Part shown: positions 1-64,000 of the stretch, piece after piece | Position numbering within the stretch: the first letter of the stretch is position 1 | Layout of the letters: the number at the start of each line of letters is the position of its first letter | Source of the DNA: Lepidostoma basale | Lineage: Eukaryota; Arthropoda; Insecta; Trichoptera; Lepidostomatidae | Assembly: GCA_022606425.2 (NCBI GenBank) | Contig: JAHDVF020000053.1 | Coordinates: 806,001 to 870,000, forward strand | Length of the DNA stretch: 64,000 nt | Reading direction: 5' to 3' | Notes under the pieces: generated by a model | The model's input: only the letters and a program-made list of their open reading frames with translations | What the model was told of the DNA's origin: nothing | Database searches by the model: none | Program-made: the position numbers and the translations under genes

Positions 1-584
1 GCTTTGTCCGCACTACCCTAGTATAAGCTTTAACATGTTTAACTCTTAAATCGATCATTTGTTATACTTGTAAATTATGATGTTAGTGTATGATTCTATT
101 TAATTTATTAAACTACAATCATACGTAAGATATATTAAACTGCCAATATCAATTAAACACTCAGTACGGAGCAAACCATAAACGGAAAGAAGAATTGTCT
201 ATCATGTAGTTCATAATGGATTCGATTAAAAATTAATGGCTTAATAATGCTTCTATGTTTCTCGAGAAATGCGAACTATTCGAAAAGCCAATGTGGGCGA
301 CCTTATTGATGACGTCATCACAATATTGTATTACATATGAATGAAAATATGATTACAGTTCACTTCATATAATAAGGAAAATGAAACATCGCTTTGCATC
401 GTTTTAATCTCTTGGATATGAACCACAAAGGAATTGTTTAAGAAAGGAAAATAAAAATAAAATCAAATAAAACACTTGCTTAGGTAGAAATCAATATCAG
501 GTTTTTATTATGGAACAGCCTTTCATAACTTTCTGATTTAATCGAAAAAACTGTACGTTTGGTAAAGTTTTTTCTTTTAAATTA
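1..584. other. AT-rich stretch, nothing recognised
   Basis: No open frame of note and no repeat shared with the rest of the window was seen. Confidence 0.5.
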
Positions 585-800
585 ACCTTCTTCTTCTTCC
601 TCCTCTTAGTTTAGGTCGTATGACTTGTTTATGACGGTGGGCTGTCCTGGAATGATGTCCAGCCATCTCTCTATCTCTTTAGCGGCCTTCCTGGTAATCT
701 GTTGCTGCTTGGGTTTTTATCTTTAACAATTTTTGTAATTCTTGTATTCTCCATGCGGTCCACGTTGTCTCTCCAAAAGAGCCTTCTGCTTCATCCCAAA
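585..800 (-). mobile_element. LINE-D 3' fragment
   Basis: Starts with a (CTT)n-like tract and continues with the antisense of a LINE C-terminal region. The segment around 670-695 (ccatctctctatctctttag) matches the copies at about 1968-2215 and 42775-43150. In the best copy the minus strand reads GRPPQRW-like and GHVQRMD-like pieces, typical of C-termini of non-LTR reverse transcriptases. Frames are broken. The clade is not resolved. Confidence 0.45.
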
Positions 801-849
801 CACAACCTCTTTCTTATGTGTAATGAAAATTTTAAAGCAAATTCATATA

Positions 850-1072
850 TTTATAGGTTACAATTCGTTTTATGATTAATAAATGAGAATTTTCATTGTG
901 TAGAAACAGCTCTCTATTACAAAAAAGGGATCGGCTCCAGGCTTGAACTCACGTCCCCTATTTCTAAAGTCAATCGTTCTGGTTTCTAGAACACGACCCA
1001 TTTTATATTTTAATTCTTATTTATTAATCATAAAACGATTATGAAAATGTCGGTTTCAAATTATAACCTATA
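850..1072. repeat. Foldback repeat with tRNA-like interior
   Basis: The left arm (about 852-892) and right arm (about 1009-1071) are inverted copies sharing the core gttttatgattaataaat. The interior on the minus strand (999 to 927) has a tRNA-sized GGG...CCC-ended segment with a B-box-like word GAGTTCAAGCCT. It could be a SINE inside a foldback element. The tRNA fold is poor, so no tRNA gene is called. Confidence 0.4.
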
Positions 1073-1593
1073 ACAATATGAGTTTGCTTTATTGTTTTTA
1101 TTAGACATAAGGAAGATAGAGGTTGTGTTGATTAAAAATATTATTCGTAAAAACGGTTGATAAGTTAGTTTCATTAGTAATATTAAGCGTTTCGTGGTTC
1201 ACCACAAGGCAGACTGCTAATGAACCGCTTTAATGGGAAGGTAAACACGTTTTAAAAATGCTTTGTTCATTAAACGTTAAATATAAACCAATTTACCGAG
1301 TCTTACCTTATTGCAGGTTCTAATAACCGGACTAAGCTACGGCTAGCGGAATTAAACGGAGCTTTCATAAGCTGTGTTAGAAGAGTATGTATTGTACCCC
1401 ATATTACGTTGTATGATACTATAATCCTACATAACGAACTTCTCTATTTACGTATCTATTATCGTAATCCAGCAATACTTGGGCTGTAATAACGCCTTTA
1501 CACATATAGAATTTTCATGAGCTATTGCTTAGTAATGTATTAAATTTTTACGCATATAAAGCATGTATCTCGAAAACGTAATGATATCGAAAT
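1073..1593. other. AT-rich stretch, nothing recognised
   Basis: No coding frame or shared repeat seen. Confidence 0.4.
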
Positions 1594-1790
1594 AAAACTA
1601 TGTTTTTTTTAATAACTACCTACTTCCAATTTTTGTCTTTATTTCGACGGCAATCGGTTTCGCCAGATTAGCTAGCATTGACAGACTATGTCAGCTGGCC
1701 TGGCGAAAACGGTCACTGTTGAAATAAATACATAAGTGGAAGTAGTTATTAATAAAACGTTTTATTTAATTAGTATATAAAATGAACTTC
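1594..1790. repeat. Palindrome with two degenerate g3 hammerhead-like arms
   Basis: Left arm (minus) and right arm (plus) each carry the g3 pattern: hairpin ending CTGGC, then GAAA, then a CCGG-like word. The right arm reads CTGGCGAAAACGG, and the tail gaaataaatac...ggaagtag is shared with the 62.1 kb palindrome. The outer sequence gaacttccatcaacagattt is also shared with copies at 8.86 and 61.97 kb. Core positions have decayed, so activity is unlikely. Confidence 0.5.
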
Positions 1791-1967
1791 CATCAACAGA
1801 TTTCAATAAAATAATTAATATTTTGTAGATTGTCTTGAAAATGTTAGTTTTATTATTTTATATTATTGTAAATGGAAGTAAAGTGTGGCCTTTCTAACCG
1901 ATTATAATAATAATAATTATATTCTAACTTTTAAAGCGCCGTTTTTGGGATGTAATCACCTCAAGGG

Positions 1968-2215
1968 CTTCTTCTTCTTCTTCTTTTAATAGATCTGCCG
2001 ATCTGTGACACAGAAATCATGTCTCGTCAGATGATAAGGTCCAGCTGTCTTTCCATCTCTAAGGCGGTCTTCCAGGTGGGCAGTGTCCGGAGGGGATTTC
2101 ATAAGCGGTTGTATATGCGAGTCTGTCACCATCCATTCGGGCTACATGGTCCCTCCAGTAACTTCTTCTGGATCTACTCCACTGAACGATATTTTTTATT
2201 TCGCATGTTTTTTTT
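1968..2215 (-). mobile_element. LINE-D 3' fragment
   Basis: Begins with a (TTC)n tract and contains ccatctctaaggcggtcttc, the antisense of the LINE-D C-terminal region also present at 42.8 kb (ccatctttgaggaggtcttc). The minus strand is interrupted. The plus-strand frames here (68 and 74 codons) are antisense shadows. Confidence 0.45.
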
Positions 2216-3105
2216 TGCACCTTAAGGGCGCATTAAATTATAATAAAGAAATAACGTTAAACATTCTATATAATTACTTCTCAAACAGTTTTTACTATTT
2301 TATATAGTACTTATGTAAATGAAATATGAAGACAAAATCATTGTCAGAGGCAATTATTACGAGTGGAATAAATAAATAAATATATAGTTATTTTAATAAT
2401 AAATTATTTATAGTGCAATTGTTCACTGATTCACAAGTAATTGACTCCCTCGGACTAATCATAGATAATAAATTTTTACAATTTGCGCCACTCATAAAAT
2501 ATCTAATACATTTTTTTTAAATCTCGAGATAGCTCAGTAATAAACAGACAATATTTTATTTCCTATAAAACAGTTACGTAAACGCTATTAATCCAATTCA
2601 ATTTGGCACATTTCATCAAAACTTATTTAATTATGCCTGTTATGCCAAGTACGTAAGCGCTTCATTCCATTTTTATTCACGATAAAAAAATGACGACAAT
2701 GAACGACACGATAATATAAGAATGAACTGAATACATGAAAATTACGCAAGAGAAAATAGTGTTTTGGCGCTTTATTCTCTTGCTTTCCTCTATGGAATGC
2801 GTGATGGTAATGGTACACGTTTGTCGCAGAGGACAGAGGTCGAGTCTCACATTTTCTCGAATGTGGGCGTAGAGAAAATAATAAAATTATGAGACAACAA
2901 TAGTAGATGTCGGATGTTGACACGCGTTTAATGTTGTGTATCTAGGTATCAAAATAGAAGAAAAATGTATTTCAACGGTTTTCTTTTGAATTTCGAACGT
3001 GAGGACACGCGACGTTCTTAAATTGAATTTTTTGAACCCTTTCATAGTGTAGGACATCCATCGTCAAGCTCACGTTAAATAATTTTATTTAATTTTATGT
3101 AATTA
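2216..3105. other. AT-rich stretch with one unassigned 98-codon minus frame
   Basis: The frame at 2627-2923 (minus) matches no family I know and has no supporting splice or promoter context. Nothing else is recognisable. Confidence 0.35.
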
Positions 3106-3530
3106 ATTTTTTTAAAAGCCCAATTGGGTTATATGGTTAAATTTTTAGATCTTACTATTAATTATGTATTGTTTCAGATATTATTTATATTGAGTTGTTG
3201 TGAGATTCCTTATGTCTTTTGGTAGTTTATTGTAAAGTTTCAGTCCATTGTTCAATATCCTTGATTGTCCTGTCTTAGTTCATGCAATCGGTAAGTGATA
3301 TCTGTCACAATTCCTGGTTCAGTGTCTGTGTATGTCTGAAATTTTAGTTAATTTGTAGCTGCTGTCTGTTGTCTTTTCCATGGTCACTCTGTGTACAATT
3401 TTTAAGGTCTCATATTTTGTCAGGTCTGATATGTCCATTTGTTTTGTTTGTCTGTAAACTTGTATGGTTGGGGTAAGGTAGTTAATGTTATATGCTAATT
3501 TTATTATCATAATTTTAAAAAGTTCATACT
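3106..3530 (-). mobile_element. LINE-H C-terminal fragment
   Basis: The minus strand encodes YNINYLTPTIQVYRQTKQ and TTDSSYKLTKISDIHRH. These match almost residue for residue the plus-strand fragment at 43.7-44.0 kb (YRQTKQIDISD, DSRYKLTKNSDVHRHW). The downstream part, with the N(E/G)LPK-type motif and the 3' end caattgggttatatgg, is present but broken. The style is that of CR1/jockey-like LINE C-termini. Confidence 0.55.
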
Positions 3531-3769
3531 ATAATAATAATTTCCACTTTTGTATATCCCTTTCTTATTAATATTATTTTCATCTTTGTTTATTTTTCCT
3601 AATTAAGTATGACTTATCAATATTGAATTTCTTCCATCTTGTTACCTAATTACAGTTTCCCCATTTTTATTATAATTACTTACAATACTGTTTGTATACA
3701 GTTTCTTCTCCTTCTAATGATTTTTGTGTCCTATATAAACTAAGTCTTACTGTTTATACCTTAGTTGAT
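3531..3769. other. AT-rich lead-in to the g1 motif
   Basis: No coding frame. It may be the 3' untranslated part of a Penelope-like element because it directly precedes a hammerhead-like motif, but no endonuclease residues are legible. Confidence 0.3.
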
Positions 3770-3770
3770 T

Positions 3771-3817
3771 GTAGCACCTGATGATGCTAACATTGGTTAG
3801 CGAAAAAGCTGTCGCGA
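3771..3817 (+). ncRNA. Hammerhead-ribozyme-like motif, group g1
   Basis: CTGATGA (3778-3784) is followed by an extra T, a perfect 6-bp helix II GCTAAC/GTTAGC with loop ATTG (3786-3801), then GAAA (3802-3805), the self-complementary AGCT and cleavage triplet GTC ending at 3813. Relative to other g1 copies, the C after GAAA is A here. Helix I is weak (C-G, A.C, C-G). The tail aatcaatcgtgattttataacag resembles the other g1 tails. Confidence 0.6.
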
Positions 3818-3903
3818 TAATTTCATAGAAATTAAATCAATCGTGATTTTATAACAGGGTTTCAATTAAATAGTTAATAAAAAAGGTACGGCCATATATT
3901 TTT

Positions 3904-4412
3904 ATGTTTAAACAATTCATAAATTTTCATTTCTACAATATTTCTTATGAAAAGAGCAATCTCAGAGTAATTTCTCATATTGCAAAATATAGTATCAATA
4001 ATTTACAACAAGTCACCGCAGTTATAAAAAATATAGGTAATGAAAAACAAGCATTAAATATACATATAAATAATAACGTTTATAAACATTTTATCCATAG
4101 CATTACGTATATGTTCATATATGAGTATTTCAGTGAAGACGATATCGGAGAGATGGTATTCATTCTAGCAATGTTAGAATTTTACATACGAAAACCGTCC
4201 CATCGATATTTATGATGCCCATACTTGAGGTGATAGAATTTAATAACCCAGCTGTATGTGTTTCCTCGTCTGTACTAACATATCTGATATTAAATTATAA
4301 TAGTTTTCAAGATTATTGCTCAAGTATTATAAACTATCAAAACAAGCCGAGAAAAATAAGCTTACTTGTGAAAAAAAAGTGTTATATGAAAAGCTTTATG
4401 TGTATCTGTTGA
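3904..4412 (+). other. Two overlapping unassigned frames
   Basis: A 103-codon ATG frame (3904-4215) overlaps a 66-codon frame (4212-4412). Neither resembles a family I can name. They lie between two hammerhead-like motifs in the same orientation (3.78 and 4.42 kb), so they could be remnants of an element body. AT-rich chance frames are equally possible. Confidence 0.2.
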
Positions 4413-4413
4413 T

Positions 4414-4452
4414 CACAACAAGATGGCAGAAAGCTGCCGAAACTAGTTAAAA
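4414..4452 (+). repeat. Degenerate hammerhead-like motif, group g4
   Basis: Helix II GGCAG/CTGCC with loop AAAG (4425-4438) is followed by GAAA, self-complementary CTAG and TT. The first core strand is AACAAGA instead of CTGANGA, so three of the seven core bases are lost. It shares the extra T before helix II. Confidence 0.4.
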
Positions 4453-4577
4453 GTAAACATCAAATGGAAAACTAAATAAATGTTAAAAGGTTATTTATTG
4501 ATATTTTAGTTTATTTTCTTAATTGGAAAAGAACTTCTACCAAGAAATATAAATTAACAATATAAATATTGAAAGTA

Positions 4578-4898
4578 ATTTGAATACATATAACTACACT
4601 TCGTATTGATGGTAGAGTTTTGTAAAACTCCATTATTAATTTATAATAGTAAACACGATTGTTAAGTGGTTTTACTTGGATTTAATTTATATCAATGATA
4701 TAAATTGTGACAAATTCATTTCGCCTTGCGAGGGCATTCTCAAACATGAATTTGAGAATGAGAGTTTGAGAATGCCCTCGCAAGGCGAAACAAATTTGTC
4801 CCAATTTATATAAATTAAATTCAAGTAAAACCACTTAACAATCGTGTTTATTGTGATTACTTTTATAAATTACGAAATGTAGTTATATTTATTCAAAT
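4578..4898. repeat. 321-bp palindrome with two divergent g5 hammerhead-like motifs
   Basis: Inverted arms meet near 4750. The right motif (about 4764-4803, +) has TTGAGAA, an extra T, helix GCC/GGC, GAAA, the 8-base self-complementary CAAATTTG and TC. The left motif (about 4708-4755, -) reads the same pattern, with helix I TGT/ACA. Both arms share the two deviations from CTGANGA, so these are group features rather than private mutations. The outer tail attcaaatatgaacccacaa resembles the tail at 32.37 kb. Confidence 0.6.
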
Positions 4899-5663
4899 AT
4901 GAACCCACAACACAAAGTGAAGGTAAATATAGAAGAAAATGAGAGAAATTTATTTGTTTGTCAAGAAAATAAAAAGTACACAAAGTATTAATATTTGTAT
5001 ACATTGTACATACACTAGTTTAATACTCTTGCAAGGCGCAACTATAAATTAGGGAAGAGCACACAGAATAAGTGAAGCGTAAATATGCTTAAAGAAAATA
5101 AATGATTCTATACTCGTATGTAGGTAGCTCATTTGATAACGGATTTATGGGACATATTTAGGTTGGCAGAATAAGGGACACGGAAAGTTGATGTAATCGA
5201 GTGGAAATCCTCTCCAAGTAAGAACCGAATCCTTCTCGAGTACCTACCGCCTACCTAGAGACCGAGGGAATCTATTACGGAATTTCTGTTTTGTAAACTA
5301 AATAGAATGGAGGCGAAAAGTAAAAAAAACATATTTTTGAATGTCATTCGCTCTCTGCTAAAAATAAATATCTTTATACATAGCACACTGAATCAAAAAA
5401 AAAAATCTTAATTTATTTTAATCTCATATTTAAATATTAAAATCTAATAAAAATTTGAAGAAATGTTTTGAAGATTTTTTATTAGATTTCAAGAAAGTGC
5501 CATTTTTGCCTCACTAAGGCGCTGTTGTTTGAATACTCCTTAATTCTAATATTCCACTTGATAACGCCTTAGCAGTTCAAAATATTATATTCCCTTAGAA
5601 CATGAAAAAACTTGATTATTAAATACCATAATTTAATAATTTATTCCTTTCATTTTTCAAGCA
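4899..5663. other. AT-rich stretch, nothing recognised
   Basis: No coding frame or shared repeat seen apart from short poly(A)-like tracts. Confidence 0.4.
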
Positions 5664-5930
5664 ATAACACAAAATTATGAAAGGATCGCTGCGTTGGTTC
5701 GGACATATGGAGCGCATGGATGGAGAAATAATGGTTAAGAAAGTATACGTTAATGAATGGAGTACGGAGTTCGAGGCAGACCGAGGAAAACTTGGCATGA
5801 CCAAATTAATCAAATTTTAAAGGTTGGTCATGTTAGAATCGACGTGTGCCAGGATAGAGTAGTGTGGCGGTCTATTCTCTCTTCCTACCCCTACGAGGAA
5901 ACGGTGTGATGGTTTGTTGTTGTTGTTGTT
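5664..5930 (+). mobile_element. LINE-A 3' fragment with (GTT)n tail
   Basis: Encodes broken pieces equivalent to GSLRWFGHMERMD (atgaaaggatcgctgcgttg onward) and RPRKTWHDQI, and the end SYPYEETV-like. It finishes with cctacccctacgaggaaacg, the TGATGG junction and a (GTT)n tail instead of (GTTA)n. Internal deletions remove part of the C-terminus. It is 5' truncated. Confidence 0.7.
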
Positions 5931-6355
5931 GATGATATTATTAATATCCTTTGTTTTTTTTTTAATTATTACTGAATAATGATTGTAATGACTGACATAT
6001 ATTTTCAAGAAGAATAATGGTCCAGCCCCACTACTCAGGAATGTTTGTGTGGAGGTTGACATAATCAAACAAGTGAGAGAGATCAGTAATCTCGGTACAG
6101 TCATGATTGAAGCCAATGATATGCACGCATAATTTGAGCACATAATTAAAATAAAAGCCTATGCGCGGCAGCCTCCACGACGACGTTATTAAAATACAAG
6201 CTCTTATCCAGATATATCCAACTGCGCTGCGTATAAAAACACTAAAAGTACACAAATTCGATTGGTTTGAGGACTGGACGGACCGTTTGAACGGATAATA
6301 ATATGACTCAGGGAGCAATTAAGAGATCCGCGCAGGGACCTAGCAGCCCTTATAA
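5931..6355. other. Unassigned stretch between LINE-A fragments
   Basis: Overlapping minus-strand frames between 5817 and 6443 are not independently supported. They partly read through the LINE-A fragment on the right. Confidence 0.35.
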
Positions 6356-6470
6356 TGCGTACCGGGAGTGCACCATTTATTTTGTTTCCAGCTCCAACCC
6401 TTCTTCCGATATCTTTCTCCATTCTTCCATCTCTTGTAAACATGATTCCCAGATAAACAAATTCTAAACG
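6356..6470 (-). mobile_element. LINE-A thumb-region fragment
   Basis: The minus strand reads MFTRDGRMEKDIGRRVGAGN, the segment after the YLGS motif of a non-LTR reverse transcriptase. The same segment is present, broken, in the longer copy ending near 22270. No catalytic motif is in this short piece. Confidence 0.55.
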
Positions 6471-7440
6471 CTATTTTATTGCGAATATTATCAAAAATAT
6501 ATTTTCGGAACATCTTAAACATCTTAAAAACACCCCCTTGCGGATTTGCGAGAAGAATCGCCTTTGAATTACAAAGAATTCTATTTATAAAGCGAATCCA
6601 CACATAACAAAACACTCACGAATAATGCACATGTTATAAAACAACGTAGGAATTTCTAGGGAACGCAATTTCCTGGTTTCATTATTTTTTTTTCCAAGAA
6701 CAGAAGACCCACGCAATTGAATTATTTCTATTTTAGTCGCCGTTGCGGCCTTGCCCAGTAAATAAGGTATGGACTGGATGAACGACTACACATTGTGTAC
6801 GTTTGACTGCATAATCTCTAGTGCACTCGACACGCTCGTGCGGTGGAGATGTACTTAAACACCATTATACTGGCAAACATTCAATCGTTAAGAAATTGAT
6901 TGATGCATCAGATCGCTGTGTACGAACCATCAAATTTACCGTAAACACGCGTCAAGGCCGCTGAAATAACAAGGTCGAGGATTTATGTATTATTTGCATT
7001 AAGATTCTACACTTTTATTAGATAGTTGATAAATGAATTGATACTCCAGCTATGAACGCTGAAATTATTATTAAACGTCTTATTTAACGCGCCTTGAAAG
7101 AAATTTCATTTTATTGAGCGACGGAAGCAATAAAAGAAACTTAGACGTTAGTATGAAAAAGCACGTTGATGGATGGAGATTTGAATGCCGCTCAATATTA
7201 GATCAAGAAAATTTAATTCAAGATATTCTCGAAATTCGCAACTTTTTGTGGAGATTTTATAAAGCTATGTTTCAAACGTTATCTTTTTATAATCAAAATA
7301 CTAAGAAGTTCTATATCTAAAAATCTAAATCTATAGAATCTAATAGGGAATTATTAATGCACTCGTACAAACCTCTAAGTATTTCAGTCGAATAAAAATA
7401 TATTGCTCTTTTTCTTTTTTTTTATACATTTTGTTTTTAC
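6471..7440. other. Moderately complex stretch, no feature supported
   Basis: The part 6720-6980 is less AT-rich and shares no repeat I can see. A 68-codon frame at 7114-7320 (TTG-led, not ATG) has no recognisable domain. It could hold host non-coding or old exon sequence; nothing decisive. Confidence 0.3.
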
Positions 7441-7463
7441 ATAATTTTTTTTAATTACATAGG

Positions 7464-7498
7464 CATGTTTCGGACAACCAGTCCTTCTTCAGTGATAC
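7464..7498 (-). ncRNA. Hammerhead-ribozyme-like motif, group g2
   Basis: Minus strand: CTGAAGA, extra A, helix II GGAC/GTCC with a five-base loop, GAAA and self-complementary CATG. The expected TH is CC here (GCC instead of NUH), so cleavage would be lost. Flanks match other g2 copies (cttcagtgatacat, and tttttttatacattttg outside). Confidence 0.5.
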
Positions 7499-7615
7499 AT
7501 ACAAATCTTTATAACATTTGTCAGATCATGTTAACATTTTTTAAATAACATTTTGAATGTATACAAATACTTGTAGACAAAATAAATATCTTCTGCTTAA
7601 TGCTTACATGCAATC

Positions 7616-7850
7616 TTAGTAGATGGCGCTAGTGTAGATTGAACTAAAAAATGTGAAGTGTTTCCCAACATTGTACCATATATATCTATCTTCCAAAAAT
7701 TTGTCAGACGTGATGGTCGTAAGAAGGGCGGAATGGGGAATGTTGTATTACATAAAGCGTGCGCTTAACCCAACCAATGACAGGTCATAAGTCCTGTAAA
7801 CGCCTCGACCACCATATTCTGTTTCCAATTTGTCTCTAATAATTTCCAAT
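7616..7850 (+). repeat. Repeat E copy
   Basis: Dispersed non-coding repeat. Landmarks are agatggcgctagtgtagatt, a segment ending gcggaatggggaatgttgt, then caatgacaggtcataagtcc and a region normally ending near cgtctctattgagatacaat. Other copies are near 8690, 16750, 30655, 34350 and 63700. No coding capacity; class (SINE or MITE) undecided. Confidence 0.65.
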
Positions 7851-8109
7851 TTGTCTATAATAATTACATTTTTTTAATGTAAGTGTTGTGTAAACCAAGT
7901 GTATAAAAAAATAAAAAGAGAAATAAAGCAATTACAACACATGTATGGCGAATATGATAATATAAGAAAAATGTATATTGTAGGTACTAAAATTCTCTGT
8001 AATTTAAATCTTGCATCCCACGCCATCTACGCGCAGTTTTTTTAGACAGTTTAACTAACATACACATGGAGGATAAAAATGCTTTTTTTTTATATGTATT
8101 AACTGTGTA

Positions 8110-8470
8110 TTCAATGTATTCAACTAAACATATAAAGTTCATTGTTTTGAACGAAACACTATGATATTTCAACATAATTAACTGTTAAAATATAAAACGC
8201 TGTTTATGGTATCACATTGTTTTATTAATATTTTATTTTTCGCAACAGCTGTTTCGTCAACCGATTCCGACATCATCAAACGTTAGAATATTTTTTTCAA
8301 CTGTTTAAATAAATTTTTGTGAAACAGTCAATATTGGTTGATGAAACAGCTGTCGCGAAAAATAAAAAAAATAAAAAAAATTGTGATACCATAAACAGTG
8401 TTTTATATTTGTACAGTTAACTCAAAATATTATTAACTCGTGGTGTAACATTAAACAAAATTATTCAAAG
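8110..8470. repeat. Palindrome of two divergent g1 hammerhead-like arms
   Basis: Left arm on minus (8239-8282): TTGATGA, extra T, wobble-rich helix II, GAAA, CAGCTG, TT. Right arm on plus (about 8330-8380) keeps GAAACAGCTGTCGCG, but its first core strand is replaced by gtgaaacagtcaa. Tails on both sides carry the g1 signature ttgtgataccataaacag. Divergent, tails outward. Confidence 0.65.
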
Positions 8471-8685
8471 TAATAATGTAATTTGTTTTACTACATTCGA
8501 AAAATGTGGTGTTAAAACATCACGTTAGTAATTAAAATTATTTTTCATGTATTCCCTTTCTACTACAATTGTGTTATACATACAGTTTGATGATCTTCTA
8601 AAGATGATTTAGAGTGCAACCAGGAAAACATTATTTTGTTAAATAATTGATGAGGTAGTTGGACACTAGATCAAAGTTATATTTT
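8471..8685. other. AT-rich stretch, nothing recognised
   Basis: No frame or shared repeat seen. Confidence 0.4.
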
Positions 8686-8845
8686 TTTATAAGGATTAAT
8701 GGTATCCCAATAGAGACGAAGATGTAAATTAATTTTTTTCTGGGAACAGAATATGGTGACCGAGGCGTTTACAGGACTTATGACCTGTCATCGGTTGGTT
8801 GAGCGATCGCTTTATGTTTAACAACATTCCCCATTCCGCCCTTAT
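8686..8845 (-). repeat. Repeat E copy, truncated
   Basis: Reverse orientation of the 7.6 kb copy, from ataaggattaatggtatccc to acattccccattccgccc. The agatggcgctag end is missing. Confidence 0.6.
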
Positions 8846-8856
8846 ATTATTTAGAT

Positions 8857-9005
8857 AATCAAATGATTTTACTGAAATCTCTTGATGGAAGTTCATTTAA
8901 ATGATAATATAATACAATTTTAATTTTATTCGTTCCACTTTTGTCTTTATTTTGAAAGCAACCGGTTTTGCAAGGCTCGCAGGCACCGACAGACTGGCCA
9001 TCGTA
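8857..9005 (-). repeat. Half g3 element (degenerate hammerhead-like arm)
   Basis: Shares tgattttactgaaatctctt with 61.97 kb. The minus strand reads CTGTCGG, extra T, GCCTG...CTTGC, AAAA, CCGG, TT, a decayed g3 motif. Only one arm is present. Confidence 0.5.
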
Positions 9006-9084
9006 TTATTTAGTTATTTGGAATTTTTTCCTAATTGTGTTTTTCTTTCTTCTTCTTTCTCAAACTTAATCTCTCCACCGATAA

Positions 9085-9240
9085 AAATTTACCACTTCTA
9101 AACGTTTTCACTACTTCACTACTTCCCTTGTTAGTGCTACGTCTTCGCCCCATCTCTTATGTGGCCTTTCGACACATTTATTGTTTGACCATGGTCTCAA
9201 TTTGATTAATATGGGAGTCCGCCTATTATAATATTGTCTC
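9085..9240 (-). mobile_element. LINE-J C-terminal fragment, downstream part
   Basis: The minus strand reads RRTPILIKLRPWSNNKCVER then PHKRWGEDV, the RPxKRWxDD-type C-terminus of a non-LTR polyprotein. Its upstream part lies at 10586-10700, beyond the RTE insertion. The 48 bases at 9193-9240 are repeated at 10586-10633. Confidence 0.6.
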
Positions 9241-10585
9241 TTTTTTGTTTGGCCATGGTCCGCGAATGTGGAAATTATCGCGGAATAAAATGGCCATGGC
9301 AAGCAAATGTGGAAATTATCGCGGAATAAAATTGACCTCACACACCTTGAAGGTATGGGAAAAGATTATAAATGAGCGCCTCCAAAAGCTCTCCTCATTA
9401 ACAGAAAACCAATTTGGTTTTACGGGAGGTAAATCTACCACAGATGCCATTCAAGCTATAAGGATAGTGATGGAGAAATATAGAATAAACCGCAAAAATC
9501 TTCACCTACTGTTCATCGATTTGGAGAAGGCCTTTGACCGTGTCCCACGCAAGCTGGTGTGGCAGGCTGCGAGATTCCAGGGCATCCCGGAATACTACAT
9601 TCAACTGCTCCAAGACATGTACGAGTATTGCCAAATAACAACAAGAGTAAAAAGTCCCGCAGGCATCAGCGAACCATTTGCGGTGGAGGTCGGAGTCCAT
9701 CAGGGTTCAGCCCTGAGCCCTTTCCTTTTTAACATAGTTATGGACTACCTGACCAGGAATATACAGCAGTCTGTACCGTGGTGCATTCTCTACGCAGACG
9801 GCATAGTTTTGATTGCGGACTCGGCAGAACAATTGCAAGTTACATTGAATGAGTGGGCTGATGCCTTAGAGCGTAATGGACTACGCATTAGCAGGAGTAA
9901 AACCGAATATTTAGAATGTGAATATGAGGACATCACTACAGATTTGGCTCATGAAAACACCATTGGCAATACTCCAGTTAACAAGGTGTCCCAATTCAAG
10001 TATCTCGGGTCGGTCCTTACTGCGGACGCCAACGTTGACACTGATGTCAAACACAGGACAAACACCGCCTGGCCCAAGTGGAGGTCTCTATCAGGTGTCC
10101 TGTGTGATCCAAAAATTCCAATCAGAACTAAGGGCAGGGTCTACAAGACTGCAGAGAGGCCCGCCATGCTATATGGAGCAGAGTGCTGGACCAACAAAAA
10201 AGTCCACGAAAGTCGAGTCCACGCTGCCGAGATGAAAATGTTGAGGTGGGCTGGAGGCGTCACAAGGCTGGACCACGTTAGGAACGAATACGTGAGGGGT
10301 AGCTTTAAGGTTGCCCCAATAACGGAAAAATTAAGAGAATCTCGACTCCGGTGGTACGGTCATGTAATGCGAAGAGACAGCGAGCACATTGTCCAAAAAG
10401 CCCTCAGCATTCCCACAAAACCAAGAAGAAGAGGTCGCCCAATGGCAACATGGTGGGCCAACATGGAAAAGGAGCTCCAACGCGAGAACCTGACAGTGGA
10501 AATGAGTGAAAATAGGAAAGTTTGGCGTTTTCGTACGAGGAGGGCCGACCCCAGATGATGGGAAATGGCAAAGAGAAAGAAGAGA
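9241..10585 (+). mobile_element. 5'-truncated RTE-type LINE insertion
   Basis: Insert between 48-bp direct repeats (9193-9240 and 10586-10633, about 46/48 identical by eye) lying in an antisense LINE-J remnant, as expected for a target-site duplication. The 5' junction is complex: a 41-bp segment (9251-9291) is repeated in tandem (9292-9332) with about four differences. The 3' untranslated region is only about 27 bases of purine-rich DNA after the stop codon. Coding content is described separately. Confidence 0.75.
9305..10558 (+). pseudogene. RTE/BovB-like reverse transcriptase and C-terminal domain, inactivated
   Basis: An open frame runs from 9245 to 10558, but the ATG lies in 5' junction filler; genuine homology starts at GNYRGIKLTSH (about 9311). 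RT motifs in order: ENQFGFTGGKSTTDAI; motif A LFIDLEKAFDRV with its Asp at residue 92 of the frame; motif B GVHQGSALSPFLFN; motif C YADG at residues 183-186 (9791-9802); then FKYLGSVL. The C-terminal region has LYGAECWT, RLRWYGHVMRRD and GRPMATWW. Motif C should be YADD: codon 9800-9802 is GGC (Gly) where the second catalytic Asp is expected, so the enzyme should be dead although no stop interrupts it. The endonuclease domain and N-terminal RT part are missing through 5' truncation. Clade by motif style only. Confidence 0.85.
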
Positions 10586-10700
10586 GGTCTCAATTTGATT
10601 AATATAGGAGTGCGCCTATTATAATATTGTCTCCCTGTGTGTTCTGCCCATTGCCAATCCATGATTTCGACCCCAGTTCTCCGTCTTATTTCTTCAATTT
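10586..10700 (-). mobile_element. LINE-J C-terminal fragment, upstream part
   Basis: The minus strand reads MDWQWAEHTGRQYYN then RRTPILIKLRP, equivalent to the WQWAGHIAR-type segment of non-LTR C-termini. It continues into 9240-9085 if the RTE insert and one 48-bp repeat are removed. Confidence 0.6.
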
Positions 10701-10781
10701 AATTCGGTTTTTAGACTCACACCTCGGATCGTTGTGGACGTTTTTGTTTTAGCTTGTTATTAATTACCTATGTTCTCTGGC

Positions 10782-11146
10782 AGAATAAGGATGAGTGCAG
10801 AATAAATGCGGTAGAGATGAGGTCCCTAAGACGTATGTGTGGTAGAACGATATACGATAGAATCTCAAATGCTGATATAAGAAAGTATGGTTAAGAAAGT
10901 ATACGATATTGATGTAAATGGAGTACGGAGTCCGAGGCAGACCGAGGAAAACATGACATTATCAAATTAATTAAATTTTAAACGATGGTCATGTTCAAGT
11001 AGTCGGAAGAATCAACGGGCGTGTATGTCTCGCTGTATGAATGTGGATATAGCTAGAGAGGTATGCCAGGATAGAGTAGTGTGGTGGTCCATTCTCTCTG
11101 CCTATCCCTACGGGGAAACGACGTGATGGTTTGTTGTTGTTGTTGT
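10782..11146 (+). mobile_element. LINE-A 3' fragment with (GTT)n tail
   Basis: Contains DECRINAVEMRSLRRMCG-like coding, an internal deletion, GRPRKT-like coding with frameshifts, and the end cctatccctacggggaaacg followed by TGATGG and (GTT)n. Together with the 5.7 kb copy it defines a subfamily with a trinucleotide tail. Confidence 0.7.
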
Positions 11147-11640
11147 TAATTACCTATAGCATGGCTGGCTATATTTGGAGTGCAAAAAAAATGCTCACGC
11201 GCTGTATATTAGTAAAACATTTTATCATATTTTATTATGATGAACTGAAACTTTCTGTCAGAGCTGCAAATGTAGTCAGATGCAGTTCAAGATCAATTTA
11301 TTTTACTGCAAATGAAGCTTATCGCGAAAAGGGGGTTAAATGTTGTAAAATGCTGATAATCTTATTAAAAACAAGACGTGTCTTGACTTTGCGGTGTGTT
11401 CTAAGTGAGAAACACTAACAAATTTTTAGATTGTATTGTGAAGTTACGTTCTGATGAAACCTTTACCAAAGTAATAACAGCTTTATCTTTATATTTTATC
11501 GCAAAGCCCAGTCCCTTCTACACACGAGTTTTGGTTTCTGAATTGTCAAGTCACGATTTTGAAAACGAAGAAGTATTTTCTCACAATATAAATAGTGCTG
11601 GAGGCCCAGAGCAAATCAATTAAATTGATCTTGCTATGAT
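11147..11640 (+). other. Two consecutive unassigned frames
   Basis: A frame to 11418 (about 75 codons beyond the LINE-A tail) is overlapped by a 72-codon frame at 11405-11623 ending in GGPEQIN. They do not resemble the LINEs here and show few low-complexity stretches. They could be an exon or gene remnant with a frameshift near 11410. Function unknown. Confidence 0.25.
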
Positions 11641-12059
11641 GTCGGCTTCGTAAACTTGTCATATAATGTTCTTTCGTGTCAGGTTACTTCACGAATAGTA
11701 GAATAAAAAAGGCAGGAAAATGAGAAGCGTATTACGTAAAATATTTCGAAACATTTCATCCTTGTTAAAATTATTCATGTCAATCAGCCGTAAGGTATTT
11801 ACATGCAAATGGTATAAAAAACAGGACATAGCATTAAGTATGTACGTACTCAGCTTGTAGTCACGACATGCATACAAGTGCGCAAAGAGATAAAAAAAAA
11901 TATGCATGTATATAAATTTTACATGCAAGTAGAGAATCAGGTATTTGAAGACACAAGAGAAGTGTAACCGTCGAAATAGACAGTAAAAAATATATATATT
12001 ATAATTAAATTAAATATATTAAAAAAAATGATTTTTTAATAAACTAATGTATTGATTAA
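11641..12059. other. AT-rich stretch, nothing recognised
   Basis: A 79-codon minus frame (11689-11928) has no support. Confidence 0.35.
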
Positions 12060-12215
12060 CTCGCTGATGAGTACCTTCGACAGCGCAGGTACAGGTTATT
12101 TAATCACCCATATTGCAGAATCAACCTAGCACATTGATGCCTGTAAGGAAAGTATCATTGTGTTGAATTTATAAACGCTCGAGAGATCGACATTGATCGA
12201 CAAGGTCTTGTTTAA
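12060..12215. repeat. Repeat I copy, degenerate
   Basis: cttcgacagcgcaggtacag and the following segment align by eye with 25.07 kb (ctccgacagcgacagcacag) and 29.77 kb. Probably the 3' end of a retroelement. Non-coding as it stands. Confidence 0.35.
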
Positions 12216-13479
12216 GAAACAAATACTTTTCATTCTTCTGAGTGTTCTGACTGTTAACTACCACTTCATAATTTTTGTGTATATATTTTGATTTTTTTTA
12301 AATTAACGCCTTGATTTTAACATATAAAATATGTCAGTTTATGAGTAGGATATAATTAAAATGAATAAATAGTACAATGAAACAAATTGAATTGCAACAA
12401 ACAATAAAATACATATTTTGCATATAAAAGCAAATTCCACAGTTAAGTGATAATGTCACGTATAATTAAAAACTTGAGAATTATAAAGATTTTTGCATGA
12501 ACGTCGATATTATATCAGAATGGATCTTACTGGAAAGAAATATGCAAAACACCTGTGCCAAAGAATTGACTTTCGTGTTTTGTGTAACTGTTCATGTGGA
12601 AAAGAGAGTAGTTCAGCCAAATAGAGGGTCTTTTGGACTTACTGAGAGCCAGAAAAGCTACAATAACTACGAAATAAGCAAATGGGATATGAGTAGACTG
12701 TAAAAACTATTTTAAATAAATAGTTACTTGGTAGTGCTGTAGTTTGGTATAGTTTCTATTTCTATGGCCAAAGATTAATTAACAGCAGCTTGCTATAGTT
12801 TCTGTATCTATGGAAAAATATTGATTAACTGCAATATCGTGGAGTTTATATTTTTATGGCTTAATATTAATTAACTGCAGCTTGGTATAGTTTATATTGT
12901 TATAACCAAATATTATTTTACTGCAGCCTGGTATATTTTAAGTTAAGTACTGGGCGTTACTTTGTTTATATAAAATTTAAAGTCATAAAATAAACAATTT
13001 AAATTATGTATTCAAGTAAAATATTATAATAAAATCATTTTAACATGTAATATTAAAAATAATAAATAAATTAACTTTGTGTTAACGTAAACATAATTTG
13101 AACTAAATTTGCGTCTCTTAAGGTTCAAATATCTCTTATATAAAGAGTTTTTCCGATACCACTATAAAATATAGTGAAATTTAAAAAATATTTTTTGCGG
13201 AGAGTTGATTTTTTCTAAGTTATTAATATAATTAACTCAAAGCTTGATGTGCCGGTGACTGGTTATTAATTAACATGTCATGCTGTTAATAGCACAGTCG
13301 ACGCGTGTTGCAGTTGAAGCTTTTCGAAATAAAAAAAGCTTTGAGATGTTGAATGCAAAAATAAACACAGTTTTGATTCACTTTATTCAAAGCGGATTTA
13401 AGCAGTTTATCAAAGATTTGAATGTGTACACTCAGAAAATTGAAAGTAACTTTGTTAATAATCCACAAAATATTAAAAA
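12216..13479. other. AT-rich stretch, weak internal repeats
   Basis: Between 12720 and 12950 a decayed tandem unit of about 60 bases recurs four times, each with variants of cagcttggtatagtttctat. Short frames at 12497-12703 and 13280-13528 are unassigned. Confidence 0.35.
12722..12950. repeat. Degenerate approximately 60-bp tandem repeat, about 4 units
   Basis: Units carry variants of ttaattaactgcagcttggtatagttt...tctatggc (at about 12740, 12785, 12830 and 12885). Individual units differ by many substitutions. Non-coding. Confidence 0.45.
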
Positions 13480-13518
13480 ACACGATATGTTTCGGAGGAT
13501 ACCTCCATCTTCAGGTGT
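13480..13518 (-). ncRNA. Hammerhead-ribozyme-like motif with intact core
   Basis: Minus strand: helix I ACAC/GTGT (4 bp); CTGAAGA; extra T; helix II GGAGG/CCTCC with loop TAT; GAAA; CATA; TC. The cleavage triplet would be ATC, still NUH. In group g2 the last base of the tetramer is G (CATG), so this copy may have lost helix III symmetry by one change. It lies about 220 bases downstream, same strand, of the GIY-YIG fossil at 13.74-14.2 kb. Confidence 0.65.
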
Positions 13519-13739
13519 AAATATATAATAAAAACTAAACGAAGAAAGACTAAGACTAATTATGTATAAAAAACGCATTTTATATTCGAAACAATAATTT
13601 AAATTTAAAAATTAAGCTGGGCTTAATAATATATAATGATTATATGAAAAAATACAAAATTGTAATTAAGAAAAAAACATCCAATAAAAAAGACATAATT
13701 TATAATAAATAGAAATTAATGAATGATTAATTTCCATAT
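13519..13739. other. AT-rich spacer between endonuclease fossil and ribozyme-like motif
   Basis: Probable 3' untranslated region of the Penelope-like element on the minus strand; no coding content legible. Confidence 0.4.
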
Positions 13740-14200
13740 GATTAGGAACGGGAGCTTGGGAACTAAAAGTTGACAAAGTATTCAAGGAGAAACCAGTAAA
13801 TGGAGGAATCTGATTATTAATTATGTTTTCACACAATTTCACCGACTTGAGGATTTCTCAAGTTATAAGTTTGTTTAATCTATCGCTATTGTTAATTGTG
13901 TGTAGAAAGTTTGTGACATTTTTATCTATGGTCAAATTCAAGCAAATGGTTAGGTCATCTCAGAAAAAATCATATGTTTGGTGAAAGCTTGTTTGTGTTC
14001 GTTGATACGTGATTTAAATGTTCGTCCTGTTTTGTCTATGTAAAAAGCATCACAATCCTTACATTATATTTTATATATACCACTTTTTTACCAAATATCT
14101 GTTTTTTGTTTAGAATTTAATGTTTTCATAATTACAAGAGCAGAGTATAAACGATTTTTAGAAACAAAGTCTACGGTGAATTTTATATTCATAAAAAAAT
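13740..14200 (-). pseudogene. Penelope-like element GIY-YIG endonuclease fossil
   Basis: Read in pieces on the minus strand: SKQKTDIW-stop-KSGIYKI-stop-CKDCDAFYIDKTGRTF then SRINEHKQAF. The GIY (14079-14081 onward), the CxxC (14052-14063), the YIG equivalent (YID), the TGR and the R-x-x-x-H of the GIY-YIG nuclease are visible. A different frame then gives DKNVTNFLHTINNSDRLNKL and later QIPPFTGFSLNTLS, the usual C-terminal tail of Penelope-like proteins. Several stops and at least one frameshift make it a pseudogene; YID replaces YIG. No reverse transcriptase remains upstream. Confidence 0.75.
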
Positions 14201-15100
14201 TGCCATTAGAATATTTTTATTTATTTTGCGACTGGTTTTGTCGTTCACCCAGGTATCAAAATAATAATATAATACTATTATACATTTTTTATTGATGAGA
14301 ATCATTATTTTTATTCTCAAAATGTTCAATTCGATAACATTTCATTTGTTACATTTAAATTAAAACAACTTAAATCTCCTTTTTATTTTAACCATTTCAA
14401 ACTTAACGTCACAAGCTCTTGATCTTAATTCGCGAGTGCAGCACCCAAGAGAGCTGTTTGCAACAGGCCTTAAATGTCTCTCGGAGTCTGTAACTCGGAT
14501 GAGCAGATTTCATTACAATAAATAAATGAAAACTGTCCCCCGTCTCCAACTAAGTAAGTCCCTCCTTCTAAAGAACTCCGAACTACAGACTCCGGAATAG
14601 ACGGGCTACATGCAGTGGAACAGTGCAGAACGTTATGAACAAACTTTAATACTGAACAGTTGTGTTTGATAAAAGTTCACACAATAGTTGCGTTTTTCAC
14701 AGATTGTGAAAAAAGTTATATGTTAAATTTTTTTAATTTTAAGAAATTTCCGGAAAAACAATTATATTTGTAAAACCATTTATATCCATATTTTTGAATA
14801 AATGTTTGAGAAATACATTTGTAAGTCATTAAAAAATCATCTGAAAACATTAATTTAAACAAATTATTTTAAATCCTTAAGCCGTAAAGAAATCGATACT
14901 CTATCGGTCATCGCTATGCGATACATTTTACAAACCAAATCATTTTAATTTAAGATAAAATATAATAGATAAAATTTTACCCTTTGATCTTGTAATGTTA
15001 TGCCCCTGGTACTCTGCCTATTAACTAACTCATGTTATAAATTATGTTTTCCAAGGTTCTTGCATACATTTTGTAATAATTTTGGTTAGTTTATATCGTG
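14201..15100. other. AT-rich stretch with a less AT-rich patch at 14430-14640
   Basis: The patch has no repeat partner in the window and no clear frame. It could be host non-coding DNA. Confidence 0.3.
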
Positions 15101-15160
15101 CTCTCGAAAGTAAGGCTTTCGAAACACGTTGAGAAAAATTCACTCAATAGTGGAAAAAAC
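15095..15160 (+). repeat. Degenerate hammerhead-like motif
   Basis: Hairpin CGAAAG/CTTTCG is followed by GAAA, CACG, TT and the tail gagaaaaattcactc, similar to the tails near 23.6-23.7 kb. The CTGANGA strand is not recognisable. Confidence 0.3.
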
Positions 15161-15472
15161 CGTGTTTTGATATATAAAAATTTGTCAAATCATTTAAGCA
15201 ATGATTGATTATGTCAGTGTCTTCCTCGAATATCAAATAATAAATAAACTCACAATCGAGATCCTAATGCGTATGACTTTCGAATTAAAGTCAGTCGTAG
15301 CGGCAAATAATTATAATAATATAATTATTGATTTGGTAATCTTGAATGGTTTTAATCGAGGAAAACAGAAAACAATGTTATGAATCTCAATCATTTGAAT
15401 ATAAAAATCGGCAACATGAGGAGTGATATCAACATACGTGCATAATTGATAAGCTTTATGAATCTTAATAAA
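15161..15472. other. AT-rich stretch, nothing recognised
   Basis: A 60-codon frame at 15201-15383 has no support. Confidence 0.3.
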
Positions 15473-15690
15473 ATTATTACTGTTATAATTGTTGTCTCAC
15501 AATTTCTTTTTATTCACTGAGAGTGTCGCGACAGCTGTTGGCATCATCAGGTGTTACAATAAACTTAAATTGTGTTTATTGTAACACCCGATGATGCCAA
15601 CATCGGTTGACGAAACAGCTGCCGCAACTCTCCGTGAATAAAAATAAATTGTGATACTATAAGTGTTTTATATTTGAACAGTAATAATGT
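15473..15690. repeat. Palindrome of two divergent g1 hammerhead-like arms
   Basis: Right arm (+): CCGATGA (U to C at the second core base), extra T, GCCAAC/GTTGAC, GAAA, CAGCTG, then CC instead of TC. Left arm (-): intact CTGATGA, but helix II and GAAA are deleted so that TGCCAACAGCTGTC is continuous. Tails carry the g1 words gtgatactataagtg and gttgaagtatcgtag. Confidence 0.65.
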
Positions 15691-16744
15691 TGAAGTATCG
15701 TAGTGTTTCGGCCAAAACAACGGACTACTATTAAAATGTTTAAGGTAGAAGAGTGTGGTAAGCCTTCCTCTTCATATTCTTTCAAGAAAAGAACCTGATG
15801 GATTGTTAATTAGGCGCGTTCCCAGGCATTGCTCTAATTAAATTATAATGTTAATTTGTTTCAAATGTAAGAATATTTATATACAATGCAAATCATTCAT
15901 TTTATTGGTAATATTGTATTCATCAGAATATAGGTGCAAAAGCTATTTGTAAAGAAAGTGAAACTTCGAAGGCTTAAATTGGTTACGGTAACTGTATTGG
16001 CCGTTTTTTGATCCTTAACATTTTCATAGAACTTATATGTTTTGTGTTTTATTTCATAAGGTGTTAGTTTATTCAGGTAAATTGATAAAATGCTAGCTTT
16101 TTACATTGCTATATATCAATATTGCAGATGACAAAATAACGTACACCATGTCAGCGTCAACGTCATTTTATGTATTAAGTAAAATTGTTATAAATTTTTT
16201 TGATAGGATATTTTATTCATCTTTACGTTACTATGCATGACATCGTTTTGAATTTTACATGACTTAATGTCAACTAAATCTAGTCAATTCATAATTGAGA
16301 AGTCTCAAGCAATAAACTTTCATATCATGTTTCACGTTAATAAATAACAAATAAATTTCATATTATATAAATGTACATATAAATTAAAATGGAAAACTTA
16401 GAATAAAGATTTCCAAGAATATTAATTTTCTATGAAATTTCATAAAGTTTAAAACATTAATCATCCATCGTTGACAGCAATTTATCAAAATTTGATATGA
16501 GAAAACGAGGAAGAAATAACTTTAAGATTATTTATTAGTTTTCTAAAAATATTTGTGACGGGAACGAGGTCATGGTTTAGTATCAGAATTCTAGAAGAAG
16601 AAATCTATATGAATTAGTAATCAAAGACACTTTAAGGATATAAACTTTATTATTCGCTTGATAATTAATAAGAAAATATCCTTGTTATTAAGCTAGTAAT
16701 GATGGATACTAATTTATTTTTAATATTAATTATTGTATTTTTTT
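15691..16744. other. AT-rich stretch; tail of g1 element at the start
   Basis: 15691-15735 continues the g1 tail (gtgtttcggccaaaacaa, also near 8.15 and 52.97 kb). The rest shows nothing. Confidence 0.35.
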
Positions 16745-17010
16745 TTTAATTATTAAAATGTGTGAAGCTAGTGTAGAGTGTGAACTTTAAAATATGAAGA
16801 GTTGTGCAACATTCTAGCGGTGTAATCTACCAAAAAATTGTCGGACGTGGTGGTCGTAAGAATGGCGGAATGGGGAATGTTGTTAAACATAAAGCGATCG
16901 CTCAATTCAACCAATGACAGGTCATAAGTCCTGTAAGCACCTCGGCCACTTTATTCGGTTCCCAGAAAACAATTTACATCTTCGTCTCTATTGAGATGCA
17001 ATTAATCCTT
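16745..17010 (+). repeat. Repeat E copy, full length or nearly so
   Basis: Runs from the gctagtgtagagtg end through gcggaatggggaatgttgt and caatgacaggtcataagtcc to cgtctctattgagatgcaat taatcctta. It is one of the more complete copies. Confidence 0.65.
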
Positions 17011-17264
17011 ATAAAAAATTAAAATGTGTGTTGTATTTAAATGAGACCAATCTACAATGGTTCATAATTTAAAGAATTAAAAACATGTAAATGATTTTTT
17101 TTACCAAATATCAACTCTTGCTAACTACATAACTTGCTACTATGAAAATAAAGTTTTTCTTTGCTAGAAGCCAAAAAAAGAAACTTGAAAGTTAGAAAAG
17201 CCTTAAAATTTAATATCGAATGTTACACAAGTTGTTTTATGTACAAGATTTTGGATTTGTGGAG

Positions 17265-17411
17265 AACTGAGATCTCTTGGACGAATGCGTGGAAAATTTG
17301 TGTTTGATAGAGTATCGAATGAAAATATAAGAGGAGAATTCAGTATGTTAGGAAAGAACAATGTGGCGGTTCATTATTTCTGCCTTGATGGCGTGATGGT
17401 AAGTTAGTCAG
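17265..17411 (+). mobile_element. LINE-A fragment, internally deleted
   Basis: Carries the RSLGRMRGKF-like segment joined by deletion to the 3' end (gtggcggttcattatttctg, then GGCGTGATGG) with a short GTTA-like tail. Confidence 0.55.
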
Positions 17412-18859
17412 TTATTTTTTTTATTAAATGAAATTTTATGAAGTTAATTAATTAATGATAATGAATTACTGCTAAAGTGAGAGTAATTAACCAAGGTGTA
17501 AAACCCGATGTATAGAAGTTTTCTTCATCGTGTTAATGACAGGCTAATTTTGTAAGGATGGTCCTAAAAACGACCATATCTCTTATCTTCTCTTGCCATT
17601 ATGGTGAAATATTTGGCCGACTTTATGTCTTTTCCAGGGGCGTCGGGTGTGATAATTAAAGTAAGACTACACGTAGAAGCACCTTCCTTGCCTTCATAGA
17701 AATATGAAAAAAATAGAGGTCTAGTGGTTGATTTTTCATATTCACTATTAAGGTAAATGGAGGTATTATCTTGATGGAGGAAATATAGTGATAATTTATT
17801 ATCTAAAGCCGCAAGCAAGCGAGACACTGCTTACTGGTCGCCTAGAGAATCCTACTCACTCTGACTCCGAAGGTTGCTTAATAATAATAATAATAATATG
17901 CTTTTTATGTAATAACCTCAAGGGCACATTAAGACTTCTTTTAAATCTAAACGTGAACGCTGCATCAGATTGATATTCGCGATCGATTAGAAAGTATAAT
18001 AGAACAAAATATGCAAGTTTTAATTAAATTGGGTATGAACAGTGAAAAATATGGGTTTTCAGCTTAGATCTGAAATCTGTCGGATCATTTATGCATCTGA
18101 AGTATGAAGGAATATTGTTACAAGCTGATGGACCGGACACGCTCGATCCCCGAAATTTGTATTAGGGCAACGCTTTAAATCTTGATAATATTTCGTTTTT
18201 TTTTTAAATATCGCATCATACATTTTTCATCAACAACATTATACCTGCATTAACCCTAATTTACCTACATTTAACCTAATAAATATGGCCAGTTGATAAT
18301 TACTAAGTAAGCATATATATAGCATATAATAAATCTTCTAGAAAACGGACGTTTTCATTCGTATTAATTATTTAACGTGGAGTTTCTTTCTGCCCGCTAA
18401 ATCGTCGATGTTATAAGGATTCCTGGACCTAAATGAATGAGAATGACGATAGAAAAGGGGAAATGCCTTACTTTGAGAGAGGCTTACGTTTAGCGGTGGA
18501 CAACAGACGGATGATAAGTATGTTTAGTACGTAAACAATTAAGAGCATTACACCATTGTTTCAGAAACAAAAAAATGATATAACCAACTTAATAATATAA
18601 TTCATAAATGTGAGGTAGTAAAAAAATACGCTTACCAAAAAATAAGTCCAAGGAAAAAAGGTTAAATCAGTAAGTACAACAACGTTAATGAACATACGAA
18701 AAACTAATTTGACAGGCAATTACTGAAACTCATAACGGACGTGACTTTAATAAATTAAGCCCATGAAAATAACTATAAATATATTTCTTGTCATCAACCA
18801 AAGTTTTTTATTGGTTAAAAAAAATATTGATTTGTAATCTATTTTAGGAGGTCTTAAAA
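17412..18859. other. AT-rich stretch, no feature supported
   Basis: Frames at 17564-17827 (minus) and 17788-17973 overlap and are unassigned; (AAT)n at 17881-17898. Confidence 0.3.
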
Positions 18860-19110
18860 GTTCTAATGACTTATCAAAGTGGCGGGGGCAGTGGCAGCGG
18901 GCGGCTTAGAATATTATATGAAATGGACGCCGAGCGAGGAAACGGGAAACTTTACCGCAATAAAAGTCGGGCGTATTGACGCCGTCAAGAGAGGCTGAAT
19001 AACAAAGGATCATTAAAAGTTGAGTCAGACACAGTTATCGGAACGAGTGAGGAAATTCTTGAGAGAGCGGACGGTTGTCGCTTAACGACACCAGCAAATA
19101 ATAAAAACAC
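18860..19110. other. GC-richer unique patch
   Basis: Contains gcgggggcagtggcagcggg and cgccgtcaagagaggctgaa and has no partner elsewhere in the window. No frame passes through without stops. Candidate conserved non-coding or exon-adjacent host DNA. Confidence 0.3.
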
Positions 19111-19145
19111 AATCGCATTAAACAATTTCGGAAAATACGTTTTTA

Positions 19146-19478
19146 ATGAGATTTCTGCGGTATATTAAAAAAAATCCTCAAAATTTTACAAAACAGCTCG
19201 TTAAATTTATAAATGTTAATATCATTGAAGCATTGCTTGGCTATTTTATTATTGGGAATACATTTGAAGTGCATTATAAATCGGTTCGTCACAATTTATC
19301 TGTTTCAATAAACAGTGAAAATTTCGACGCAATTAGTTCAGTATTTGTTGAGTCTATTGGTTCTATAGCCATAAACATTGCCTATTATTTTAATATATTA
19401 AAATATATAAAAGTAATAAATTATTTTCATGTAACGGAGAAGTATTTTCATCCACTGATTTCTGTCGGTCATTCATAG
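19146..19478 (+). other. Unassigned 110-codon frame
   Basis: A TGAG-preceded ATG opens a frame with hydrophobic stretches (IIEALLGYFIIG, SIGSIAINIAYYF). No known family. AT-rich composition makes such frames expected by chance; adjacent to the GC-richer patch. Confidence 0.2.
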
Positions 19479-20098
19479 ATGGTTAATAAAAATTGGAAGT
19501 CTGTTGATGATATATAAACTGGTCTCTTAAATATTTTTTTGTGTATTGTCACCATTCGATTTCAGTAAAAATAAAATAAGAGAATCGTACTGATCGCAGC
19601 CAACCAATTTCGATAAAATCTGTGTCTTCGTCAAGGGCTGTCAGTAAAGTAATTGGAACAAAGATGTTTTGTTGGAAAAGGGGAAGCAGCATTAGGGGTT
19701 TATTAGTTTGGTGGTGAAGTAATTATTGAAAATTGTACGTTTGATAGCGTTGTGTATATTATTATATAATATAATATAGCAATCAATATGTAGCCACACT
19801 GTAAATATTCATAAAAGCATCATATTATTACATTTCAAAATTGGTTGTTTTGGTTTCAGATACCGGAAGTTATTATATTATATACGTGCGAAGATTTGTT
19901 TTGATGCTACAATGTACAATAATTTGTATACTTTCGTATGAAGTAATTAATTTGTGGTTTTGCATTATTAACAATTATATAAACACACTTTTACTGATTT
20001 TTTACCTAAATTTTCATATGAAGCACCCACTTTGTGGTTTGACATTTAAAAAAAAAAAAAACTTTGTATTTTACCACGGTATGGTTATGAATATTTGA
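19479..20098. other. AT-rich stretch, nothing recognised
   Basis: The 85-codon frame 19841-20098 ends in an A12 tract and is unsupported. Confidence 0.3.
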
Positions 20099-20138
20099 TG
20101 CCAACTAGTTTCGCTTGGACCCAAGCTTCATCAGGGCA
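20099..20138 (-). ncRNA. Hammerhead-ribozyme-like motif, complete fold (g4)
   Basis: The best copy in the window. On the minus strand: helix I TGCC/GGCA (4 bp); CTGATGA; extra A; helix II GCTTG/CAAGC with loop GGTC; GAAA; self-complementary CTAG; TT, giving a GTT cleavage triplet. All invariant core bases are present apart from the added A between the first core strand and helix II. Type I topology (open helix I). Confidence 0.7.
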
Positions 20139-20194
20139 GTATAACATTTTTTTGATTTGATTTTTAAACCACTTTAATTTATTGTTAAAAACAA

Positions 20195-20305
20195 CCATGT
20201 TCGCTCCTGCCGGAGCGACGTCAAGGTTAAAAAAATATATAAAAAAAGTTTAAAAAAAAGTTTATCCTCCTGCGGGAGCTTAATCGGTTGGTTTTATAAA
20301 AAAAA
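20195..20305. repeat. Pair of divergent, degenerate g4 hammerhead-like motifs
   Basis: Left (minus): TTGACGT then GCTCC/GGAGC, GAAC, CATG. Right (plus): cctcctgcgggagcttaatc, then CGGTTGG, alignable with the 28.15 kb motif. A/T-only spacer between them. Same divergent geometry as the larger palindromes. Confidence 0.45.
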
Positions 20306-21125
20306 AATGATGTAAAAACTAGTAAAAGTGCTATAATATTATTTTTAACAATAATATTTGACTTGTCGAAAGTAAAGATTGTCTATCCATTATAAACATG
20401 GTTCACTGAACAATCGTAGACAGTAATAAGTTTTAACTCTTAATGTAAATCTTTTTTTTCACACACGTTAAAAAATTCAAATTATTTTCCTTTTGTTTTC
20501 TGCACTACTGTCGTACAAAAATAATTAGAACAAAATTTTAAATAATTCAGACACTTTCAAGGGGCATGCAAGTATTTCCCTCTCACCCTCTTGTGTGCGA
20601 AACCTTTTCGTACTCTTGCTTGATGACATTCAGTTATTTTCTGTTTATATTATGATTTATATTCAACTGAATGAAATTACAACCCTCTTGCGGAACAAAT
20701 TGGTTTTCAAAAAATGTTTATTTTCATTTTTGGATTAATCAACTGATTGCCAAACATACAATTTACTAGAGCAATTTCGCAAAATTTGAAAATAATAACT
20801 TGCAAATAAATAAACCCAACCCATCCTAAAGTAACCAGTTAAAATTAGCTTAACAACCTTAATTTATAACGATTATACTCAAAGGGGTAGTTGTGTTTGG
20901 TTGACCCTATAATAAATTATATACACATTACACTTTAATGTATTTGTGAATAATATGTGTAAATATGTCACATTTGATGTAAAAGCTATTTGTATATATA
21001 TTGTATATAATAATAATAAATAATTTGAAAGATAAAAATTTTGTAACACTGTTAATATTCAAAACAAAAGACTATCCAAAAAGGTAAGATGGCGGTGCAA
21101 ACTAGTGTTCTTATGCCGACTCTTA
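20306..21125. other. AT-rich stretch, nothing recognised
   Basis: No frame above background and no repeat partner noticed. Confidence 0.35.
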
Positions 21126-21405
21126 AATGAAGGAAGACAAGCATGGAACTGGCAAAAGAAGAATGAAAGTAGAATAACATAATAGAAATGAGATCTCTTT
21201 GACGAATGTGTAGTAAATCTGTAACTGTCTGTAAGTCAATCTCACAGTGTCAAATGGAAAAAGAAATGAACGCGGTGAACTTAATAATAAACGGATCATT
21301 TAGGTGGTATGGGTACATGGAAATAATGAATGAAGATATAATGGTGAAGAAAGAATATGCAAACGACGTGAACGATTTCTCCAACTCCTCAAGTGGCTGA
21401 CATTC
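21126..21405 (+). mobile_element. LINE-A fragment lacking its 3' end
   Basis: Carries ARQAWNWQKKNESR-like and GSFRWYGYMEIMNE coding with stops. The terminal hairpin and tail are absent; it stops at cctcaagtggctgacattca. It lies next to, and opposite in strand to, the longer copy at 21430. Confidence 0.6.
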
Positions 21406-21429
21406 ATATACAAATAAAAAAATAAAAAA

Positions 21430-22270
21430 CTAGCTTACTAACCATCACGCCGTCTCCCCGAAGGGAAAGGCAGAAATAAGGGACTGCAACACTTTTCTTT
21501 CTTGACATTTGTGTCGATTCCTCAACATTCATACATCGTGTCATGCACGCGCGTCGATTTCTATGACTCCTCACATGGCCGACATTCAATATTTGATTTA
21601 TTTGATCGTGTCAAGTTTTCCTCGGTTTTCCCCTATTTCTGGTTCCATTTACATCGTTAACATATAATTTTTTTAGCATTCTTTTTTCATTCATTCTTTC
21701 CTTACGTCCAAACCATCTAAACGATCCTTTCAATATTTTCTTCATAACATCATCATTCGCATCGCATTCACTTATTTTTTTCATTCGACACTCTATCATA
21801 CACAGAGTATCCACACATTCGTCTAAGAGATCTCTTTTCTACTGCAGTTATTCTACTTTCATCCTTATTTTGCCAGTTCCATGCTTCGCTTCCCTACATA
21901 AGGGTCGGTAGAAGAACACCATTAAGCGATGACAACTTTAAGTGCACAATTCACTTTGTTGCCTGCCCCAACCCTTCTTTCAATATCCTTCTCCACTCGC
22001 CCATCTCTTGTAAACATACTACCAAAATACACGAACTCCTACTTGCTCCAAATTTTCACCATTCACGATAATGCTGCAGACTGCCTTGATTTCTTCTTTT
22101 TCAAAAATCATTACCTTGGACTTATTAACATTCATCATCAGATCATACTATTTACCAGGACTTGAAGTTCATGCTCGTTGTCTGCAAGTAGGACAGCGTC
22201 ATCTGCATACAAAAGACAGCTTACTGACACTCCGCTCATTTTGTCACCTACATCCTACCCTTTCAGCTTT
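21430..22270 (-). mobile_element. LINE-A, longest copy, reaching RT motif C
   Basis: On the minus strand, from upstream: LLYADDAVLLADNEHELQVL (intact YADD, near 22195), MMNVNKSKVMIFEKEE, a broken MFTRDGR-type thumb, then EAWNWQ, RSLRRMCG, GSFRWFGRKERM, RPRKT, RRACMTRCMNVEE and the end with cccttcggggagacggcgtg. The tail is short (gctagtaagc side). Many stops. It gives the best view of the family upstream of its usual truncation point. Confidence 0.7.
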
Positions 22271-22779
22271 TTCATTTAATTAAACAAATTTTAATGTCTG
22301 TAAATATGTCATGTTTACCTTATGTTTAAAATAAGCATTAAAAATATTGAGTATAAAACCTAGTATGGTAAGATGAAAGCGTAATTTAATATTCATTATC
22401 GAATCAGGTAAAGAACAGCTTAACTATGCTCCGGAATAACCGGTATTTTGATTAACCATGAATCTGATGATGCGAATGAGCCCGGGGAAACAGGTTGCTG
22501 CCTAGTTAAATTAAATTAATTACAATATTCGTTAACAGCATCATGATCACAGAACATGTTGCAACCTTTTCAGTTAATTATTAGCTTGCACTTGTTACTT
22601 CATTACCATGTTAACCCGTTTAACGCAACGATGCGTTAGCGCAACAATTTCCAAGGATGTAACGTTAAAGGGTTAAAACTAGATTATACTTCGGCTAGAA
22701 ATTTAAAGTTAAGTTTTATAAAACATGTGGATACCTCTTGCTTAACACATCATTTTCATATTTCATAACCAAATTAAAA
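22271..22779. other. AT-rich stretch, nothing recognised
   Basis: 22600-22680 holds a short imperfect inverted repeat around aacgttaaagggttaa. Nothing else. Confidence 0.35.
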
Positions 22780-22790
22780 CCCAACTTGTA

Positions 22791-23250
22791 AAACTAACTA
22801 ACTAACTAACCATCACGCCATTTCCCCAGAGGGGTAGGCAGAGAGGATGGATCGCCACAATGCTCTGTCCTGGCATACTTCTCGGGCTTCCTCTACATTC
22901 ATACATCGTACCATGCACACACGTCGATTATTCCGGCGTCGAATGTGGCCGCCTTTTTATAATTGATTAATTTGGTCATGCCATGTTTTCCTCGGTCGTC
23001 CTCGGCTTCTTTTTCCACTCACGCTGCTTGTGTAAAACTTTTTAACCATTCTTCTCTCATCCATTCGTTCCATATGTCCAAACCATCTCAGGGATCCTTT
23101 TTTAATTGTATCCATGATGCAATCATCTGCCTTACATTTCTCTCTTATTTCATCATTCGGTATTCTATCATACAACGTGTTTGTTTTCCAGCTCATTCTT
23201 CTTAGTGATCTCATTTCTACGGCGTTTATCCTGCTTTGATCCTTCTTTTG
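22791..23250 (-). mobile_element. LINE-A insertion with 11-bp target-site duplication
   Basis: Flanked by cccaacttgta at 22780-22790 and 23251-23261. The minus strand reads RINAVEMRSLRRMSWKTN, GSLRWFGHMERMDERRM, RSRGRPRKTWHDQINQL and RRxCMVRCMNVEEARE with few lesions, then the terminal hairpin, TGA and (GTTA)4. 5' truncated within the C-terminal domain. Confidence 0.8.
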
Positions 23251-23261
23251 CCCAACTTGTA

Positions 23262-23575
23262 TTTTTTAAATATTATTTTGTAACCTATCGCAAATGACAG
23301 ATGTAGCGTTCATATCATATTTATATTTTTAAATTTAAAATAAGTCTTAATTCGCCCCTTAAGGTGATAATATCACAAACACTGCGCTTTAAAAGTTAGC
23401 ATATTATTATTATTATTACTATTACAATTGAATTAATGGAAAATATTAAATCGTGGTCACTTGAAATACATTATTTTTCAAAAAATTAGGTGCTAACACT
23501 GTAAAATTCGATAAAGGCTATCTTTTTATGAATTAAAACCCTTTTTTTTTAAAGTTTATTTTTCTCAAAAATAAT
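23262..23575. other. AT-rich stretch with (TTA)n
   Basis: (TTA)n at 23401-23418. Nothing else recognised. Confidence 0.35.
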
Positions 23576-23765
23576 TAAATAAAACGAAGTTTTTTATGAC
23601 TATTTTTCTCAACATGTTTGGAAGGGTTAACACCTTCATCATCGGGAGACCGGCATGAACTGATTTATTATAGAGCTTATATCGTTCTTTCTATAATGAA
23701 GGTGTTAAGCGTTTGAATTATGTCGAGAAAAATATACTCGAAAGTGGAAAGAACAGTGTTTCATT
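23576..23765. repeat. Palindrome with two decayed hammerhead-like arms
   Basis: Left (minus): ATGATGA, AAGG...CCTT hairpin, CAAA, CATG, TT, tail gagaaaaatag. Right (plus): aatgaaggtgttaagcgttt, then GAAT, ATG, TC, tail gagaaaaatatactcg. The tails are inverted copies of each other. Confidence 0.45.
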
Positions 23766-24239
23766 CGTAAAAAGATCGTCAATCAAAATACTGTATGTTC
23801 CACATATTATTTTTGTTAAAAAGATTGTATTTTTTATATGTCCGTATTAAAATATGATGTGTATTATATTAGTACTTGCAATAAAAATATGTGCAATGAT
23901 AAATTGGGACGGCTAAATTCTGATCAGTTTATTGGAGACTCTTTTTTAAGACGGGAGAACATCGTATTTTAATACTGGAGTGATTTCTTAGAACAAATTA
24001 ACAAGTCTTAACTTTCTTTTTAAGAACTTTTACTTGAGAACAATAAAAATTGAGAATAGAAAATATATTTTATCTTCCCTTGAGAAATGCGGAATGGTTT
24101 TAGATTTTTTAGATGAATAATTGAAATATTTTTTTTGTTATCAAATCTCATGATACTACAGCAAAATTGAATATTTAATAATTTAATAAGGCACCTGTAT
24201 ATACATCCCTTTTTTTCCAAGCACTGTCTCATTTACTTG
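23766..24239. other. AT-rich stretch, nothing recognised
   Basis: A 70-codon minus frame at 24020-24232 is unsupported. Confidence 0.3.
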
Positions 24240-24560
24240 TAGTCGACTTTTTTTGTATGGCATCTCCAGGAATGTCTGTCCTGGTGGCGTCTGATGGGAT
24301 CCGGTCTCCTTTGAGACTCCTGCTGTTTTGTCTCATTCACCTCAACTTGGGATTATCTTGTCCTCTGTGTCACTGGCTTGCATCAATTAACTTGTAACAT
24401 GGTCAGCTAGGTGCTGCATGACTTGGCTGTACCATTTCAAACAGTTATTTTCTTAAAGATGTTTCCGATGTAGTCGAGCAGCATTATTTCGCCCGCTTAT
24501 CTTTGTATCCTCATTTCGGCACTGTGGAGTTTGTCTTTGTTTTTTGAGTGGCCAACACTA
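24240..24560 (-). mobile_element. Decayed LINE C-terminal fragment (RTE-like)
   Basis: The minus strand gives LHSAEMRIQR and, in another frame, RLKWYSQVMQHLADHV, comparable to HAAEMKMLRW and RLRWYGHVMRRDSEHIV of the RTE copy at 9.3-10.6 kb. Heavily mutated. Confidence 0.4.
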
Positions 24561-25014
24561 AAAATTTAATCGAAAACAAACAGTTTTGAAAAGATTGCCT
24601 ACACATAGTACATTTTACTCATGTGATCCAAAAAGATAAATAAAAAACACAGTTTTAATTCGCAATTTATTAGTAGGGGTCATAAACTTTAGGACGTCTC
24701 AACTGTGTATGTTCCCAATCTTAAATTTCATTTCGTATTTTTCCTTCTCCTTTTACGACATTCGCGAAGCTCAATGGCTCATGGTAAATAAAACAATAAT
24801 TATAATTTTGTTCCAAAATAAATACAACATGGGGATCGAAAATACAACCATAAAACTACTTAATATTCTGCTCTCGTTAAGGCATTAAGATCAAGAGAAA
24901 TTGAGGACAGCATCACTCATATTAAGTAAGAATTTATCAATGAAAATGAAAACGGCTATTCACAATATAGTTATAATTAAATAGCTTAACTAGGGGATAC
25001 TTCGAGAACTCGGC
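24561..25014. other. AT-rich stretch, nothing recognised
   Basis: No frame or shared repeat seen. Confidence 0.35.
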
Positions 25015-25205
25015 CGTACTGGAGGATGTTGGTCATTTTGTCCCCGATAGATATCTCCGACAGCGACAGCACAGATTGTTTTACCTACCAGTCGCCAGAA
25101 CCAATCTGCCTCTGGTGCCACCGGTGGGAAGAGCAATTAGTTTGCTGAACGCGGTCTTCTCGGAGATCAACGTCTTTCATATTAGTGAAAGTACGTTCAG
25201 GGGAT
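25015..25205. repeat. Repeat I copy
   Basis: Best copy of a repeat also at 12.06 and 29.75 kb. Shared landmarks are ctccgacagcgacagcacag, ctctggtgccaccggtggga, attagtttgctgaac and cggagatcaacgt. GC-richer than its surroundings. Probably a retroelement 3' end; no frame assigned. Confidence 0.45.
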
Positions 25206-25634
25206 AAATACTCTTGACTTTAGAAAGTATCTTATCTTCCTAATATCGAACCATTACTAATGCGTTCCTGGTATTATGATATATGTGAAAATATTTTACC
25301 TGTACTCAATAGATGCCTTAAACATTTATGCTGTTTGTAATGTTTTTTGAGTAAATAAACTTATATGATTTGATTTGATAATTCCAACCCTATTTACATG
25401 CATTTATTCTACCCTCATGCTTCTTCTGCATGGAACTGGCAGAAGATGCACGAGGGTTGAAAATAAGCGGTAGAGATGAAATCAATATATATATTACAAT
25501 TTAATTAGTAAAAAAAATCATTAACATTACAAACATTTTCCAATGCATTTATGATTACAAATAAACAAAAAATAAGAACTACAAAAGATAATGAGAAAAA
25601 TTCAGTTAAAAAAAACTAATTATCATATGACAAT
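25206..25634. other. AT-rich stretch with a 60-bp LINE-A scrap
   Basis: 25420-25485 contains catggaactggcagaagatg and gcggtagagatgaaatc, a small piece of LINE-A. The rest is featureless. Confidence 0.4.
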
Positions 25635-25647
25635 TTACCTGTATAAT

Positions 25648-26100
25648 GGAAGTGAAGCTTGGAGCTGGCAAAAGAAGGATGAAAGCAGGATAAACGCCGT
25701 AGAAATGAGATCACTAAGAAGAATGTGCGGGAAAACATTGTATGATAGAATACCGAACGATGAAATAAGAAAGAAATGTAAGACAGATGACTGCATCATG
25801 AATAAAATTAAGAAAGGATCCCTGAGATGGTTCGGACATATGGAACGAATGGATGAGAGTAGAATGGTTAAAAAGTTGTACACAAGCAGTGTGAGTGGGA
25901 AAAGAAGCCGAGGACGACCGAGGAAAACATGGCATGACCAAATTAACCAATTACTAAAAGGCGGCCAAATTCGAAGTCGGAATAATCGACGTGCGTGCAT
26001 GGTGCGATGTATGAATGTGGAGGAAGCCCGAGAGGTGTGCCAGGACAGGCCAGTGTGGCGATCCATCCTCTCTGCCTACCCCTCCGGGGAAATGGCGTGA
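25648..26100 (+). pseudogene. LINE-A polyprotein C-terminal domain (5' truncated)
   Basis: An uninterrupted reading frame; the in-window ATG at 25591 is host flank. Motifs in order: GSEAWSWQKKDESRINAVEM, RSLRRMCGKTLYDRIPNDEI, GSLRWFGHMERMD, RGRPRKTWHDQI, RRACMVRCMNVEEARE, VWRSILSAYPSGEMA-stop. This is the post-RT thumb and C-terminal part of a non-LTR retrotransposon polyprotein. The RT catalytic domain and endonuclease are absent, so there is no enzyme. The last codons overlap a CCCC/GGGG hairpin, and the stop codon sits two bases before the (GTTA)n tail, so the element has practically no 3' untranslated region. Clade uncertain (CR1/RTE-like style). Confidence 0.8.
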
Positions 26101-26124
26101 TGGTTAGTTAGTTAGTTAGTTAGT
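25648..26124 (+). mobile_element. LINE-A insertion with 12-bp target-site duplication
   Basis: The cleanest insertion of the family. tacctgtataat occurs at 25636-25647 and again at 26125-26136 right after the (GTTA)n tail. The 5' end is truncated at the GSEAWSWQ codons; nearly the same start point is used by the 35.4 kb copy. Confidence 0.85.
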
Positions 26125-26234
26125 TACCTGTATAATATTAAGAAAAATAAAAAATAAATGTTAAAAGAAAAAATGTAGTACAATTAGAAAAACAAGAATG
26201 TATGTGATAAAACGATGAAAAAAAATCTTAAGAA

Positions 26235-26445
26235 TGTATACGTAAATGATCTGAATAGAGAACGGAGTCGAGAAAGATCAAGCGAAAACATAAAGCATCG
26301 GCCATTTTACAAATAGATGTCGAATAAATCGACGCGCTTGTTTGACTCGCAGTACGAATGTGGAGGACGTTAAAAAGTTTTTCAGGATAGAGTAGTTTGG
26401 CAGACTATTCTCTCTGCCTTCCCTTTTGGTGGTTTGTTGCCGTAG
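26235..26445 (+). mobile_element. LINE-A fragment, degenerate
   Basis: Traces of LKNVYVNDLNRERSRER, RRACLTRSTNVEDVK and the end ttctctctgccttccctttt. Stops and indels throughout. (GTT)-like tail remnant. Confidence 0.5.
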
Positions 26446-27625
26446 TTACTAAGTTTTATATTGTGAATTAAAACAGAAATGCGTGTCAAAAATATTAATT
26501 TAAAACAACTGGCTTTATAACTGTTCAAGCGACTCTTTGCATAACTGTTTGATTAATTTGTTTCGTGACTTCATTATAACCGAAAACTTTACATAAAATA
26601 TTTGATTAAATATTACGTTTGATAATGCTTTAGCAAAGAAAACATGTTATTCCCATAACATATAACAAAATTATAGAAAACAGATGTTTTCATTCGTATT
26701 AATTAAGTAAGGGATATACTCGTATACGCCATTGCTAAGACATTAGTTAATAGTATCACAAGTTGAAACAAGCTGCGGCACCAATCATACTTTTTTTTTA
26801 ATTATTGGATTATTAATGGCAAGGAGAATCTTAATACAGATTAAATCTTGAAGAAAAAAAAACTTTATTTATTTTAAGAAAGATTCACACGAAGAGATAT
26901 TTTTTTACTATCATATATCTAGTATAATGTGATTTTAATTGAAAAATACTTGTTTCGTTTTTTTCCTTCAATTTATCGAATATTAGTGTCGAGTGAGTTT
27001 ATACTCCGTTCGAAGAGTTTTTTTTAACATGCCTTCAATGTTACACTTGTATACTGTATGTATGTGATACATATCTACATTTTTCACCTCAATTTTATAT
27101 TTTTTTTATCAAGAATGTTATTTTCTTGTTTAGCTTATATACCATTACGCTTATATCCCTAATTGGTGTGAGAAAGTCAAAGTGTCTTAAATGTCAAGCC
27201 TTTGTATCCTAACGAGAATTATCCTCATTCAAATATCATTTTATAGAAGTTATTCGATTTCGACAACTTTAATACTACATAAGAAAAAAACAAATATTTT
27301 TACTATGTGTTCATAAACTTTTTTCATAAAGTATTTTCAGGTACTTTTTTCTCGTCTATTCGTTCCATATCGAAAAAAATCTTTCAATGATATTTTCTTT
27401 ACATAATAAATTAAGCAATTGTTTACTTTGTATATAATTATATTGTAATAATGTGGAAAGCAATTGGAAATGACCACATTAAGGGCCCAAGTGGCATCCC
27501 AAGAACAAATCCATTAGAGGATTAAAACTTTTTGATACACACGATTAATATTATATTTGAATGCGCCATTCGATACATTTTAAAATTGAAAATATCTTCG
27601 AAATAATAAATACACTTCTTATATT
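26446..27625. other. AT-rich stretch, nothing recognised
   Basis: About 1.2 kb without a supported frame or repeat partner. Confidence 0.35.
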
Positions 27626-27905
27626 TTTCTGTTAACTCAATACGCTGTAATAATTGTGATATATTGTATGTACTATTGGTAAAACTGCTAGAAATATAAA
27701 CGTATGGGTGAAGGAACATCTCAGATGTCTAAGTAGTCCCGTTTTTCTGATTTCGCCAACCATCTGTTAGAGACAAACTAAACTTTTCATAAAGATTCTG
27801 ACTTATAAATTCCCCAGGTCTAAAATTAGATAACTTAGAAGCACTTGAAATTGAGAAAGTCCTTAATAATAATTTGCCTATAATAAATTATCAGACTAAT
27901 CATTC
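27626..27905 (+). pseudogene. Penelope-like element GIY-YIG endonuclease fossil
   Basis: Legible in three frames: SVNSIRCNNCDILYV (27629 onward; CNNC is the CxxC of the nuclease), then TIGKTARNINVWVKEHLRCL (YIG, R and EH motifs), then FSDFANHLLETN and LKLDNLEALEIEKVLNNNLP, the C-terminal tail seen in Penelope-like proteins. At least two frameshifts and stops. Upstream RT coding is not legible. A hammerhead-like motif follows about 240 bases downstream on the same strand. Confidence 0.75.
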
Positions 27906-28140
27906 CTTTAGCCCCATTTGAGCCATGTTACCCATTTTCAATAATCCCTCAAAAAAGTCAACTCCCCGGTCCGCTACTAGAATATTGATTATTGTACGTC
28001 TCCATTGAAATTTCCCTCATACTCATGACTAACCGTTCTAACATACTAATTGACCTCGTGAACACCTTCCCCCCCTACATTTTATATTTATTTTATTATA
28101 CATTGTGTTGTTATCTGATTTTATATGTAATGTCTTTTGT
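27906..28140. other. Probable 3' untranslated part of the Penelope-like element
   Basis: Lies between the endonuclease tail and the ribozyme-like motif. Contains a C6 tract (28071-28076) and no other landmark. Confidence 0.4.
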
Positions 28141-28184
28141 AACCCTGACGAAGCTCCGGCGGGAGCGAAACCGTTTGGTTGTTG
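28141..28184 (+). ncRNA. Hammerhead-ribozyme-like motif with intact core (g4)
   Basis: CTGACGA (28145-28151); extra A; helix II GCTCC/GGAGC with loop GGCG; GAAA (28167-28170); helix III ACC/GGT closed by GTTT; cleavage triplet GTT ending 28180. Helix I is imperfect (C-G, C.T, A-T). Here helix III can close within one molecule, unlike the palindromic words of other groups. The tail gttgaaataaatagggtggt contains AATAAA. Confidence 0.7.
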
Positions 28185-29044
28185 AAATAAATAGGGTGGT
28201 GTGAATACAAATTTACAAGTGTTTTAATATTATATTAAAATACAAATGTAAAGCAAACTAGGATACTTGTGTATGTTCCATTTTGACAGTAATATTCCTT
28301 TTTAAGAGATTCTGATTTGGAAACTTAAAGGCACCCCCTAGGCTGGTATTATGAAAGTAAATATGCTCTTATTCGAGTGCGAATATCGCCACGCACGGGT
28401 TCTACTTTTTAATGTGAGAAGGTTCGAAACTTCAAAGGCGCATATTTGAAAGTCTTGAACGGTCTTCATAAAACCCTCGCTTTTACGTGAAAAAAGAAAC
28501 AAATACGCCTTTCAGAAAATTTATTTATTCCCAGAAATCTTGTATATTAAATTATCACACATTTTTGCGAACACGCGGGATAAGAAAATGAATATGAAAA
28601 CTTCTTAGATGTCTTAAATTCTATGTCGTGAAGTGTGGTATAAGAAATATGAAGCTGATACTCATTAATTCATGACATCGTGTGAGTAAAATTATATATT
28701 ATAGTATAAGATATTAGATCGGTCGGTTGACGTCAGATCTCCTGGTTTAAAAAATTGATGATTAAGTTATTATTTAATATTGCAAATTTATAAGATTTTA
28801 ATAGTCATCTGGATCGCTACAACTCGTGCAAAATGGAGTCAAGAATAATATTGTGATTCAGCTTCAAGACACTCATAAACAATTAAAAACAAATAAATAA
28901 TAAAAAAACATTCTATATTAAGTTTTTTTAATGGTATATTTGAATTATATGGTACACACAGAGGGTGCTATGACATTAAGCTTGATGAGCTAAAAAGTAT
29001 ACAATATGAGAGTTAAGACTTTCAGTTTATTGTATTAGACAATT
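28185..29044. other. AT-rich stretch; less AT-rich patch 28330-28500
   Basis: No frame or repeat partner recognised. Confidence 0.3.
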
Positions 29045-29320
29045 CCCACAATTCTTCTTCTCTGGTTTCAATCCTGGGATTTGTTTGCAGCAATTTCCTC
29101 CATTATTCTCTTCCATTTTTCCCTGTCTTGTGCGGCTCTTTTGAAATCTGCATATGATGAGCAGCGTACGTCCACCAACAGGTCCTCCAGGTACTCTCGG
29201 CGTGGGCGTCCCCTAGAGTTTGTCCCCTCGATCATACCCTCCATTATGGCATGTAAGAGACCTTCTTGACGTATTACATGGCCGATCCATCTTGCACGCC
29301 TTTCGGACATGGTTACCCAC
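29045..29320 (-). mobile_element. LINE-B C-terminal fragment
   Basis: An 84-codon open frame reads MSERRARWIGHVIRQEGLL, NSRGRPRREYLEDLLVDVRC, SSYADFKRAAQDREKWKRIM and ends NKSQD-stop. It matches the copy at 47.8 kb nearly residue for residue. C-terminus of a non-LTR polyprotein; 5' truncated at the MWVTM codons. Confidence 0.75.
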
Positions 29321-29404
29321 AATTAACGAGACATTATATCATTTTTGTTGCAGATCAGAAGGAATGGGTTAACTAATTGGGGAGATTTAAACGGGTAATA
29401 GTAG

Positions 29405-29545
29405 TATGCTTTTAGCGGAAAATCCATTTAACTCGAGTATCTGGACCGACGTTTCGAAGATCAGTGCAGTCGTCCCCTTTAGGGCGATTGGTTAACCACC
29501 CTAAGATTGAAGACTGCAACAATCTTCGAAACGTCGGTTCAGAAA
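29405..29545. repeat. Palindrome of two divergent g6 hammerhead-like arms
   Basis: Both arms contain ATCTTCGAAACGTCGG. The right arm has helix II GAAGA/TCTTC, GAAA, then CGTC with a minimal ACGT-type helix III. The first core strand reads CCTAAGA on the right and is not recognisable on the left. Tails run outward. Confidence 0.45.
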
Positions 29546-29708
29546 GACGAGTTACACAAATTTTCTTAAGATCCCAAAAAACCGAATGGGTTAGCATTTA
29601 ACAAACACTTGAAATGGAATTAGTTCAGAAAGACGAGTTACACAAATTTTCTTAAGATCCCAAAAAACCGAATGGGTTAGCATTTAACAAACACTTGAAA
29701 TGGAATTA
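29537..29708. repeat. Exact 86-bp tandem duplication
   Basis: Units 29537-29622 and 29623-29708 are identical by eye, from gttcagaaagacgagttaca to aacacttgaaatggaatta. The first unit starts in the tail of the g6 motif, directly after AAACGTCG. Confidence 0.85.
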
Positions 29709-29744
29709 TTACAGAACAACGCCAACTTAGGAACATTCAATTTA

Positions 29745-29875
29745 TATTCCGGATGGTCATCTTCGACTGCATTGCATTGTCCATTGTATCTCCCATAATG
29801 CAGCACCGACATGACTCTGGTGAAGCCAGTAGGGAGGGAAATCAATTGCTGAACATAATCGCTTCAGAGATCTAC
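29745..29875. repeat. Repeat I copy, degenerate
   Basis: Aligns with 25.07-25.20 kb: ctctggtgaagccagtaggg and caattgctgaac...cagagatctacatt. Confidence 0.4.
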
Positions 29876-30654
29876 ATTAATTATATTTATTGTTAAAACA
29901 CTGTGAAAATGGCAAAAACTCCACTCAATGGATAGTTTCCAACTTTTATTGCATCACTATTGCTATTGTTTTCCTGGGTCGATGCATCATTCGAAATTGT
30001 ATACATGGTTCTAATGTTTATTTGGAAAATAAATAAAAAATAATTTGATCTGGAATCTAATTAATAATTTATTTTCTTGAAAAAGCAGCGAGTATGGTTT
30101 GACCACTGAATTTTTATTAATTTCAAGTAATGCAGAAAATGCAATTAAAATATCTATTTTGTTAAATACAACTGTTTTAAATTACAGTGATATTTGGATT
30201 GTTGTTAAAATAATAAAAACAATCGTTCCATTTCACGTTTATTTTCTAGTGTTTCTATTTACGAAAGATTTTCAACGGAATAATGTTAAAACAAATTGTG
30301 AAGCCTTTGTTTCCAAATGACCCTAGAGTAGTCAGAAATATCAATCAAAAAGCTTGCTATTGTTCAGTCTCAGAATAAAAGGAGATTTAAAAGAAACAAA
30401 ACGAATTCCAAGCCTTTCTACAGACACGGGTTTTTCTGATTCTTCTTGTAATTTGTATTTTATTTTTTTATTAAACCTACCAAAAAACATTTTACATTCC
30501 AACCAAAATATTTAATTAAAAAATATGATTACACTTCTGAATGATTGAAAACGTTATATTAGTTTTATGTTAGTGAAGGAAATAAAATTAACCAATTTCT
30601 TATTATAACTGAAGCTATAATAAGGGATGTGAACCTCAAGAAACAATAAAAAGT
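29876..30654. other. AT-rich stretch, nothing recognised
   Basis: A 73-codon frame (30099-30320) is unsupported. Confidence 0.3.
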
Positions 30655-30860
30655 TTTACAAGGATTAATTGTATCTCAATAGAGACGAAGATGCAAATTG
30701 TTTTTCTGGGAACAGAAGGTGGTAGCCGAGGCGCTTACAGGACTTGTAAAATAAAAATAAACTGAGATACAATTAATCCTTGTAAAATAAAAATAATTTA
30801 TCCGCGATGGGTGAAATCCAGTATTTGTCTACAAGAATTTGTAAACATTCAAAATGTTGT
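30655..30860. repeat. Repeat E foldback derivative
   Basis: acaaggattaattgtatctc (30656 on) reappears inverted as gagatacaattaatccttgt near 30765, enclosing a truncated E body. A further E-associated piece, inverted (ccagtatttgtctacaagaa), follows at 30820. Confidence 0.55.
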
Positions 30861-31119
30861 TGAATAAAAAGTTTATAAAACGAACTTTGAACATATTGCG
30901 TATTACAAAAATTAAATAATTAATACGAATGAAAACGTATGTAAGTATCTAGATGTCTAATAACACTTTATGGAAATCACATTATAAGATATTATATCTT
31001 AATACGAAGAAACATTCATTCCCATAAAATGTAATTGAAATAGACGTTTTTATTTCGTTTTGATTAACTAATTTAATTAATACGGAATTTCTTCTTTATT
31101 CGCCATACTTTGTGTTGTA
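30861..31119. other. AT-rich stretch, nothing recognised
   Basis: No frame or repeat partner. Confidence 0.35.
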
Positions 31120-31450
31120 GATGCTTTATTTCTCTTTTTCTTTATTATATACTTTGTATGAACAACACTTACATTAAAAAAATTAAAATTACTTAGACAT
31201 ATTTCGGACAACCACTCCTTTTTCAGTGATACATATTATAAATATACACATTAAAAATATTATAAAATTGTTTGCATGATCTGACAGATGTTATAAATAT
31301 TTTATAACAGATCTCTATAACATCTGTCAGATCATGTAAATAATATTATAATTTTTTTAAATATGTATATTTATTATATGTATCACTGAAGAAGGACTGG
31401 TTGTCTGAAACATGTCTATGTAATTAAAAAAAAATTATGTAAGTTTTGTA
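31120..31450. repeat. Palindrome of two divergent g2 hammerhead-like motifs
   Basis: Right motif (+, 31381-31420): CTGAAGA (31386-31392), extra A, GGAC/GTCT, GAAA, CATG, TC. Left motif (-): CTGAAAA, GGAGTGGTTGTCC, GAAA, TATG, TC. Outer tails contain ttatatactttgtatgaaca-type sequence shared with copies at 40.1, 44.9 and 50.5 kb. Arms about 150 bases. Confidence 0.6.
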
Positions 31451-31673
31451 TGCACAAATTATATAAAAATAGAGAAATTTAATACGGAGTTTTAAATCAT
31501 TGTTAAAGAAACAATCAATAAAAATTAAATATTTTTTAAACTCTTAACGTAACCTTTTTTTACCAATATGCATTTAAGACTGTGTGCGTGGATTGGGTCA
31601 ACCACGTACTTCGATTAAGAGAAGTCTATGTCATGAAAACTGTACGCGTTAGTTTAAGGTTACATCTTATTAA

Positions 31674-32673
31674 GGGGTTATACGCTGACCGATTTTTTTT
31701 TCGTAATGTACATACTCCTATATTCATTCATATACACAGACATTTTCATGTCAATCCGATTAACATTCTCGAAGTTACTCGCATATTTGTACTTTACGTC
31801 TTACGTTTCGGAACGTTCGAAAGCATTTAGCAATGCATTTGAAATTTCGAACACGTTTTTCTCAAAATTGTGTTTGTTAAGTCGGTGAGAAATATTTCGT
31901 GTGGAAACGGCTAAACCGATCAGTCTCATATGTTATATTATTATAAAATAAACATTTTATTAATGTTCAAAGGTTATTTCTACCGGTAAATATTTTCTTT
32001 TTTATAAACAATTTAAGGCCGAAATTTTTATCTATTGAACAAAACAATTTTTTTTTTGAGAAGAAACCATTTTGTTGAAAAATAGTATTTTGCTTATTCC
32101 TTCGATTGAATGCTAGATAATATCTTATATTAATTAAACTTTTTTGAGTAACTTTTTGAAAACATTGTATTTTGACAAAAAAATATTTGCACCTTTCATA
32201 AACATGTTTCGGGACACAGTATTCCTAATGTTTAAATAAATGAATTGTTCTTTATGTTTACAATTCTGTAATTCATACACTGAATAAGGGAAGTCTGTGT
32301 TCCGAAACATGTTTGTAAAAGGTGCAAATAAGTGTTGTGATAATACAACATTTACAAAAAGTTATTCAAATGTGAATCCATAACAAAAAGTGATGGCGAA
32401 TATAGAATAATCTTTTTGTTTTTTCATTTTAGATGATCCAATCTATTTCTAGATCTATCTATCTATAATCCAATCTAGATCAATTTAGACATATCATGCT
32501 CATTGAGAGACGCCTTTTTAGAGAAGCTCCCGGAGATCGATTATAGCAGCTTTAAAAATAAATTTTCTTACAAATATTTAATTTGAAATAAAGGTGAAAT
32601 TTACAAAAAAATATTATAAATTTTGTTAAACAATTTTTTTTTCGGCCTTCTGGTTGCGTACGAGTATAACCCC
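31674..32673. mobile_element. 1000-bp TTAA-flanked element (piggyBac-type MITE candidate)
   Basis: TTAA at 31670-31673 and 32674-32677 brackets termini GGGGTTATAC and GTATAACCCC (perfect 10-bp inverted ends, then looser similarity). Exact length 1000. No transposase frame. TTAA duplication with G/C-starting ends is the signature of piggyBac-like elements. A g2 palindrome lies inside. Confidence 0.6.
32170..32400. repeat. Palindrome of two divergent g2-like motifs inside the TTAA element
   Basis: Right arm (+): CTGAATA, extra A, GGGAA/TTCC, GAAA, CATG, TT. Left arm (-): hairpin remnant, then CCCGAAACATG, TT. Tails tttgtaaaaggtgcaaataa (right) and the inverse on the left are near-identical. 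Continues to ttcaaatgtgaatccataac, as at 4.89 kb. Confidence 0.55.
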
Positions 32674-32677
32674 TTAA

Positions 32678-33118
32678 ATGCTAAACCGGCATTATTTGGA
32701 CAATGTGTTGATCTAACTAGGCTCGGAGAAAATGAATGCCAGATTCTGATAAAGAATCAAATTGAATTGACATGAATAAGATGTCTAAGATAGCTACGGT
32801 GATCCAAAAATATTTTCTTTTCATCGTTTTACATTTTATAGAAATTATTAAATTTAAAACCATTTTATTGAGAATCTCTTACAAAATTTTATTGAATTCT
32901 GTCAATGAAATTTGTAGCATAAGTGACAATGATTTTATCGTTAGTAATCTTAATGCTTAAATATCGATAACAATCTCTGTTTTTTAGATTAAAAAATATT
33001 TTATAGTTGATATGATGACACTTGATAATTACCGAATGTCCTTTATTACGAATTACGAATTAATAATTACGAATATAATACAACTACTGGAATTTATGTT
33101 TATCAATGTGAATTTTTT
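32678..33118. other. AT-rich stretch, nothing recognised
   Basis: A 62-codon frame (32772-32960) is unsupported. Confidence 0.3.
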
Positions 33119-33448
33119 TAAAAAGTGAATGCGGTGCGAATGAAAGTGTTATGATCAAAATAATAAGGGTTCTAAAGATGGTTTGTCCATATGGAAAGAA
33201 TAAATAAAAGCAGAATGCTGAAAAAAGCACATGTAAGCAACGTAAACTGAGCTCAAAGAGAAAAGAGGGCAGAGGAAAACATAGCAAATCAATCAAATTC
33301 ATAAAATAATAAATGTTGGTCACGTGAGAAGTCCGAGAAATCGACGTACGTGCAATACTTGATGTATGAATGCAGATGAACGAGAAAAGTATGTCGGGAC
33401 ATAACGTATGGCGGTCCATTATTTCTGTCTACCCCTAAGAGGAGTCAA
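33119..33448 (+). mobile_element. LINE-A fragment, degenerate
   Basis: gtgaatgcggtgcgaatgaa onward matches the 36.2 kb copy. Traces of MERINKSRM, GRGKHSKSIK, and the end ttatttctgtctacccctaa. No intact tail. Confidence 0.55.
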
Positions 33449-34349
33449 ATTTTATATATAAAGTTTAACATCATCATTGAATTAACAATAAAATGACTTT
33501 GATTGTTTGACTTTTGCAAATTCAATATAAAGTTAATGAAATAAAATGGATATAATTGTTTGTTATATTGAAAGATGGTAGGCTAGGATTGAATTTTGTC
33601 AAAATTTATAATATAAGGTAGATTTGGTGATGTTTTTGTTTGAACATTATATGATTATATGGTATTAACTGTTTTTATTCTTTAATTATTGTATCTTATA
33701 TAATATTAAAAGCTTAGTGTAATTTTTAATATTAAAAAAATTATCAATAACAGTCTTATTGATGATGTATAATAATTTTTAAATTGAAATGTAGCTTCAT
33801 TTAAATGTAATTACAATTTGTGTTTTTTAGTTATAAATTTAAGGTTATAAGGGTTATTAATTTATATCGAAAATTTACGCAAATTGAAAAGGCTCCTGAA
33901 AAAATATTGTCAACCCAGAAAGAAGGCTCTAGACTTCTGAGGCGTATGTTTTTTATACAAAATTGTGCGGAAGCGTAGCATAATCCAGCATTAATAAAAT
34001 TTATCTTGAAAAAACCTGATTAAACGTAATAAACGAACAGCGGTCTATGGACACAGCGCTCCTCGGGGTTATTTTTCATTCACGGGTCAAAGGAAAGCAA
34101 AATTATATTGCTTCGCCGCCAATGGACGCCTTTCTTGCGCAGCGCAAGAAAATTTTAAACAAAGCACGTAATTACAGAGATTAACGCTAAAACTGATTAC
34201 AAATAAAAAAAACACTCTCATTCTCTCACCATAGAGGCATAAAAAATACAACGGTGCTTGAATACGTAAAAAATATGGAATACAGTTTGAATAAAAAAAA
34301 CATTAAATTATTTATTAACCAAATAAAAAAAAAATTAATACAATCTTCA
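33449..34349. other. AT-rich stretch; less AT-rich patch 34020-34160
   Basis: The patch contains the 15-base inverted word cttgcgcagcgcaag and no repeat partner. No frame. Confidence 0.3.
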
Positions 34350-34600
34350 TAGATGGCGTTAGTGTGAAGATTGAATATACTACCATGTAAAAGGTGGTGT
34401 TGGAGATTAACATATATACAACTTCCAAAAATTTGTCAGACATGGTGGTCATAAGAAAAATAAGGTGGAATGGGGAATGTTGTATTACATAAAGCGTGTG
34501 CTTAACCCAACCAATGACAGGTCATAAGTCCTGTAAACACCTTGATCAACCATATTCTGTTTCCAATTTGCATTTTCGTCTCTATTGAGATACAATTGTT
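34350..34600 (+). repeat. Repeat E copy
   Basis: Runs from agatggcgttagtgtgaaga through gtggaatggggaatgttgta and caatgacaggtcataagtcc to cgtctctattgagatacaat. Confidence 0.65.
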
Positions 34601-34659
34601 TCTTGAATTAAATTATTTGTTCAAAATTGTAAAATATTGTTTTCCACTAAATAAACATT

Positions 34660-34875
34660 CTAAAACTAACTAACTAACGATCATGATGTTTTCTCGAAGA
34701 GGTAGGCAGAAATAATAAACCGCCATCCTTTCCTTTCTAACATACTTTTCTCGCTTTCACAATATTCATTCATCGTGTTATGCACGCACGTCGATGTCTC
34801 GCACTCCTCACGTGGCCGACATTCAGGTTTTGATTTATTTGATTGTGCCACGTTTTCTTCGGTCTTGCAAGGTTC
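34660..34875 (-). mobile_element. LINE-A 3' fragment
   Basis: (CTAA)n tail, antisense terminal hairpin (decayed, ctcgaagagg), RRACITR-like and WHNQI-like antisense coding, truncated at the GRPRKT region. Confidence 0.6.
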
Positions 34876-34984
34876 TGTTTAATCATAATATTAATAATAA
34901 ATACAGAAAGAAAAATTAATTATCATGACAATAATGCACATGAATCAGAAATATTATGGAATCATTATGAGGGTATCTTGGTAT

Positions 34985-35160
34985 CATATCTCGGTAATGA
35001 CATTTGTGGCCGAGTGGCAAGTACTATGACTGTCACACCGAAGGTCATGGGTTCGATTTCCCGCGATGGCAGTGTGATTGTCACATTGTCATTGGTTTGG
35101 TATAGAATTTATGTGACAGTAAAATGGGGATAGATAGCTACCAATCACGTGTAATAAGAA
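34985..35160 (+). mobile_element. tRNA-derived SINE
   Basis: A-box-like TGGCCGAGTGGC (35007-35018) and B-box-like GGTTCGATTTC (35050-35060) are 32 bases apart, followed by an unrelated body with tgtcacattgtcattggttt. Pol III promoter spacing fits a SINE head. Copies at 45.14 and 63.3 kb share tgtcacaccgaaggtc and the body. Confidence 0.7.
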
Positions 35161-35224
35161 TCAATATTATATCTATACCGTTTTTATAGATTTGGTTCGC
35201 GCCGTAAATGTTAAGAGCGATTCA

Positions 35225-35320
35225 GCATAATAATAGTAATTGTAATAATAACAATAATAACAACAATAATAATAATATTTATAATAATAATAATAATGAT
35301 AATAATAATAATTTAATTTA
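35225..35320. repeat. (AAT)n microsatellite
   Basis: Imperfect AAT/AAC repeats. Confidence 0.85.
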
Positions 35321-35444
35321 AAGGTAACAATTATGAATATAAACTAGCTTATATTTATATGCTTGTTTTTTTACCGTAGTAAAAAATATAGTGATTGTAT
35401 TTGATAATTTTTTGATGAAATGTAATTGTGTTTTAATAATTGTA

Positions 35445-35892
35445 AAACTAACTAACCATCACGCCATTTCCCCGGAGGGGTATACAGAGAGGCATACCTC
35501 TCGGGCTTCCTCTACATTCATCCATCGTACCATGCACGCACGTCGATTATTCCCACTTCGAATGTGGCCGCCTTTTAGTAATTGATTAATTTGGTTATGA
35601 CATGTTTTCCTCGGTGGTAATAAGCTTCTTTTTCCACTCACGCTGCTTGTGTACAACTTTTTAACCATTATACTCTCATACATTTGTTCCATATGTCCAA
35701 ACCATCTCAGGGATCCTTTTTTTATTTTAGCCATGATGCAGTCATCTGCCTTACATTTCTTTCTTATTTCATCGTTCGGTATTCTATCATACAACGTTTT
35801 CCCGGACATTCTTCTTAGTGATCTCATTTCTACGGCGTTTATCCTGCTTTCATCCTTTATTTGCCAGCTCCAAGCTTCACTTCCATACATGA
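35445..35892 (-). mobile_element. LINE-A insertion with 13-bp target-site duplication
   Basis: tttaataattgta at 35432-35444 and 35893-35905. The minus frame (143 codons) reads MYGSEAWSWQIKDESRINAV, RSLRRMSGKTLYDRIPNDEI, GSLRWFGHMEQMYE, then RKTCHNQINQLLKGG, RRACMVRWMNVEEARE and SVYPSGEMA-stop. Part between EVC and SVYP is deleted. Terminal hairpin ccccggagggg intact; short (GTTA)n tail. Confidence 0.8.
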
Positions 35893-35905
35893 TTTAATAA
35901 TTGTA

Positions 35906-36195
35906 CGAGTCTGGAAATATTCATATGCATGCGTGTATCATATTTATACTGAAATTTCAGTATTTCTGGATCCAATCATCTTTTACATTTTGAATATAAT
36001 CTTCAAAGAGGATGTGTTAATTGAATAAACATGAAAATGTTTCCAGCATCCCTACGCATGAGATTATTTCTGCGTTGGTCCCAATGACAACCACATATGC
36101 TACAGAAATCTTCTGAAAATCGATCATTATCCTTACACTTACATGTCCTTTTTATATCAATGATACAATAAAATGAATAAATAAAATACAATAAA
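35906..36195. other. Spacer between two LINE-A copies
   Basis: A 62-codon minus frame is unsupported. Nothing else. Confidence 0.3.
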
Positions 36196-36557
36196 ATGAG
36201 TGTCGAATGAAAATATAAGAAGTAAATGCGGTGCGAATGATGGTGTCATGAACAAAATAATGAAAGGATCATTAAGATGGTTTGGACATATGGAAAGAAT
36301 GAATAAAGAAAGCATGGTAAAAAAATTATATATTAATGATGTAAATGGAACCAGAAATAGAGGAAGACCGAGGAAAACGTGGCACGATCAAATATTGAAT
36401 GTCGGCCATGTGAGGAGTCAGAGAAATCGACGCGCGTGCATGACACGATGTATGAATGTTGAGGAAGCGAGAGAAATATGTCAGGAAAGAAAAGTGTGTC
36501 AATCCATTCTTTCTGCCTACCCCTTCGGGGAGACGGCGTGATGGTTAGTTAGTTCGT
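36196..36557 (+). mobile_element. LINE-A 3' fragment with open frame
   Basis: A 113-codon frame starts at SNENIRSKCGANDGVMNKIM and reads GSLRWFGHMERMNKE, RNRGRPRKTWHDQIL, RRACMTRCMNVEEAREI and LSAYPFGETA-stop, with hairpin ccccttcgggg and a GTTA tail. It belongs to a sublineage (ANDGVMNKIMKGS, VNGTRNRGRP) distinct from the 25.6 kb one (TSSVSGKRSRGRP). Confidence 0.75.
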
Positions 36558-37127
36558 TTTTTTTTACAATAAAATCACAAGGAATAACAAAACAGTTTGC
36601 GTTCTAAAGTTTTCTTATCTTGATGAATATTTATCAATGAATGCTATATATTCAATGTGCAAAAATGACGGAGAAACGGATTTCAAATAGAAAAAAACAT
36701 TTTTTGCGTTTACGTACCATAACACCATTATTTGGAGAGAACTATGGAATACATGGAAGTCTCTCTTTATATTGTAATGTAATGTTCTCCCGAACGATAT
36801 GAAAAAATATTTTAACATTTTTGTACAATATAATCTGATACATACGTATATACGTATTGAAACAACCAGTTTGGGTTTATTTTTAGAAATAAATATAAAC
36901 TTACAAAAATCCAGACCAATGTATACACAATATTGAAACAACCACAGAATTTTCTTTTTTTAATGTTAAAACCATTATTTTTCCCCGTACATTAAACCGT
37001 CGATACGTTCAGATAGAATGCCTAGGTTTTTGTAAAAAAAATCACTTACATTACACAAAACAATATTTGTTAATGTAAGTTAGTTAATTGTTTTATTGGA
37101 TTTCTATCTACTTTCTTAACATTTTAA
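36558..37127. other. AT-rich stretch, nothing recognised
   Basis: A 108-codon minus frame (36615-36941) is unsupported. Confidence 0.3.
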
Positions 37128-37280
37128 CTATCACGCCAAATGCCTTAAGTTGTCCATTAATGTTTGATTTATTTGGTCAATCGTATTTGTCTCGATATTC
37201 ATTGACTAATTGTTTTATTAAGACTATTACAAAACTTTTAAACCATTCTTCCTCATGTATAATTACGTTTTGACCTTTTT
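37128..37280 (-). mobile_element. LINE-A scrap, degenerate
   Basis: atcacgccaaatgcctt, gtttgatttatttggtcaat and aaaccattcttcctcatg are recognisable antisense LINE-A words with large deletions. Confidence 0.4.
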
Positions 37281-37599
37281 CTGATATTATGAGAACTTAC
37301 TTAACTTAAACAAACATTGGACAACGTGGAATAAAAATTAAATAAACACAAATGTCCGGATCGTCCAGCTGACGACAAGTGCACCATCTAAAAGAACATT
37401 ATGTGTAAAAATATTTGAAATGTTATTTTATTTTAAAACATTGTACATTGTGTTTCATGTAATTTGTTTTTGATTTATTATGTAGACGTTGAACGATCGA
37501 AGTGTGCGCGGGAGATGCCTATTGGTGGCGATGAGATTCGCAACCCATCACACCGCGTCTCTCGCGGGGCGAAAAGAGAAGGATGGAGTGCCGCATCGA
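37281..37599. other. AT-rich stretch, nothing recognised
   Basis: A small GC-richer piece at 37490-37590 (cacaccgcgtctctcgcggg) is unassigned. Confidence 0.3.
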
Positions 37600-37676
37600 T
37601 TAAAGTGTGGCAGTCCATTCTTTTTGCCTACCTTTTCGGGGAGACGGCGTGATGGTTAGTTAGTTAGTTAGTTATT
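37600..37676 (+). mobile_element. LINE-A extreme 3' end
   Basis: Only about 77 bases: gtggcagtccattctttttg, the hairpin (ccttttcgggg), GGCGTGATGG and (GTTA)n. Confidence 0.65.
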
Positions 37677-37775
37677 TAACTTCTTTGCTTTTTCTCGGAT
37701 CTCTATACAAAAAATTTTATACCAGCATCTTTCAGCACATTATAAGTACAACATTAATCTTGCTGTAATTCTTTA

Positions 37776-37835
37776 GATATTTTCTGCCAGCTCCATCCAT
37801 CACTTTTGTATGCGAGGGCTTGCACTAGAACTAGT
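37776..37835 (-). mobile_element. LINE-A scrap
   Basis: ttctgccagctccatcc and tgcgagggcttgcactagaa are the antisense of the EAWSWQK region and its upstream. Confidence 0.4.
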
Positions 37836-37904
37836 TACAAAATAACTGTAAGGTAACAAAACATTATAAAAAATAATCATAAGGCGCTGTAGATTTTTCT
37901 TATG

Positions 37905-37995
37905 AATAAGAACACTGTATTTTCGACTAGTATATAGACTATATTTACCTCGACGTTTCTACTCGAAGGTGTAGCCCCTTATCATAAAGAGAACG
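37905..37995 (-). repeat. Degenerate hammerhead-like motif
   Basis: Minus: ATGATAA, AAGG...CCTT hairpin, CGAGTA, GAAA, CGTC, tail gaggtaaatatagtc. Resembles the 23.6 and 45.35 kb motifs. Confidence 0.35.
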
Positions 37996-39059
37996 ATATA
38001 AACTTGAACAAATTGAGTTTAATTCATCAGAATTATCTTTTTAAGTCTAGAGATAATATGTTCCAATGAATTTAAAATTTACTTTGAAGATCCTTTTGAT
38101 CCTTTCGAATCCTTTCTGCGTGGAATTAAAATAAAATTCTCCATTCATGCATGTTTATAAAAATATATATTTTAAGTGAAGTAATAATTTTTTTATTGAA
38201 TTATGAATTAAGAATCACGCAAAAATATTTGTGTAGAATAAAATTTGTAATGAATGTTATTATAGCTAAATCTTTCTATGCATTTATATCATAAAAATGA
38301 TTTTGTCGGGAAAATACGAATTTATATAATATTTTGCCGATACAAATTTTATAATGTACACAATTTGAAGGGAATTATGTGGGGTTATTAAGATGTTTTT
38401 TTTTTTTAAATAAAAACGTCGGATTGTTTTAACCACGAAATAATAAGTAATTAATTTTACTATGAAAATATTAATATAATTTTGGTATAAGGATTTTTTA
38501 TCATTTTGTTTATGATAAATATGAACTTGTTCAAAATTAAACGATATTTCAGTCATCTTTCAATAAACGTTTTTTGATGGAACGAATCAATATTGTGAGA
38601 TTATAAAATATTTTTTTAGTTTTATTGCTATAATAGAAACGTTAAAATAACAAACTTTGAAATTCTTTACAAAATGGAGTCGTTCACCATTAATTATGCG
38701 CTACCATTTTCGATTCGGTTTCCGATATTTTTAACGTGATGTAAAGTGAAAAAATTGAAATATTATAATTTTATTTACATAATATACGAGTAAGGCAGCG
38801 CATTTCTTTATAAAAATAAGATAATAAACTCATTAAATATAGAGTTTTTAACGCTTTAAATATACAGTTTTATGATTTTAAAATGATGTTTTAATCGTAA
38901 ACCTTTTATAAAGTATTTAAAAACCAAAATCATCTGAAAGATAATTACAATTTTTTCTTGAATATTTCATTCCATATAAATTTTGTTACATAAATGTCAT
39001 TACATGTGTAATAATCACGCTTTAAATCGGAAATAACCGTTTGTCTTTTTCTATTTTAT
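37996..39059. other. AT-rich stretch, nothing recognised
   Basis: A 90-codon minus frame (38284-38556) is unsupported. About 1 kb without repeats shared in the window. Confidence 0.3.
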
Positions 39060-39197
39060 ATTACTTTGTAATTGATAAATTAAAATTGCATATCAGACAT
39101 ATTTCGGACAACCGGTCCTGCTTCAGTGATACATATTATAAAGATACATATTTAAAATATTATAATATTGTTTACAAATACGATCAGTTTTGTCAGT
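39060..39197 (-). repeat. Half g2 element
   Basis: Minus: CTGAAGC, extra A, GGAC/GTCC, GAAA, TATG, TC. The last core A of the first strand is C. The inner body (gtttacaaatacgatcagtt) is shared with 50.6 kb. Confidence 0.5.
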
Positions 39198-40048
39198 GTA
39201 ATGGTACATCCCATTACGATTTCTTCGGACACTGTATTCGCCCCAAATCTCCCCAGTTAAGTACCTCTTCGAAATTTATTTCCAACTTCTCCTGTTTCCG
39301 CCGTGTGAGCAACCGCCGCCTTCCCGGTTGGTAACACTGTTTTTCGGTACTCTATGCTCTGAGGCTACAAGCCCCCTCACTTCCCTCCAGTCAGCCATTG
39401 CGGGTAGGCCGCCATCTTAGTTCCCGTCGCTTGTGCCTCGACCCCGCCCAAAATGTAGAAGACACGGAAATCCGTCTGCATCCGGCTGGACCAGAAATGG
39501 TTCAGCCAGTCTTCATTAGAATAACATAAGGTACGATATTAACAATAAATATATGCATCAAGGATCGCGCATCAGTAACACACGTGCATCATATGTCCGC
39601 GTGTCTGCGGTTAGTTCCGAAGGTTCTGTCGGACACCGCGTTTGAGGCTCCGTGTCAAGGACCTCACCACCATGCCGAACTGCGTGGACCACTTCTTCAC
39701 TCCGTGCAGCACCACCCGGCCTATGGAATCTCGTGTCTGCCAGGTGACGCTTTATACATTTATTTGCTGAACCACCATCTACTGGTCAGCGTCGCTGACA
39801 ACGTCGACGGACGACGTAGCTATCTGATGCACTGAGGAGCACACCACCGTGGAATCGCCACAACCAGCCCCTTCACTCTTCTGTTTTGTGTTTTTATGAG
39901 TAACGACATATCTAGCATTTATTTTCTAGCTATTATGTTCATAATTCTAACTTTGTAATAAACCCCCATGTATCCCATATAATCTGCGTCTTTATTTACA
40001 CCCGTCCTTAGTCGAGTAATATACCGAAAAAAATGTCACGATTACCAC
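39198..40048. mobile_element. GC-richer island splitting a g2 element; solo-LTR candidate
   Basis: Composition changes sharply at both edges, and g2 sequence flanks it on each side, so it is probably an insertion. It starts TGTAATGG, has AATAAA at 39957 and a TTTATTTACACCCG-like end. Short frames (39584-39835) are not recognised. No gag/pol, primer-binding site or clear target duplication was found, so LTR identity is a guess. Confidence 0.35.
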
Positions 40049-40150
40049 CCTGAAGATAAAAACCATGCTCTCTGTGCTAACCGAAGGAGGAACATTTCAT
40101 CAGATGTTAGTGTTGTATATACAAAGTATATAAAAAAGAAAAAGACAAAT
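40049..40150 (+). repeat. Half g2 element, degenerate
   Basis: CTGAAGA at 40050-40056 region followed by a longer hairpin remnant and gaaggaggaacattt, then the g2 tail gtatatacaaagtatataaa. Confidence 0.4.
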
Positions 40151-41637
40151 CAAACATCAACAACACAAAAAAGGCGAGCATATAAAGAAATAATTGTGTT
40201 CATATAGGCTAAAACAAACTAAAGTTTATATTTCAGTAACATAGAAATGTATTTAAAAAAAAGGCAAACACCCAAATGGGTTTCTTATACTCGTGTAAAT
40301 GTCTACACAATAATGAAATATCAAAGTTTTTTTTATAGAACTAGTTTATTTCTTGACCAATACGCCATTTGAAAAAAGCTGAGGGTTATAAGGCAAAAAA
40401 AGGTTTGAATAGATGCATAATATCTACAAGAACGTTTGCCTTTAAATGTTGTGATGAAAATTATTATGTTTTAAGAAGAAATATGTTATGCTAAGATTAA
40501 TGCCATTGTGATAATAATTCGGCCGACGAGGGTACTGCGAAAACCAGACACACCCAAGATCCCAAATATAATATATAATTAAAGATATACAAGTCAGTGT
40601 TTAGAGTTTAAAGCTTCCATACATTACGCACCACACTAAACAACCGACGGCTTTGTCAGTCAAGAGTGTAGAGGAAATTATTATAACGTGTCTGAGCGAA
40701 AATGATGTGCGAGAGCTTTTAAGCTTTTCCAATAACGCACGTAATTTTAAATCGATGTGTGCTACGAAAGTTGTCCTTGAAGTAAAGTGAAAAAAACCTT
40801 TAAGTAGTCACGATTTTATTAAAAAAATAATAAACTATTTAATTATTTATCAGTCTTTTAAACGACATAATGTACCTATGTAGACTTAATTTAAATGTTT
40901 AGATTTTATCCCCAGCCAGTATTAATACTAATTATACATTTTTTTTTCATCGTTCGATATTAAAAATTCAACATAATTTAAAAACACAATTTACTTTAAA
41001 AAAATCGAGTTATAAAAATCTATCTATTGTTTATAAAAAAACAAAAAATTGTTTCCTATTTTTGCAATTATTTTTATTGAAAAAACATTTTCTTAAAAAA
41101 ATGGGTGATTGATATATTTCAAATAAATTGTTTAAAGCGGTATGAGTAAAATCGATCTAATAGAGTAAAGTATTTTTTTGATGACTACAAAGTTAACGAA
41201 TTGAATGTACTAAAAGAGAAAATCATTAACAAATTATTTGAATCGATAGTCAATTTCCTATTCCTTTAGTACTTAAGATTTTTTACTTGCTGCGTAAATG
41301 TGTGCTTTGCCCAATAATTACTTTGCAAAAACTCTTAATTTGCTCTTGAAAATACCGTCAATGCGAGTACGCCTACTGAATTTTTAAATCTACCTTTAAA
41401 TAAATATCATTATGCAGAAACTCAATATTTCGATAGAATTTAATTAAATTGACCTTTATTTCTCTCCCGGGTTTGTATAAAGGGGTTAGAAGCAGTCATT
41501 ATATAGATATAAAAAATATCAGTGATTAAATTTATTTTATCAAACCATAGATATAAAATATTACACTCGTATTATGTTTTAACTTGATTTGACAAATTTA
41601 AAAAAAATATATATAAATTGTATCTAAAGTCATCGCC
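40151..41637. other. AT-rich stretch with one short non-ATG frame
   Basis: A 48-codon stop-free stretch at 40644-40790 (+) reads SVEEIIITCLSENDVRELLS, vaguely like an F-box start, without ATG or clear splice sites. Otherwise featureless. Confidence 0.25.
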
Positions 41638-41986
41638 CTATCTGTTGGACCCTCTTCCATAATGCGGGGCCATTATAACTTCTTACAGGTTCATCTTTAA
41701 TTATTCAAGTAGAATATATTGTTTAATAGTTCATCTAGTGCTTTCTATGATTTTTCTTTTTAAAAACTTATATTTTTTTGAAACAATAAATCGTTGCATT
41801 TTTCCTGAAAAATCCGTAAGTAAATTATCAGAGGCCGGCATTTTGTGTATTTAAAAAGCTTCGATCAGGCACTAGATAAACAATAAAAATGTATTTTTAT
41901 TTAATTTGAATGATTTTAGATAAACCTGTAAGAAATTATATGGTCACCGCAAATGACCACTTACGGAATAGGGTCCAACAAATATG
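41638..41986. mobile_element. MITE with long inverted ends, about 350 bp
   Basis: The left end TGTTGGACCCTCTTCCATAA and the inverted right end TGTTGGACCCTATTCCGTAA extend to a shared TTCTTACAGGTT(C/T)ATCT, about 60 bases per arm with an indel. Interior has no frame. Target duplication not resolved; superfamily unknown. Confidence 0.65.
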
Positions 41987-42774
41987 TCGATAACTTCATA
42001 TAGAATTTACATATTTTTTTGAAATTTGGGTCATATCAAGTTTAAACATAACGTAATAATTTTTTATTGTTGGTTTTATAAAATAAATTAAATTGCTCAC
42101 TAAAAAATGATATTGAAAAGAATTGTTTTTTCATACCTCTGTTTGACCCTTACCCCTTAACTAACCACTGGGAATTTTTTTTGTTAAGTTGGAGTTTGTT
42201 TTAAGCTGAAACACCTTTGAAAATATGTAAAAAAAACTTTGAAGAAATGTCTCATAACCCTATATAATTACTTTTCACAATTCGACCTTTAAAAATTATA
42301 TTATAATTAAGAAAAGAGTTAAGAAAACGGATAAAAAAAAATATTCGTTACCTTATCATCAAATATCTAATCCAAATAAATTTTAAATAGTTCGACATAA
42401 ATAAATTATTTTAATAAAAATCTGAATCTTTGAAATATTTTTTATAAGAACAACAGTATCAAGTTGCATAAAGTGAATTGAAAAATTTAAAGGCGAGACG
42501 TAAAATATGAACAAATGTTTAGCACACTGAAGTTTAGTGTTCGTCTGGGAAAACTTTTAGTAAATTTTTAGTTTTCTTCGAAAAATCTTCGTTCACATGA
42601 ATCAAGGATTTTGCGACTTGCAGGTTTGAGAAAGTGTTTTACTTTTTGCATGAAAATCACTGAGGTATTTTTAGAGAACGTACAATGAATATTTATTCAG
42701 TCAGCATACATTTGAACAGGATACTTCATATTACAATTTATAAAAGAAAAATTTATAAAGTGAATATTTTCTTT
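41987..42774. other. AT-rich stretch, nothing recognised
   Basis: No supported frame or repeat partner. Confidence 0.35.
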
Positions 42775-43150
42775 CTTCTTCTTCTACTTCTTCCTTGTTT
42801 GTAGACCTATGCGGCCTGTTCTCCAGAGTGTTACTCTTCCTGTGCGGTAGACTCCCAGCTGTCCTTCCATCTTTGAGGAGGTCTTCCACGAGGACGAGTC
42901 CTATGAGGCTGATTATGTAGTGGAATATAGGGAAGTCTGGTGGTGTCCATTCTTTGAACATGACTGTACCAGTTTCTTTCTTCGCTGTCTGCTCCATCTT
43001 AATATTTCCTCAACCTCACATATCTCTCTTATTCTGGTATTCCTCGCGCGATCTTTCAGTGTCTTGCCTGCTATCGTCCTCGGTGTCTTCATCCCGGAAA
43101 TCCTAAAAACTTGTTTGGTCCTTACTGTGTCTGCCATTGCTATGACGTCA
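42775..43150 (-). mobile_element. LINE-D C-terminal fragment, best copy
   Basis: Minus strand: MADTVRTKQVFRISGMKTPR, TIAGKTLKDRARNTRIREIC, then in shifted frames a GHVQRMDTTRLP-like and GRPPQRWKD-like segment, and VYKQGRSRRRRK-like end over a (CTT)n tract. This is the usual order of non-LTR C-terminal domains. Stops and frameshifts present. Confidence 0.55.
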
Positions 43151-43690
43151 TATGTCTATTAGTACATAAGATTAGAACTTTTTATTGACAGTTGTCTTTT
43201 GCTCAGAAGTCCAGTAGCCGGGCTGATCTGCTGCTTCGTACATTCCTTTTTCCTACATTTTATGACGTGTGATCAAGAATTTTGTTGTGGTATTATATAA
43301 TCACACACGGTTTAGTCTGACATTTTTATTTACTTATTTATTTAACATCTTAAGTAATAAAGTAATAGCCTAGTTGTCAGGGCACAATCTAATACGGCGT
43401 GAACTATTTGACCGTAACTTACCTGGGTATATTAAAATAAATAACTGAAGTGTAATTAATTACCACTTGTAGTTTTTGTTATTCATTTCGTGACACTGTC
43501 CGTAACTTTATCAGGTTAATTTTCTAAGCAATATAGAAAAATAGAATCGAAACCGGTTGGAATGGAAAGGTTTTTAACTAAAAAAATATGAAAAAATGTG
43601 CTTAAATTTTACGATTTAAATTTTTTTATGATAAACTTATTACGTTTTTATTTAAAAAAATTTACATACTAACTAATAAAATAATAAAAT
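43151..43690. other. AT-rich stretch with a possible ribozyme-like scrap
   Basis: 43540-43580 has tcgaaaccggttggaatgg, reminiscent of g3/g4 3' core strands. Nothing else. Confidence 0.3.
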
Positions 43691-44060
43691 GAGCTAATAA
43701 CATTAACTATATTACCTCAACCATACAAGTATACAGACAAACAAAACAAATAGACATATCAGACGTGACCAGATTCGAGACATGGAATATTGTTCAAAGA
43801 GTGACCATAGAAGAGACAACAGACAGCAGATACAAATTAACTAAAAATTCAGACGTACACAGACACTGGACCAGGAACTGTGACAGATATCACTTACTGA
43901 ATGCACGAACTAAGACAGGACAATCAAGGATATTGAACAATGTACCGAAAGTTTTCAATGAACTTCCAAAAGACCCAAGGAGTCTCAATACAAAATCAAT
44001 TTAAAATATACCTGAAACATTATATAATTACAAGTAAGATCTAAAAATGTATCCATATAG
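43691..44060 (+). mobile_element. LINE-H C-terminal fragment
   Basis: Open from about 43700: TSTIQVYRQTKQIDISDVTR, DSRYKLTKNSDVHRHWTRNC, LLNARTKTGQSRILNNVPKV, FNELPKDPRSLNTKS, then IKIYLKHYI after a one-base shift. The NxLPK and SLNTxSxKxYLKxYL pattern is the C-terminal end of CR1/jockey-type non-LTR polyproteins. Partner copy at 3.1-3.5 kb. Confidence 0.6.
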
Positions 44061-44091
44061 CTCAATTGAGTTTTTAAAAAATAAAAAAAAA

Positions 44092-44335
44092 CATCATGCT
44101 TTCTCTCCGAATGGGTCCAGAATTCAGAAACATTGGACCGCCACACCATTTTTTACTATACCGTGTCATTTAACGCGCGTCAATTTCTCGAACTTTTCAC
44201 GTATCTGACATTTTATACGAGTATTTGACTGATTTGATTATGCCACTTTTCCCTCTTTTCCCGTTCCGTTAACATCGTTAATGAATACTCTTTATCCTTC
44301 CTTTTTATGTTCAATCCATCTTTATGTTTTATGTA
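44092..44335 (-). mobile_element. LINE-A fragment, degenerate
   Basis: Antisense words catgctttctctccgaatgg, accgtgtcatttaacgcgcg, tttgactgatttgattatgc and ccgttccgttaacatcgtta match LINE-A in order. Confidence 0.5.
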
Positions 44336-44929
44336 TAGTTAATAAATCTATATATTGAACCGTTCAATTCCGTTGAAAAAACACTTTTAATTGTGGTAGC
44401 TGTTTGCCTGAAAAGTAAACTTAAATTTCTTTAGAAATTTTGTTTATACGCTAATTTCTATATCCAAAGTGCAAAAGCTTAAAATTGTGCCCTCAGACCG
44501 AGGTGGAGATGAGAATTCGTATGAATTGCGATTCACTGGACAGTCACAAATTTAAATTGTTAGTTTCCATTATGCTGCCCTAGGGCAGTGGCGCCTTTGG
44601 AAATTATTTTGAAGTATAAAAACCACGTAAAAAATATATTTTAATAAGCACTTATCTGCAATACAGGTTTTCTTCCGATACATACACCATTTACGATATG
44701 TTAACGCATAAACGCACGTTTATTTTTTTTTACGTAAAACGCGAGATAATTCTATGAATTAAAAACCAGTTTTTTTTCATATATTTTTATTACGAATTTT
44801 GAATATATATTGAAGATTATTCTTTAATTATTTAGAAAATAATGTTGCTTGTTTTTGGAATAATAATGGAGTCTCTATCCATTACTAAATATAAATTAAA
44901 ATACTGTTTGTCTTTTTCTTTTTTATATA
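44336..44929. other. AT-rich stretch, nothing recognised
   Basis: No supported frame or repeat. Confidence 0.35.
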
Positions 44930-45060
44930 CTTTGTATATACTCGTACAACACAAACATTAAAAATTACATGTTTCGGACAACCGGTCCTTCTTCAGTGAT
45001 ATTATAAAGATACATTTTTAAAATATTATAAAATTGTTTACGAATTCTCTAGTCTAGAAG
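44930..45060 (-). ncRNA. Hammerhead-ribozyme-like motif with intact core (g2), with tail
   Basis: Minus, 45001-44966: CTGAAGA, extra A, GGAC/GTCC with loop CGGTT, GAAA, CATG, TA (triplet GTA, allowed as NUH). Helix I is not preserved. The tail includes ttatatactttgtatatact (antisense of other g2 tails). Body to 45050 shared with 39.1 kb. Confidence 0.55.
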
Positions 45061-45139
45061 TTTTATTATATTTTATGGGAATAACATGTTTCGTCTTCCA
45101 TCAATAAATTATATTTTTACTGATAGCTTAGTGAGGGAA

Positions 45140-45270
45140 ATCTTGCGATAGGTAGCTGAATAGCAGTCACGTGAATTCTATTGTACATCAGACCAATGAC
45201 AGTGTGAATAAGACGGACCTTCGGTGTGACAGTTATTGCTGTTGCTATTCTGCCACGTAGGTCGTCGCAT
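45140..45270 (-). mobile_element. tRNA-derived SINE, B box deleted
   Basis: Minus: CGACCTACGTGGCAGAATAG, CTGTCACACCGAAGGTC, then the body ACTGTCATTGGTCTGATGTA and CACGTGACTGCTATTCAGCT, matching 35.0 kb. The segment with GGGTTCGAATCCC is missing. Confidence 0.6.
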
Positions 45271-45334
45271 ACTTTTAGACAAAATACGTATTCATAAATA
45301 TTAAATATGCTATAATGAGATTACATCGGTCTCC

Positions 45335-45385
45335 CACTAAAGAAGGTAATATACCTTCGAAACATGTCGATTAAAATATACTTTA
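45335..45385 (+). repeat. Hammerhead-like motif, one core base off
   Basis: CTAAAGA (G5 to A), extra A, GGTA/TACC hairpin, GAAA, CATG, TC, tail gattaaaatatac. The hairpin can extend into the core bases (GAAGGTA/TACCTTC). Confidence 0.4.
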
Positions 45386-45570
45386 AACTTTAAAAAAGCA
45401 ATGCTTGATTTAACAAATAAAACATAATTATAGAATAACACAGTGTAAATGTCCTAAGTTAATAGACAATTCGTTAGTAGATTACACAGCATTATTTATT
45501 TTAAAAGTTGGTCTTTTAGGCAATGACAAAGAAATGATAATATGTTTTATATAATATAAAACAGGTCATT
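45386..45570. other. AT-rich spacer
   Basis: Nothing recognised. Confidence 0.3.
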
Positions 45571-46075
45571 ACTTTCCCTATTAGATGGACTTGGACTTGG
45601 ACTTGGATCTTCTGGCTTACAGAGGTTCAGCTCATGTGGCTATTCCTCTTACGTCTGATGGGAACATTGTTGGAAGGTGATTTGGTGGGTTGTTAGTTTA
45701 TTCGGGGGCATGATTTGTGTGGCCCGGAGTGTTCCTCTGAAGGAGAATCGATTTTGGGCGCTTGTGGCGGCTGGAAGTGTTTGGGTCGTAATTAGAGAGG
45801 TCTTTTATTGTGGGGTTGGGATGTGAAGGGAGTCCTTTGTAAAAACGTTCGGCAATTTTCAGAATGAGTTCATCTATCATCGGGATTCCCGATTCTAGGT
45901 GCAGTTGTGTAATCCTGGTCCATGAAGGTGCACCAAGCGATAAACGGATAGCCTTATTTTGCAGGATTTGGAGTTTTTGTATGTGACTCGAAGCTGCATA
46001 GCCCCAGATTGGGGCTGCATAAGTGAAGATCGGCCTTATAACCATTTTGTATATCAGGAGTTTATTGTCGATGCT
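45571..46075 (-). mobile_element. Jockey-like LINE 3' end
   Basis: A 115-codon open frame (46045-45698) reads VIRPIFTYAAPIWGYAASSH, IQKLQILQNKAIRLSLGAPS, LHLESGIPMIDELILKIAER, FYKGLPSHPNP. This is the post-RT region (IRPxxTYAAPxWG ... LQxxQNKxLR) of jockey-clade elements. It is truncated on its 5' side at about 46075. A GC-richer 3' untranslated region with (TTGGAC)n near 45590 follows to 45571. Confidence 0.75.
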
Positions 46076-46149
46076 TAGTTTACTGTTTCTAGCTGGAATT
46101 GGCTAAAGTCGTGTGAAAAATAATCGCTAAGATGTAAATATGGTAAAGA

Positions 46150-46650
46150 GGTCAAGAGATACAGTTTTGAATTTTTAATTGAAACAGAAAGGACGCCTCT
46201 GTTTCAAAATATGTTTTCTCTTGTAAATTTCTTTTCACATTTATCTGAAATATTTTTGTATCTTTTACTTTTGTGTGCCAAAAAAGTTTTTTCTCGGCGA
46301 TTGTTAAATTTAATCCTGCCATACATATTCAAGAGCGATCATTCAAAGTGCTTTGTGCGCTATGTGGAATTTTCAATCAATGTCATTTTCTCACATATGG
46401 TCAGAATAACTGCATCAAATTGAAATTTGAAGATTCCTTTGTGGATTCCAAAAGGATAAAAAGAAAAAAAAATAAACGTTTTCCATTACATGGCGCTAAT
46501 AACTTTATTTCTAGAATAAGCAGCTTGTTTTTTTATTTACCTTTATTATTGTTACGTCTAAGAGTATTAGGTTTGATATTTTTCTGAAGCGTTTTTGTCG
46601 TCAAGGTCAAAAAGAATGTGAATTTTGCCTTCAATATTTGCCTTTAAACT
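46150..46650 (+). other. Overlapping frames with Cys-rich segment, unassigned
   Basis: A 70-codon frame (46211-46423) and a 104-codon frame (46273-46587) overlap and may be one coding stretch broken by a frameshift. The second contains VLCALCGIFNQCHF and a basic KRIKRKKNKR. It does not match the LINEs here. Candidate remnant of a non-repeat gene or an old insertion; function unknown. Confidence 0.25.
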
Positions 46651-46788
46651 GTGCTTTAAAATCATGTGCATATATATGGAATAGATATATAGATAAATGA
46701 TTAAATATGTCGGTTTTATAGATTTCCATAACTAGCTAGGGAAACAAATTATTAAAGAAAAAATATCAAATCAGTTAATTGTAACATA

Positions 46789-47222
46789 CTAACTAACCAT
46801 CACGCCGTCTCTCCGAAGGGGTAGACAGAACGAATGGACTACCACACTTTTCTTTTCTGACACATTTCTCTCGTTCCCTCAACATTCATACATCGTGTCA
46901 TGCACGCACGTCGATTTTTTGTGACTCCTCACGTGGCCGACATTCAATATTTGATTTATTTGATGTGCCAAATTTTCCACGGTCCTTCTCCATTTCTAGT
47001 TACAATAACATCGTTAAAATATACTTTTTTTACCATTTTATCAGTCCAAACCATCTTAATGATCCTTTTATTATTTTGTTCATAACACAATCATTCGCAC
47101 CGCATTCACTTCTTATATTTTCATTCGACACTCTATCATACAGAGTATCTCACTTCTACTGCATTTATTCTACTTTTATCCTTCTTTTGCCAGTTCCATG
47201 CTTCGCTTCCATACACAAATCA
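46789..47222 (-). mobile_element. LINE-A fragment
   Basis: (CTAA) tail, hairpin ctccgaaggggt, RRACMTRCMNVEE antisense, WHIKQI-like, then the MNKIIKGSLRWFG region and EAWNWQK to about 47215. After a short AATC-rich insertion, aagggtcggtac (47246-47260) resumes the upstream sequence. Confidence 0.7.
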
Positions 47223-47260
47223 AATCATATCAATCAAATCAAACAAGGGTCGGTACAGGG

Positions 47261-47800
47261 CCACTACTGTTACACGGACACTGTATCGTTTTAAAAATAT
47301 TAATTGATCGCCTAACTGCCATTCCTGCCGAGACTTAATTCACTAGATGGGTTGTTTGATTCTCAATAACTACTTTTGCTTATTATATGTAATGTGTAAT
47401 ATAAGAATACTCAAACTTTTCAGAGAAAATTAGCTTCTTTTTGCCCGATTGAAGTTAATAAAACTCTTGTCTATTGCGTAATTATCTTCAAAGAATTTCG
47501 ACGAATATTTAGTGTTTTATATTACTTTTTCTAGATGACTTGTAACAAAGGAAAATTCGAAACTTTTATATTGTTAGTAGGTTAAAGGAGTTTGTATCCA
47601 CTTATTCGATAAAACGATGAGTTCCTTTATCTTTGTTTATAAAGGGAGAGGCTTCTCTAAGGAAATTTTAATGTATGGGTAACTCTTTCAGAGCCGGTCA
47701 TATATAAATATTAAAATTTTATATCACTAAATGTGGTGCTGACAACGCTGAACTTAAAAGTCGATCATCTGGGCATCGTGGAAAGTCTCACGGTGGTTAG
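47261..47800. other. AT-rich stretch, nothing recognised
   Basis: No supported frame or repeat. Confidence 0.35.
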
Positions 47801-47802
47801 TT

Positions 47803-48515
47803 AGAAAGTTTCAATCCTGGGATTGGTTTGCAGCAATTTATTCTATTCTTCTCTTCCATTCTTCCCTGTTTTGTGCGGCTCTTTTGAAATCTGCATATGA
47901 TGAGCAGCGCACGTCCACCAACAGGTCCTCCAGGTACTCTCGGCGTGGGTGTCCCCTAGAGTTTGTCCTTTCGGTCATACCCTCCATTATGGCATGCAAG
48001 AGACCATCTTGACGTATTACATGGCCGATCCATCTTGCACGCCTTTCGGACAAGGTCCTGAGCAGGTGCCTTCCTCCTTAGATCCCTTGAAGAACTTCCT
48101 CATTCGTGACGTGGTCTCTCCAGGAAATTCCTAATAGTCTTCTATAGGACCACATCTCAAAAGCCTCTAGTCTCCGCTTATCTCTTTCGGATAGGCACCA
48201 TGCCTCACAGCCGTACATCAAGATACTCCATACATAGGTCTCGATGAGGAGTGTTCTCAGTTTCAGGTCTTTATTATTTGATTCTATTATTTACGACACT
48301 TTATTAAATGCAAGCCTAGCCTGATGTATACGGCTGTCGACCTCGCTCTTAGACCGACTGTCCCATGTTATTTTTCTCCCGAGGTAGACAAACTCCTTGG
48401 TGTTCTTTAGTGGAACTCCTGACATCACTACTCTCATCTGATGTTGCGTTTGGCCTACAGTCAGCAGCTTTGTTTCGTCACGGTGGTATGCTCTCAAAAA
48501 GTGCTGATGAAATTT
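47803..48515 (-). mobile_element. LINE-B, longer C-terminal copy
   Basis: Minus, in order: MRVVMSGVPLKNTKEFVYLG (YLG motif), ITWDSRSKSEVDSRIHQARL, a CEAWCLSERDK-like segment, then SERRARWIGHVIRQDGLLHA, GHPRREYLEDLLVDVRCSSY and NREEWKRR. Stops and small indels between blocks. The RT catalytic domain is absent. Extends the 29.05 kb copy upstream. Confidence 0.75.
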
Positions 48516-49075
48516 AAGCACATTACGTTATATTATGAGTTCGATCAAATCAGGGCGTTGATTGGCTTCTCAATAGGTGCAGACAACTGGCCGTTGATAG
48601 GAGTGGTGGATGCTCTACTGAATAGACACTCTCCTGGCATGAGAAGTGTGACAGAAGAAGAATAAGATATCAAAACAGTGTTTAATAGAAATAATAACAT
48701 TGTATTTATATATTTGACTTGGGTCTCATAGCAAGAATCTCAAAACAGTTTTATTAAAAATCTGACAGGTTTCTGTGATAGTGTTGAATAAGACACGAAG
48801 TAGTTTGTGCAAAAAATCTTAAAAATGAGAATGTATTAAAATGCGAGACGAAAAGTTTAGTTTGGAGAGATGTCAATAAAAAAAATATTATAACATGAAT
48901 TAAAGATTTAACAACAAAGCAAGTTATATATGTTTTTGCTGCTCAATTGATTATTTAAAATTTATTTGTTTTTATTTAAAATAAAACAGTTTTTTAATGC
49001 AACAGCAATATTTGAAAACTGTTGAATTAAACTGTTAAATTAAATAACTTTATTTTTTTATATAATATCATAATT
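48516..49075. other. AT-rich stretch, nothing recognised
   Basis: 48530-48660 is less AT-rich, no frame assigned. Confidence 0.3.
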
Positions 49076-49145
49076 GTACTTTATTTTACGCAACAGCTGC
49101 TTCATCAACGTATGTTGACATCATCAGGTGTTACAATAATATATC
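49076..49145 (-). ncRNA. Hammerhead-ribozyme-like motif, group g1
   Basis: Minus, 49130-49088: CTGATGA, extra T, helix II GTCAAC/GTTGAT (6 bp with one G.T), loop ATAC, GAAG (last A to G), CAGCTG, TT, then GCG. Single arm; no mirrored partner here. Confidence 0.5.
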
Positions 49146-50325
49146 AAATGTCAAATTTTCGTGATTTTTCGAATCTTTATGTGTATTTGTTCCTATGTCA
49201 ATTTGAACAATTTTGAAGTTTTTGCTGAAATTGAATTAGGTACCTAACTATTTTTATTAAAAGAACGGTTAGTTACTATTTATAGGAGAAAATATTAAGT
49301 GTGAAAAATATAATAATAATAATAATAAAATAGTAATTAGAAGGAACAATTACACATAGTATAGAGTCAAAAAAAGAAGAAGCATAATAAAATAAAAACG
49401 ATAAACAATAACAGTAAGTATATTACATTAATAGGAAAGGTGACAGAAGTTGAAGGTTGATTTATTTTTTTTTAGCTAGATTTTAAAGGGGAAAAGTTTT
49501 TAATGTTCTATATACTATAACAATATTTGTATTTAAAAGAAAAGGGAAACCTAGATTTATACTCCGCTACGACTGAAGTAATCAAATCTCTCTAATCTGC
49601 TAATTGTATAATAATTTTGGAGACAGGTTCTAAAAGTGTTAAGTGCTCGAATCGGAAATATTCACTTGAATAGATTAGATTCACTGTTTAAATAGGAAGA
49701 AGGGTTGTAGCAGATGGAATGTGTATAAAGGAATAAAGCGTTGACTCTTGTATTAAAAATGCGTTACCTGATATTTATTATTCGGGACGACTTCAAAGCT
49801 TCAAAGGAAAACGGTATTATCCGAAATGTTAAATATTTGACTCGTGTACTCAATAAACAACTGTTTTCACATTTCACTGACTCATAAATTAACGAATAAT
49901 CAATAATCTTTGATAAAAACTCGTTTTAATGTTGATATACACATTGAATTAATTTATATTTGTGTTTTACATTACGTAAGGAATCATAGGCAAAACATGC
50001 ATGTTATGTACAAAAATACTTTTGTTCATAATTCCATATTTGGTTTAATACATACAGGATTAGTTTCATGTCGTGATTAATTGATAAGTAATGATAAGAC
50101 AAAACTAGTTCTGAATGTAAAAAAACAAAATGTGTCGTTAATACGATTGAAAACGTCTGTCTATCGAATAATATATTTCGCCTTTAAAAGGCGAAACCAG
50201 TAATTCACGAAAATTGTAATAAAAGTTCTAGAAAACGGATGTTTTCATTCGAACTATTTTTTTATTATGGAGTTTTACATCATTGTTTAAGAAACAATTA
50301 ATTATGAAGTGTAGTATTTTAGTAC
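49146..50325. other. AT-rich stretch with short SSRs
   Basis: (AAT)n at 49313-49330. No supported frame. Confidence 0.35.
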
Positions 50326-50520
50326 GTGGCACGATCAAATAAATCAAATATTGAATGTCGGCCATGTGCGGAGTCAGAGAAATCGACGCGCGTGCATGAC
50401 ACGATGTATGAATATTGAGAAAGCGAGAGAAATATGTCAGGAAAGAAAAGTGTGGCAGTCCATTCTTTCTGTCTACCCCTTTGGGGAGACAGCGTAACGG
50501 TGAGTTAGTTAGTTAGTTGT
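50326..50520 (+). mobile_element. LINE-A 3' fragment
   Basis: WHDQINQILNVGHVRSQRNR, RRACMTRCMNIEKAREI-like and the end with tacccctttggggagaca, then (GTTA)3. Confidence 0.65.
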
Positions 50521-50700
50521 TTCTTTTTTTTATATACTTTGTATACAAAAAAAGTAAGTAAAAAAAATTAAATACCAAACATGTTTCCGACACACAAGTG
50601 ATATTATATAAATATAAATATTAAAAATATCATATATTTTTTTCACAAATATGGTCAGTTTTGACAGATATTAAAATATCTTTTGACAGATATTATAATA
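50521..50700 (-). repeat. Half g2 element, degenerate
   Basis: Starts with the tail ttttttttatatactttgta, then minus-strand CGGAAACATGTTTGG remnants, and the body cacaaatatggtcagttttg shared with 39.17 kb. Confidence 0.45.
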
Positions 50701-51185
50701 ACGAAATTTTTTGAAAAGTCAGACAAAAAAATTAAAGGTCTTAATTATTATACACGTATAATAAGAAAATTTTATTGTTCGTGTTTATTATTATGGGTGT
50801 AATATGTTAAAAATACAATATTAATACAAGCAACACTATGGTGTTTTAACCCCATTTTTTTTTCGAATAAAGCAATTTTTTTATATTGATAAAGCTCCAA
50901 TTGAACCAAACCGGTTGTTAAAAGAAATAAAGTCTGATCATTTATTGATTCCTGTCTAAACAATGATATAACAATGCACATAATATATTGTTAACGGAAA
51001 AAACGTGCATTATTTCCAAAATAAAGATATTATAAAAACCGATATAATTAAAACGAAAGAAAATGTCTCTTTTCAAAAACGCTTTATTATACGAGTATTT
51101 TATGGGATTGACATGTTTCGCATCAAATAAATATCTGTATATTTTTATTCTTATTAATTGGGAAAACGCTCCGGTTTTAGTAGCT
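50701..51185. other. AT-rich; one degenerate g4-like motif
   Basis: 50880-50935 (+): ttgataaagctccaattgaa then CCAAACCGGTTGTT aligns with the 28.15 kb motif with a deletion in helix II. Confidence 0.35.
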
Positions 51186-51260
51186 GAGATGCGAGGCCAG
51201 AAGATGGCCGCGGACAGCCGAAACCGGTCGAAGCCATTAATCTAAGTGAAATACTTAAAT
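51186..51260 (+). repeat. Hammerhead-like motif, group g3-like
   Basis: CAGAAGA (U4 to A), extra T, GGC...GCC hairpin, GAAA, CCGG, TC, then gaagcc. GC-rich and distinct from the g1/g2 copies. One core substitution predicts loss of activity. Confidence 0.4.
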
Positions 51261-52333
51261 TTTTGTATTTACATTATTAACTTCTGTCCAAATAAAACTG
51301 TCATTTGTTTCCAAAATACCATTTAACTATGTGTTATCATAATTCATAAAAATATATATGTTTATTAAATATTATCATAATTCATAAAAATGTATGTTTT
51401 AAAATATATTTCCATTTCGTTATCGATATTGGTCCAGATGATGGTCTTGTACAGTTGTTTTCATACACGATGTACCCTAATGATTAAATAATAACTATTT
51501 TTAACCTTAATTCAGATCTGGTAGCATCTACTAATAATGAACTTTAAACAAGAAATATCAAATAAAAACAATAATATTTTAGAGATATTAATATTAATTG
51601 AAATGTGTACCGCAGTGATATCCTGAATCACGCCTACGCAGATCCACTAAATGAGATTTGAATAGTGTCTGAAGCCTAGAAAAAGTTAAGTAAAATATAT
51701 TTCCTTGGGTACAAAACGCTAGGCATAACAATGAATCCTTCCATTCAGGCGAATAATATAAGGATTTCGTCTGGAATTTTCTTTAAAGCCAGTATTTTGA
51801 ATAAACTCTAGACGTAATACAATATTATGGGGATACTTTTTGATATTACCGACGTGGTCTCTACATCAGCCAAAGCTGGTTCCATAAGATATTTAATAAG
51901 CGAAGGAAACTTTCAGTGACGTACAAGTACGTGATGATTTTTTACAGATTATTGAAATACAATAATACTTTGTATATACCAATAACATTTTTGTAGGAAA
52001 ACACACAGTGATTATTAATACATATACAAATAAACAAACATACAGTTAATTAAAGACAAATTAAAGACATAAAAGTTTCATTAAAACAGTCAATAAAGAC
52101 ATAAAAGGTTTACCTGAAGCTGTAGCCAGGTCGCAAAAGTCTAAAACGAGTAAATTTACTATTTTAATAGAAATAGATTGTTATCTACGCGAAATATATA
52201 TATTTTTGTGAATGAAAAAAAAATGTATATAAAACACATAAAAAAAAAACTTAATTTGTTTCAACGAATCAACCGGTTTCGCAAAATGAAATTCGTAGAA
52301 TTCGGTTGTCCACCAGAACATATTTTTTACTCT
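51261..52333. other. AT-rich stretch, nothing recognised
   Basis: No supported frame or shared repeat. Confidence 0.35.
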
Positions 52334-52480
52334 ATTTTTTATTTTTCGCGACAGCTGTTCCCTCAACCTTTATTGACATCATCAGGTGTTACAATGATGA
52401 TGTCAACAAAGGTTGACATAGCAGCTGTCACGGAAAATAAAAAATAAAAATTGTGATACATAAACAGAGTTTTATAATTT
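52334..52480. repeat. Compact palindrome of two divergent g1 motifs
   Basis: Left (minus): CTGATGA (52385-52379), extra T, GTCAA/TTGA hairpin, GGAA, CAGCTG, TC, GCG. Right (plus): ATGATGA, TGTCAAC/GTTGACA, then atag, CAGCTG, TC. Spacer only about 10 bases. Tails gaaaataaaaaataaaa and gtgatacataaacagag on the right. Confidence 0.6.
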
Positions 52481-52735
52481 AACAAAATAAATATTATGAT
52501 TTGAAGAATACAAAAAGATACATTTTTGTCTATCACTATAAAAAGTATCTGAAATTTTGAATATTGCGTTTTTGAGGAGGCTTATATCATATTTATTTTT
52601 ATGATTCAACATGTCTTGTATTATTATGGGAATATAAAAATGCAAGGAGTGTCTAGATTGCGTTAATCTCATGTTATAACAAGGCGTAATATTTTTAACC
52701 AAATATTAACTACTTATTTTTAAAGTTATGATATA
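52481..52735 (-). other. Unassigned 76-codon minus frame
   Basis: 52472-52702 encodes NITPCYNMRLTQSRHSLHFY and later NAIFKISDTFYSD. It may be a retroelement C-terminus but is not matched within the window. Confidence 0.2.
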
Positions 52736-52985
52736 TCTATTGATTTGATTTCTATGTAATTGCCGTGACAGCTGTTTCACCAATCGGGTTTAGCATCGCC
52801 AGGTAAAACAATCAAAATTGTAATATCTGCTTCATCAGGTGTTACAGACAACAGTTGACTGTAACATATGATAATGCCAAGATCAGTTGGCGGAAAAGTT
52901 TAAAAAATAAATTGTGATATTTATAACAGTTTTCATATTAAACGGTTAATAATGTTGAAGTAACGTTGTGTTTTCTTCAAAACAA
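52736..52985. repeat. Two divergent, decayed g1 motifs
   Basis: Left (minus): CTGGCGA, extra T, GCTAA/TTGGT, GAAA, CAGCTG, TC. Right (plus): ATGATAA, extra T, GCCAA/TTGGC, GGAA. Tail gttgaagtaacgttgtgttt as in other g1 copies. Confidence 0.5.
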
Positions 52986-53445
52986 TGAATTGTATTTGTT
53001 TTAGAGTTTCACAGATTTTTAATCAGACAGGTATGACATTATTATTATCTTTGACATAAAAAACTGTTATCACAGTGAATAATAACGAAAAAAATACAAT
53101 TTCACCCGACACCCTTGGTAGTAAGTACTTTCAAAACTTTAACAGGTTAATGAAAACTTCAAATATTTTATATATTATAGATTTCTAGATACAGTGTTTC
53201 ACTTATGATTGACATTCATATAATGATTTTTGACGTATTTAGAAAAGGAAATATTTTGAATAATTTTAAAAATTAAATATTCATTTTGTATGAATGCACG
53301 AAAAGTGTTTTCTTCAAAGACATGATCCTTTATTTTATTCTAATGTTGTAGTTACGCTGACATTTTTTTTGTGCATTCATCTTTACACGAGAACTTCTAT
53401 AATAACTATTAGAATGAAATTTTTTCGGAAATGTGTTTGAGGAGT
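52986..53445. other. AT-rich stretch, nothing recognised
   Basis: No supported frame or repeat. Confidence 0.35.
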
Positions 53446-53935
53446 AACTAACTAACACGCCGTTTCCCCGGAGGGGTAGTCAGAGCAGATGGACCGTCAA
53501 ATCCCTTTGTTCTGACATACCTCTCGAGATCCTTTACATTCATACATCGTAACATACACGCTCGTCAATTTTCCCGACTTCGAGTGTGGCGGTCTTTTAG
53601 TATTAGATTAATTTAATCATGTCATGCTTTCTTTGGTTTTTCACGGCTTCTCTTTCCACTCACACTGCTAGTATACAACACTTTAACCATTCTTCTCTCG
53701 TCCATGCGTTCCGTACCTACTTAGAAATAATCTTATTAATTTTACTTTTGATGCAATCATTTATCTTACATTTCTTCCTTATTTCGTCGTTCGATATTAT
53801 ACGAGTATAATATATTGTTTTCGCACAAACTTTTTGTTGTGGTCTCATTTCTACCTCATTTTATCTACTTTCATCATTCTTTTCCCAGCTCCAAGCTTCA
53901 CTTTAATACATAAGAGTTTGCACAAGAACTCCATT
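53446..53935 (-). mobile_element. LINE-A fragment
   Basis: (CTAA) tail, hairpin ccccggagggg, antisense RRACMLRCMNVKDLERY-like, RPRKAWHD-like, a deletion around the GSLRWFGH region, and EAWSWEK to the start. Multiple stops. Confidence 0.65.
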
Positions 53936-54189
53936 TTCTACCTTGGGGAGTAACTGTGCTTTCATGTCAGTTGTAAAATATTACTTAATTTCGAGAAGCG
54001 TTGTATTAAAATCTTTGCTGTATTGTGCTTACAATTCCAAAACTTATGTTCATGCATGATTTCAAACATACAATTTTGTTGAATAATGCCATCGAGTAAA
54101 AAGTATTATTTTTAATTAGAATTTTTCATTATCTAGAAAACGAAGTCAAGAAAATTGTGGATACTAATCAAATATTCAATAACATATTT
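53936..54189. other. AT-rich spacer
   Basis: Nothing recognised. Confidence 0.3.
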
Positions 54190-54376
54190 TTCTTTCAATT
54201 TATGCAACACAAACTTTATTTAAAAAAAAAAATAAAACGAGCATATTTCGGACACAGGAGCCCTTTATCGGTGTTATGAATATAATTTTTTTTTCATGTA
54301 TATGATCAGTTTTGACAGTTATTTGAATGATTTATTTTCGAACGTATATGCTTTTATATATAACAAATATTTTGAA
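54190..54376 (-). repeat. Half g2 element, degenerate
   Basis: Minus: CCGATAA, extra A, GGG...GTCC hairpin, GAAA, TATG, C. Body ttcatgtatatgatcagttt shared with other g2 copies. Confidence 0.4.
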
Positions 54377-54674
54377 TGGATCATTAAGATGGTTTGGACA
54401 CATGGAAAGAATGAATAAATAAAGAATGGTAAAAATTTACGTTAAAGATGTAAATGGAACTAGAAACAGAGGAAGACCGAGGAAAACGTGGCACGATCAA
54501 ATAAATCAAATATTGAATGTCGGCCACGTCAGGAGTCAGAGAAATCGACGCGCGTGCATGACACGATGAGTGAATGATGAGGAAGCGAGATAAATATTTC
54601 AGGAAAGAAAAGTGTGGCAGTCCATTCTTTCAGCCTACACCTACAGAGAGACGGGGTGATGGTAAGTTAGTTAA
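54377..54674 (+). mobile_element. LINE-A 3' fragment
   Basis: GSLRWFGHMERMNK-stop, VNGTRNRGRPRKTWHDQINQ, RRACMTR, the end cctacacctacagagagacg, TGATGG and a short GTTA tail. Confidence 0.65.
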
Positions 54675-55407
54675 AATAATATTTTTTAGTTCTTATCGGG
54701 GTCCAGGTATTATTCTAAAAACAAAGGAATTAAATAATTTTTTTGACTTGACGTTAAATTTATTTGATTATTTATAAAATATATTCTTTGATTTTTTAAT
54801 TTCTAAAATTTCGATACTATTCTAAGTTATATTTCTATTATTAATGTAAAAAATTTCATCGCTATTATCTCTATTGAATGAATGATATTTTTCAATGATT
54901 TGACTTACAAATTCAGAAAAGTCATTATTAGAGATACATCTTATGTACTCTTTTATTCTTAATTTAAAGTAACGCCTTTTTTTCCTATTTAAAAAGTTGA
55001 GCAATCATTTTATTTCAGTTTGTAAACTCCCGATTGAATTCATTTATCTTCCTTGTCTTTATTATTTTTTATAAATTTACTTAAACAATTTTTTTATTTA
55101 AAACGTGGGTCTTATGTCACGTGGAAACTGTTTTGAAATTATTTGTTAAATTATTAATGTACTCGTATAAAAATCTACGCCATTGATTATAATATTTTTC
55201 ATTTATCAAGCGTAGTGCGCACTCTTGGTGAAAAGCAATTCCACAGGAAAATAATTACGGCATCGAGGAAAATCAAGGTGCTCGGATATTAATATTTCAT
55301 ATGGTAAACACATTTGGTGGGCATTATTTGACGTAGAGAAACCGATGTTTTGGTAATCAGAAATTTGTATTGATTCTTCGAAATTAAATTAAAAACTAAA
55401 TAAGTAA
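54675..55407. other. AT-rich stretch with an unassigned minus frame
   Basis: 54822-55004 (minus, 60 codons) encodes YFKLRIKEYIRCISNNDFSE and YHSFNRDNSDEIFYINN. No family recognised. Confidence 0.25.
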
Positions 55408-55882
55408 CCTCCAGAGGGGTAAGCAGAAAGAATGGACCGCCACATTGTTCCATTCTGGCATACTTCTCTTGATTTTTTCACATTCATACATCGCGTCATA
55501 CACCCAAGTCGATTTTTCCGACTCCCCACGTGACCGAAATCTAATATTTGATTGATTTGATCATGCCACGTTTACCTCGGCCTTCCTCTAATTCTAGCGC
55601 TGTTCATGTCGTTTACATATACCTTCTTCAACATTCTTCATTAATTCTTTCCATGTGTACAAACCATCTTAACGACCCTTTCATTATTTTGTTCATAACA
55701 CTTTCATTCGCACCGCATTCACTTCTTATATTTGCATTTGACGCTCTATCGCATATAGATTTACTACACATTTGTCTTAGAGATCTCATTCCTACTGCAT
55801 TTATTCTACTTTCATCTTTCTTTTGCCAGTTCCATGCTTCACTTCTATATATAAGGGTCGGCACAAGAACACTGCCATCTTA
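55408..55882 (-). mobile_element. LINE-A fragment
   Basis: Starts in the antisense terminal hairpin (no tail), then antisense GRGKRGM-like, and a 78-codon open frame reading SEAWNWQKKDESRINAVGMR, SECGANESVMNKIMKGSLRW. It is cut at cactgccatcttagc. Confidence 0.65.
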
Positions 55883-55968
55883 GCTTTTTTGGATAAGATT
55901 TTTTTGCGATGACAACTTATACCGAAATTAAATTAAAAGCTACGAAAAATAATGAGAGAGGTACTCAC

Positions 55969-56427
55969 GTGAGTCAGCTGTGGTTGAACTATCTGGCTGA
56001 TTTTTCACGCACTTTACGGCACTTTAGTATGAGACGCGATCCGCACACGACGAAGGATCCGATAACTAATATCGCGAAATAGGCCGCGCACGTGAAACGG
56101 AGTCAGTTAAAATATTCCACATATCACGCATGACAGATTTCCATATTCACGTCACAAACTGTTCCCGCCGCCCCGGAATATGTAATGTCTTCATATCGAA
56201 TACTGTCGGTTCACCCATCGGACGGTATATGTTTTCTGATCGTAAATCTCTCCGAGTCCGGAGCCCGCGGTGTGCTTTCGGCGTGGATGTCCACTTTAAT
56301 GCCAGATTTCGGCGCGAATGTCCACTTTATTGCCAGATTATGCCCGTTACTCCTTCGGGGACCGGCGCTAGAGTATTTGTGTATCGGAAGAAGTCCCCTG
56401 ACCGATGTGCGTCTGCTGACACGAGAT
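55969..56427 (-). other. CpG-rich patch bounded by splice-like signals (candidate exon)
   Basis: On the minus strand the patch is preceded by a strong acceptor-like TTTATTTCCCCCTTACAG (ending 56428) and followed by CAC-GTGAGT (donor-like, 55968-55963); the bounded length is 459 bases. All frames contain stops. The frame from the second base is open for about 70 codons, and its last part gives CAAYFAILVIGSFVVCG then basic residues, like a membrane segment. A 31-bp unit is tandemly repeated (about 56279-56340). Plus-strand frames of 82 and 104 codons also exist. No family recognised. It may be an untranslated exon, a decayed exon or a CpG island. Confidence 0.35.
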
Positions 56428-56999
56428 CTGTAAGGGGGAAATAAAAATCACGTTAAATAAACACTCCAGCTTTTATCGGCACATTAATAATGCTCTTGTG
56501 TAGTTCTCCGTATTTTTTTCTAGAACTCTCGTTTGATTTATTTATTCCCATTTTATGTGGGAAAGTTAACGTCACATTTAATTGTTCGAAAGAAGAATCA
56601 CCCATTAACCTGATTTACAAAGCATTTTAACGAATGATTTTTACTGAGATTTAATAAATTACAATATTCACTTGCTTCAAATTTAGCAAATTTTAATTTT
56701 ATTGAAAAAAAAGTACGGCACCCTCCACATTAAATATGTATTCATGTTTACTGACAAAAAATATAAATAATAATAAAAATGTGATTAAATAATTATCATA
56801 TGATTAAATATGGAGCATTCATTGTTAAATTAAATTGAAAATCAATTTACTATGTAAAGCTATGTACAACTTACGTTAAATAGTTTTCTCTTAGCATTTG
56901 AACTTTTTTACAAATAATGGAACGAAATTTCATTACGAATTGAAGCCTGAATTGAAAATTAAAAACTTCTGTGACGGATCATCGTCCTGAAATGTTAAT

Positions 57000-57220
57000 T
57001 TTCCCGCTCTTCGGTGAAAATATTTTCGAATACGCCGTCTGCGAGAGCGCTCCCGACACAGCGACCGCGCGGCGGGCCGGCTGGCGGGCGAATGATCTGA
57101 TAGTCCGATACTTTTCCACATTCGCAGTTTAAACTTACCGTCCGCGGCTGAAAGCTCGTCCGCACGCATTCAGACAAAACAAAACAACTCAGCAAAAAGT
57201 ATAATTTAATATCACACAAG
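57000..57220 (-). promoter_or_regulatory. CpG-island-like patch with a donor-like site
   Basis: The densest CpG segment of the window (57055-57090, with ccgcgcggcgggccggctgg). On the minus strand a short ATG frame MRADELSAAD is followed by G-GTAAGT (57138-57133), a consensus donor. With the acceptor at 56428 it would make a 710-base first intron. The spliced frame stops after about 43 codons, so coding is not supported. A promoter or 5' untranslated exon is the better guess. Confidence 0.35.
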
Positions 57221-59284
57221 ATTCCGATAGACTAATATGAATTTAGACATTTTGTCGAGGATGAAAATGATTGGAGTCTGTATTTAAGCTTCATCAAACC
57301 GCATTATCCCGACGACAAATGACAAGAAAATCGGCTTTTAGCAACAATGTATTCATTTGGAAATTTGGATCTATTTTTCTTTTAGAATAAGTTTTTTTTG
57401 TATTGTATTTAGAACGTTAAAAGTTTACTTTTCCTTTAATATATGGTTTATGACTCTAAAGACTCTTTGCCGAAAACTTTAACTAATACTTTTCTGCACG
57501 ATTCTTTGATGAGTCAAATAAACATGTGTAATAGCAAGAAGAAACACAAAAGGGTTCCCACCACATACCCGAGGCTGTTATAGGGCGCAGCGGCACCCTT
57601 TCGTCAGCCTCGCTCGTACACTTTCAAGGCCTGTCATGTCCATCCGGGACATACATTTAATTTACGCAAATACAATGGGATACCAGGCCACATTTACTCT
57701 ACTTTGTATTTCCTTCTGTTGTCCCGCACTTCCACAAGTAAACTACTATTTATTTAAAAATATATAATAGAATACTCTATTTTGTAAGATTGTTATTATT
57801 TCTATATTTTTTTTAAATAAACATGTGTAATGTCTAAAAAAAATTGTGACAAGTAGGTAAAAAACAATAAGTTCTCGTATATCTGATTTCACATAAGGCA
57901 TATTTCAGTAGGCAGGCCGATGTTTTGAGTTTCTTATTTTATTTTATTGGATGTGTTCGGTATTTTCTGTTCTCATTCTAGTTTGAATAAATTACTATGC
58001 AGCTGTGTATATTTTCATATTGTTGCTCCACCAGCCACGTAATCGGTTTTTCGACTTTGCGATGGAGTGTGAATTCTTTCGGAGATTAGTATAATGTGTT
58101 TTATGTATGAATACTCCAAACAGCGAAGTATTTTAAATCCAGTTAATATTATCTTCTCTAAGTCAGGATGACTTAACGTTCACCCGTGACATTGTATATT
58201 AAAAATATCAATTTGTTCATAATAATACGATACTTACATATTGTTTCTTGAACTATACTTCTAAATGCAAAGTAGTCATATTAGTCAATTAAAAAAATAT
58301 TAAACAATACTATTATAGAATTTGACGATGTTTCAGATCAGAAGTCACCTAATAAAAAAACAAATTTCTAAAAGCAATAATTCTCAAATAATTAATACAA
58401 ATAATATCATTGGTTTTCTAAAAGTTTTGTCATATTTTAAGGGAGTGTCATGTTTTGCTATCTTCTGGTAAAAGCGAGCCTAATTCTATCAACCAACTTA
58501 AACCAGTCGGAGCTAAAAAATCAAAGGGTTATTATACAAAAATCAAAGGGTTATATATAAAAAAGTAAACGTAATATATATTATACGTTTTTGAATTTAT
58601 TAATTCAATTAAATAGTTCATTGTTTTGTCTGAAACCCTATGATACTTCACCATTATTAAATACTAAATTATAAAATGCTGTTTTTATGGTAACACAAAA
58701 TAAAATGTCGCGACAAATATTTTTTTTAAATTGTGATACAATTAAAACTGCGTTTTATTATTAAACAGTTAATTAATTAAATTATTTATTTTCTTTACTT
58801 ACGATGAACTTATACTAAGAAGTTTTAATTAACAACATCAATGCTTAGATACAAGTTTCAAACGATTCGCTTTTCATAAATTCCAATCAGTTTAAAGTTT
58901 TTGTAACTTTATATTTTAACTAAATATGTAAAAAGTATAAAATGTAAAGCTTTTGTTTGCATTTACAGTACGCCAAGAACTAGGAAAAACATTTTTCTTT
59001 GTCAGGGGGTATTTTGTGTCATTTATAACTGTGTTTTCATAGACAAACTACTTTTCTAAGTGTCTCGTCTGTGATTTACGGGGAGAGAACGTAAACCCAA
59101 AACGGGTTCAACCGTTTCCTTCAATTAGTCTAAAGAAATTCGCGGAATCCTTTTCGAATTACGTTTACAAAACCAAGTGTTCATTTTTTTTACAAAGTGT
59201 TATTGTGTTTTCTATAAATTATTATTTCGAGCCGAAAAAAAAACAAAATAATGCCTAACCAAACGACGGCCTACACCGCAAATT

Positions 59285-59290
<6 letters not shown>
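57221..59290. other. AT-rich stretch; unique patch 57540-57740; decayed g1 scrap
   Basis: 57540-57740 is less AT-rich (ccgaggctgttatagggcgc) and has no partner in the window. 58655-58770 holds decayed g1 tails (tatggtaacac, tgtcgcgacaa, ttgtgatacaa) as a palindrome. No supported frame. Confidence 0.35.
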
Positions 59291-59650
<360 letters not shown>

Positions 59651-59805
59651 TGCTTCAATATTTGGTCGACGGTTTACCTGCTTCGATTACTGCCAGTTTA
59701 TTAGACACATTTTGAGTTTTAAAAAATAGTTCTTTTCAAATAAATAAATAAAAACTACATTGCCAGGCTTATACAATAAGTTTTCATGTTCAATAAATTA
59801 TTCAC

Positions 59806-60242
59806 TAACTAACTAAATAATCATCACACTTTTCTTTCCTGACAATTTTTTCTCGCTTCTTCAACATTCATACATCGTGTCATGCACGCGCGTAAATTTC
59901 TCTCACTCCTCACGTGGCCGATATTTAATATTTGATTTATTTGATCGTGCTACGTTTTCCTCGGTCTTCCCCTATTTCGAGTTCCATTTACATCGTTAAA
60001 ATATACTTTTTTACCATTCTTTCTTCATTAATTTTTTCCATGTGTCCAAACCATCCTAATGATCCTTTCATTACTTTGTTCATTATACCATCATTCGCAC
60101 CGCATTTACTTCTTATATTATCATTCGACACTATCATACACAGAGTATCTACACATTTGTCTAAGAGATCTAATTTATACTGCAATTATTCTACTTTAAT
60201 TCTTCTTTTGCCAGTTTTATGCTTCGCTTCCATACACAAGGG
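59806..60242 (-). mobile_element. LINE-A fragment
   Basis: (CTAA)n tail joined by deletion to antisense RRACMTRCMNVEEARE, the GRPRKT region, MNKVMKGSLGWFGHMEKINE and EAWNWQK-like, ending at ttccatacacaagggtaa. Confidence 0.7.
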
Positions 60243-60331
60243 TAATAATAATTTATTGTAAGTAATAATTGAAAATATTACTAAATTTAGCTTTATTGTA
60301 AATTTGGTACAAATACATTTTTATCGATATA

Positions 60332-61653
60332 CGAGGTCTGTTCAAAAAGTATCGCGAATTTTATATTTTTTCAAAAAGTATTTATTTATTCATGAATATC
60401 TATTTTGTCCCCATCAAAGTAATTCCCCTCGGATATAATACATTTATGCCAACGTTTTTTCCAATCCTCGAAGCACTTAAGAAAATCATTTTTTGTGATC
60501 TTGTTCAGCTCCTCCTTCGATGCCGTCTTTATCTCCTCAATCGTGGCGTAGCGTCGTCCTTTCATGGGCCTCTTCAGTTTTGGAAACAGGAAAAAGTCAC
60601 AGGGGGCCAGGTCTGAGGAATACGGTGGCTGCGGCACCATTACTGTGTTGTTTTTGGCCAAATATTCGCGCACAAGCAACGATGTGTGAGCAGGGGCGTT
60701 ATCATGGGGCAAAAGCCAGTTTTTGTTCTTCCACAAATCCGGGCGTTTCTGGCGGATTGCTTCGCGCAAATTGCGCATAACTTGCAGGTAATATTCCTTA
60801 TTGACCGTACTACCCTGTGGCAAGAACTCATGATGCACCACGCCCCTGCAATCGAAGAAAACTGTGAGCAAAACCTTCACGTTCGACCGAACTTGGCGCG
60901 CTTTTTTTGGTCTTGGCTCATGCGGCAGCTTCCATTGGGATGATTGAGCTTTGGTTTCCACGTCATAACCATAAACCCATGATTCGTCACTAGTTATGAC
61001 CCTCTGGAGCACATTTGGGTCGTCACGGACCGAGTCCAACATCTCCTGAGCAATGTTAACGCGATGCTGTTTTTGGTCGAAATTGAGCAATTTTGGCACG
61101 AATTTCGCGGCGACCCGACTCATGCCCAAATCATTGGTTAAAATCGAATGGCACGAGCCAATCGATATGTTTAGGTCCTCAGCAACTTCTCTAACGGTGA
61201 TTCGACGATTGGCTAATACTATTTTCTTCACTTTATCAATGTTTTCGTCTGTTGTTGACGTGCTCGGGCGTCCGGCACGCTCTTCGTCGTTCATATCTTC
61301 TCGGCCCTCTGAGAACATTTTGTACCACCGATAAACGTTGCTTTGGTCCAAGGTAGCTTCACCATATGCCACAGTCAACATTCGAAATGCGTCCGCGCAC
61401 TTTATTTTGTTTTTCACACAAAATTTGATACAGATTCTTTGATACATTTTTTGGAATAGGCAAAAATCGAAGACGAGCCAAAACACATCCAAGCAAAACA
61501 GCTGTCAAAAATTAACTAAACATTCAAAATGGCCGACCTTGTCAGCATAAGTAAGGGACATAAGTATCAACATAACGCTACAAAAAAATCAAAAATCAAA
61601 TATACGTAGCCAGCGGAAATTCAAAATTCGCGATACTTTTTGAACAGACCTCG
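60332..61653. mobile_element. mariner transposon, full length
   Basis: 1322 bp, flanked by TA on both sides (60330-60331 and 61654-61655). Terminal inverted repeats are identical over 31 bp, starting cgaggtctgttcaaaaagta and ending gcgaatttt. Encodes one transposase on the minus strand. Full length plus perfect ends point to a young insertion. Confidence 0.95.
60386..61447 (-). CDS. mariner transposase (DD34D)
   Basis: Catalyses cut-and-paste transposition into TA sites, acting in the nucleus. The frame opens at 61492, but the ATG at 61447 (MYQRICIKFCV) gives 353 residues, the usual size; the upstream 15 codons are probably untranslated. N-terminal helix-turn-helix DNA-binding half: ADAFRMLTVAYGEATLDQSN, then ERAGRPSTS, DENIDKVKKIV, ITVREVAEDLNISIGSCHSI. 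Catalytic half: TSDESWVYGYD (Asp 154), LLPHDNAPAHTSLL (Asp 249), YSSDLAPCDFFLFPKLK (Asp 284); 34 residues separate the last two Asp, as in mariner. No stop or frameshift. Deviations from common motifs: FVPKLL for WVPHEL and YSSDL for YSPDL; they may lower activity. Subfamily perhaps vertumnana-like, by residue style only. Confidence 0.93.
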   Translation of the reverse strand: MYQRICIKFCVKNKIKCADAFRMLTVAYGEATLDQSNVYRWYKMFSEGREDMNDEERAGRPSTSTTDENIDKVKKIVLANRRITVREVAEDLNISIGSCHSILTNDLGMSRVAAKFVPKLLNFDQKQHRVNIAQEMLDSVRDDPNVLQRVITSDESWVYGYDVETKAQSSQWKLPHEPRPKKARQVRSNVKVLLTVFFDCRGVVHHEFLPQGSTVNKEYYLQVMRNLREAIRQKRPDLWKNKNWLLPHDNAPAHTSLLVREYLAKNNTVMVPQPPYSSDLAPCDFFLFPKLKRPMKGRRYATIEEIKTASKEELNKITKNDFLKCFEDWKKRWHKCIISEGNYFDGDKIDIHE

Positions 61654-61661
61654 TATGTAAA

Positions 61662-61914
61662 GATTCTAACGATGTCAATGGAACCAGAAATAGAGGAAGA
61701 CCGAGGAAAACGTGGCACGATCAAATAAATCAAATATTGAATGTCGGCCATGTGAGGAGTTAGAAAAATCGACGCGCGTGCATGACACGATGCATGAATG
61801 TTGAGGAAGCGAGAGAAATATGTCAGGAAAGAAAAGTGTGGCAGTCCATTCTTGCTGCCTACTCCTTCGGGGAGATGGCGTGATTGTTAGTTAGTTAGTT
61901 AGTTAGTTAGTTTA
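61662..61914 (+). mobile_element. LINE-A 3' fragment with long (GTTA)n tail
   Basis: VNGTRNRGRPRKTWHDQINQ, RRACMTRCMNVEEAREI, LAAYSFGEMA-stop, hairpin, then six GTTA units. It starts 8 bases right of the mariner, so the original left part may have been interrupted or lost. Confidence 0.75.
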
Positions 61915-62017
61915 TTATATTTTGCAATAGAAAACTAAAAAAATCATATCTCGTTAAAATTAAAAAAATCAAATGATTTTACTGAAATCTCTTGATGGAA
62001 GTTCAATTTAAATAATG

Positions 62018-62199
62018 ATTAAATAAAACGATGTTTTTTAACTATTTCCACTTTTGTCTTTATTTAGACAGCGACCGGTTTCGCCAGGCTTGCTGGCATC
62101 GACAGATCAGTCTGTCGATGCCAGCGAGCCTGGCGAAACCGGTCGCTGTCTAAATAAAGACAAAAGTGGAAGTAGTTAAAAAACATCGTTTTATTTAAT
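62018..62199. repeat. 182-bp near-perfect palindrome, two divergent g3 motifs
   Basis: Arms 62018-62106 and 62111-62199 (89 bases each, two mismatches) around the spacer TCAG. Right motif (+, 62108-62148): helix I CAGT/GCTG, CTGTCGA, extra T, helix II GCCAG/CTGGC, loop CGAGC, GAAA, CCGG, TC. Left motif (-) is the mirror. The fourth core base is U instead of A in every g3 copy that can be read. The tail ctaaataaagacaaaagtgg contains AATAAA. Confidence 0.75.
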
Positions 62200-62536
62200 A
62201 ATAATTTTAAAAAATCATACTATGAAGCGTTAACTGTAAAGTAAATATATTTAATACACTACCTGCAGAGATGTTAAACTGAATTAATCCGGTTAATTTC
62301 ATACAGTTGCGATTTTAGTATAGTATAAACAAAGCAACTAAGCTCGATGAGTTATTTCTGCCTATTTTCGACAAAACAGTCATAATTGAAAGGAAAACAA
62401 TACCAGCATTAATACAAGTTAGAGTACTGATTCGGTAACAAAGGGTAGGTAAATAATAACCCTTCATATTTGTCAGCTCTCTCGAATGTATAAATATTAA
62501 TTTTATAATTACTTAAACGTATCTCCCTCTTCATAA
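62200..62536. other. AT-rich stretch, nothing recognised
   Basis: No supported frame or repeat. Confidence 0.35.
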
Positions 62537-62630
62537 GTTTCAACCCTAGGGATTAGTTTGCAGCAAAGTCTATTAATATCTTCGCTGGTACTTGAGGTGC
62601 TAATTGCGGCTTTTAAATGTGGTAGTTTAA
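62537..62630 (-). mobile_element. LINE-B 3' end scrap
   Basis: agtttcaaccctagggatta and tttgcagcaaag match the 3' ends of LINE-B at 29.07 and 47.81 kb. Confidence 0.5.
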
Positions 62631-63190
62631 GTGTCCACAAATGACTCCACCCCAATCTTGCTCCACGGTATCCCCCTTGTGACTACGACCAGCTTTTGCT
62701 ACCTCGGTAGTATGAGGGCAGACTCGATAAGGCAAGAGGAGCTTTCCATATGCTTCGCCCTATATGGCGTTCCAGTATCATTTCGAGAAACCTCAAGCTC
62801 CAAATATTCAGCAGTAGCGTTAAAAGTGCACTGCTGTGCGGATGTGTGACTTAGAAATCTACCGCGGATGTTATTGGTTAACTTCAGGTGTTTATAAACT
62901 GGTGCCTTCGTTCAATATTAAAGATCTATTGGCCCCAAACATTGTCAAATGCCGTTCTCTGAACCATGGCAGGCAAAAAGCCAATTAGAGAACAAGTCGC
63001 TAGACGCAAATGGGAGTAGATCGGTCACACTCTGAGTCGGAACCCAGCCTGCATCACTCAGGGCGCACTAGACTGTTGGAAAGAGAAAGCGAGGCAGACC
63101 TAGAGCCACCTGGAGAAGAACCCTGCAGGACGAGGTTAAGGTAGCAGGCCTCATGACGAGTGACAGGACAAAAATAAGAAGAAGAATGTG
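62631..63190 (+). mobile_element. LINE-C C-terminal fragment
   Basis: In changing frames: TTTSFCYLGS, NLKLQIFSSSVKSALLCGCV, NWCLRSILKIYWPQTLSN, PIREQVARRKWE-stop-IGHTLSRNPACIT, and a GRPRATWRR-like segment. This matches the order of the post-RT domain in RTE/CR1-like LINEs (LYG-type, WIGHTLRR, GRPxxTWRR). Stops throughout. Confidence 0.6.
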
Positions 63191-63284
63191 GTAGTTTCCC
63201 ATTGCTTTCCACATGTTTGTATACCACAGGTTATTTGAACCAAATTATTGTAAATATCTTTTAAGGTTTTAATTCTCATGACAT
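63191..63284. other. Short spacer
   Basis: Nothing recognised. Confidence 0.3.
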
Positions 63285-63450
63285 GTCATATGCAGCTAGT
63301 CCATCGCCATTTTTACTGCCATGTGAGGCCAGACCAGACTAGAGACAGTGAAATATATTTTTTTCACACTGTCACCGCCGGGAATCGAACCCGGGACCTT
63401 CGGTGTCTCAGTCATAGATGTTGCCACCTTGCCACAAAGGCCGTCAAACG
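63285..63450 (-). mobile_element. tRNA-derived SINE
   Basis: Minus: A-box-like GGCCTTTGTGGC (63442-63431), B box GGTTCGATTCC (63391-63381), then GGTGACAGTGTG and a body shared with 35.05 kb. The 60-codon minus frame (VPGSIPGGDS) is a SINE read-through, not a gene. Confidence 0.7.
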
Positions 63451-63639
63451 TGTATGTAACGTAATATTTACTTTGCATTAAACAATTATTTCGGTAATGT
63501 AATTACTCACAATGGTGTTCTCGTACCAACCCTATTGATTAAAAGCGACCGATGTTACTAGTGAACATATTATAGATAAAATTATTATACATGTATTGGA
63601 GATGAGCTTTCTTCGACGATTGTGTGTTAAGTAAATAAA

Positions 63640-64000
63640 TGCAATTTGTTTTTTGAATGTATACAAATACTTGTAGACAAATTCTGGATTTTACAAATTG
63701 CCGGTTAATCTTTTTTTAGGATTAATTGTATTTCCATAGAGATGAAGATGTCAATTGTTTTTTTTTTTTTTGGAAACAGAATATGTTGGCCGAGGCGTTT
63801 ACACGACTTATGACCTGTCATTGGTTGGGTTAAGCGATCGCTTTATGTAACCACATATATTTTTAATATATATGATATATATCTTTGATATTTTAAATAG
63901 ATGGCGCTAGTGTAGATTGACCTAAAAAATGTGAAGTGTGTCTCAACATAGTAGCATATACGAGTATGGAGTAGGACAACATAGTAGCTCGTATACATCT
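63640..64000. repeat. Repeat E, inverted composite at the window edge
   Basis: 63650-63855 is repeat E in minus orientation (from gaatgtatacaaatacttgt and aggattaattgtatttccat to gcgatcgctttatgta). It then switches at about 63890 to plus orientation, agatggcgctagtgtagatt to gtgtctcaacatagtagcat, running to the window end. Confidence 0.6.

Follow-up and report, generated by a model that had tools for sequence, protein, structure and literature searches.

The 64,000 nucleotides of Lepidostoma basale DNA analysed here (the window) very probably carry remnants of Penelope-like retrotransposons (PLEs) from about a dozen families, mostly their 3′ pseudo-LTR ends. The surviving piece would consist of a minimal type I hammerhead and some 60–100 nt downstream of it, to which a tail of about 40 nt is added in part of the copies. 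Neither the motif nor its association with PLEs is new; the window is a rich local example with new members. An earlier note had pointed to PLEs from the hammerheads, and this lead is supported without recourse to the ribozyme by the head-to-head pairing of copies, a tail confined to one arm, a shared 3′ end point, a 10-bp duplication at one pair and a putative remnant of a GIY-YIG endonuclease.

Hammerhead-like motifs and their architecture

Motifs were ranked by a composite score for the core, a helix II of at most 24 nt, GAAA, a palindromic word, TH and helix I. At a score of at least 20, the window contains 15 motifs. Dinucleotide shuffling, repeated 100 times, gives a mean of 0.68 (maximum 4), and the reversed window gives 1. 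At a score of at least 17, there are 22, against a shuffle mean of 3.94 (maximum 11) and 5 in the reversed window. An exact-core pattern (CTGANGA, 0–1 spacer base, helix II of at least 4 bp, GAAA) matches at 8 places, whereas 20 dinucleotide shuffles average 0.15 (maximum 1). One of the eight, at 37369 on the plus strand, has too long a helix II and is taken as chance; seven motifs combine an exact core with a short helix II and GAAA. The matches number 19 against 4.65 (maximum 8) with up to one core mismatch and 77 against 38.8 (maximum 53) with up to two, and therefore about half of the latter arise by chance.

The earlier note had counted about 20 motifs at 23 loci. Recognisable motifs, 15 in all, sit at 14 of these, namely 3.8, 7.48, 8.25, 13.5, 20.1, 28.15, 31.4, 32.3, 39.1, 44.98, 49.1, 51.2, 52.8 and 62.1 kb, the last with two motifs and the other 13 with one each. 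The remaining nine hold decayed kin or weak look-alikes. Those at 15.6 and 52.4 kb (below score 20) are decayed kin of the family at 3.8 and 49.1 kb, that at 31.2 kb (score 17.5) is decayed kin of the 31.4-kb motif, that at 20.2 kb (below 20) is kin of the 28.1-kb motif, and those at 23.6 and 45.35 kb (both below 20) are kin of one another. At 4.4, 4.75 and 29.5 kb, a hairpin and GAAA are present, with at least three mismatches where the core was placed. The claim of at least six sequence groups holds, with eight families among the motifs scoring at least 20 and, by the author's count, about twelve when degenerate ones are included. Further copies lie at 1.68, 7.85, 8.99, 40.1, 50.6, 54.3 and 58.65 kb, the one at 54.3 kb being the least certain; those at 7.85, 40.1 and 58.65 kb contain no hammerhead. 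The following are the minimal hammerheads of families A, D, F, H, I and J that are described individually.

20099..20138, minus strand: family I, score 30.5, the best in the window; CTGATGA, 1-nt spacer, helix II of 5 bp, GAAA, CTAG palindrome, TT, helix I of 4 bp
28141..28180, plus strand: family J, score 28.5; exact core, helix II of 5 bp, helix I of 6 bp, non-palindromic helix III word CCGT
13480..13518, minus strand: family D, score 27.5; exact core, helix II of 5 bp, helix I of 4 bp, non-palindromic helix III word CATA
39092..39130, minus strand: family A, score 23; helix I of 7 bp retained, C in place of A9
31386..31416, plus strand: family A, right arm of the 31.3-kb pair, score 25.5; exact core, helix I lost
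44966..44996, minus strand: family A, score 25; exact core, helix I lost
7462..7492, minus strand: family A, score 22; exact core, U16.1 and helix I lost
3778..3813, plus strand: family F, score 26; exact core, weak helix I
49092..49127, minus strand: family F, score 25.5; exact core, GAAG for GAAA
51198..51229, plus strand: family H, single copy, score 20.5, the weakest of the 15

Chance matches of a loose motif in AT-rich DNA are scarcely credible as the source of this set. The accidental half of the two-mismatch matches and the three loci with no recognisable core are what such an explanation would predict, but the excess of the 15 motifs over the shuffled and reversed sequences, together with family alignments that reach well past the motif, rules it out for the set as a whole. 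A single motif could still be accidental, as 0.68 are expected.

The 15 motifs follow, seven of them with exact core and GAAA, the minimal PLE-type pattern of a CUGANGA core and GAAA around helix II, with UH at the predicted cleavage site. One extra base follows A9 and helix III is reduced in every one of them. A fully self-complementary word of 4 or 6 nt precedes U16.1 in ten, and none combines a helix III hairpin of at least 4 bp (A15.1–U16.1 included) with a helix I of more than 2 bp; in the 28.1-kb motif, a shorter alternative hairpin is possible at the expense of helix I. Helix I has at least 4 bp in six motifs (13.5, 20.1, 28.1, 32.3, 39.1 kb and the plus-strand motif at 62.1 kb) and 0–3 bp in nine. 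The 20.1-kb copy is the sole one intact throughout, and most copies are probably inactive or decayed. The calculated energy of the 20.1-kb copy is −24.4 kcal/mol as a double hammerhead against 2 × −11.6 kcal/mol for the monomers, and its best cofold is a different structure at −35.6 kcal/mol.

With one representative for each of the eight families, helix II is paired at 31 of 32 cells in spite of differing sequences, a descriptive figure since the motifs had been chosen by helix II. The earlier note's preference for a shared fold over simple descent is half correct. It agrees with this pairing across groups, but copies within a group are related by descent, families A, B and C also have a homologous tail in common, and all families may descend from one ancient pseudo-LTR.

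The Rfam check suggested at the outset failed to recover the motifs: the whole window gives no hammerhead at the gathering score and no hammerhead family at E ≤ 10, and the same E limit gives none for the single motifs at 20.1, 28.1, 13.5 and 39.1 kb (4 of the 15). The outcome agrees better with hammerheads of the minimal kind than with canonical ones. When five motifs were aligned by MAFFT as a basis for a covariance model, one core was misplaced, so that the descriptor score and its shuffled controls took the place of such a model. Weak Rfam matches to STnc400 at 62 kb fall on the inverted repeat there, and those to mir-5014, mir-488 and mir-31_2 fall on the 32.26-, 4.75- and 15.57-kb pairs. 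Scans of viral contigs with two exact family patterns gave no matches. The one-base insertion that regularly follows A9 and the tail common to families are useful for a better search model of minimal hammerheads, a class that Rfam misses in this window.

Type I hammerheads, low G+C and the lack of recognised coding capacity beside most copies would also be expected of metazoan non-LTR retrozymes, which are small non-coding retroelements that occur as tandem repeats, carry canonical type I hammerheads and have circular RNAs as intermediates. However, excerpts of PMC7229834 describe them as tandem repeats of about 150–450 bp, and none of the 20 TRF rows in the window contains any of the 15 motifs. 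Copies here are single or head to head; those at 20.1 and 20.2 kb share one orientation but are members of different families. The reduced helix III and the lack of an Rfam match also make retrozymes a very improbable source.

Head-to-head pairs, tails and insertion ends

Many loci are head-to-head pairs, with no ORF between the arms. Such pairing was absent from the earlier note. The pairs and their parts are as follows.

31087..31478: pair of family A pseudo-LTR ends; left arm 31087–31295 (minus strand) tailed, right arm 31316–31478 (plus strand) untailed
31087..31123, minus strand: AC-rich 3′-terminal tail of this pair's left arm, homologous to the family B and C tails
31077..31086: 10-bp target-site duplication, left copy
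31479..31488: 10-bp target-site duplication, right copy
32143..32410: family B pair, plus arm tailed; hammerhead at 32276–32317 (plus strand), score 24.5, G8 changed to T
4585..4938: family C pair, plus arm tailed; plus arm with hairpin-GAAA-CAAATTTG-TC, core lost
8136..8422: family F pair, minus arm tailed; hammerhead at 8244–8279 (minus strand), score 24.5
15470..15726: family F pair, plus arm tailed; both motifs degenerate
52333..52446: family F pair, tail found on neither arm
52704..52989: divergent family F copies, plus arm tailed; motif at 52767–52802 (minus strand), score 21.5; pair alignment short
58615..58773 (bounds approximate): family F pair without hammerhead, minus arm tailed
61967..62210: family G pair, arms about 95% alike, minus arm tailed; motifs at 62073–62105 (minus strand) and 62112–62144 (plus strand), scores 26.5 and 23.5, A6 changed to T in both
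1590..1816: family G pair, plus arm tailed; degenerate motifs
20155..20348: degenerate pair, kin of the 28.1-kb copy (family J), a family with no known tail

Five untailed family A copies stop within 4 nt of one point (reference positions 172–175), three others continue into the tail, and the 5′ ends vary among copies. With the family A tail as query, families B (22) and C (21) exceed the 99% null of 15. Exactly one arm carries a 3′ tail in 9 of the 11 scored pairs, the scoring having left out the pairs at 29.5 and 23.6 kb. When the 20.2-kb pair is excluded because its family has no known tail, 9 of 10 pairs are one-tailed (p 0.01 when each arm is tailed at a rate of 0.45). Removal of the three pairs that supplied the reference tails gives 6 of 7 (p 0.06). 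The left arm of the 4.75-kb pair has a diverged tail-like stretch, and 5 of 7 remain if this pair is not counted as a success (p 0.22). The one-tail rule is therefore suggestive only.

The 10-bp TTAATACGGA directly abuts both ends of the 31.3-kb pair and is a clear target duplication. Among ten pairs examined for such duplications, those at 62.1 and 29.5 kb are marginal and seven are not above chance. In a set of nine pairs, which includes 58.65 kb and leaves out 29.5 and 52.39 kb, the 31.3-kb pair has p 0.005, an optimistic value because the ends were chosen after inspecting the sequences, and the 62.1-kb pair has p 0.04; the other seven, 58.65 kb among them, show no duplication above chance (p 0.11 or more).

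The inversion of the arms, the 10-bp duplication that flanks the 31.3-kb pair and the lack of an ORF between arms would also fit foldback DNA transposons or MITEs that happen to have the motif within their terminal inverted repeats. However, one arm extends about 40 nt beyond the end of the other in 9 of the 11 scored pairs, unlike terminal repeats, and unpaired copies share a common 3′ end while their 5′ ends vary. Inner ends, judged by eye, are near-symmetric at 62.1, 31.3, 15.57 and 4.75 kb and differ between arms at 1.68, 8.3, 32.26 and 52.39 kb. Such elements are thus highly unlikely. Inner-end symmetry favours neither of the priming models considered below.

A putative coding remnant and a proposed insertion mechanism

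One putative coding remnant is recognised in the window.

13953..14078, minus strand: broken GIY-YIG endonuclease remnant with stop codons

By tblastn with an approximate probe sequence, this remnant gives E 2.6e-11 against 0.003 for the best of 10 shuffles, and the Pfam GIY-YIG model gives 19 bits (E 0.0018), below its cut-off of 22.6. It lies upstream of the 13.5-kb hammerhead on the same strand, which is the Penelope order of EN followed by the 3′ pseudo-LTR. A search for protein homologues of the remnant found none, and its PDB matches are at chance level only. No telomerase-like PLE reverse transcriptase is recognised among the 21 window ORFs of at least 110 aa, which were judged by eye with four run against Pfam, and approximate reverse transcriptase probes perform no better than shuffled controls in the window. 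As the copies are fragmentary, the missing reverse transcriptase ORF is compatible with PLE descent, and the loci are classed as PLE-derived remnants.

In the living PLE, RNA would be transcribed from tandem copies. Two hammerheads would join by base pairing of their self-complementary helix III words, so that each completes the core of the other, with cleavage after UH. Reverse transcription by the element's own enzyme may begin at either of two internal sites located immediately 3′ of the ribozyme, which would produce ends with and without a tail, and early stops would leave 5′-truncated inserts, often head to head between short target duplications. We infer the dimeric cleavage, any role it has in insertion and the way pairs form.

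It is conceivable, though rather doubtful, that the ORF-less head-to-head units of about 200–400 bp are the usual insertion product and a self-standing non-autonomous PLE form, in which both cut target strands prime the same ribozyme-bearing RNA and each internal start site yields one arm. If true, both-strand priming at two start sites would explain both the one-tailed pairs and the tail common to families. One-tailed head-to-head pairs are traces relevant to two competing models of how PLEs integrate. In one, proposed in excerpts of PMC3846280, self-priming takes place on an antisense template; in the other, which is the author's reading of excerpts of PMC11167929, both cut target strands act as primers at two start sites. 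A genome rich in such pairs could test both models by counting.

Comparison with known systems

Cervera and De la Pena in 2014 and Lunse, Weinberg and Breaker in 2017 reportedly described minimal (dimeric) type I hammerheads in PLEs. Excerpts of two reviews (PMC6155905, PMC7761336) present PLE hammerheads as minimal forms that lack a helix III and possibly act as dimers in cleavage. The motifs of the window are alike in their type I order, reduced helix III and position at PLE pseudo-LTR ends. They may differ from these descriptions in the extra base after A9 in all 15, and they differ in the decay of most copies. High motif numbers are not unprecedented, since a coral genome contains more than 6000 minimal or canonical type I motifs by an excerpt of PMC7229834, a comparison by count and not by density. 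The retrozymes described there are likewise non-coding retroelements with type I hammerheads, but there in tandem repeats with canonical helices, an arrangement not seen here.

The Penelope families of Adineta vaga have inverted pLTRs with a 31-bp tail on one of them, head-to-head being the commonest inverted arrangement, TSDs of 8–10 bp in some copies and none in others, and a GIY-YIG endonuclease (PMC3846280, excerpts). The window resembles them in head-to-head inverted pLTRs, a one-sided tail, a target duplication that is clear at one pair and missing from most others, and the putative GIY-YIG remnant. In contrast, a typical copy there has an ORF of 842 aa, whereas the arms here enclose no ORF. 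The word hammerhead does not occur in the text of that paper, in which ribozymes are unmentioned.

Excerpts of PMC11167929 on the PLE Poseidon (PAc) of Anolis carolinensis report that the hammerhead cleaved only when PLE protein was present, that hammerhead mutants inserted normally in vitro and that no RNA-seq ends were seen at the hammerhead site. These data count against the ribozyme step of the proposed mechanism. In the same excerpts, both target strands are cut and extended, reverse transcription starts within an AC-rich stem-loop, and the tail is the stretch between two internal start sites. Poseidon and the copies in the window are alike in having a hammerhead in the pLTR and a tail just 3′ of it, and the AC-rich tail found here is comparable, by description only, with the Poseidon stem-loop.

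Hammerhead-like motifs and their decay

The window contains remnants of many families of Penelope-like elements (PLEs, retrotransposons), whose minimal hammerheads, putative self-cleaving ribozymes, are mostly decayed; it is of an ordinary kind and rich in detail. A descriptor made up of CTGANGA, an optional single base, a helix II of ≥4 bp and GAAA finds eight exact-core matches, where 20 dinucleotide shuffles average 0.15. The same descriptor gives 19 matches versus 4.65 with ≤1 core mismatch, and 77 versus 38.8 with ≤2. When the palindromic word, the TH cleavage site and helix I are added in a composite score, 15 motifs score at least 20, versus 0.68 (maximum 4) per shuffle in 100 shuffles, and the reversed window contains one. 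The earlier note counted about 20 motifs from at least six groups. These 15 stand, while the other loci it listed are degenerate relatives and three look-alikes; its grouping is borne out, because the motifs sort into eight sequence families:

Family A: 7.49, 31.4, 39.1 and 45.0 kb
Family B: 32.3 kb
Family D: 13.5 kb
Family F: 3.78, 8.28, 49.1 and 52.80 kb
Family G: 62.1 kb, both strands
Family H: 51.2 kb
Family I: 20.1 kb
Family J: 28.1 kb

All elements are present only at 20.1 kb (exact core, 5-bp helix II, GAAA, CTAG, TT and 4-bp helix I). The 13.5- and 28.1-kb motifs have exact cores and helices I of 4 and 6 bp, respectively, with imperfect helix III words. At 39.1 kb A9 is replaced by C, though helix I has 7 bp. 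The 31.4- and 45.0-kb motifs have lost helix I and retain the exact core, as does the 7.49-kb motif, which has lost U16.1 as well as helix I. Scoring permitted 0 or 1 spacer base and favoured neither; all 15 motifs have one between A9 and helix II. A self-complementary word precedes U16.1 in 10 of 15, and a longer helix III hairpin together with a usable helix I occurs in 0 of 15. Lunse 2017 reportedly described ~150,000 minimal hammerhead variants with a diminished stem III.

With one representative for each of the eight families, helix II pairs in 31 of 32 cells; its closing pair is fixed as G-C, and the next three positions each show 2–4 standard pair types. Because the motifs were chosen by helix II, this pairing illustrates covariation and is not a test of it. 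The covariance-model check proposed earlier gave no support: Rfam hammerhead models matched neither the whole window nor the 20.1-, 28.1-, 13.5- and 39.1-kb motifs singly. In folding models, a double hammerhead of the 20.1-kb motif (−24.4 versus 2 × −11.6 kcal/mol) would be energetically allowed, and the best predicted cofold is another structure at −35.6 kcal/mol, below the double hammerhead.

Inverted pairs and one-sided tails

Pseudo-LTR (pLTR) ends form head-to-head inverted pairs, 5' sides inward, at ten loci by alignment, which at 52.85 kb spans a short stretch only; further pairs lie at 58.65 and 20.2 kb. In family A, five untailed copies share a 3' end point within 4 nt, three copies run on into a tail, and 5' ends vary. 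The most interesting feature is that the tail is one-sided: exactly one arm carries it in 9 of 11 scored pairs (8.3, 15.57, 52.85, 58.65, 62.1, 1.68, 31.3, 32.26 and 4.75 kb). The 52.39-kb pair has a tail on neither arm, and none was found in the 20.2-kb pair, but there was no known family tail to search with. The statistical case is no more than suggestive: p is 0.06 when the three pairs whose own tails served as references are left out. The family-A tail, which is AC-rich, has matches in families B and C as well, far above the null for random placement. By eye, its ACAACAC could pair with GTGTTGT ~40 nt upstream (31087-31478, 40104-40203, 7848-7976), which would form a candidate AC-rich stem-loop.

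When four further family-G arms are aligned to the minus-strand arm at 62.1 kb, three of them share a start point, a single base before the core, as if the 5' end of the template RNA were fixed there:

62007-62210: locus of the plus-strand arm at 62.1 kb
1590-1767: locus of the minus-strand arm at 1.68 kb
8849-8993: locus of the minus-strand arm at 8.99 kb

The 31.3-kb pair runs from 31087, where its tailed arm ends, to 31478, the end of its untailed arm, and copies of TTAATACGGA directly abut it on both sides (31077-31086 and 31479-31488). Such target-site duplications (TSDs) are marginal at 62.1 and 29.5 kb, and none exceeds chance at the remaining pairs tested. The strand of the 13.5-kb motif also carries, upstream of it, a broken candidate GIY-YIG remnant:

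13953-14078, minus: candidate GIY-YIG remnant

Other elements in the window

60389-61504, minus: mariner transposase ORF, 372 aa (Pfam Transposase_1, E 5.7e-19; Mos1 HTH domain), possibly a young copy
9206-10555, plus: reverse transcriptase (RT) ORF, 450 aa (Pfam RVT_1, E 1.6e-37)
5841, 11058, 21434, 22802, 26032, 34670, 35446, 36473, 46789, 50429, 53444, 54591, 61815 and others, both strands: fragments of one LINE-like family
63371-63407, minus: tRNA-like B-box stretch, perhaps a tRNA-derived SINE (weak mascRNA match, 25.3 bits; no tRNA gene there by ARAGORN)
59299-59649: TA microsatellite, ~350 bp
12737-12940: tandem repeat, 46-bp unit, 4.4 copies
29537-29716: 86-bp duplication, 97% matches, adjoining the 29.5-kb pair

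The RT is LINE-like, not Penelope; among the best 120 of 4230 relatives, the top identity (64%) is to a Plutella xylostella protein and the best E-value to a catfish protein. Together with the mariner ORF, this RT points to eukaryotic, probably insect, DNA. Many LINE-like fragments adjoin GTTA repeats, and some have open frames with RWFGHMERM; the one fragment ORF run against Pfam gave no match.

Comparison with known Penelope-like elements

The features of the carriers are those of PLEs described for Adineta vaga and Anolis. PLE hammerheads are minimal and tandem, usually lack helix III and can possibly cleave as dimers, according to two reviews (PMC6155905, PMC7761336). In Anolis (PMC11167929), the pLTR contains a hammerhead ribozyme (HHR), both target strands are cut and extended, and the tail is the interval separating two internal RT start sites within an AC-rich stem-loop. 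Since that HHR cleaves only when protein is present and HHR mutants insert normally in vitro, a simple ribozyme role is disfavoured. The account of Adineta vaga (PMC3846280) describes inverted pLTRs, most commonly head-to-head among inverted forms, a 31-bp tail on one of them, and TSDs of 8–10 bp in some copies. The copies in the window resemble Adineta vaga PLEs in their inverted head-to-head arms, one-arm tail and, at one pair, a probable TSD, and the Anolis PLE in their hammerhead-bearing ends and, by description, the AC-rich tail.
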